DNA from: a virus
IMG/VR virus record: IMGVR_UViG_3300046457_000100
Coordinates: 1 to 27,979 of that record
Reading direction: 5' to 3' (one strand)
Length of the DNA: 27,979 bases
Positions within the stretch are counted from its first letter, which is position 1. The number at the start of each line of letters is the position of its first letter. Shown here piece by piece: positions 1 to 27,979 of the stretch. The position numbers were made by a program, and so were the translations under genes. The notes below the pieces were generated by a model, which was given only the letters and a program-made list of their open reading frames with translations, was not told where the DNA came from and made no database searches.

Positions 1-313
1 AAACCGAGTCCTTTCCCCGGTGACATGGTGGGGGAATGATTACGCAAGCGTCTGCCGGGCCAAGTACCAGTTCAGTTGCTGGAACTCCAACGACCCGAAC
101 TTCCCTTTTCTCTCTGGTTCCCGAGATATTCCCAAGTCTGAGTACCAAGAGTGTGAAGCTGCTGCTCTCCTGGTACTCGCCAATTACTTGCCTGACTTCA
201 CGTTGGGTGCGACTCACTACTACGCGAAGAGCATTGCTGCTCCGGCATGGACCAAGGGCGCTACTCGCACGATCCAGGTAGGCAGTCACATCTTCTACAA
301 GGACGTGAAGTGA
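1..313 (+). CDS. SleB-type cell-wall hydrolase, C-terminal part (cut by window start)
   Basis: This is the C-terminal part of a peptidoglycan hydrolase of the SleB / Hydrolase_2 type, probably the phage endolysin. The reading frame is open from base 2, so the gene begins upstream of the window. The internal GTG at 20 is unlikely to be the start, because the residues before it (NRVLSP) fit the family. Family hallmarks are the NRV...WWGND segment, a VCRAKYQFSCWN box followed by NDPN, and the closing GATHYYAK...W.KGATRTIQVGSHIFYKD block. The N-terminal half, with the expected catalytic glutamate, is off-window. The stop lies 27 bases before the next gene, consistent with a shared late transcript. 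The family call is firm; the role in lysis rather than in entry is inferred from its position next to late genes. Confidence 0.85.
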   Translation, partial: NRVLSPVTWWGNDYASVCRAKYQFSCWNSNDPNFPFLSGSRDIPKSEYQECEAAALLVLANYLPDFTLGATHYYAKSIAAPAWTKGATRTIQVGSHIFYKDVK

Positions 314-340
314 CAGCACCCATTCAAAAGGAACACTGAA

Positions 341-703
341 ATGTCCACATTCTCCCTGGTTCAAATCGCTGAGGCTGTCTCGAAAGCCTTCGTGGCAGTC
401 GAAGTTGCCGTCGAGGATTTCGCCCGCCTGAAGACCTTCGCCATCCAGATGATGGATTCGGCTCAATCCGCCTACGCCACCACACAAAACGCTGGCACGA
501 CCAAGCTCAAGTTGGTGCTGGCTGCGGTCGAAGCGCTGGCCGGTGTGCTCGGGATTAGCTGGGTGTCGGCCATGGTCAACGCCCTCACGACCTTCATCAC
601 GCTGACGAAAGCGGCATACAACGCCGTGGTCGATGCAGCGAAAGTGCCGGCTGCGGCGGTGACGGGTCAAGTGGCAGTGGCTCAGCCGTCCTTTCTGGTC
701 TGA
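341..703 (+). CDS. Small helical late protein, possible lysis-associated or holin-like
   Basis: I do not recognise this 120-residue protein by sequence. It starts at ATG 341 behind a good ribosome binding site (AAAGGAA). It is almost entirely helix-forming and Ala/Val-rich: an amphipathic first half (about residues 5-50), a KLKLVLAAVEALAGVLGISW segment (about 53-72), then a mildly hydrophobic helix to about residue 100 and a short Pro/Ala tail. The hydrophobic stretches are too interrupted for a confident transmembrane call. Its place directly after the hydrolase and before a terminator suggests a lysis helper such as a holin, but a small virion protein is equally possible. Confidence 0.6.
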   Translation: MSTFSLVQIAEAVSKAFVAVEVAVEDFARLKTFAIQMMDSAQSAYATTQNAGTTKLKLVLAAVEALAGVLGISWVSAMVNALTTFITLTKAAYNAVVDAAKVPAAAVTGQVAVAQPSFLV

Positions 704-721
704 GTTTTTATTTGCGAAGGA

Positions 722-766
722 ACCAAGGAAGGAAGATTCCAAGTGAACTTCCTTCCTTGGTCTTTT
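722..766 (+). terminator. Hairpin terminator between lysis-side genes and portal
   Basis: Two perfect 14-base arms, 722-735 (ACCAAGGAAGGAAG) and 748-761, enclose a 12-base loop and are followed by CTTTTG. The left arm overlaps a copy of the dispersed motif (GAACCAAGGAA, 720-730), and the right arm carries a near copy. The T tract is short, so termination may be partial. The gap 704-788 holds nothing else except the portal ribosome binding site. Confidence 0.7.
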
Positions 767-788
767 GTGGCAACGGGGAATACCGCCA

Positions 789-2990
789 ATGAAGATCGAA
801 ACTCCGGATCAGGTTTTGCCTGGGCCGCAAGTACCTGCAAAGAAGCTGACCAGCTGGAAGAACGAGCCGACTCTCGAGATCCTGAAAGGTGACCTCGAAG
901 CGGCCAAACCGTCCCACGATGCTCAGGTCGCCAAGATCAACAAGTGGGTCGAGCTGCTCGACGTGAAGGGCCACGCCGCTCCCAAGAAGATCAAGGGACG
1001 CTCGTCGGTCCAGCCCAAGCTGATTCGTCGCCAGGCTGAATGGCGATACGCTGCACTGTCCGAGCCTTTCCTTGGCTCAAACAAGCTGTTCAAAATTACG
1101 CCGGCCAACTGGGGCAGCACCAAAGCGGCCGCCCAGAACGAGCTCGTCTTGAACTGGCAGTTCCGCACCAAGATGAACCGGATCAAGTTCATCGACGACT
1201 ACGTGCGCTGCACGGTCGATGAAGGCACGTCTGTCGTTCGACTCGGCTGGAAACGGGTCACCAAGAAGCTCAAGCAGCAGGTGCCCCGCTTTGCTCACTA
1301 CGAAGCTGAGACACCGGAGCACGTCGCAGCCCTGAGTCAGGCTCACCAGATGAGCCAGGAAAACCCGGATCAATACGCTCAGCAGGTTCCTCCCGAGATG
1401 CAGTCTGCTGTCTCCCACTATCAGGAGACAGGCCAGATGACCTACGCCGTGAAAGACGGTGTGGAGACGGTGACGACCGAGCAGCTGATGGAGAACCGGC
1501 CGACGGCCGAAGTGTTCGACATCCGCAACTTCTACCTGGACCCGAGCTGCAACGGTGACACCGACAAGGCCATGTTCGCGGTCGTCTCGTTCGAGACGAA
1601 CAAGGCCGAACTCCAGAAGGAAGGTGACCGGTACAAGAATCTGGACGCCGTGAACTGGGAAGGTGCGACAACGGTGGTCGAGCCGAACCATGCCACCCAG
1701 ACGCCGAACGACTTCAACTTCAAGGATGCCACCCGCAAAAAGGTGGTGGCCTACGAATACTGGGGTCTGTATGACGTGGCAGGTGACGGCGTGCTGGTGC
1801 CCATTGTGGCTACCTGGATCGCCAACACCATGATCCGGATGGAACTCAATCCGTTCCCGGACCAGAAGATCCCGTTCGTCGTGGTGCCGTATCTGCCGAT
1901 CAAACGCTCGGCCTACGGTGAGCCGGATGCGGAGATGCTCGAAGACAACCAGAAGATTCTGGGTGCAGTGACCCGAGGCATGATCGATTTGTTGGGCCGC
2001 TCGGCCAATGGCCAGCAGGGTTTCGCCAAGGGCATGCTAGATCCGGTCAACCGTCGGCGCTACGAGAACGGGCAGGACTATGAGTTCAACCCGAACATGC
2101 CGATCCAGAACGGACTGATCGAGCACAAGTATCCGGAGCTGCCGCAGTCCGCTCTCACCATGGTTCAGTACATGAACCAGGATGCAGAAGCCCTCACCGG
2201 GGTGAAGTCCTTCGGCGGTGGGCTGTCCGGAGATTCCTACGGAGATGTGGCCACCGGCATCAAGGGTGCGCTCGACGCAGCTTCCAAGCGTGAGATGGCC
2301 ATTCTCCGCCGACTCGCCAAGGGCATGTCCCAGATTGGCGACAAGATCGTGGCCATGAATGGCGCCTTCATGTCGGAACAAGAGACGATCCAGGTCACGC
2401 AGGAAGAGTTCGTTACGGTCAATCGTGATGAACTGATCGGCAACTTCGATCTGATCGTAGACATCTCGACCGCTGAGGTGGACAACCAGCAGTCTCAGGA
2501 TCTGGCGTTCATGTTGCAGACGATCGGACCCAAGGGTGACTGGAGTTTCACCGCACTCATCCTGGCGGAGATCTGCCGGTTGAAGCGGATGCCCGAACTC
2601 GCTCACAAGATCGAGAACTTCCAACCGCAGCCGGACCCGGTCCAACAACAGTTGCAGCAGCTCCAGCTCAAGAAAGAGCAGTCCGAGATCGACAAGAACG
2701 AGGCTCAGGCCCAGCTGTACCAGGCGCAAGCCAAGGCAGCAGCGAGCCAAGGGGATCTCAACAACCTCAACTATGTCGAGCAAGAGACGGGCACCAAGCA
2801 CGCTCGGGACATGGAGAAGCAGCAAGGACAGGCCGAAGGCAACCAGCATCTGGCAGTCACCAATGCGCTCCTCAAACCGAGGAAGCAGGCCAATGGTGGG
2901 GAGTCGAAGCCGGATGTGGCAGCAGCTGTCGGCTACAACGCTATCTCCAGGGCACAAAGCGGTGTACCAGCTGGACAAGTACCGGGGTAA
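789..2990 (+). CDS. Portal protein (N4 gp59-like)
   Basis: This is the portal, the dodecameric ring at one capsid vertex through which DNA is packaged and ejected. I chose ATG 789 (733 aa) because GGGGA lies 8 bases upstream; an in-frame TTG at 765 would run into the terminator hairpin and is unlikely. The N-terminal part has the conserved GRSSVQPKLIRRQAEWRY segment followed by SEPFLGSNKLF, and DDYVRCTVDEGTSVVRLGW, typical of N4-type portals. From about residue 613 the protein becomes Gln/Ala/Lys-rich coiled coil (QQQLQQLQLKKEQ onward), as expected for a portal barrel inside the capsid. The length is close to the N4 portal (about 760 aa). It is first in the virion gene run portal / small protein / scaffold / capsid. 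Confidence 0.9.
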   Translation: MKIETPDQVLPGPQVPAKKLTSWKNEPTLEILKGDLEAAKPSHDAQVAKINKWVELLDVKGHAAPKKIKGRSSVQPKLIRRQAEWRYAALSEPFLGSNKLFKITPANWGSTKAAAQNELVLNWQFRTKMNRIKFIDDYVRCTVDEGTSVVRLGWKRVTKKLKQQVPRFAHYEAETPEHVAALSQAHQMSQENPDQYAQQVPPEMQSAVSHYQETGQMTYAVKDGVETVTTEQLMENRPTAEVFDIRNFYLDPSCNGDTDKAMFAVVSFETNKAELQKEGDRYKNLDAVNWEGATTVVEPNHATQTPNDFNFKDATRKKVVAYEYWGLYDVAGDGVLVPIVATWIANTMIRMELNPFPDQKIPFVVVPYLPIKRSAYGEPDAEMLEDNQKILGAVTRGMIDLLGRSANGQQGFAKGMLDPVNRRRYENGQDYEFNPNMPIQNGLIEHKYPELPQSALTMVQYMNQDAEALTGVKSFGGGLSGDSYGDVATGIKGALDAASKREMAILRRLAKGMSQIGDKIVAMNGAFMSEQETIQVTQEEFVTVNRDELIGNFDLIVDISTAEVDNQQSQDLAFMLQTIGPKGDWSFTALILAEICRLKRMPELAHKIENFQPQPDPVQQQLQQLQLKKEQSEIDKNEAQAQLYQAQAKAAASQGDLNNLNYVEQETGTKHARDMEKQQGQAEGNQHLAVTNALLKPRKQANGGESKPDVAAAVGYNAISRAQSGVPAGQVPG

Positions 2991-3014
2991 ACTCCTACAA
3001 TCCTGATGTTATGT

Positions 3015-3042
3015 TTGGGGACGCACAGACTGTGCTCCCCAA
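3015..3042. other. Strong hairpin between portal and next gene
   Basis: In the 109-base gap after the portal, TTGGGGA (3015-3021) pairs with TCCCCAA (3036-3042). Inside this, GCACA (3023-3027) pairs with TGTGC (3031-3035) around a three-base GAC loop, with C3022 bulged. No T tract follows, so this is not a standard intrinsic terminator. It may be an RNA processing or stabilising element. A near copy of the dispersed motif (TTCTCTGGCTC, 3054-3064) lies just downstream. Confidence 0.55.
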
Positions 3043-3076
3043 TAACTTCGGGCTTCTCTGGCTCAAAACCTCAACG

Positions 3077-3091
3077 TATCTTTTAAGGGAT
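3077..3091 (+). promoter_or_regulatory. Leader element with RBS, similar to that before the vRNAP gene
   Basis: TATCTTTTAAGGGAT precedes the ATG at 3100 and resembles TATCTCTAGGGAT at 12833-12845 before the vRNAP gene, differing by a two-base gap. The AGGGA part is the ribosome binding site. The TATCT part could be a weak -10 element of a late promoter, but no clear -35 is visible. Two copies are too few to be sure. Confidence 0.25.
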
Positions 3092-3099
3092 TCAAATCC

Positions 3100-3459
3100 A
3101 TGCACGTAGCGAACAGACTCCAGCAACTCGAAGCGGGACTGGAAGACGCAAAGCAAGCAGTTGCACTCCGGGACACGATCCTCAAGCTCACCGAGAACCG
3201 GGAGTTCAAGAAGGTCATCCGCGAGAATTTCCTCGAAACTGCGTGCGCTCGTTATGCACGCGAATCCGCAGATCCGATCCTCTCGGATCGTCAACGCGCT
3301 GATGCACTGGCCATGGCTCAGGCAGCCGGCCACTTGAAGCGCTGGTTCCAGCTCCAGATCCAGATGGGCGATACGGCAGCTCAGTCGATCCCCAGCTACG
3401 AGTCGGACATCGAGCTCGAACGCTCGGGTGAAGACACCGCCGAAGAAGGAGACGAATAA
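3100..3459 (+). CDS. Conserved small virion-morphogenesis protein (N4 gp58 position)
   Basis: This 119-residue, charged, mostly helical protein sits between portal and scaffold, where N4-like phages keep a short conserved gene of unknown function. The N-terminal half looks like coiled coil (LQQLEAGLEDAKQAVALRD). The middle has a conserved-looking segment ending in RADALAMAQAAGHLKRWF, and the tail is acidic (SGEDTAEEGDE). The start at 3100 follows AAGGGA. The stop is two bases before the scaffold ATG, so the two are probably translationally coupled. A chaperone, adaptor or minor head role is plausible from position only. Confidence 0.7.
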   Translation: MHVANRLQQLEAGLEDAKQAVALRDTILKLTENREFKKVIRENFLETACARYARESADPILSDRQRADALAMAQAAGHLKRWFQLQIQMGDTAAQSIPSYESDIELERSGEDTAEEGDE

Positions 3460-3461
3460 TC

Positions 3462-4721
3462 ATGCCGGACATCTCAGCGGACCAAACCAATCCGCTGGGT
3501 ATGTCGGATGAGGACTTCCTGAAGCAGCTTCCCCCCGGTGATGCACCGGTGGTCGAGGCGGTTGAGGAAGTCCCCACCGACACGCCCAGCACCGAAACCA
3601 AAGTCGAACCGACTTCAACTGAAGTTGACGACGAGTCAAATGTTGCTTCTACGCAAGAAGCCTCTAGTAAACCAGAGGTGAATGGTGGTAATGTTCCGAC
3701 CAATGTAGTTGGACAAGAAAGCAAGAAGGACGAAGCAACTGCAAGTGATCCCACAGCGAAGCCGGCAGGCGACGCCAAAGACACCCAGGGCAAGGAAGCG
3801 CAGTCGGAAACTACCGACGCCACCAAGCCAGCTGCCCAGACTGCTGCTGTCGACTACGAAGCGTTTTACAAGCAGGTGATGACGCCCTTCAAGGCAAACG
3901 GCAAACAGATCGAACTCCGTTCTATGGACGAAGCGATCCAGCTGATGCAGATGGGCGCCAACTACACCCGCAAGATGCAGGACATGGCTCCGCATCGAAA
4001 GACACTGCTGATGTTGGAAAATGCAAAGCTGCTGGACCCGGATCGTTTGTCGCTCCTCATCGATGTGAACAACGGCGATCCCAAGGCAATCCAGAAGCTG
4101 CTGAAGGACAAGGGAGTAGATCCCATGTCCATCGACACCAGCGAAGAATCAAACTACCTTGGTGGAAATCACAAGGTCAGTGATGAAGAAGCGAATTTCC
4201 GCTCCGCTCTCGACGAACTCAGTTCGCACGATACCGGCAAAGCGACGCTTCAGACCATCAACTCGACGTGGGATCAGGCCAGTAAGGATGTGCTGTGGAA
4301 AGAGCCACAGGTGATGTCAGCGATTCATTCGCAGCGTGAGAACGGTATCTACGACCGCATCTCCACTGAAGTGAACCGTCAACGGATCCTTGGCAAAGTT
4401 CCAGCTGATCTGCCGTTCATTCAGGCCTATAAGGTTGTGGGTGATGCGATGCAGGCGGCAGGCGCATTCAATGACCTGGTCAAGGCCAGTCCCAAAGAAA
4501 CGCCTGCCTCCTCTGGCTCAAGCGAAGCAGCACTAGCTGCTGCCGCTACCAAAACGCCAGTAGCCACTCGTGTCGTCACTCCCAAGTCGGCCGTTACGAA
4601 CTCGGATCAAGCAAGTGCCGCTGCGGCAACGCGGAGCACACCCCGAGAAGTCAAGGCACTCGTCAATCCCCTGGCTATGTCAGATGACGAGTTCTTGAAG
4701 CAGTTCGAAAACCGGCTTTGA
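3462..4721 (+). CDS. Probable capsid scaffolding protein (N4 gp57 position)
   Basis: This 419-residue acidic protein directly precedes the major capsid gene, the usual place for a scaffold. Residues about 25-125 are disordered, rich in Glu, Thr, Ser, Pro and Lys. The middle (about 126-345) is helical, and about 346-395 is an Ala/Ser/Thr-rich linker. An almost identical motif, NPLxMSDxxFLKQ, appears at residues 10-22 and again at 402-414, near both ends. ATG 3462 has AAGGAG upstream. The DNA for the acidic linker (about 3610-3730) is visibly poorer in GC than its neighbours. No sequence signature proves scaffold function; the call rests on position, acidity and architecture. Confidence 0.75.
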   Translation: MPDISADQTNPLGMSDEDFLKQLPPGDAPVVEAVEEVPTDTPSTETKVEPTSTEVDDESNVASTQEASSKPEVNGGNVPTNVVGQESKKDEATASDPTAKPAGDAKDTQGKEAQSETTDATKPAAQTAAVDYEAFYKQVMTPFKANGKQIELRSMDEAIQLMQMGANYTRKMQDMAPHRKTLLMLENAKLLDPDRLSLLIDVNNGDPKAIQKLLKDKGVDPMSIDTSEESNYLGGNHKVSDEEANFRSALDELSSHDTGKATLQTINSTWDQASKDVLWKEPQVMSAIHSQRENGIYDRISTEVNRQRILGKVPADLPFIQAYKVVGDAMQAAGAFNDLVKASPKETPASSGSSEAALAAAATKTPVATRVVTPKSAVTNSDQASAAAATRSTPREVKALVNPLAMSDDEFLKQFENRL

Positions 4722-4737
4722 TAAGGGAACCTGACCC

Positions 4738-5970
4738 ATGCCATTGAATTACAACGCCCCGGCCGACGGGCAAAAGTCGAGCGTCGACAGCGCATCGTCG
4801 GACCAGATGGCCACTTTCTTCTGGTTGAAGAAGGCGATCATCACGTCGCGCAAAGAGCAGTACTTCATGCCGCTCGCTTCGGTCACCAACATGCCGAAGA
4901 ACTACGGCAAGAAGATCAAGATCTACGAGTACGTGCCCCTGCTCGACGATCGCAACATCAACGATCAAGGCCTCGATGCAACCGGTGCCACGATCGCCAA
5001 CGGCAATCTGTACGGCTCGTCGAAGGACATCGGCACGATCACCTCGAAGCTGCCGACGCTGACGGAAAACGGCGGCCGTGTGAACCGAGTCGGTTTCACC
5101 CGTCTGGAACGTGAAGGCTCGCTGCACAAGTTCGGCTTCTTCACCGAGTTCAGCCAAGAATCGCTCGACTTCGACTCGGACTCCGAGCTGATGTCGCACC
5201 TTTCGACGGAACTGATGAACGGTGCCGTGCAGATGACGGAAGCCACGCTCCAGAAGGATCTGTTGGCCGCTCCGGGTGTCGTGCTGTACGCAGGTGCTGC
5301 AACGTCGGACGCCACGGTGACCGGTGAAGTGACGCCGGCAGCAGGTGAAGTTCCGGAAATCCCGGCTTCGACGGTGACCTACAAGAACCTGATCCGCCTG
5401 GACGGGATCCTGACGGACAACCGCAGCCCGACGAAGGTCACGATCATCACGGGTTCCCGTCTGGTCGACACGAAGGTGATCGGTGCCACGCGTGTCATGT
5501 ACGTGGGTTCGGAACTCGTTCCGCTGCTCATGGGCCTGACCGATCTGTTCGGCAACAAGGCGTTCGTTGAGCTCCAGCATTACGCTGATGCCGGCAACAT
5601 CATGAACGGCGAAGTCGGTGCAATCGGCAAGTGGCGCTTCATCCAAGTGCCGGAAATGCTGCACTGGGCAGGCGCCGGCAAGGCAGTGGTGTCGAATCCG
5701 GGCTATCGCAGCTCGATGAAGGGCGGCACCGATCACTACGACATCTTCCCGATGCTCACCATCGGTGACGATTCGTTCACGACGATTGGCTTCCAGACGG
5801 ACGGCAAGACGGTGAAGTTCTCGGTGCTCACGAAGATGCCGGGCAACGACACGGCGGACCGCAACGATCCGTACGGCGAAACGGGCTTCAGCTCGATCAA
5901 GTGGTACTACGGCATCTTGATCAAGCGTCCGGAACGCCTCGGCCTCATCAAGACCGTCGCACCGGTCTAA
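4738..5970 (+). CDS. Major capsid protein (N4 gp56 family)
   Basis: This 410-residue protein is the main shell subunit, expected to adopt the HK97 fold. It matches the N4-gp56 family in length (N4 about 400 aa) and in its pattern: a short polar N-terminus, [37 protein letters not shown], and the region [18 protein letters not shown] followed by [19 protein letters not shown]. The C-terminal part contains [33 protein letters not shown]. The start at 4738 has AAGGGA upstream, 16 bases after the scaffold stop. Codons end strongly in C or G, as expected for the most abundant virion protein. A long hairpin follows the gene. Confidence 0.92.
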
Positions 5971-5976
5971 CCTGAG

Positions 5977-6020
5977 CCAAGTGGAAAGGAGATTTCTCCC
6001 CGGAGTCTCCTTTCCCTTGG
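5977..6020. terminator. Long hairpin after capsid gene
   Basis: CCAAG (5977-5981) and GGAAAGGAGA (5983-5992) pair with TCTCCTTTCC (6006-6015) and CTTGG (6016-6020), a 15-bp stem with only T5982 unpaired. The loop can itself refold as GGAGA/TCTCC. The right arm contains a full copy of the dispersed motif (6012-6023), and the left arm a degenerate inverse one. A CT-rich run follows rather than a T tract, so it may attenuate or stabilise the capsid transcript rather than fully stop it. Confidence 0.55.
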
Positions 6021-6053
6021 TTCCTCGAATCTCTCTCTCTGTGAGACGACATC

Positions 6054-6668
6054 ATGAGTGAACTCCTGCAAGACCCGGCAGACAATCTGCCCACCGAACT
6101 CCAGATGCTGAAAGAAACGGCTACCCTGATGGGTATCAAGTTCAGCAACAACATCTCGGTCGAGACGCTGAAAGCGAAGATCGAAGACAAGCGCGCAGGC
6201 AAGGATGAAGTGAAGGAAGAGCCGTCGGCTCAAGCCAATCCCCTCGCCGGCGAAGTACCGGGCAAGCCGGTCGTCATGAAGACGATCCGCCAGCACCTGC
6301 ACGACGAAGCGATGAAGATGGTCCGGGTTCGGATCCAGTGTCTGGACCCCAAGAAAGCCAACCTGCCGGGTGAAGTGCTGTGCGTTGCCAATGAATATCT
6401 CGGCAACGTGAAGAAGTACATCCCCTACGGTGAAGCGACCGAAGGCGGGTATCACATCCCCCACATCCTGTACGAGACGCTCGAAGCACGCCGGTTCCTG
6501 AACATCAAGATCGTCAAGGACAAGCGCACGAACACCACCCGTCCGGTGACAGCCTGGGCCAAGGAGTTCGCAATCGAAGTGCTGCCGCCGTTGACCAAGG
6601 CTGAGCTCCAGCAGCTCGCCACGGCACAGATGGCCGCAGGCTCCATCGAAACCGTCACGGCTGACTGA
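6054..6668 (+). CDS. Conserved structural or assembly protein with HeH/SAP-like N-terminus (N4 gp55 position)
   Basis: This 204-residue protein lies between capsid and the coiled-coil gene. Residues about 15-45 (ELQMLKETATLMGIKFSNN, then SVETLKAKIEDK) resemble the helix-extended-loop-helix folds of HeH/SAP/Rho-N type, which often bind nucleic acid. After a Lys/Glu linker, the second part (from about residue 67) has a compact segment with VRVRIQCLDPKKANLPGEV and EYLGNVKKYIPYGEATEGGY, which I recognise as a conserved N4-like pattern without known function. No strong Shine-Dalgarno sequence precedes ATG 6054. A clear terminator follows the gene. The role is unknown; the gene itself is firm. Confidence 0.75.
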   Translation: MSELLQDPADNLPTELQMLKETATLMGIKFSNNISVETLKAKIEDKRAGKDEVKEEPSAQANPLAGEVPGKPVVMKTIRQHLHDEAMKMVRVRIQCLDPKKANLPGEVLCVANEYLGNVKKYIPYGEATEGGYHIPHILYETLEARRFLNIKIVKDKRTNTTRPVTAWAKEFAIEVLPPLTKAELQQLATAQMAAGSIETVTAD

Positions 6669-6692
6669 TTAGCCGCAGCTCGTTTTATCGAG

Positions 6693-6728
6693 AGGCCCGC
6701 TCCATTGATTGGGCGGGCCTTTTGTTTT
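6693..6728 (+). terminator. Intrinsic terminator
   Basis: AGGCCCGC (6693-6700) pairs perfectly with GCGGGCCT (6713-6720) and is followed by TTTGTTTT. This is a standard rho-independent terminator. It ends directly against a dispersed-motif copy (6729-6739) that supplies the ribosome binding site of the next gene. Confidence 0.85.
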
Positions 6729-6747
6729 GAACCAGGGAAAAGACAAC

Positions 6748-7635
6748 ATGCCTGCACCGTATGGCGTCGCAGATGCCGCGAATCTTAGTTACAGCCTGCT
6801 GTTGCAGGCCACGCCGATCAACATCGACACGCTCGATCTGACGGCAGACATCTACAAGCTGCCCAGCAACACGACTTCTCCTGCGTACCAGGAAGTGCCG
6901 AAGCTCACCAATGCCGATCTCACCGAAGCGAAGATCGATGGCACCGGCACGTTCGACGTGGTGATGCAAGCAGCCAAGGCATTGCTGCGTGAGGAATACG
7001 AGAAAGGCCGCATCACCGGCGCCGAGTACACCAAGGCATTCATCGCCATGACGGATGCGGCGATGCAGAACTCTGTCCAGTTTTTGATCCAGAGGGATCA
7101 GGCTTACTGGCAGGCCGTGCAGGCACAGGTGGCAATGGTCACCGCTCGGGTGGCACTCGAGACAGCCAAGTATCAAGCCGTCACCGCCCGCATTGCAGCC
7201 GAAGAAGGCAAGGCACAACTGGCTCTGACCAAGGCCAAGATCGGCACGGAAGACGTGCAGTTCGCCCAACTGAAGTACCAGTTCGAGACGCTCGCTCCGG
7301 TTCAGCTGCGCCAAGCTACGGCTCAGGCTACGGTCACGGAAGCGCAACTTGCAGTGGTCAAGGAGCAGGCCGAAACGGCTCGTGCCCAGACGATGGACAC
7401 TCGCACCGATGGCGTGACACCGGTGGCCGGTTCGGTCGGAAAGCAGAAGGCGCTGTACACACAGCAGATCACGAGCTACCAGCGTGATGCCGAAACCAAG
7501 GCGGTGAAGATCTTCGCTGATGCGTGGGTCACGATGAAGTCGGTCGACGAAGGTCTGACGGCTCCGGCTGCCTTCTCCAACGACACCATCAACACTGTTC
7601 TCACAGCACTGAAGAACAACAACTCACTGGGTTGA
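6748..7635 (+). CDS. Coiled-coil structural protein (N4 gp54 position)
   Basis: This protein has 295 residues if it starts at ATG 6748, which has AGGGAAAAG eight bases upstream; an in-frame start at 6709 would lie inside the terminator and is rejected. The N-terminal 60 residues are mixed. Residues about 70-235 are continuous helix, rich in Ala, Gln, Glu and Lys (ALETAKYQAVTARIAAEEGK, then KAKIGTEDVQFAQLKYQFET), a long coiled coil. The C-terminus is helical again. By gene order it matches an N4 virion protein near the portal or tail, but sequence alone gives no function. It is followed after one base by the 846-aa gene. Confidence 0.72.
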   Translation: MPAPYGVADAANLSYSLLLQATPINIDTLDLTADIYKLPSNTTSPAYQEVPKLTNADLTEAKIDGTGTFDVVMQAAKALLREEYEKGRITGAEYTKAFIAMTDAAMQNSVQFLIQRDQAYWQAVQAQVAMVTARVALETAKYQAVTARIAAEEGKAQLALTKAKIGTEDVQFAQLKYQFETLAPVQLRQATAQATVTEAQLAVVKEQAETARAQTMDTRTDGVTPVAGSVGKQKALYTQQITSYQRDAETKAVKIFADAWVTMKSVDEGLTAPAAFSNDTINTVLTALKNNNSLG

Positions 7636-7636
7636 T

Positions 7637-10177
7637 ATGGGATTCTTCGGCTCGAACTCTCAGACGATTGTTTCGTCCTCTGTCTACAACCTGGCAGGGG
7701 ACATCAAGGATCGCCCGAATTTCCTGAAGACCGCGGTGCTTTCCGGTGTGGTCGGGGAGTCGGGGGGTTCAGTGAGTGACACGATCCGGCAGGCGTACCG
7801 GTCGGGTCCGGGGATGTCACTGCGCAACTTTTCCCGCTGGGCGGCGGGCAGTTCCGGGTATGACACGACGGTTGGATTCACCTCCGGCCAGGTCAGCACC
7901 GGCAACAAGCTCGATGGCTATGCACTGGCCGGCCAACTCCCGAAGGTTGCTGGTTCGACAGTGAACCTGCAATCCTCCGATCTAGGATATGGCGACATCA
8001 CCTGGTGGGCGGAGCAGCGGATCCTCGTCAACAAGCCGACATTCATCGGGACGAACTGGCACTGTGACTATGTGAATGGTCAGGCGGTCATCACGTATGC
8101 CGACGGCAGCAAGGAATCGTTCATTCCGACCGGCTTTGATCCAGAGATCAAATACATCTTCGCCACCTACACCACGAGTACGGGTGCGGTGAATGGGACT
8201 TTGGTCACTGGCTCGACGGTGAATCTCGGCACCGCGGCATTTCCGTCTGTGACTGGCTGGACCCGGATCGACACGATCCTGACTCCGGTCACGCTTCAGT
8301 TGACGGGCGGACCGACGACCCGGATGAACACGACCGGGGTGTACCAGAAGGACACGTACCAGGGGATCGATCCGACCAATCCGAAGCGCACCCATACGCT
8401 GCACCAGATCATGTATCAGACCGAGAATGTCGTGGCAGCCGGTGCCACTACCGCCATCTCCCGGTCGTACCGGATCGACTCGCAGGACATCACCAATGCG
8501 AGCACGGGTGGTTTGCAGGTGTTCATTTATCCCTTTGGCTCAGGCAATGCGGTGCTGGATGCGATGTTCGCTTTGCCCGATGACATGGGCACGTTCTTTC
8601 CGTACATCCCGATCCGGATCGACAACAAGATGGTGTCCGATTCGTATCAGCCGGCCGTCTATGCGATGGCGAAGAAGGCCTACAAGAAAGCCACCGGGGC
8701 CAAGTTCGACGACCTGGTGGCCAAGATCCAGGACAACGCTTCGATCGGTGACATCGACTACGCCTACATCGTGTTCGGTGCCTCGTTGAACTCGCCTGAG
8801 ATCACGGCCAAGAAATACATCTGGGCATTCTTCGAAGCGGTGATGGACTCGGCCACGTTCTCACCGCGTGCTTACACCCGGTTCAAGACCCAGTGGGCAA
8901 CAGCACAAGCGAGCCAGGACACCTACAACAGCTGGGTAGCAGCCAATGGTGGGGTGGGCTTCACCTCGACCAATGCTCCTCCGGTGACAGCGTTCCCGGC
9001 ACTGCCGACTCAGTCGATCGAGATCAAGACTTCCAACACGACGAACATCAACTTCGACATGAAGATCTCCTGGAACGGGATCGAAGAAGATTCGGGTGCT
9101 GGAATGGCTGACGTTGCCCATGCTGCGGGTGACATGTGGTGGACCATCAACGGAGCGGACACCTTCTCACGCACGGTGCGCACCACCAATGATCCGACTG
9201 TGCAGCCGCTCACCAACAGTGTCCAGGTGCCCAATGTCACGCTCTGGTGGCAAGTCGATGCCAACAACTGGAAGAGTCTGACGCTGTACGGTTTGCTGCA
9301 CCAGAACTTCATCTACAACGGCAAGTCGGTAGACATTTCTGGCACCCAAGCGATCAACGACACGGAAGAGTCGGGCTTCATCATTCCGATGCACGAGGAC
9401 ATCTTCAAGTCGATGACGCTGAAGGATGCGACACAGATGGCAACCGCCTCCTGCTACATCGTTCTGAACTGCTATCAGGTGGTCAAGAAGAAGTGGTACC
9501 AGACCGGACTCTTCTCGGTGATCATGATCATCGTGATCATCGTCATCACCATCTTGACCTGGGGTGCCGGTACGGGTCCGGCTGCTGCGGCTTATAGTGC
9601 GATCGGTACGGCGGTGGGCCTCACAGGTACTGCCGCCATCATTGCCGGCATGGCCATCTCGATGATTGCTGCGATGGTGCTCTCGAAGATCCTCGGCGCA
9701 GTGGCCAAGGCGGCCTTCGGAGACAAGGTCGGTGCGATCGTTGGCGCCATTGCAACAGTGGTGGTGATGGTCGTCGGCATGAACATGGCGGGCGGTGCGA
9801 ACCTCGGCACAGCGCTCTCCCAGCTCACATCCCCAAGCAACCTGCTCCAGCTCACGAATGCAGTGGGACAGGGTGTTTCGCAGTACGTCGGCTACGAAGC
9901 GCAGGACATAATTAAGCAGACCAATGACATGTTGGAGTCGTACAATGCCAAGGAAGCTGACGTGCAGGACGCCTATAAAGCGCTCGGCACATCCGACCTG
10001 GCCTCGTTTGATCCGACCCAACTCACTGATACGGGTAGGTCACACACCTACGAACCGGCCAGCAGCTTTCTCAACAGAACACTGATGACCGGTAGCGACA
10101 TCGCGGAACTCACCACTTCGCTGATCTCGGAATTCACGTCATTGACTCTGGATCCCAATCAGAATCTCGTTACCTAA
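7637..10177 (+). CDS. Large virion protein with C-terminal hydrophobic region (N4 gp53 position)
   Basis: This 846-residue protein begins one base after the previous stop, so it is probably translationally coupled. The first 600 residues are Gly/Thr/Ser/Asn-rich and beta-like, with many aromatic residues, as in tail or connector proteins. Residues about 625-717 are strongly hydrophobic: a run LFSVIMIIVIIVITILTW, then Gly/Ala-rich helices (GTAAIIAGMAISMIAAMVLS and AIVGAIATVVVMVVGMNMAG), enough for three or so membrane segments. The tail is polar. This arrangement suggests a protein that can enter the host membrane during ejection, but that is inference. The N4 equivalence is based on order and size. 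Confidence 0.75.
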   Translation: MGFFGSNSQTIVSSSVYNLAGDIKDRPNFLKTAVLSGVVGESGGSVSDTIRQAYRSGPGMSLRNFSRWAAGSSGYDTTVGFTSGQVSTGNKLDGYALAGQLPKVAGSTVNLQSSDLGYGDITWWAEQRILVNKPTFIGTNWHCDYVNGQAVITYADGSKESFIPTGFDPEIKYIFATYTTSTGAVNGTLVTGSTVNLGTAAFPSVTGWTRIDTILTPVTLQLTGGPTTRMNTTGVYQKDTYQGIDPTNPKRTHTLHQIMYQTENVVAAGATTAISRSYRIDSQDITNASTGGLQVFIYPFGSGNAVLDAMFALPDDMGTFFPYIPIRIDNKMVSDSYQPAVYAMAKKAYKKATGAKFDDLVAKIQDNASIGDIDYAYIVFGASLNSPEITAKKYIWAFFEAVMDSATFSPRAYTRFKTQWATAQASQDTYNSWVAANGGVGFTSTNAPPVTAFPALPTQSIEIKTSNTTNINFDMKISWNGIEEDSGAGMADVAHAAGDMWWTINGADTFSRTVRTTNDPTVQPLTNSVQVPNVTLWWQVDANNWKSLTLYGLLHQNFIYNGKSVDISGTQAINDTEESGFIIPMHEDIFKSMTLKDATQMATASCYIVLNCYQVVKKKWYQTGLFSVIMIIVIIVITILTWGAGTGPAAAAYSAIGTAVGLTGTAAIIAGMAISMIAAMVLSKILGAVAKAAFGDKVGAIVGAIATVVVMVVGMNMAGGANLGTALSQLTSPSNLLQLTNAVGQGVSQYVGYEAQDIIKQTNDMLESYNAKEADVQDAYKALGTSDLASFDPTQLTDTGRSHTYEPASSFLNRTLMTGSDIAELTTSLISEFTSLTLDPNQNLVT

Positions 10178-10188
10178 TCAGGTGATCA

Positions 10189-10650
10189 ATGTCTACCTAT
10201 GATTTCAACTACGGGGCGATGAATCCGAACACGCCCTCGCCGTTTCAAGTTCCAACCGGAATGGGGGTTGACCCGGCCAATCAGAATTACGGCTCCCTCA
10301 ACGGTTTCGGTATGGGTTCTCCGACACTCGGTGCCAATGCTGGAAGCATCACGCCTGGTGTGCCGGGTGCGGCTACTCCTGCACTGGGCGGACTCGGCAT
10401 GAACCTGCCAACACTCCAGCTCGGGCTTCAGGGTGCGGGCACACTCGCCAATCTGTATGCCGGTATCCAGGCTCTGGGTTTGGCCAAGGACCAGTTTGGC
10501 TTCCAGAAGGACATGGCCAACAAGAACTACACCAACTCAGTGTCGAGCTACAACACTTCGCTCGAAGACAAGGCCAATGCTCGTGCTTCGGTTACCGGCC
10601 AGTCTGCTGCTGACACGGCTGCGTACATCGCTGCTCACAAGCTCGCATAA
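10189..10650 (+). CDS. Small virion protein (N4 gp52 position)
   Basis: This 153-residue protein has a Gly/Pro/Asn-rich, probably disordered first 75 residues (PNTPSPFQVPTGMGVDPANQ and similar) and a helical second half starting near GLQGAGTLANLYAGIQALGL. The N-terminal part has no hydrophobic signal. It lies between the 846-aa and 696-aa genes, where N4 encodes a small protein packaged in the capsid interior. I cannot assign a function. Upstream spacing is 11 bases, with only a weak ribosome binding site (CAGGTGA). Confidence 0.68.
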   Translation: MSTYDFNYGAMNPNTPSPFQVPTGMGVDPANQNYGSLNGFGMGSPTLGANAGSITPGVPGAATPALGGLGMNLPTLQLGLQGAGTLANLYAGIQALGLAKDQFGFQKDMANKNYTNSVSSYNTSLEDKANARASVTGQSAADTAAYIAAHKLA

Positions 10651-10659
10651 GGAGAAGCC

Positions 10660-12750
10660 ATGGCAGTTTTGACTTGGCGCAATGTTGACTCGCCTTCCAC
10701 TCGTGGCACGTCGGCTATCGATGGATTGAGCGTCGCAGCGCAGATGCTGAACCAAGGAACAAACGGGCTGAGCACTGCAATCGGTCAGTTTGGTACAGCT
10801 CAGACGGACCTGGCCAACAACGCCGCAGTGGCGGCTGCATCCCGTTTTCAGGATCCCGCCTCGCTGAAGGCAGCGCTTGCCGATGGATCCCTGCTCTCCG
10901 GATTGCAGGGTGTAGACCCGTCTCGTGTTGATGCTCGCACGATCACCGGCCTCGGTGACCGGGTTAGCACGCTGCTCTCGGACACCGGCAAGGATCTGAG
11001 CAACCAGACTACAACGCAGAATCTCTATGACGACCGCTACAAGCAGGGGCGTCTGGAAACAGAGAACCTGAATCTCGATGCTTCGCGCCCGGCTATCGCA
11101 GCAATGGCGAAGGCGGCCAATGCTCGGGATCCGAAAGCATTCGCAGCAGCGGCTGCTGATCCGTCGATTGCGAAGTTGACGCCTGACCAGATCATGGCTG
11201 CCTACACCAAGGGCAACTCTCTGGAACAGGAACGGGCCACGCTCGCCGGCACCGATCTCCAGAACACCGGAACCGGCATCTCGAACAATGTTCGTCAGTT
11301 CGAGTTCAGCAATGCCAAGCGGGATGACGCAGATCGTCAGTCGGCCATGGTGGCGGCAAGTACGCTCTCGCACGCAGCAGATCCGACGGAAGCGTTGACC
11401 CAGTACAACCAGCTTGCCTCCCAGCTTTCACCGGGTGCAGCAACTCAGGTTCGTGCAGCACTGGAACAGCGCTTCGGTCCGATCTTCGGTGGCGGTGCTG
11501 CGGGTGGAGTTGCTCTTCCTGGCTCAGCTGGCAAGGCAGGCGCAGCCATTGGTGCAGCAGCCGGTACATCTGGTGCAACTGCACTCAGCCCGCTCGGTGG
11601 TGCTCCGAATGATGTCGGTGAGGCAGGTACGAAGAACGGTGGCATGTACAACGTCACCTATCAGTACAAGAAGACCGATACGCCGATCACCTCGATGTCG
11701 ATCGACGACCTGACAAAAGATGGTGGTTTGCAAGACACCATGCAGAAGACGCAGGGCAACTCGCCTATCGGTGCGTACCAGATCAACCGGGACACGCTGA
11801 AGGACTACGCCAAGCGTCTCGGTCTTCCGCCGACCCAGATCTTCACGCCGGAAGTTCAGGATCAACTTGGTGAGGCGATCTACAACGATCGCAGGAAGGG
11901 TGATCTGTCTGGAACGTGGTCCTCGCTGAAGGATGTGCAAGGCGCAAACGTACCGGGTGCATTCAAGAACGTGTCGTGGGCACAGGCCAAGAAACTGATC
12001 GCGGACAAGGAAGGCACATCAGTCGCAGAGAACAACCAAGAGACACGGAATAATGTGACTGCGTTGATCTCCGGGGCTGGCCAGCTGACCAACCTGATGC
12101 AGGCACAGATCGACCACAACACCTCCAGCCCTTCGCAGAAGGCTTTCGCTGCGGGTGTCGGTGTGACTTCGGATGCATCCACAGAAGCCGATCGTCTGAT
12201 CAACTCAATCCCCGCATTTAAGGGTGCGAACGTGAAGGACGTGACTTCCCAGATTCAGGGAGTGATGGCCAAGACGGGTCTGAATGAGCGAGCAGCGGCA
12301 ACGATGCTGGCGAATGCTGTCGGTGACACTTCGGGCCTGGTCAACACGCTCAGAAGCAAGGTCGGTCATCTGGCTCACAAGGTTGGCATGGACCGTAATC
12401 ACCTCGACTACGCGGATGAAATGCCGAGTGGGCTGGCCGTGGATACGGGCTTGCTGGCTGAGCAGATGAAGGGTTCGGACGCTGGCGGTGCTGCACTGAA
12501 GTACAACCAGACCCAGCGTGTTTCCCAGTTGGGTACGCAGATCACCGCAGCGACGAAGGACCTGCAAACCGCTGCGGACAATCTGGGTGTGGCTCGTCAA
12601 CGGGCAGCAGCTGATCCGGAGTACAAGGGTCTAGCACGGTATCAGGGTGAATTCAACCGTGCCCGGCAACAACTGGAACTGCTTAAAGCTACCGCTGTCA
12701 ACGATGCAAGCGTAAACTTGCCGAAGGGATTCGGAGCACCCAAGAGCTAA
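10660..12750 (+). CDS. Inner-virion protein with lysozyme-like segment (N4 gp51 position)
   Basis: This 696-residue protein starts at ATG 10660 behind AAGGAG. Residues 1-270 are Ala-rich helix, and about 271-310 a Gly/Ala linker. Around 321-415 lies a segment resembling muramidase/transglycosylase-like domains of internal virion proteins: E321, GGMYNVTY, ITSMSIDDL, then GAYQINRDTLKDYAKRLGL at about 371-389 and FTPEVQDQLGEAIYNDRR. The expected catalytic glutamate should sit just before the YN box; E321 is a candidate but its spacing looks off, so the domain could be inactive. The C-terminal 280 residues are helical. Its role is probably to be ejected with the vRNAP and to help DNA cross the cell wall. 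Confidence 0.75.
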   Translation: MAVLTWRNVDSPSTRGTSAIDGLSVAAQMLNQGTNGLSTAIGQFGTAQTDLANNAAVAAASRFQDPASLKAALADGSLLSGLQGVDPSRVDARTITGLGDRVSTLLSDTGKDLSNQTTTQNLYDDRYKQGRLETENLNLDASRPAIAAMAKAANARDPKAFAAAAADPSIAKLTPDQIMAAYTKGNSLEQERATLAGTDLQNTGTGISNNVRQFEFSNAKRDDADRQSAMVAASTLSHAADPTEALTQYNQLASQLSPGAATQVRAALEQRFGPIFGGGAAGGVALPGSAGKAGAAIGAAAGTSGATALSPLGGAPNDVGEAGTKNGGMYNVTYQYKKTDTPITSMSIDDLTKDGGLQDTMQKTQGNSPIGAYQINRDTLKDYAKRLGLPPTQIFTPEVQDQLGEAIYNDRRKGDLSGTWSSLKDVQGANVPGAFKNVSWAQAKKLIADKEGTSVAENNQETRNNVTALISGAGQLTNLMQAQIDHNTSSPSQKAFAAGVGVTSDASTEADRLINSIPAFKGANVKDVTSQIQGVMAKTGLNERAAATMLANAVGDTSGLVNTLRSKVGHLAHKVGMDRNHLDYADEMPSGLAVDTGLLAEQMKGSDAGGAALKYNQTQRVSQLGTQITAATKDLQTAADNLGVARQRAAADPEYKGLARYQGEFNRARQQLELLKATAVNDASVNLPKGFGAPKS

Positions 12751-12768
12751 AACTCTTCGCCTCGAACA

Positions 12769-12807
12769 AGCCTCACTTGCTGAAAAGCAGTGGGGCTTTT
12801 TCTTTTT
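12769..12807 (+). terminator. Intrinsic terminator before vRNAP gene
   Basis: AGCCTCACT (from 12769) pairs with AGTGGGGCT (to 12797) with one G-T pair, extended by GCT/AGC past a bulged T and closed by a GAAA tetraloop (12782-12785). TTTTTCTTTTTC follows. It is a strong rho-independent terminator, which implies that the vRNAP gene has its own promoter or depends on read-through. Confidence 0.88.
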
Positions 12808-12832
12808 CTACCGTAAACTCTCACTTCAAACT

Positions 12833-12850
12833 TATCTCTAGGGATCTTGA
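12833..12850 (+). promoter_or_regulatory. Leader and RBS of the vRNAP gene
   Basis: TATCTCTAGGGAT (12833-12845) supplies the AGGGA ribosome binding site for ATG 12851 and resembles the element before the gene at 3100. Since a strong terminator lies just upstream, a promoter is expected between 12800 and 12845, but I see no consensus -35 sequence. Confidence 0.3.
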
Positions 12851-15800
12851 ATGTCAGACACCCTCAATGCACTGTTGGCGGCAGCAGCCTCCAACGCTGC
12901 AACTACCCCGGTAACACCTGGGGCACCCACTCCGATGGATGCAACCAGTGACCGGATCCAGAAACAGCTTTCCTTCCTGGCTCCGACGAAGCAAGACTCG
13001 GTGACCGAGAAGATGGCCGGACTGACTGGTGATTCTTACCACGGGCTGGCTGTCTCAGCTGATCGCAATGCTCAGGCAGGGATGGCTTCAGCGTCTCCGA
13101 TCGAGCGTGATCTGCGCACGATGAACCCGATGAACTTCCTCATGAAATATGGGGATGACGGTCAGAAGATGCTGGACCGGTATGTCTCGGCTCAACGGGA
13201 TGTGATGACCGAGAACGGTCAATCTCGTGACGGTGGGCAAATCCTCGGTGACTCGATCAATTCAGTCGTCACTGGCCTCGGCTCGACCATCGGTACTCTC
13301 GGTGCATGGGGTGCTGGTGCAATCGATCCGAAGCTCGGTGCGAACATCTCGAAGAGCATTGCTGACGCTGCGCAGAACATGCAGGAGCGCAAGTCGGCTG
13401 TCGCACAGGATCATGCGATCCAAGGAGCAGATCTCTACAACTTGCAAAAGCGTGACACCGCCGCTCAGTACAAGAACGAGATCAAGGCGGGTCCGGGTCC
13501 GATCGAACAGTCGTTGAATGCACTCGACAAGGCAATGGGCTACAAGCCGCAGAGTGCTGACATGATGGCTACCTTGCGTCGGGAAGGACGCAACGCACTC
13601 AACGAAGTCGGCAACGATGTCTCGGATCCGACTCAGTTCGGTGAAGGTGCGGCGAATGCTGTGGGCTCACTGCTCGCTACTGGCCCGATGGCCAAGGTCA
13701 TTGGTCTGGGCGGCAAGGCTATCTCTTCCTTGGTTCCCGTCAGTACGAAGGCATCCATTGCTGCCTCTGCTGCGATCGATGCTGCCACCGGTACTCCTTC
13801 AGCGGCACGTCTGCTTGCAGCGGCCGCAGAGAAGACTGGTGAGCATCTGCCGGGTGCTCTGGCCATTGGTGCGATGGAAGGTGGTGGCGCTTATCAACAG
13901 ACCGCAGCGGACGTGATGAACATGTCCCCGGAGGAACTTGCCAAGACCTCGCCGGCATATCAGAAGCTGGTTGCTGGCGGCATGCTGCCGGAAGATGCAC
14001 GAGCTACGCTGGCCGGACAAGCAGGCTCCGCCGCAGCTCCTCGCCAAGCTCTGGCGGGTATGCTCACGGGCGCATTCGTGGCACCTTTCGAAGCTCATCC
14101 GTTCAAGTTCGGTGGTGGTCGTACCGCTCTCCAGAACATGGGCAAGGAAGCACTCGAAGAAGGGGTCCAGAACGCTACCGGCCAGATGTCGCAGAACAAG
14201 GCCGAAGCTGATCTCGGTATCGATCCCGCCAAGCAGCTCTTCGACTCAGTCGGTCAGCAGTTCGGCCAAGGTGCGCTCTATGGTTCAGCAGCTGCGGGTC
14301 ATGTGTCGGCACCAGGTGTGGTACTCGGTACTTCCGGACGGGCAGTGGCCGGTGCAGCAAGTCTTGCCGCGAATGGTGTGAAGGCAGGTGTGCAGGCTGG
14401 CGTCAATGCAGTGCCCTCGGCTCTGGAAGCAGTTCGTCAAGGACTCTCCAAAGCCAAGGACGTTGCTGGTCAGTACGCAGATGAACTCACCCCGAACATG
14501 CCGGGCATGCCGAAGGTATCGATGCCGGGTGCACCGGATGTCGGCGGAGTGGTGAAGAACGCTGCCTCGATGGCTCAGCAAGGTCTGTCGGCTATCAAGC
14601 CCTACGTCTCGAAGGTCACCGATTACTTCGCCAACAAGGGCGATGCTGTCCTGAAGAAGAACGAGCAGAGCTCGCCTGTCTCGGATGATGTGATTGCTCA
14701 GGCTGCGAATGAAGTCAGCCAGCAGTCGGCACAGACGGAAGCGCTGAAGCAGTCAGTGGCTGACACGCCGGATCTGCCGGACGAAGCCAAGCAAAAAGCT
14801 ACGGAGTATCTGGACCAGGCCCAGAAGATCACCCAGCTGTCGCCGGAGCAAGTCTCGGCCATGCACCCCGCAGCGCAGGCTGTGGTGGGGGATACGACCA
14901 ACCGCATGTCGGCTATCCAGTCGATGCAGTCGTTCGTGTCCAGCACGAAGAACTCCGAGGCTGATCGTTTGGCAGTGGCTGCCCAGCTCCAGGCGGAGAA
15001 GGCTGACATTGGTCGCTTTGCCAACTCGACGCCGGCCGCCCTTGATGGATTGCCGGCAGACCACGGTGTGCGTGAGTACGCAGACAATGTGGCGACGTTT
15101 GCGAAGGGTGTCGACCAGACGCCGGGAGCAACTCGGGCAGATCGTGCAACAGCAGACCTGCTGGAGAAAGCCAGTTCAATCCTGAAGCCGTTGACGGAAG
15201 AGCGCATCGGTACGCCTGAAGGTCAGGCTGATGCAAAGACGATTGCCAATCTGGCAGCGGTGGCACCGGCTCAACTGGATCCGAACTCGGTGGGTGTGGC
15301 ACTGAAGCATGCTACGGCTGCGGGACTTTCGGAAGATCAGAAGCGTTCGCTCAAACTTGCATCTGGGCTGCTGGAGAAAGCACAGGCTTGGTCAGATGCA
15401 CGTAAGGCGAATGGTGATGCAGCTCTAAGCCCGAAGGACTTGGTGACTGAAAAGGTTACCACCGGTGACACGAGCAACCCATACAAGCAGTCGGCGCTTC
15501 AGCACGCTCAAGGGATTGCTGCGGCGTATCGTGCGGGTGATCTCGACAGTGCTCGGGTCAAGCTTCTCGACCTCCAGAAATTTGCCAACAGCCAGCAGAA
15601 TAAGCTCGCTGCGATCAACACCCACTTGGTTACGGGGAATTCTGATGAGAGTAAGTCGGTCCACTACCTCCGACTCTCCAGCGATGCAGACCGTAGCTTT
15701 TCGCTTTCGGACAAAGGTGTTGGCGTTAAGCCTGCCAGCGAAGGCAGCGTTCGCTTTGCCCGAAGGGTAGCCGCCGAGGCCAAGTTCCTCACTGATTTGT

Positions 15801-18800
15801 CGAACCATCTTGCTGCGGCCTACCCCGAACTGAACGTTGATCATCTGGAGCACACTCCTCTGGATTCTCGGCTTGCCGAGGGTACGGTGAAAGATGTGGT
15901 GCAGGGCTTTAAGGACGGCACCCGCTCAGTCAAGTCTGAGCCCTCTGTAACCCAGAACCAAGAAGCGATACAAAAGGTTACGGAAGCAAAGGATGCAGCA
16001 AAAGAAACCGTTGCGCCAGTCGAATCGGCAAACAAGGCCGAGCCTGCGGCCAAGGAAGAGAAAGCACCTGCGACGGGTCCGCTGACTGAAAAGCAGAAGG
16101 CCCAGGCTCGTGAGGAAGCGCGCAAGGCACCGGCGGCCAAGCCGACCGCTGAGGACCGTGCGATGTCGCGGGAAGATGCGCTCCGCGAGATCGGCCGTCT
16201 GTCGGATGAAGCCTTCAATGACAACCATCCCGGCATGCCTCAGCAGAGCACGTCCGAAGGCAAGTTCGGGGCAAGTGACGGCAAGCTCAACCTGGATGAC
16301 AAGGGCAATGTCGTCCTGCACCGTGTCGCCAACAGCGAAGATCACCTGAACAAGGGTGGCGTCGAAGCACATGGCCAGGAGCTGCTGGACACCTCCATGT
16401 CTGACGGCGGCGGCAAAGGTCTGCCGACCTCGGCTACGTCGAACTGGGGTGAGAAAGCCTATGGTGATCGCAACGTGGTCGGCACCTACACGATCCCGCT
16501 GCACGAACTGTTCGATGCGATTCGCCGTGGTGATGCTGTGCTCGGCAATCCGGCCGAAGGTGAGCTCGTTCTGAATCCGGCATTCGCTGAGCGATACCTG
16601 AGCGAGATGAAGTTCCGGGACGAGGCGGCTGAAGCGGCCAACAAGGCCGGTGCGATCACTGTCGATCTGTCTAACGACAACCAGGGAGCCAAGGAAGAGA
16701 AGGCTGCTCCTGTTGAGGAAAAGGTTTCGACACAAACCAAGGAAACTTCTAAGCAAGAAACCAAGTCGGAGCCAGTGAAAGAAGCTCCGAAGCAAGATCC
16801 TCTCGATCGTTTGCTGCCGAAGTCGGCTTCCGATGGTGACTTGGTTCAGCGCTTCGCTGCTCTCTCCCAACTGGACACTCGCACACCGGCGCAACAAGCG
16901 CAGATGGACTCGGTGAAGAAAGAACTGCACAGCCGTCAGATCGAAGCGGTGTCCTCGGACGATCCGAAGACGGGCCTGGCCGCAGTGTTCCCTTCCCTGG
17001 TTCAGCCGGTGGATGGTGGCAACCAGTTCACGAAAGCATTCCGTGTCGCCAAGCCTGACTCCCAGGGTAACCCGCCGTCAAACATCATCCTGCATGAGCA
17101 ACCGCTGCGTGGCATTGCCGATGCAGTGAAGCAGAGCATCCGTGTGATGCCGGCCTCGACGAGCAAGGATGTCTACGCTGGCTACAAGGGACTGTTCGAG
17201 CAGGCCAATGATATTGCTCGCAGCATGCGTGCTCAGCTCGATGACTTCCTGACCAAGAAGAATGTCGGTCAGCGTTTCCGTGATGGGGAGCAGGCTCATC
17301 GTTGGCTCGATGGCAAGGTGCTCAACCTGACTGAAGATGTCAACGGCAAGCATCGCTACAACGAGCAGCTCCTGCAAAGCACAGCACTCGCGGCTATCAG
17401 CTGGTATCTCAGCTCTGGCCAAGCGGGCGGAGTGTATGACGAACAGGACGCAGCCAAGGCACTCGGTGTGCCGGTTCTGTCGATCGACGACACCTTGATG
17501 GAGAACCTCAAGGGCAGCAGCTCGACCATTGAGATGCTCGACTCACTGGCTGCCAAGATCCAGCAGTACTGGGGTGTGCGTGCAGATCCGACTCAACCGA
17601 TCGGCCTGACCGAAGGGATTCCCCTGTCGATGGCCGCTGAAGTGATGCGTGCGATGAAAGAGCAGGGCATGCTGTCGTCGCAGAACTTCTGGATCGACAC
17701 CTCTGAATTCGGTGGTGTGGTTGATGCTCCGACCAAGGAGATGATCAAGGCCGGTACGGTCAAGGAGATCCAACGAGTCACTGTCGTCAAGTTGCCGGAA
17801 GAAGAAGGCTCACTCGGTGAAGCCATTCGTCGCTATCCGGATCTGATCGAGCAGGCAGTGTTGAATGAACCGACACCGACCTACTACTTCAACGATCAAC
17901 GTCCGAATGTCGCTCGCACGCAGATGCGCAATGAGTACGTGCAGAACACGAAGGATCAGCTGTCGGCTCTGAAGAACGAGACGGACACGCCGCACTATCT
18001 GAACCAGACGATGGCGAATCTGTATCTCGACATGGGTCGTGATGTGGCGCTGCGTTGGTTCGGTGCAGGTGATCTGAGTGATCGTGTGCTGAACGTCAAC
18101 CATGCCGCTTCGCTCAAAGGTCAGAACATGACCACGGGCCAAGCCTACGATGCGTTCCTGAACCTGCACTCGGCACTGGAAGGTGAAGCGGCTACGTCGG
18201 GTGTGGACATCACCGACATCCCGAACCACTACGGCTACAACATGAGCCGGGTGGTTCGTATGCAGATGCTCGGCAAGTACACGCCGCAAAGCACGAAGTT
18301 CATCCGTGAGACGCTCTTGCCGGGACGGGCTACGCTTGACCTGACCGATGCCAAGGGAATGCAGGCATTCAATCTGGGACTGGGCCAGGCACTCGGGATC
18401 AAGGTCCACAACCTCTACTACGAGGACATCACCAAGAAGCTCGACACGTTGCTGAATGGAAGTCTTGCCCCTGCGGTGGATCATCTTCAATCCTGGCTCA
18501 AGGGTGAAGACCTCGACCCGAGCGAGATGGAGAAGGCGTTCAACAATGCCGAGATGGAGATTTCTCCTCTGGCTCTGCATGCACTCACCGAGTACGCACG
18601 CTTCCAGAATGCCACCGATGAAGAGCGCAGCAAGTTCACCACGACCAAGTACCTCGAAGCCGATGGTATGACAAATGGTCCGATCAACGCCATGGCGTTG
18701 CTCTCGACCGGCCCCTTCACGGCTGACTGGGTAGGCAACATGCGCCGGGGTGGTCTGGTGATCGGTGGTGACGAGACGAACACGTCGTCACAGATCCGCC

Positions 18801-21800
18801 AATCGGTGGATGGTGGGGCTGACCTGTATCAGGTAGCCACCGACAAGCTGCGTGAGAAGCTCGGGGATCTTCAGAAGCTCCTGAACAGCCGTGGACAGCA
18901 GGACGTTAAGAACCAGATGAAGCACGTCATCGGTCTGATGGACATGTTCTTGCCGGACCTGAAGATGACGGATGACGGTCTGGAGATTGGCCGGGGTGTG
19001 GCCAAGAATCCGCTGACCATCACCATCTACGGTTCGGGTGCAACCGGCATTGCCGGCAAGCTCGTTCGCACGATGACCGGCGAGATCTACCAACGCATGA
19101 GCACGGCTGCTCAGCTGATGGCTGATGCAGAGCGTGCCGGCAAAGAGATCTCGGCTGCCGAAGCGATGTTCCCGAATGATCCGGAAGCTGATGCCAAGTG
19201 GAAGCGCTATCAGGAGCACATCAACGCACTGACGGATGCAGTTGCTGTCTACAGCAAGGACAAGGAATCTCACTTCCTGCTCAAGTCACCGGTTCCGGAG
19301 AACAAGACGAGCGGGTTCCAGGACTACACCTTCAGCCCGGAAGAGCTGAAGAACATGATCACGAACGTGCGATTCATGTTCGTCGATCCGATGCGCTCGG
19401 CAATCTCGGATACGATCGGCAAGGAGTTGGAAGACAACACCACGATGATCCGGATTGCAACGCAGGCTCAGTCGATCCTGATGTCACACATCTACGTGCA
19501 GAAGGTTGAAGCTGCGCTGGAACAGAAGGCCAAGACCGATCCCTTCTTCAAGAAGGATGAGTTCCTGTCGAAGAACGAACTCAAGGCAGTGATGGATAGT
19601 CTCGCTGCTTACCATCCGATGGTGCAGACAGAAGACCAATCCTTCTTCATTGCTGGTTCACAGAACAGTGATGTGAAGACCGCGGACTTCGGACGGGCAC
19701 TCAATGGTGAGTTCCGCCATGCAGGCTTTGTCTCCGGCCCGGCCAACTCTGGGGTGGCAGGTATCCCGTTCCTGAACATCGGGATGGGTGACGGCAAGAT
19801 GATGCAGCTCTTGGCCAACGATCCCCGTGTGCAACGCACGCTGAAGATCTTCGACGGTATGAACATGCCGCTCGATGCGATCACGGAACAGAGCCAGGCA
19901 GCCAATGAGGCAGTCCTCGAATCGTGGCAGGGCAATCCCCTCCAGGCTGTGCATGACTCCTTCTCTCCTTTCCTGGCTCAGATTGCCAAGGAAGGCGGGC
20001 TCGAGAATCTGCCGAAGGCAGTGCATGATGCTCTGGTCAAGTCGCTCTTCGGTCTGGATGCAGAAGGCGAGCACTACTCGGCCAAGGAAGTGCAGTCGAA
20101 GATGAACTTCTTCGAAAGCGTTCTGCGTGATCGTGCTCTGGAAGTGACGGCACGCCACAACGTATTGAGCCAGGTGAACCTGTCTGTCGACCAGATGAGC
20201 TCGGCCGGTGCTCCTCATGTGGTGAAGGGCAAGATGGCGATCAACCCCAACGCCACGAATGAAGAGAAGGCTCTGATCCTGACGAGCCTGTACAACGACG
20301 AGCTCGCCAAGCTGAAGAAGGAAGCAGGCCTCGCACCGGACATTGCTCCGGAGACGCAGCTGGTTGAAGATCCGAAGTCGGTTGAGAAGGCGATTGCCTC
20401 GGACAAGATCAACGAACAGATCAACCAGTTCGGCCGGATCAATAAGGCAACCGGTGCTCGTGTTCTTTCGACCACGGCTACCAACAAGCTGACGATGAAG
20501 GGCTTGCCCAACATCCCGGAACATCAGAAAGTCATTCTTCAGGAGGTTCGCAAGTCGCTCGCTGCCAAGGGTTACCAGATCGTGACGGGCACTCGTGAGC
20601 AGCTGACCAAGTTCGCTCTCGCCAAGGGCGACACGAACGCTACGTTCGGACCCAAGGATAACGGTGTGACTCTTCCTGGCTCGCAACGGATCTACTTGAT
20701 GAATCCGACGAGTGAGGTTCTCACGCACGAGCTGATCCACGCAGCCACGTATGAAGCAGTGCTGGCTCACTACCAAGGCAATTCGACGCCGGTGGTGGCA
20801 GATGCGGTCAAGTCGATCGAAGGTCTGATGAAACAGTTCATGGGTATGAATGTGTCGAAGGAAGACTTCGTCACGCAACAAGCTCATGCTGATGCACTGG
20901 CCGCCATCAATGCCTACAGCGAGCACACGGCAGAAGGCAAGGCTTCCCGTGCGAACGAGTTCATGGCTTGGGCACTGGCCAACCAAGAATTGGCTGATCT
21001 CGGCAAGAAGACCAACGCCCTCGTCCAACTGGCGAAGGATGTCTTCCAGGCAATCAAGCAACTGGTGTACGGTCGGAAGCAAGTTCCCCTTCCTACACCT
21101 GGCTCAGATCTGTTCAGCAACCTGCTGTTCCATACGTCGGTTGTGATGCGCTCGCAGCCGTCGGTGGTTGAGACGATGAAGAACACGGCACTCATGCACA
21201 GCTCGGATTATGGTCAGAGCGAGCGTCTTAGTGATGTGAACCGTACCTTCGGCCGGATGCTGGAGAACTTCGAGAAGCAACCGGATCGTCCGAACCAGCC
21301 GACCACGTTCAAGGCACAGGTGAACTTTGCCACGGTGCAGGCTGCTGGACTGGCGATCAAGGTGCAGGGTCAGGGCTTCCCGATGACCATGCAGGAACAC
21401 AGCACGTTCTCGCTGATCGTCGCTGCACTGGGTACGCAGATGCACCTGGACCCGAACTCCTTGGCCAAGGCTCAGGAGTTGTACCAGCATGTCACGAAGA
21501 ACCTCACGGTCGAACACTTCATGGCCAAGCCGAATGATCAAGGTCCGGATGCAGATCCGAACGATCGTTATCAGGCACAACGTCGCTACAACACCATCCT
21601 CGGTGAGTTCGGTTCGACCAAGGATAAGAGCGGCCGCTCTTCGCTGCTGCCGGTGTTCCTCGGGCTGGCGATGACCAATGACGGCTTCCGGGCAGTGCTC
21701 TCGAAGATGGATCTGCCGGAGGGTGTGAAGTCCAACGCCAACTCCAAGGTGGATGCGTATGCCGAGAACATGGCTCAGGGACTCATGGACCGCCTCGGAG

Positions 21801-24589
21801 ATCGAGCAGCTGGCCTGACAGGCAAAGGTGCTGAGCAGAACGTGCAGGCCTCGCTCGACGCTCTCATGGGCCATGTGATGCAGGTGTCGGTGGAACGTGA
21901 GATGTTCATGGAACAGACGGCGGCCGGCAATGTCGCAGATTCGATCAACGCTGCGATGGTGCAGGGCGTCGAGCGTCTCTCAGGAGCAGCGATCGACAAG
22001 CTGGAAAAGATCATCAACGATCCGAAGACTTCGCCGTGGGCGAAGAACGCAGCCAAATACGCCCAGCTCTCGGCCATGATGGCCACCGAGAAAAACGGCA
22101 ACATCGTGGCTGAGTCGGTGGTGTCGCACATGAACAAGATGAATGCGTGGCAACCGCTACACGACACGGTGTACGACTTCATCGGCCGTACCGAGCAGAA
22201 CGCACCGGTCTACGACATGATGAAGCTGGTTCGCTCACAGGTGTCGCAGGATCGTCAGAACTACCGCGAGCACGTACCGGGCATCATTGCTGATCACTTC
22301 AGCCGTCCGCTGGAAGATCACGAGTGGGCAACGTTGCACCGTGCGATGGGCAAGACCGACATCGCAGCACTCCGCGGCACGTTGAAGAACTCCGAGATTC
22401 ATGAACTCCTCGGTGACGCCAAGCAGCTCGACTCGGCCATCAACGCACTCGAAGGTCAGCTGAAGGCCTACGACAAGAAGAACTGGAGCATGTACCAGCA
22501 GAAGTCTCAGCAGCTCGCCAACTATATGATGAATGGCGAAGTGGGGACCAACCTGCTCCGCAATGCCACGGCCATCTCTCATCTGTTCGGTGAGCGCAAG
22601 GCTTCGGGTGTCGGACATAGCCAAGAGCTGGTCAAGATGATCGACCACCTGACGACGCTCTACGCACTGGAGCATCTGAGCCCGACGGAGAAGGCTACGC
22701 TTTCTTCCTTGGCTCTGACCGAAGGTGACGGTATCGGCTTCACGACTGACTATCTGGTTGGTCAGCGAGCTGAAGAGGAGCGCAAGATGGAAGGCTCCAG
22801 CCGTGCTCGTCTGAATGGCTTCAAGGGATTCATCCCCGAAGTCAGCCAGTCCGGTGTGCAACTGAGGGTGGCTGATGACAAGGAGTATCAGCAACTCACC
22901 GAGCAGTCGTTCGAACGTGTGGCTGACTACAAGGGCAGCACCGCAGACGGAACCAAGGGAAGAATGGGGTATTACTTCTCAGGGACTTCCGCACAGCAGA
23001 CCTTCCTGCAGGGGATCTTCCAGAACGTGCGGCAGACGGCGAATGGTGTGGACCTGATGACGGGTTACAACAACTCGACGATGACGGCTGGCCGGATCTC
23101 GGATCGCTCGGAAGTCGCTCGGATCCTCCTGAACCTGGCTCTGGGTGAAGGTGGTAACGAGCCGCTGATGCCTGTCTTCGATGCGAAGGGGCAGGTGGTG
23201 GCATTCGAGCGCTCGATCGATCCGGAGCAGCTCGCACGCGTGCAGACGGACCAGAATCTGGCCAAGCGGATCGGTGCATGGCGTGGTCGACAAGTCGAAG
23301 AAGCCAAGGCGCAGCAGTTCAACAATGCGCTGATCGATGCTCTGCACGATCGTTACAACAACGACATGAAAAAGAGCCAGTCGAAGCAGGCCGAGTACGT
23401 CAACCTGTTCAGCCATGCCTACCTGAAGTCGGACCCGGTGATTGCTGATGCAGTGAAGCTCTGGACGCCGGAGACACGGAACCGTATTGAGTCTGTGTTC
23501 GGCAAGGATGCGTTCTGGGTGCCGAAGGACATGCTGCATGACACGTCGGGTTACCGCCAAGCATCGGTGGGTGATGTGTTCACCGGCAACAGCCGTCTCT
23601 CCACTGAGACGCAGGAATACTTGCGCCGCACGATGATCGGCATGTTTGGCAACAAGGCCTACCAGTACTTCACCAATGGCGAGAAGATCTTGCAGAACTT
23701 CATCGGGGATGCCAAGACACTGATCGTTGTGAAGAGTGTGGTGGTGCCCATGATCAACGCAGCAGGTAATGTGTTGCAGCTGGTGAGCCGTGGTGTGCCG
23801 ATCAAGCACATCGGTGTGGGGATGCCGAAGAAGATCGCAGAGACGAACTCCTACGTGAATCAACGTGTCGCACAGATCAAACTCGAAACTGAGATGCGAG
23901 GTGTGACTGATGATCCGGTGGCCACGCGTAATCTGACGACGCAGTGGCAGTCGATCGAGGACAGCATCAAGCGGTTGTCGATCTACCCGCTGATCCAGGC
24001 AGGAGAGTTCACTGCGATCTCGGATGCGACGCAAGTCGGATCGGACGATGTGGATCTGGCTTCGGGCAAGCTGCAATCCTTCATGGAGAGCCAGGTAGAT
24101 AAGTTGCCGAAGTCGTTGCAAACCGCTGGACGGTACGCCCTTGTGACCAAGGACACCGCACTGTTCAAGGGATTGCAGAAGTCGGTGGAGTACGGTGACT
24201 TCATTGCGAAGGCGCTCTATTTTGATGACCTGGTGAATCGTAAAGGCCTGACAAATGAGCAAGCTCTGGGCAAGGTGACGGAAGAGTTTGTGAACTATGA
24301 CAAGCTGCCGGGTCGTTTCCGGGGATACCTGGAATCGATCGGCTTGCTCTGGTTCTACAACTTCAAGATCCGGGCCACGAAGACGGCCATGTCGATGATG
24401 CGCAACAACCCGCTGCATACGCTGCTGGCTGCGTCTTTGCCGATGCCGAGCATGTTCGCCTCGGTCGGTACGCCGCTCTCGGACAACTTCATCTCGAAGC
24501 TGTTCAGTGGGCAGATCGGTTACAGCTGGGGGCTTGGGCAGATCCTGCACGCTCCGCAGATGAACCCGTGGATTAACATCTTCGGGTAA
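12851..24589 (+). CDS. Giant virion RNA polymerase polyprotein (N4 gp50-like vRNAP)
   Basis: This 3912-residue protein is a virion-packaged, T7-like single-subunit RNA polymerase, ejected into the host to transcribe early genes. Polymerase motifs occur in order: TLLPGR at 1821-1826 (probable T/DxxGR), DGMTNG with D1938 (motif A), Rx3Kx7YG with R2048, K2052 and Y2060-G2061 (motif B), and HDSF with D2369 (motif C). The polymerase core is therefore about 1320-2450. Other parts: a helical N-terminus (1-1028); a Lys/Glu/Ala/Pro linker (about 1029-1107); a module (about 1110-1270) with R1158, TSATS at 1193-1197 and E1236-G-E1238, perhaps ADP-ribosyltransferase-like; a second linker (about 1275-1317); a metallopeptidase-like region with HELIH at 2626-2630 and E2703; and a helical C-terminus. 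N4 vRNAP is about 3500 aa, so this one is longer. ATG 12851 follows AGGGA. Confidence 0.93.
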   Translation: MSDTLNALLAAAASNAATTPVTPGAPTPMDATSDRIQKQLSFLAPTKQDSVTEKMAGLTGDSYHGLAVSADRNAQAGMASASPIERDLRTMNPMNFLMKYGDDGQKMLDRYVSAQRDVMTENGQSRDGGQILGDSINSVVTGLGSTIGTLGAWGAGAIDPKLGANISKSIADAAQNMQERKSAVAQDHAIQGADLYNLQKRDTAAQYKNEIKAGPGPIEQSLNALDKAMGYKPQSADMMATLRREGRNALNEVGNDVSDPTQFGEGAANAVGSLLATGPMAKVIGLGGKAISSLVPVSTKASIAASAAIDAATGTPSAARLLAAAAEKTGEHLPGALAIGAMEGGGAYQQTAADVMNMSPEELAKTSPAYQKLVAGGMLPEDARATLAGQAGSAAAPRQALAGMLTGAFVAPFEAHPFKFGGGRTALQNMGKEALEEGVQNATGQMSQNKAEADLGIDPAKQLFDSVGQQFGQGALYGSAAAGHVSAPGVVLGTSGRAVAGAASLAANGVKAGVQAGVNAVPSALEAVRQGLSKAKDVAGQYADELTPNMPGMPKVSMPGAPDVGGVVKNAASMAQQGLSAIKPYVSKVTDYFANKGDAVLKKNEQSSPVSDDVIAQAANEVSQQSAQTEALKQSVADTPDLPDEAKQKATEYLDQAQKITQLSPEQVSAMHPAAQAVVGDTTNRMSAIQSMQSFVSSTKNSEADRLAVAAQLQAEKADIGRFANSTPAALDGLPADHGVREYADNVATFAKGVDQTPGATRADRATADLLEKASSILKPLTEERIGTPEGQADAKTIANLAAVAPAQLDPNSVGVALKHATAAGLSEDQKRSLKLASGLLEKAQAWSDARKANGDAALSPKDLVTEKVTTGDTSNPYKQSALQHAQGIAAAYRAGDLDSARVKLLDLQKFANSQQNKLAAINTHLVTGNSDESKSVHYLRLSSDADRSFSLSDKGVGVKPASEGSVRFARRVAAEAKFLTDLSNHLAAAYPELNVDHLEHTPLDSRLAEGTVKDVVQGFKDGTRSVKSEPSVTQNQEAIQKVTEAKDAAKETVAPVESANKAEPAAKEEKAPATGPLTEKQKAQAREEARKAPAAKPTAEDRAMSREDALREIGRLSDEAFNDNHPGMPQQSTSEGKFGASDGKLNLDDKGNVVLHRVANSEDHLNKGGVEAHGQELLDTSMSDGGGKGLPTSATSNWGEKAYGDRNVVGTYTIPLHELFDAIRRGDAVLGNPAEGELVLNPAFAERYLSEMKFRDEAAEAANKAGAITVDLSNDNQGAKEEKAAPVEEKVSTQTKETSKQETKSEPVKEAPKQDPLDRLLPKSASDGDLVQRFAALSQLDTRTPAQQAQMDSVKKELHSRQIEAVSSDDPKTGLAAVFPSLVQPVDGGNQFTKAFRVAKPDSQGNPPSNIILHEQPLRGIADAVKQSIRVMPASTSKDVYAGYKGLFEQANDIARSMRAQLDDFLTKKNVGQRFRDGEQAHRWLDGKVLNLTEDVNGKHRYNEQLLQSTALAAISWYLSSGQAGGVYDEQDAAKALGVPVLSIDDTLMENLKGSSSTIEMLDSLAAKIQQYWGVRADPTQPIGLTEGIPLSMAAEVMRAMKEQGMLSSQNFWIDTSEFGGVVDAPTKEMIKAGTVKEIQRVTVVKLPEEEGSLGEAIRRYPDLIEQAVLNEPTPTYYFNDQRPNVARTQMRNEYVQNTKDQLSALKNETDTPHYLNQTMANLYLDMGRDVALRWFGAGDLSDRVLNVNHAASLKGQNMTTGQAYDAFLNLHSALEGEAATSGVDITDIPNHYGYNMSRVVRMQMLGKYTPQSTKFIRETLLPGRATLDLTDAKGMQAFNLGLGQALGIKVHNLYYEDITKKLDTLLNGSLAPAVDHLQSWLKGEDLDPSEMEKAFNNAEMEISPLALHALTEYARFQNATDEERSKFTTTKYLEADGMTNGPINAMALLSTGPFTADWVGNMRRGGLVIGGDETNTSSQIRQSVDGGADLYQVATDKLREKLGDLQKLLNSRGQQDVKNQMKHVIGLMDMFLPDLKMTDDGLEIGRGVAKNPLTITIYGSGATGIAGKLVRTMTGEIYQRMSTAAQLMADAERAGKEISAAEAMFPNDPEADAKWKRYQEHINALTDAVAVYSKDKESHFLLKSPVPENKTSGFQDYTFSPEELKNMITNVRFMFVDPMRSAISDTIGKELEDNTTMIRIATQAQSILMSHIYVQKVEAALEQKAKTDPFFKKDEFLSKNELKAVMDSLAAYHPMVQTEDQSFFIAGSQNSDVKTADFGRALNGEFRHAGFVSGPANSGVAGIPFLNIGMGDGKMMQLLANDPRVQRTLKIFDGMNMPLDAITEQSQAANEAVLESWQGNPLQAVHDSFSPFLAQIAKEGGLENLPKAVHDALVKSLFGLDAEGEHYSAKEVQSKMNFFESVLRDRALEVTARHNVLSQVNLSVDQMSSAGAPHVVKGKMAINPNATNEEKALILTSLYNDELAKLKKEAGLAPDIAPETQLVEDPKSVEKAIASDKINEQINQFGRINKATGARVLSTTATNKLTMKGLPNIPEHQKVILQEVRKSLAAKGYQIVTGTREQLTKFALAKGDTNATFGPKDNGVTLPGSQRIYLMNPTSEVLTHELIHAATYEAVLAHYQGNSTPVVADAVKSIEGLMKQFMGMNVSKEDFVTQQAHADALAAINAYSEHTAEGKASRANEFMAWALANQELADLGKKTNALVQLAKDVFQAIKQLVYGRKQVPLPTPGSDLFSNLLFHTSVVMRSQPSVVETMKNTALMHSSDYGQSERLSDVNRTFGRMLENFEKQPDRPNQPTTFKAQVNFATVQAAGLAIKVQGQGFPMTMQEHSTFSLIVAALGTQMHLDPNSLAKAQELYQHVTKNLTVEHFMAKPNDQGPDADPNDRYQAQRRYNTILGEFGSTKDKSGRSSLLPVFLGLAMTNDGFRAVLSKMDLPEGVKSNANSKVDAYAENMAQGLMDRLGDRAAGLTGKGAEQNVQASLDALMGHVMQVSVEREMFMEQTAAGNVADSINAAMVQGVERLSGAAIDKLEKIINDPKTSPWAKNAAKYAQLSAMMATEKNGNIVAESVVSHMNKMNAWQPLHDTVYDFIGRTEQNAPVYDMMKLVRSQVSQDRQNYREHVPGIIADHFSRPLEDHEWATLHRAMGKTDIAALRGTLKNSEIHELLGDAKQLDSAINALEGQLKAYDKKNWSMYQQKSQQLANYMMNGEVGTNLLRNATAISHLFGERKASGVGHSQELVKMIDHLTTLYALEHLSPTEKATLSSLALTEGDGIGFTTDYLVGQRAEEERKMEGSSRARLNGFKGFIPEVSQSGVQLRVADDKEYQQLTEQSFERVADYKGSTADGTKGRMGYYFSGTSAQQTFLQGIFQNVRQTANGVDLMTGYNNSTMTAGRISDRSEVARILLNLALGEGGNEPLMPVFDAKGQVVAFERSIDPEQLARVQTDQNLAKRIGAWRGRQVEEAKAQQFNNALIDALHDRYNNDMKKSQSKQAEYVNLFSHAYLKSDPVIADAVKLWTPETRNRIESVFGKDAFWVPKDMLHDTSGYRQASVGDVFTGNSRLSTETQEYLRRTMIGMFGNKAYQYFTNGEKILQNFIGDAKTLIVVKSVVVPMINAAGNVLQLVSRGVPIKHIGVGMPKKIAETNSYVNQRVAQIKLETEMRGVTDDPVATRNLTTQWQSIEDSIKRLSIYPLIQAGEFTAISDATQVGSDDVDLASGKLQSFMESQVDKLPKSLQTAGRYALVTKDTALFKGLQKSVEYGDFIAKALYFDDLVNRKGLTNEQALGKVTEEFVNYDKLPGRFRGYLESIGLLWFYNFKIRATKTAMSMMRNNPLHTLLAASLPMPSMFASVGTPLSDNFISKLFSGQIGYSWGLGQILHAPQMNPWINIFG

Positions 24590-24597
24590 AAATGAAA

Positions 24598-24626
24598 AAG
24601 GCCACCGCAAGGTGGCCTTCTTGTTT
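24598..24626. terminator. Bidirectional terminator at the convergence point
   Basis: AAGGCCACC (24598-24606) pairs perfectly with GGTGGCCTT (24611-24619) around a GCAA tetraloop. CTTGTTT follows on the + strand, and the AAAAATGAAAAA before the stem gives a T-rich run for - strand transcripts. It lies nine bases after the vRNAP stop and fits a terminator shared by the two converging gene blocks. Confidence 0.87.
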
Positions 24627-24628
24627 GA

Positions 24629-24719
24629 TGGCGACTAATAAGCTCGGCCTGTGTTTCCGAGCGGCTATGGGTTTTCCACGGGGGTTTCCACCTGCCAGCG
24701 CACGTCACCTTAGTCGCCA
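24629..24719. ncRNA. Candidate structured RNA in the convergent gap
   Basis: A perfect 10-bp closing stem, TGGCGACTAA (24629-24638) with TTAGTCGCCA (24710-24719), encloses a 71-base interior. Inside, GCTCGG (24642-24647) pairs with CCGAGC (24657-24662) around a nine-base loop, and GGC/GCC pairs are possible around a doubled TTTCCAC sequence. The size and multi-arm layout recall a small noncoding RNA, but no tRNA anticodon or T-arm can be placed. The strand is undecided, since the stem works in both directions. Together with the neighbouring hairpin, this fills the 24620-24807 gap, which has no convincing gene. Confidence 0.4.
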
Positions 24720-24728
24720 AAACTGGGT

Positions 24729-24761
24729 GGTGGCTCCAGTTCTCTCAGGACTGAAGCCACC
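24729..24761. other. Second hairpin in the convergent gap
   Basis: GGTGGCT (24729-24735) pairs with AGCCACC (24755-24761); inside, CAGTTC (24737-24742) pairs with GGACTG (24748-24753) with one G-T pair, closed by a five-base loop. Read on the - strand it is followed by ACCCAGTTTTGG, so it could end the minus-strand operon, though the T run is short and late. CTCTCAGG occurs in the loop and again just downstream. Confidence 0.5.
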
Positions 24762-24807
24762 GGTACTTCACTCTCTCAACTCTCTCAGGGTCTAGAGAAC
24801 CTACATC

Positions 24808-25017
24808 TTACCGAAAATCATTCGGGTCATGCGGCCAACGAGGAGGACGAGGTCTCGTCTTCTCCTCTGGATCAGGGGCTTTGGTCGACAGCCAGCAGAG
24901 TCCCCCGATGATAACCAGCACGGCTAGATAGGGAGCCATGGCCATGAACATGGCAGACAGCGCCAGGAACATGGCTACGAACAGGATCCCTATGAGCAGG
25001 ATCCCGAATGCGTTCAC
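24808..25017 (-). CDS. Small membrane protein, last gene of minus-strand block
   Basis: This 69-residue protein has two adjoining hydrophobic helices (about residues 4-26 and 28-45) and a short polar, Pro/Arg-rich tail (PDPEEKTRPRPPRWPHDPND). The GTG start overlaps the stop of the upstream gene in a GTGA arrangement, a standard sign of translational coupling. I do not recognise a family. A membrane protein at the end of the replication block might be involved in host takeover, superinfection exclusion or lysis, but nothing in the sequence decides this. Confidence 0.62.
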   Translation of the reverse strand: MNAFGILLIGILFVAMFLALSAMFMAMAPYLAVLVIIGGLCWLSTKAPDPEEKTRPRPPRWPHDPNDFR

Positions 25018-25472
25018 TCAGCGTTGCTCACGCGCTTCAGCCCGCCGAACAGGCTCTTCTTCGGCGCTTCAACCGGGGGAGCTTCGTTGTCGCCTTGCAC
25101 TGCTTCCGGCTCAGCCGAACCTTCCGTGTCACCAGTTTGCTCCCCAGCCTGGGTCGAGGTATTCGTCTCGTCCGAAGTCGGGGTCAGTTCGTTTCCCTGG
25201 CTCACGACTTCGGCTGCCTTCGGCGCCGGCTCTTCCCGCTTGAGCACCGGAGCGGCCGGAGCAGCAGTTTCAACCTTCGGTGCCGGGGCCGGCGCAGCTG
25301 CCTTCAGCTTGGCCGGCGTGATGTCGATGTCCGCCGTGAAGCCCACATCACCACGGGTCGAGCGGATGTCGATGTCGATCTGCATGCCTTCTTTGATCGT
25401 GATCTGCTCGCTGATGTAGTTGCGGATTGCTGCTTCGATTTCCGTCTGAACGATCTGGATTTTCATTTTCAT
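25014..25472 (-). CDS. Unknown protein with N-terminal domain, Pro/Ala linker and KKSLFG tail
   Basis: This is a protein of 152 residues from ATG 25472 (ATGA overlap with the resolvase stop) or 150 residues from the next ATG at 25466. The latter is better placed relative to the AAAGG upstream. Residues 1-55 form a small predicted alpha/beta unit (EIEAAIRNYISEQITIKEG, then IDIDIRS...). Residues about 56-130 are a disordered Ala/Pro/Glu/Thr linker. The C-terminus has APKKSLFGG (KKSLFG at 138-143), nearly the same as the SSB tail encoded two genes upstream. I do not know a family. The shared tail suggests a common partner with the SSB. Confidence 0.7.
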   Translation of the reverse strand: MKMKIQIVQTEIEAAIRNYISEQITIKEGMQIDIDIRSTRGDVGFTADIDITPAKLKAAAPAPAPKVETAAPAAPVLKREEPAPKAAEVVSQGNELTPTSDETNTSTQAGEQTGDTEGSAEPEAVQGDNEAPPVEAPKKSLFGGLKRVSNAE

Positions 25473-26026
25473 ACCTTTGCGAAGAGTCGCATTAAATTCT
25501 GGAACATGGGCGTATTCACGCCTGCATGGATTGCGCCGATGGCGTCGGCTACGTGTTCTGCTTTGGTCGCTGAGACTGCGCCGTTGTGATACGGCCAGTT
25601 GGCATCGGGGTATTGGGCCAAGCCCGCTTCAATCATCTGGTTCTTGGTCGCGTCTTTCTTGCCGGAAAATGCCTTCTTCACTTCAAGTGCGGTCACTTCG
25701 ATCAGGGGGATCCCTTCGGCCATGACTGCACCCAGCACTCCAATACAGAATCCGTAGGACGCCATCGCTCGCGCTGACTGGGATCCAACGGGGACTTCGA
25801 CGAAGATCACTTTCGCCTTGCGGGCAACTGGGAGCACTACCTCCGCCAGTTGCCGGGTGAGGTAGAGATCGCTGGAGTTCTGACGAACCTGCTTGCCTTC
25901 CATGTCCTTGGGACAAACCACGGACAGGTGAGGGTTGCTCAGCTCGCCAGAATCCAGATCCAGTACTGCCTGGGCGATCCCCCAGTTACGCATGGCGGGA
26001 TCGAAGCCGACGACAGGGATCTTCAT
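25469..26026 (-). CDS. RuvC-like Holliday-junction resolvase
   Basis: This 185-residue protein has the RNase H-like RuvC pattern: GFDPAMRNWG with D9 and N14, VIFVEVPVGSQ with E77, and near the C-terminus KAEHVADAIGA with E157, H158 and D161. These are the expected metal-binding acids of a junction-resolving nuclease acting on branched DNA before packaging. The length is close to that of bacterial RuvC (about 170 aa). It begins six bases after the SSB stop and overlaps the next gene by four bases, so it belongs to the same operon. The family call is good; specificity for Holliday junctions over other branched DNA is inferred. Confidence 0.85.
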   Translation of the reverse strand: MKIPVVGFDPAMRNWGIAQAVLDLDSGELSNPHLSVVCPKDMEGKQVRQNSSDLYLTRQLAEVVLPVARKAKVIFVEVPVGSQSARAMASYGFCIGVLGAVMAEGIPLIEVTALEVKKAFSGKKDATKNQMIEAGLAQYPDANWPYHNGAVSATKAEHVADAIGAIHAGVNTPMFQNLMRLFAKV

Positions 26027-26032
26027 GGCGCT

Positions 26033-26803
26033 TTACTTCTTGCCGAAGAGCGACTTCTTCGGAGCTGCATCGCCACCTGCTTGGGGCGGAGCACCGGCCT
26101 TCGACGATTGCGGAGCGCCACCTGCGCCGCCTTGGCCGTTGCCGCCCTTGTACTTGCGGCCATCACGGGTCTTGCCCTTGTTGAGCTCGACCCAGCCTTC
26201 CCAGAATGCGCCGACATCGGCACCGGCCTTCGCTTCGACGATGGTCAGCTTGTGCTCCGGGTGGAACACCTTGTCGGTGGCGTTCTCTTCGCGCTCTTCA
26301 GCCGTCGGCTGATAGTCGCCGTTGGCATCCTTCTCGCTCTTGTTGACGAGCTTCTTCAGCACGCCGAGAGCCACTTCCTGGCCGATCGTTTCGACCAGCA
26401 TCGGCATGGCCTTGTTGACCTGCTTGCCGTCTTCCCAGATCTGAACGATCTTGTCTTCCGTGTCCTGCTCGGACAGGCCCTTGCCGGTGGCAATTTGGCA
26501 GATGTCATCGACGATCGTGAAGCCCGGCAACGGTGCCTTCTTGCCCGTCGGCTTGCCGGTCTTGTCCTTCGCCGCGAAGAAGTTTTCGCCGTTCTTGTTG
26601 GTGATCCAGAACACCTCGCGGTATTCCTTGCCCGCTTGCTCACCGAGGAAGGTGATCGACGTTGCGCCGCCGTTCGACTTGCCGGCGAACATCGCCTTGA
26701 TCTTGAACGTGTAGATGTCCGTGTCGAGCGGACGGAATCCGCCCAGACGATCGGTTGCTTCTTCGAGGCCGTTGGTGCTGAGATTGCCGAACAGAGTGCT
26801 CAT
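26033..26803 (-). CDS. Single-stranded DNA-binding protein (N4 gp45-like)
   Basis: This 256-residue protein matches the SSB of N4-like phages in length (N4 about 265 aa), position and pattern: YTFKIKAMFAGKSNGGATSI, the segment EVFWITNKNGENFF, PLPGFTIVDDICQIATGKGL, then EREENATDKVFHPEHKLTIV. From about residue 205 it is a Gly/Ala/Pro/Lys linker ending in APKKSLFGKK (KKSLFG at 249-254). In N4, the SSB coats single-stranded DNA in replication and also activates host RNA polymerase at late promoters, through its C-terminus as I recall. ATG 26803 has only a weak upstream AAAG. It lies between the ATPase and resolvase genes. Confidence 0.85.
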   Translation of the reverse strand: MSTLFGNLSTNGLEEATDRLGGFRPLDTDIYTFKIKAMFAGKSNGGATSITFLGEQAGKEYREVFWITNKNGENFFAAKDKTGKPTGKKAPLPGFTIVDDICQIATGKGLSEQDTEDKIVQIWEDGKQVNKAMPMLVETIGQEVALGVLKKLVNKSEKDANGDYQPTAEEREENATDKVFHPEHKLTIVEAKAGADVGAFWEGWVELNKGKTRDGRKYKGGNGQGGAGGAPQSSKAGAPPQAGGDAAPKKSLFGKK

Positions 26804-26847
26804 AGTGTTTTCTTTGAAAGGTGGTTTAGTTTGAGTTCGTGAATGGT

Positions 26848-27609
26848 TTATTTGCCGTAGAACTCGTTCAGGTGATCCAGCAGTTTCTGTGCGTCGTTAT
26901 CGATGAACGTCTCTGCCTTGTCGAACATGCCCATCGGGCTGCGCACCCGGTAGCCTGTCGTTTGCTTCGTGGGCCTCGTCTGGAAGACGTGCTTGTAGCC
27001 CAGTTCCTTCTCTTCCTCGGTGATCTCCAGCATCTTGGAGCCGTACTTTTCCAGCTCCTTGACTGGCACCTTCTTGGCGACAACCACGGTCGAGAAGTAC
27101 GCCTCGATACCGTTGTTCTTCAGCGATCCCTTGACCGGTACTTTGGTCTTGATCGTGGCTGATGCCTCGTCCAGCTCGTCCAGCAAGTGGGCGATGATGA
27201 TCACCGGCTTGCCGAACTTCGTGACCTTCTCCTGCATGAGCTTCTTGAAGAACTGCGCATACTGGCCCCATGCCTGCATGGTGTTTGCGCTGTTGAGTAC
27301 GTACTGCGACTCGAACATGTCCATCAGGAACGTGGATGAGTCGATGATGATTCCGTCGACCTGGTCCTTGTTCTCGATGCAGTCATCGAAGTAAGCCCAC
27401 ACTTCGTAGGGGTCAGTGACCCGCACGTTGTTGAAGCTGTTCCTGAAGGGGAGGCGCTTACCTGCCTCGCAATTCAGATACACCCATCTCTCCTGGTTCC
27501 GGATCTCACGCAGCGATGCGCTCTTTCCTTCCCCGGAGAAACCTGCGATCAGCATCAGCTGATCATTGACTTCACCGATTTCGATGTCGTCTTCCATTAC
27601 TTCGCTCAT
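26848..27609 (-). CDS. RecA-fold ATPase, Sak4-like (N4 gp44 position)
   Basis: This is a 253-residue P-loop ATPase. I chose ATG 27609 because GGAGAG precedes it at good spacing; an in-frame TTG at 27645 is unlikely. Walker A is GFSGEGKS (23-30), and Walker B is VDGIIIDSSTF with D90. FGKPVIIIAHLLDELDE follows, as expected for the next core strand. The shape fits AAA_24/Sak4-type recombination mediators, which phages use with an SSB for strand annealing or exchange; the SSB gene lies 44 bases downstream. The C-terminal third (RPTKQTTGYRVRSPMGMFDK) looks like a substrate region of the same family. A different DNA-repair ATPase role remains possible. Confidence 0.8.
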   Translation of the reverse strand: MSEVMEDDIEIGEVNDQLMLIAGFSGEGKSASLREIRNQERWVYLNCEAGKRLPFRNSFNNVRVTDPYEVWAYFDDCIENKDQVDGIIIDSSTFLMDMFESQYVLNSANTMQAWGQYAQFFKKLMQEKVTKFGKPVIIIAHLLDELDEASATIKTKVPVKGSLKNNGIEAYFSTVVVAKKVPVKELEKYGSKMLEITEEEKELGYKHVFQTRPTKQTTGYRVRSPMGMFDKAETFIDNDAQKLLDHLNEFYGK

Positions 27610-27633
27610 GTTCTCTCCAGAGGCTGATCCCAA

Positions 27634-27648
27634 TCCTTGAACCAAGGA
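27634..27648. other. Small hairpin with dispersed motif upstream of ATPase gene
   Basis: TCCTTG (27634-27639) pairs perfectly with CAAGGA (27643-27648) around the three-base loop AAC. It overlaps a dispersed-motif copy (27639-27649) and lies 25 bases upstream of the ATPase start on the - strand. Its short stem and three-base loop resemble N4 vRNAP promoter hairpins, but nothing else of such a promoter can be shown here. Confidence 0.35.
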
Positions 27649-27665
27649 AAGGAATCAGCGGGTGA

Positions 27666-27979
27666 TTACGCAGCTGCTGCGGTTTGCTTGCTGAATCGCT
27701 TCGATACCGAGACAAAGATCGTGGTGCGGATCTCGTCTTCCGGCAGACCGTTGCTCAACTTCCCATTGAAGGAGAGCACCGCTTGCTGCACGGAATACAG
27801 GTCCAGGCCCGAATCGACCAGTGCCATCGCATACTTCAGCAGGTGGTTGTTGCGGTTGCCGCTGGCCATCCGGCCGGCAAACCACCGTTCGAGGTTGTCC
27901 ATCGACTCGATCTTCTTCATCTCGGCCAGATGGGCATCGTTCTTCGTGGTCTTCGGGATGAACGCAAGCACGTCGAGCA
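27666..27979 (-). CDS. Primase-type protein, C-terminal part (cut by window end)
   Basis: The frame is open to the window edge, so this is the C-terminal end of a larger protein; the GTG at 27971 need not be a start. The segment GNRNNHLLKYAMALVDSGLD, followed by VQQAVLSFNGKLSNGLPEDEIRTT, resembles the primase C-terminal (PriCT) helical domain found in phage primase and primase-helicase proteins. The gene sits directly upstream of the ATPase and SSB genes, as the N4 primase gene (gp43) does. The catalytic part is off-window, so primase activity cannot be confirmed here. Confidence 0.68.
   Translation of the reverse strand, partial: LDVLAFIPKTTKNDAHLAEMKKIESMDNLERWFAGRMASGNRNNHLLKYAMALVDSGLDLYSVQQAVLSFNGKLSNGLPEDEIRTTIFVSVSKRFSKQTAAAA

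Follow-up and report, generated by a model that had tools for sequence, protein, structure and literature searches.

The short sequence scattered through the window (all 27,979 bases of IMG/VR record IMGVR_UViG_3300046457_000100, to which the window counts below are confined) is a real motif, confirmed by our counts, and belongs to a broader element, which in the clade of the window comprises some 10 nt of pyrimidines followed by 5'-TGGYT-3' and a clade-specific base. Beyond what the first-pass annotation had described, the motif is common to relatives, directional in the clade of the window and variable with the type of helicase-primase. We consider it probable, at roughly 65%, that it marks where the phage's own helicase-primase, of the N4 gp43 type, recognizes the template and primes; gp43 would bind to it and prime from it. 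In the literature covered, with subscription journals thinly represented, we found neither a description of this motif or of N4 primase sites, nor the lagging-strand start points of N4-type phages.

The pattern TTCC(Y0-2)TGGYTC has 17 exact copies in the window, 10 on the plus and 7 on the minus strand. This agrees with the first-pass annotation, which had counted at least 16 on both strands and had named copies at 720, 1068, 1352, 6012, 6729, 10749, 11516, 13726, 19970 and 27639, all ten of which were recovered. Its random expectation of about 0.2 is close to that from dinucleotide shuffles of the window (n = 200; 0.24 copies, maximum 2), while a 5th-order Markov model predicts 1.15. In the codon-preserving control, synonymous codons were permuted within each gene, the genes being the longest ORFs with a mutual overlap of less than 60 bases, called without annotation; non-coding DNA was kept unshuffled, so that motif copies lying there remain in the control counts. 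Over 200 runs this control gave 3.2 copies (sd 1.0) and, with a maximum of 6, never attained the observed count, bearing out the earlier view that the motif is not a protein-level effect; the codon-preserving check that had been proposed thus brought no refutation. The search beyond the window was equally favorable, the relative G002, a 78.5 kb IMG/VR contig, having 46 exact copies against 7.8 expected by codon shuffle. The TTCC of the original pattern is a stand-in for the pyrimidine tract and the definition needs widening: Y6TGGYTC occurs at 24 sites in the window, compared with 4.5 by codon shuffle.

Among the exact copies, a pyrimidine tract precedes TGGCTC at 1065..1078, 11513..11525, 12968..12983, 19957..19979, 20670..20682, 22700..22715 and 25192..25203 on the plus strand and at 1352..1363 and 16686..16703 on the minus strand. 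It precedes TGGTTC at 6006..6023, 13722..13736 and 16988..17003 (plus) and at 720..736, 6729..6743, 10749..10759, 22950..22964 and 27639..27654 (minus). Some of these fall between genes: that at 720..736 between the ORFs 341-703 and 765-2990 (portal), that at 6006..6023 between the major capsid ORF, ending at 5970, and the ORF 6054-6668, and that at 27639..27654 in the gap separating the gp43-type gene's end from the first ATG of the Sak4-like ORF. Further tract-bearing sites are TGGTTC at 100..120 and 27487..27499 and TGGCTC at 4507..4519 and 8530..8541, all on the plus strand, and those at 350..362 (plus, TGGTTC), 2744..2755 (minus, TGGCTC), 3053..3064 (plus, TGGCTC), 15955..15965 (minus, TGGTTC) and 18561..18575 (plus, TGGCTC). 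In G002, YTGGYTC is kept in place at 11 of 20 aligned sites, whereas the figure for six control patterns is 15 of 72; the conserved sites include those starting at 100, 1065, 4507, 6006, 6729, 8530, 25192, 27487 and 27639.

What the relatives share is TGGYT with one clade-specific base, and this core recurs in phages that infect many unrelated hosts (Agrobacterium, Vibrio, Pseudomonas, Achromobacter and E. coli); a DNA uptake sequence, by comparison, would be enriched in the genome of a competent bacterium. All 21 N4-like samples have more TGGYT than the codon-preserving control (z 5.9-18.3), and the clade-adjusted YTGGYTN is likewise in excess in 23 of 23 (z 4.7-17.3); since the next base of the latter was picked after seeing the consensus, the unbiased figures are those for the fixed core. 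N4 itself has 197 YTGGYTC sites where 79 are expected. D474, SonariX and TEMp, which carry no family placement in their records, were counted as N4-like by their genes or a capsid match. A T4-like stretch taken as a control had no enrichment of TGGYT (z 0.9) or YTGGYTC (z 0.3). In T7, TGGYT reached z 4.5 by the codon-preserving control, below the N4-like range; together with the values for phage Y3 (TGGYT z 3.2, YTGGYTT z 4.2), in which a dominant TGG motif is absent, this indicates that weak excesses are unspecific. Other pentamers also rise strongly above the codon control, CAGCA and CATTG of Zuri being two of them. We left TGGGTC out of the motif: in N4 it is found 65 times against 29.8 expected, yet mostly antisense to genes, and it is at control level in the seven other samples tested (window, G002, Zuri, Axy12, HN02, PEV2 and G7C). 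In tblastn searches for carriers of gp43 or gp42 outside the N4-like phages, the 60 of 470 records listed for Zuri gp43 and the 40 of 471 listed for Zuri gp42 were N4-like, judged by size or name, except for the SonariX chimera and a weak gp42 match in BK063671. A search for relatives with PT15 gp43 gave no match.

Both strands are enriched in all 23 samples, 1.64- to 3.57-fold on the late-gene strand and 1.38- to 3.34-fold on the other, which argues for selection on DNA rather than RNA; of the earlier proposal of selection on "DNA or RNA" the former half is supported and the latter disfavored. In every one of the 23 samples the late-gene strand has the greater absolute excess, but it does not consistently have the greater fold enrichment, and hence we draw no fork direction from this. 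A single fixed origin predicts a switch of strand; with similar enrichment on the two strands, bidirectional forks must be assumed. When N4, Zuri and G002 are each divided into 14 bins, TGGYTC is present in all of them, and non-coding sites are about as frequent as expected (16 of 197 against 14.1 in N4, 8 of 163 against 8.6 in Zuri and 10 of 81 against 7.0 in G002). A pac or cos packaging signal, another of the earlier suggestions, is unlikely given the 197 YTGGYTC sites of N4 and a distribution over all bins in place of a few sites at the ends. An N4 virion RNA polymerase promoter, which would be sought in non-coding DNA upstream of early genes, is also disfavored, with 181 of the 197 N4 sites lying inside called ORFs, about as expected.

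The flanks of the word are asymmetric in the clade of the window. The 276 TGGYTC sites of the window and G002 have an excess of pyrimidines at positions -1 to -10 from the T (z 2.0-6.3), with no excess beyond -10 on the 5' side or at the first 12 positions on the 3' side. Such a one-sided footprint would be anticipated if primers some 8-11 nt long were copied there. Elsewhere the tract is shorter, about 6 nt in Zuri and Axy12 and about 7 in OLIVR1, and past -1 there is little or none of it in N4 with G7C, PEV2, SP076, SonariX with CB1, phi50-12 and phi 1. On the immediate 3' flank, PEV2 and SonariX with CB1 have some purine preference (z down to -3.2). Evenness of spacing was measured as the fraction of 2000 random placements that were equally or more even, and is clear only for Y5TGGYTC in G002 (0.37 on one strand, 0/2000 on the other, 0.01 together), where the 53 sites of the even strand have a mean gap of 1445 and a CV of 0.62 versus 0.97. 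The corresponding values are 0.09 and 0.03 per strand and 0.04 together for YTGGYTC in G002, 0.22 and 0.16 per strand and 0.73 together in N4, and 0.65 and 0.14 per strand and 0.02 together in Zuri.

The proposed reader of the motif is encoded at the end of the window (27666..27977, minus strand), where the gene exits the contig and leaves a C-terminal part of 103 aa. This fragment matches Pfam PF08708 (PriCT-1; E 4.7e-9) and shares 53 of 96 residues with the end of N4 gp43, in which Pfam likewise recovers PriCT_1 (E 1e-9). In a structural model of N4 gp43, residues ~10-390 resemble MCM helicases (Z 17.7, rmsd 4.2, 290 aligned), which are also among the matches of a fold search with the full-length protein. 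The C-terminal model resembles archaeo-eukaryotic primases (AEPs), with a match to the cyanophage S-2L PrimPol (6zp9_A; Z 8.1, rmsd 3.4, 138 aligned), and the last helices resemble the DNA-binding domain of ColE2 Rep (Z 6.1, 58 aligned). The VIA Z values of 6-8 for these C-terminal matches are middling; Foldseek alone gave zero matches below E 0.001 for the C-terminal model, and searching the PDB with the gp43 sequence returned nothing useful. gp43 models as an MCM-like helicase joined to an archaeo-eukaryotic primase and carries a PriCT-1 domain, and N4 and the phage of the window would encode a predicted primase with a possible template-reading domain. gp43 is reported to be essential for N4 DNA replication (PMC2784036). 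Next to it in the window, the first two as neighbors in the replication module, lie genes for a Sak4-like ssDNA annealing protein of the N4 gp44 type (26848..27645, minus; PHROG 124, E 8e-46), a single-strand DNA-binding protein (SSB) of the N4 gp45 type (26033..26803, minus; PHROG 743, E 8e-68) and a RuvC-like Holliday junction resolvase (25469..26026, minus; PHROG 159, E 1e-34). The resolvase is disfavored as the reader, as the motif persists in SP076, D474 and phi 1, all of which are annotated with a RusA-like enzyme.

The spelling of the motif shifts with the type of gp43, giving C, T and TAG forms. The next base is C in 50 of 54 loci with Zuri-like gp43 and T in 43 of 54 with SonariX-like gp43. 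On a gp43 tree of 110 of the 121 loci (7 were left out for want of a full-length gp43 and 4 of a clear next base), the next-base labels require 13 changes against 45.4 when shuffled, with the AD45-type rows labeled by group and not by their own counts. The Alteromonas phages AD45-P4 and R22Y have diverged gp43 proteins, 38% identical to each other, that of AD45-P4 aligning with the N4-family profile at 25% identity and an hhalign probability of 99. Neither is enriched in TGGYT; CTAGYT is found 267 times against 135 in AD45-P4 and TAGYT 542 times against 362 in R22Y, and we take TAGYT to be a putative equivalent of TGGYT. Two AD45-type loci (L138 and L142) had no clear CTAGKT excess, and the AD45-P4 motif is not surrounded by a pyrimidine tract. 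Small-profile searches of 100,000 of the 100,619 bases of AD45-P4 recovered gp43, DNA polymerase and weak matches to SSB and RNAP2, and at E 0.05 found no Sak4, gp42 nuclease, gp37 helicase or gp46 resolvase. Phage Y3 has an N4-type capsid protein and a lambda O-type replication protein, and both a match to the gp43 profile and a dominant TGG motif are absent from it. This joint change of spelling and presumed primase suggests that the motif is probably the start mark of the latter; given the co-inheritance of the core replication genes, the variation by itself fits DNA polymerase, SSB or the virion RNA polymerase as well as gp43.

That co-inheritance favors a site for one of these other phage proteins, or for a terminase or condensing protein, instead of the primase, and AD45-P4 has a terminase besides its DNA polymerase and its weak matches to SSB and RNAP2. 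To our knowledge none of them is an obvious reader of sequence at about 200 dispersed sites, and this counts against such a site, which we consider unlikely. The virion RNA polymerase is reported to be active in N4 DNA replication (PMC2784036), whereas Y3, with no dominant motif, is said to retain the N4-type DNA polymerase and virion RNA polymerase (PMC11654794), contrary to our small-profile search, which did not find the DNA polymerase in Y3. An RNA-level element, also suggested earlier, could act in processing, pausing or translation and could account for intergenic copies such as those at 720, 6012 and 27639; it is hardly credible in the face of the two-strand enrichment and of the lack of a clear non-coding excess in N4, Zuri and G002.

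Also unlikely, in our judgment, is a Chi-like site, at which a gp37 helicase and gp42 nuclease would read the motif during end resection and pass single-stranded DNA to Sak4 for protection or recombination. Chi sites, which are read by RecBCD or AddAB, are dispersed and over-represented within genes, and the N4-type motif is like them in its dispersal, its over-representation and its many copies on both strands inside genes; moreover, N4 gp37 is an SF1-type helicase, gp42 is a PDDEXK_1 match under Pfam's cut-off, and Sak4, SSB and resolvase adjoin the gp43 gene in the window. However, the analogous motif of AD45-P4 occurs without a detectable gp37/gp42 pair (another nuclease, or a different origin of the motif, is possible there), the motif outlasts the replacement of the RuvC-like by a RusA-like resolvase, and a one-sided pyrimidine tract is unexpected. 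A functionless artefact of codon-pair or mutational bias has in its favor that codon shuffles discard codon-pair bias and that CAGCA, CATTG and CAGTG are likewise above control; we regard it as very unlikely given the same core in phages of five host groups and not in the T4-like control, the enrichment of both strands, the in-place conservation and the tracking of gp43 type by the spelling.

A site for a phage protein, one of the options raised by the first-pass annotation, is therefore the best explanation, and we infer that gp43 binds it. In 5' to 3' order, the single-stranded template would have a pyrimidine tract, reaching about 10 nt in the window clade, then T-GGYT and then C, T or A according to clade. 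GGYT(N) would be bound by the PriCT-1 domain of gp43, much as GTG is by the helix bundle domain of the pRN1 primase, and the primase domain would begin the primer opposite the T, copying the tract into a purine-rich primer for elongation by the phage DNA polymerase; in an alternative, T7-like register the primer would start inside the word. Many sites on both strands would offer frequent lagging-strand fragment starts to forks of either direction, to the presumed benefit of the phage. There is about an even chance that the phage family writes its primase word far above chance and that the word has drifted (TGGYT-C, -T or -A, and TAGYT) with the helicase-primase. If so, this would be a case of a primase word under strong selection genome-wide, priming specificity would be legible from genome sequence alone, providing a way to infer that of primases from phage genomes, and phage templates would be favored over host DNA. 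The N4-type priming sites, their clade spellings and the proposed reader domain, PriCT-1, would now be named and testable.

A close likeness in enzyme architecture is to the plasmid pRN1 (ORF904), with an AEP primase, a helix bundle of the PriCT-1 type, a short template word and a primer made 5' of it. The pRN1 helix bundle domain is reported to bind the template word GTG, with a T-tract on its 5' side in the standard substrate (PMC8076596), and PriCT-1 has been equated with this domain (PMC5862659). pRN1 differs in being a plasmid system reading GTG rather than GGYT(N), in the N-terminal MCM-like helicase of gp43, and in that genome-wide over-representation of the word does not figure in the available part of the account in PMC8076596. 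In T4, gp61 likewise starts primers at a template word, reported as 5'-GTT or 5'-GCT (PMC10359460), which is only a trinucleotide; in the one T4-like stretch GCT and GTT were 1.09- and 1.02-fold over control. The T7 gp4 sites, 5'-(G/T)2GTC-3', resemble the motif as short, dispersed template words with GG and TC, and differ in a shorter word, a weaker enrichment and an enzyme of the DnaG type with a zinc-binding domain (PMC12839067). As a positive control, (G/T)GGTC in T7 exceeded its codon-shuffled expectation 1.3-fold on either strand (z 4.1 on one and 5.3 on the other). The ranks of TGGTC (17th) and GGGTC (48th) among 512 pentamers signify a modest enrichment, and TGGCT, outside the reported form of the site, was 3rd. 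As the primase sites of T7 are thus also found on both strands, the two-strand enrichment of the N4-type motif has a precedent.

The scattering of TTCC(Y0-2)TGGYTC through the phage genome, reported in the first-pass annotation, is upheld, with 17 copies in the window standing far above all shuffle and Markov controls. The expectation was 0.24 under dinucleotide shuffles and 1.15 under a 5th-order Markov model, while 200 synonymous-codon shuffles gave a mean of 3.2 and a maximum of 6. The window, 27,979 bases long, comes from an N4-like phage, and its genes include those for the portal (765-2990) and the major capsid protein (4738-5970), as well as Sak4, SSB and RuvC-like genes. When any pyrimidine run was allowed ahead of the word, TTCC was seen to be a piece of a longer pyrimidine tract: at least 6 pyrimidines followed by TGGYTC occur 24 times, against 0.76 in the Markov control and 4.5 in the codon shuffle. 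In the window combined with G002, a related 78.5-kb IMG/VR contig, the pyrimidine excess runs from -1 to -10, 5' of the word, with none farther 5' and none 3' of the word. In the window's clade the element thus has a direction, and its form is (Y)~10-TGGYT-C. Zuri and Axy12 have a tract of some 6 nt and OLIVR1 one of some 7; in the remaining groups tested it is weak or absent past position -1. On the late-gene strand of G002 (loci L020-L023), Y5TGGYTC sites are spaced more evenly than random (n=53, mean gap 1445 nt, CV 0.62).

To survey the word more widely, every 6-mer and 7-mer was ranked against codon-preserving shuffles in 20 additional N4-like samples, 3 of them whole or near-whole records and the rest 29-43 kb. 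In most of these the top or nearly top rank went to a word containing TGGYT or its flank, as exemplified by TGGTTC in N4 (220 observed vs 89 expected), TTGGTTC in Zuri (111 vs 34), TGGCTT in PEV2 (92 vs 26), TGGTTT in KPP21 (78 vs 29), TGGTTA in Vibrio phi50-12 (85 vs 29) and TTGGTT in Vibrio phi 1 (174 vs 73). The signal in Acinetobacter XC38 is weak (TGGTTT, 72 vs 44). The fixed core TGGYT exceeded its control in all 21 samples including the window (z 5.9 to 18.3); outside the N4-like phages it reached z 4.5 in T7 and 0.9 in a T4-like stretch. Words adjusted to the clade gave z 4.7-17.3 in 23 of 23 samples, with both strands enriched in every one, and motif sites showed no clear excess in non-coding DNA. 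These two features argue against transcripts and promoters, and the RNA-level element that the first-pass annotation had also entertained is thus disfavoured. Of the 53 YTGGYTC sites in the window, 20 could be aligned with G002 and 11 of these were kept in place. Six control patterns together kept 15 of 72, and among all aligned 7-mers 21.6% were identical. Another group of words (CATTG, CACTG/CAGTG, CATTGG and CACTGG), which may reflect codon pairs or be part of the same system, recurrently exceeded the codon control in the Zuri, PEV2, Axy12, G002 and CB2047B samples, and in N4 (loci L033, L036) TGGGTC occurs 65 times vs 29.8, mostly antisense to genes.

The spelling of the motif follows the type of gp43, the N4-type helicase-primase. 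Counting IMG/VR loci with at least 9 kb around gp43, we used 54 of 74 Zuri-type, 54 of 80 SonariX-type and 13 of 15 AD45-type loci. YTGGYT was enriched in 48 of the 54 Zuri-type loci, with C preferred as the next base in 50, and in 51 of the 54 SonariX-type loci, with T preferred in 43; none of the 13 AD45-type loci was enriched in YTGGYT and 10 were enriched in CTAGKT. The motif labels required 13 changes on a gp43 tree built with FastTree from 110 rows, vs 45.4 with shuffled labels. CTAGTT is the top 6-mer of Alteromonas phage AD45-P4 (181 vs 69), and GTAGTT that of R22Y (114 vs 52; TAGYT 542 vs 362). Judged from these sequences, the architecture common to the TGG- and TAG-type words is T(G/A)GYT. 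Loci L138 and L142, whose gp43 proteins are 54% and 53% identical to that of AD45, had no CTAGKT excess and only a milder one of TAGCT (130 vs 86). CTAG, a usually rare word, is in strong excess in AD45-P4 (KF005319.1; L126, L128), as seen in ACTAG (382 vs 218) and CTAGTT, and C is additionally preferred two bases 5' of CTAGTT (88 vs 22). The SonariX record (PQ898399.1, 248.7 kb; L050, L125) carries the T4-like genes rIIA, motA and asiA between 20 and 60 kb and, between 205 and 245 kb, an N4-like module that includes a gp43 match and a large late gene; by its gene content it looks like a chimera of T4-like and N4-like parts.

Pseudoalteromonas Y3 combines an N4-type capsid protein with a replication protein of the lambda O type (matched to Phage_rep_O in Pfam at E 9e-25), and a profile search did not find gp43 in it; YTGGYTC is at control level (27 vs 28.9), YTGGYTT is mildly in excess (80 vs 54.7) and TGGYT features in none of its top eight 6-mers. 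AD45-P4 has profile matches to gp43 (E 3e-33), DNA polymerase (5e-62), terminase and capsid, weak ones to SSB (1e-5) and RNAP2 (2e-4), and none at E 0.05 to Sak4, gp42, gp37 or gp46.

We examined N4 gp43 (L033:27314-29461) through an alignment of 43 homologues and a full structural model (pLDDT 87). Its N-terminal half, at residues about 10-390, is predicted to be an MCM-like AAA+ helicase (VIA Z 17.7, rmsd 4.2, 290 aligned), a region where Pfam gave DUF3987 only, under its cut-off. The best match of a 278-residue C-terminal model (pLDDT 88, pTM 0.84) was the AEP domain of the cyanophage S-2L PrimPol (6zp9_A, Z 8.1, 138 aligned), followed by further AEP primases at Z 4-6. The last helices of the model matched the DNA-binding domain of ColE2 Rep (Z 6.1 over 58 aligned residues, with 24% identity) as well as Cre recombinases (Z about 5). 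Foldseek alone returned no match below E 0.001 for this model; the Z values are middling, but the AEP rows recur and are consistent with the PriCT_1 Pfam match. D525 and T548-R551 are invariant in the alignment and D527 and H552 nearly so, a constellation we take to resemble AEP motifs. The window itself terminates inside a gp43-type gene, whose PriCT-1 domain it includes.

There is good support for the motif being a family-wide DNA-level site that tracks gp43 and, within the window's clade, has a direction. The most economical mechanism would be that it serves as the priming site of gp43, to which we assign a probability of roughly 0.65, slightly lowered because the pyrimidine polarity is a feature of a clade and not of the family. 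Work on pRN1 describes a template GTG bound by the helix bundle domain and primers of about 8 nt made 5' of it (PMC8076596), and another report equates PriCT-1 with that domain (PMC5862659). By analogy, a gp43 that works in the manner of pRN1 would copy the run of some 10 pyrimidines lying 5' of the word it recognises.

Primase recognition sites as such are already known; our literature searches turned up no example of a family-wide, strongly selected, clade-drifting word that also has, as here in one clade, a pyrimidine tract of primer length. Under the same codon-preserving control the (G/T)GGTC sites of T7 are enriched 1.31-fold on one strand and 1.33-fold on the other, and in a T4-like stretch GCT is enriched 1.09-fold (z 6.6) and GTT 1.02-fold (z 2.4). 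Words that primases are known to use are thus in mild excess, although that of T7 is unremarkable among the 512 pentamers ranked (TGGTC 17th, GGGTC 48th).

Follow-up and report, generated by a model that had tools for sequence, protein, structure and literature searches.

The window, a 27,979-base stretch of DNA, is a fragment of an N4-like phage (Schitoviridae), with a portal protein of the SU10/N4 type and an N4-type major head protein as markers of this family and a protein of 3,912 amino acids that occupies the place of the virion RNA polymerase. At its right end, on the minus strand, lie a primase fragment and the genes for a Sak4-like protein, an SSB, a RuvC-like resolvase and a protein of 152 amino acids (Table 1). 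The last four of these correspond in order to N4 gp44-gp45-gp46-gp47, and together with the primase fragment the order is that of gp43-gp47.

Table 1. Features of the minus-strand operon and the evidence used to assign them.
Feature	Position	Strand	Evidence
SSB, N4 gp45 family, 256 aa	26033..26803	-	phrog_743, E=8.3e-68, residues 3-256; 41% identity to N4 gp45
Putative SSB C-terminal docking tail, APKKSLFGKK	26036..26065	-	Sequence; aligned to N4 tail
RuvC-like Holliday junction resolvase, N4 gp46 equivalent, 185 aa	25469..26026	-	phrog_159, E=1e-34; Pfam RuvC match weak, below cut-off
152-aa protein, N4 gp47 family, resolvase-associated	25014..25472	-	phrog_18842, E=1.5e-21; phrog_7641, E=1e-19
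gp47-like conserved N-terminal domain, about 54 aa (extent approximate)	25311..25472	-	Block at residues 1-52 in tblastn matches; alignments
Putative gp47-like C-terminal docking tail, KKSLFGGLKRVSNAE	25017..25061	-	Sequence; family consensus SLFx[NG]Lx[KR]PxN
Sak4-like RecA/Rad51-type annealase, N4 gp44 equivalent, candidate tail partner	26848..27645	-	phrog_124, E=8e-46

In fold, the Sak4-like protein matches RAD51, RecA and Sak4 (8rc5). No sequence relative of the SSB was found among solved structures, and a fold search with its model returned weak OB-fold matches only, with PrgE as the best; the gp47-like protein matched solved structures only at chance level (ribosomal protein S16). Tyr75 of the N4 SSB, reported to be essential for ssDNA binding (PMC2784036), aligns with W66 of the window SSB (26606-26608), a residue that is aromatic but not tyrosine. 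The 152-aa protein is placed in the N4 gp47 family by its N-terminal homology and its position after the resolvase gene, and matched 91 phage records by tblastn, while a direct search of viral contigs with this single protein recovered no gp47 relatives. Its gene is followed by one for a 69-aa membrane-type protein (24808-25017), and in several relatives, too, small proteins of a similar kind come after gp47. In Klebsiella phage FBKp27 (L096:4757-5080) and Pectobacterium phage CB4 (L097:4778-5113), a gene annotated as Mu Gam-like end protection lies between the SSB and RuvC genes.

The SSB ends in APKKSLFGKK (as part of the longer stretch ...GGDAAPKKSLFGKK) and the 152-aa protein in APKKSLFGGLKRVSNAE (...PVEAPKKSLFGGLKRVSNAE), which includes the C-terminal SLFx[NG]L tail of gp47 proteins (KKSLFGGLKRVSN). 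A sequence-only reading of the window had pointed out the hexapeptide KKSLFG in both tails, and it is indeed encoded at 26042-26059 in the SSB gene and at 25044-25061 in that of the 152-aa protein, on the minus strand in both cases. That reading also took the two proteins to be otherwise unrelated, in agreement with BLASTP, in which the identical 8-mer APKKSLFG is the only meaningful alignment; the ten residues that it counted beyond KKSLFGG in the 152-aa protein, however, number eight (LKRVSNAE). The tails are encoded differently (AAG TCG CTC TTC GGC in the SSB, AAG AGC CTG TTC GGC in the 152-aa protein), and since the serine and leucine codons differ between the copies within phages, a recent duplication of the tail at the DNA level is ruled out. 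The window SSB also carries a related sequence at its other end, where MSTLFGNL (26780-26803; MSLFGNL in relatives) resembles the SLFxNL of the gp47 tail.

We followed both tails through approximately 200 loci, obtained from searches anchored on SSB and Sak4 and supplemented with named phages (an alignment that took in highly diverse SSBs varied too much for use as a search query). A C-terminal [SNA][LI]F is found in 192/198 SSBs: within the last 12 residues, 185 have [SN][LI]F and seven more have ALF, while the remaining six keep the phenylalanine in a different setting. Among the 157 distinct SSBs the phenylalanine is invariant, with serine at F-2 in 145 and leucine at F-1 in 152. Similarly, [STA][LI]F lies within the last 30 residues of 139 of the 148 complete gp47 homologs; as a base rate, [ST][LIM]F occurs in this part of 4 of the 71 annotated N4 proteins, one of which is the SSB. 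The wide conservation of both tails thus excludes a chance match. Absence of the motif from either protein in close relatives, which the sequence-only reading had named as counting against it, is not seen: both tails are retained in relatives at about 70% identity in the SSB (L010-L021), and in the clade of the window the gp47 tail is extended to SLFx[NG]Lx[KR]PxN. In N4, Zuri and CB4, no ORF products other than SSB and gp47 were found to carry the tail, apart from scattered chance matches, among which we count TLFRKRGWR of N4 gp67.

The genomic context of gp47 links it to Holliday junction resolvases, as it is encoded after a RuvC-like gene or fused behind a RusA-like resolvase. Such fusions occur in JA-1, RHph_X3_15, V12, RG-2014 and many environmental loci, with the tail retained. 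In three loci (L006:2565-3551, L094:4690-5487 and L103:4724-5842), natural RusA-gp47 fusions stand in for separate RuvC and gp47 genes. Unfused gp47 homologs belong to PHROG families of unknown function; families 18842, 7641, 27655, 7564, 27468 and 20916 take in the homologs of the window and its relatives, but their annotation mentions neither the tail in common nor the link to resolvases. Whether the second protein competes with the SSB or assists it had been left undecided in the sequence-only reading, and the link to resolvases favours a role in recruitment.

In divergent genera, the tails of SSB and gp47 leave the KSLFG sequence together. The SSB ends in SSLFDD and the RusA-gp47 fusion in SSIFDVD in the roseophages V12 and DS-1410Ws-06; the corresponding pairs are DDPFTL and DDPFANFD in Klebsiella FBKp27, SDLFL and LDLFS in Pectobacterium CB4, APSLF-stop and VPPLF-stop in Vibrio MS02, and KRQFFKR and KTVFGKR in Acinetobacter Presley, with the weakest pair in D285 (KLKFD and AELFNS). 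We scored the similarity between each SSB tail and the gp47 tail of the same phage over residues -4 to +3 about the last phenylalanine, leaving out the phenylalanine itself, and compared it with what random re-pairing gives once the phages are clustered by the identity of their SSBs. The similarity within phages exceeded the permuted value with 72 clusters (10.6 vs 6.4±0.5, p<5e-5), with 14 clusters (10.4 vs 2.4±1.4, p<5e-5) and with 8 clusters (9.9 vs 3.8±1.8, p=0.0015). As SSB and gp47 are not homologous, shared ancestry alone does not predict this covariation.

Several divergent gp47 homologs carry three to five copies of the motif in their disordered chain, and these copies match the motif of their own SSB. 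In CB4 they read TDLFADP, ADLFAEP, LDLFSDP and LDLFS (SSB, SDLFL), in Presley KRSFGKK, KRTFGKT, KRTFGSK and KRTFGAR (SSB, KRQFFKR), and in MS02 PDLFEG, PSLFDT, PSLFPE and PPLF-stop (SSB, PSLF-stop). A CB4-like phage (L110), the Sak4 of which is 84% identical to that of CB4, has PNLFVD, ENLFAD and INLFA in gp47 and DNLFM in the SSB, and this in-step change from D to N is what a single evolving pocket would impose. The N-terminal SLFxNL of the SSB was considered as a further member of the covarying set and rejected, being unlike the tails in divergent phages. The covariation and the matching internal repeats strongly support the proposal of the sequence-only reading that both tails dock on one shared partner, and the comparison of sequences makes a shared, co-evolving docking peptide on the SSB and a resolvase-linked protein a well-supported interpretation.

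The partner described for such a tail is the host RNA polymerase. In N4, residues S260, K264 and K265 of the SSB tail form an activating region for this enzyme (Miller et al. 1997, as cited in PMC2784036), and the SSB contacts a conserved region at the C-terminus of the beta' subunit (PMC2784036, PMC4496689). The polymerase, not Sak4, is the experimentally shown partner of the N4 tail. All three activating residues are present in the window SSB, where they align with S252, K255 and K256, and both tails might accordingly be imagined to dock on the beta' C-terminus, with the SSB activating late transcription and gp47 helping or tuning it. However, the lysines are limited to certain clades while SLF is conserved: no lysine or arginine follows the phenylalanine in 102 of the 157 distinct SSBs, and at least two follow it in just 23. 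The SSBs of roseophages terminate in DD, with a similar shift in their gp47 partners. Moreover, the C-terminal 157 residues of beta' from Klebsiella and Pectobacterium (related host species rather than the exact host strains) match those of E. coli at 94% and 86%, respectively, and yet the tails differ entirely between N4 (SLFGKK), FBKp27 (DDPFTL) and CB4 (SDLFL). The gp47 protein, in addition, is linked to resolvases and not to transcription genes. Thus, the host RNA polymerase, a candidate in the sequence-only reading, stands as the published partner of the N4 SSB tail, but the rarity of the lysines and the variation of the tails across near-identical beta' C-termini make it unlikely as a family-wide partner, and we regard the docking of both tails on beta' as quite improbable. 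The same two observations, conserved SLF with variable lysines and different tails in hosts with similar beta', make a phage-encoded partner likelier, and we infer that both tails likely share one partner encoded by the phage.

Among other candidates, the sliding clamp comes to mind because SLF forms the last three residues of QLSLF, a strong clamp-binding motif, and the tails could in that case bring both SSB and gp47 to the beta clamp of the host. This candidate of the sequence-only reading is disfavoured, since the glutamine of the motif, at F-4, is found in only 6/157 SSB tails (the residue is mostly T, R, K or A, and K in the window); we reject the clamp-motif reading for this absent glutamine. 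The annotations of N4, Zuri and CB4 list no clamp, and recruitment to it is in our judgement very improbable. It is somewhat less doubtful, though still unlikely, that the partner is another replication protein of the phage, such as the family A DNA polymerase, the primase, the helicase or the gp42-type exonuclease. Their genes lie in the same block, and SSB C-tails commonly recruit polymerases and primases, as established for E. coli SSB and T7 gp2.5. We found no precedent for these proteins as partners in this family, whereas Sak4 has one in another phage (PMC5928155).

Sak4, the adjacent Rad51-like annealase, was missing from the candidates of the sequence-only reading and is now our leading, if still tentative, candidate for the partner of both tails. 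Its gene lies upstream of that of the SSB in 188/188 testable loci, a count biased by the loci that were found via Sak4, and the two genes adjoin in the window as in the HK620-type pair. In HK620, binding of Sak4 to SSB-coated ssDNA depends on the last six residues of the SSB encoded next to it, and these residues thereby bring Sak4 to the ssDNA (PMC5928155); the SSB and the annealase of 80alpha likewise act through C-termini (PMC11846896). The HK620 tail differs in that it reads NDYPPF, like a bacterial SSB-Ct, and belongs to an SSB of 21 kDa, and no second tail-bearing protein is seen in the portion of the paper available (PMC5928155). Because Sak4 is present throughout, gene content does not distinguish it from other core proteins of replication, and charge covariation of the tail with columns of Sak4 or of the SSB core did not favour the former over the latter.

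In AlphaFold2 models of a locus (L031) in which Sak4 and SSB were joined artificially, with the intervening stop codon read as glutamine solely to provide a tether, mean confidence for the tail was ~74, as against ~54 in the SSB alone. This placement of the tail with Sak4, judged from confidence values, is suggestive but confounded by the freed N-terminus of the SSB: the confidence of that N-terminus (MSMFNNL) changes in the opposite direction, from 72 in the SSB alone to below 50 when tethered to Sak4, and in the tethered model the tail may therefore have occupied a site on the SSB instead. The SSB could be its own partner if a pocket in its core bound the N-terminal SLFxNL, the C-tail of the same protein and the gp47 tail by turns, with gp47 clamping the SSB on ssDNA or releasing it. 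The similarity in the KSLF clade between the SSB N-terminus, MSLFGNL, and the gp47 tail, SLFxNL, is consistent with such a pocket, as is the placement of the tail solely in the model in which tethering displaces the N-terminus. Nevertheless, the N-terminal motif departs from the tails in divergent phages (MGFLDSA in CB4, MGFKLKT in Presley, MSNIFAKKK in V12), and the tail remains at low confidence in the model of the SSB alone. We consider this arrangement rather unlikely.

Overall, the best explanation, and one that we hold to be reasonably probable, is a shared docking peptide with a phage-encoded, co-evolving partner, most likely Sak4. Under this explanation, the KSLFG tail would be a short linear motif for docking, placed where a disordered linker ends and presented in Schitoviridae by two non-homologous proteins: each SSB protomer has one copy, and the gp47-like protein has one to about five. 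The gp47 protein would be a small domain acting together with a Holliday junction resolvase, either the RuvC next door or the fused RusA. Both tails would bind one phage-encoded partner, the pocket of which co-evolves with them, and SSB-coated ssDNA and the resolvase could in this way be delivered to one and the same machine or change places on it. The SSB may load the adjacent Sak4 annealase onto ssDNA, and gp47 may carry the resolvase to the joints made by Sak4. More speculatively, and with less probability than Sak4 as the partner, gp47 could be the phage counterpart of a BRCA2-like adaptor, offering one or several copies of the peptide with which the SSB docks on Sak4, in a hand-over from SSB to annealase to resolvase through one co-evolving pocket, with the contact to host RNA polymerase in N4 a later, clade-specific use of the tail.

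The C-tails of SSBs are known recruitment hubs. The bacterial SSB-Ct (DDDIPF in E. coli) similarly consists of a C-terminal hydrophobic peptide that recruits partners from the end of a disordered linker, and to our knowledge it is carried by the SSB only. Its tip is acidic and ends in phenylalanine, whereas the tail of the window SSB, KKSLFGKK, is basic with three residues after the phenylalanine; the tails of FBKp27 (DDPF) and MS02 (SLF-stop) come closer to the bacterial type. In BRCA2, the FxxA and LFDE motifs of the BRC repeats bind RAD51 (PMC9162458), and if Sak4 is the partner, the likeness lies in a disordered chain with repeated phenylalanine-centred peptides as ligands of a protein of RecA/Rad51 type. 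The two cases differ in that no sequence homology is shown, the binding of Sak4 is a proposal and the gp47 copies are shorter; furthermore, most gp47 homologs, that of the window included, have a single copy, and repeats are found in divergent homologs.

N4 gp45 itself belongs to the same family as the window SSB, in the same neighbourhood and with an SLFGKK tail, but the published work, as cited in PMC2784036, covers only the SSB and host RNA polymerase (Miller et al. 1997). In the open-access literature searched, we found no paper on SLFGKK in a phage SSB, and no description of a tail shared by the SSB and a second protein in Schitoviridae, of its covariation or of the clade restriction of the lysines. 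A non-homologous protein that tracks the changes of the SSB tail, sometimes in multiple copies, is a strong sign at the sequence level of a shared binding site. It provides a hypothesis of function for gp47, a family-wide protein of unknown function, and suggests a possible coupling of SSB, annealase and resolvase in N4-like phages. It also raises the question of whether the classic activating region of N4 is primarily a docking peptide for replication or recombination.

The deposited sequence of N4 gp47 (L002:11678-12140; N4 NC_008720 31678-32140) has lost the frame of the conserved tail, as it has one A fewer in a run of A than PMBT57, a phage of the same species in which gp47 ends in VQAKPSLFAGLKR. 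Among the isolates with a match spanning the whole gene, 13 others of the N4 species, PMBT57 included, have the length of PMBT57 or differ from it by 12 bases in either direction, and thus keep the frame. All these lengths being multiples of three apart, the N4 record (two accessions) is the exception, by either a sequencing error or a laboratory mutation, and a difference of one base in the reference strips the gp47 tail from the record of the model phage.
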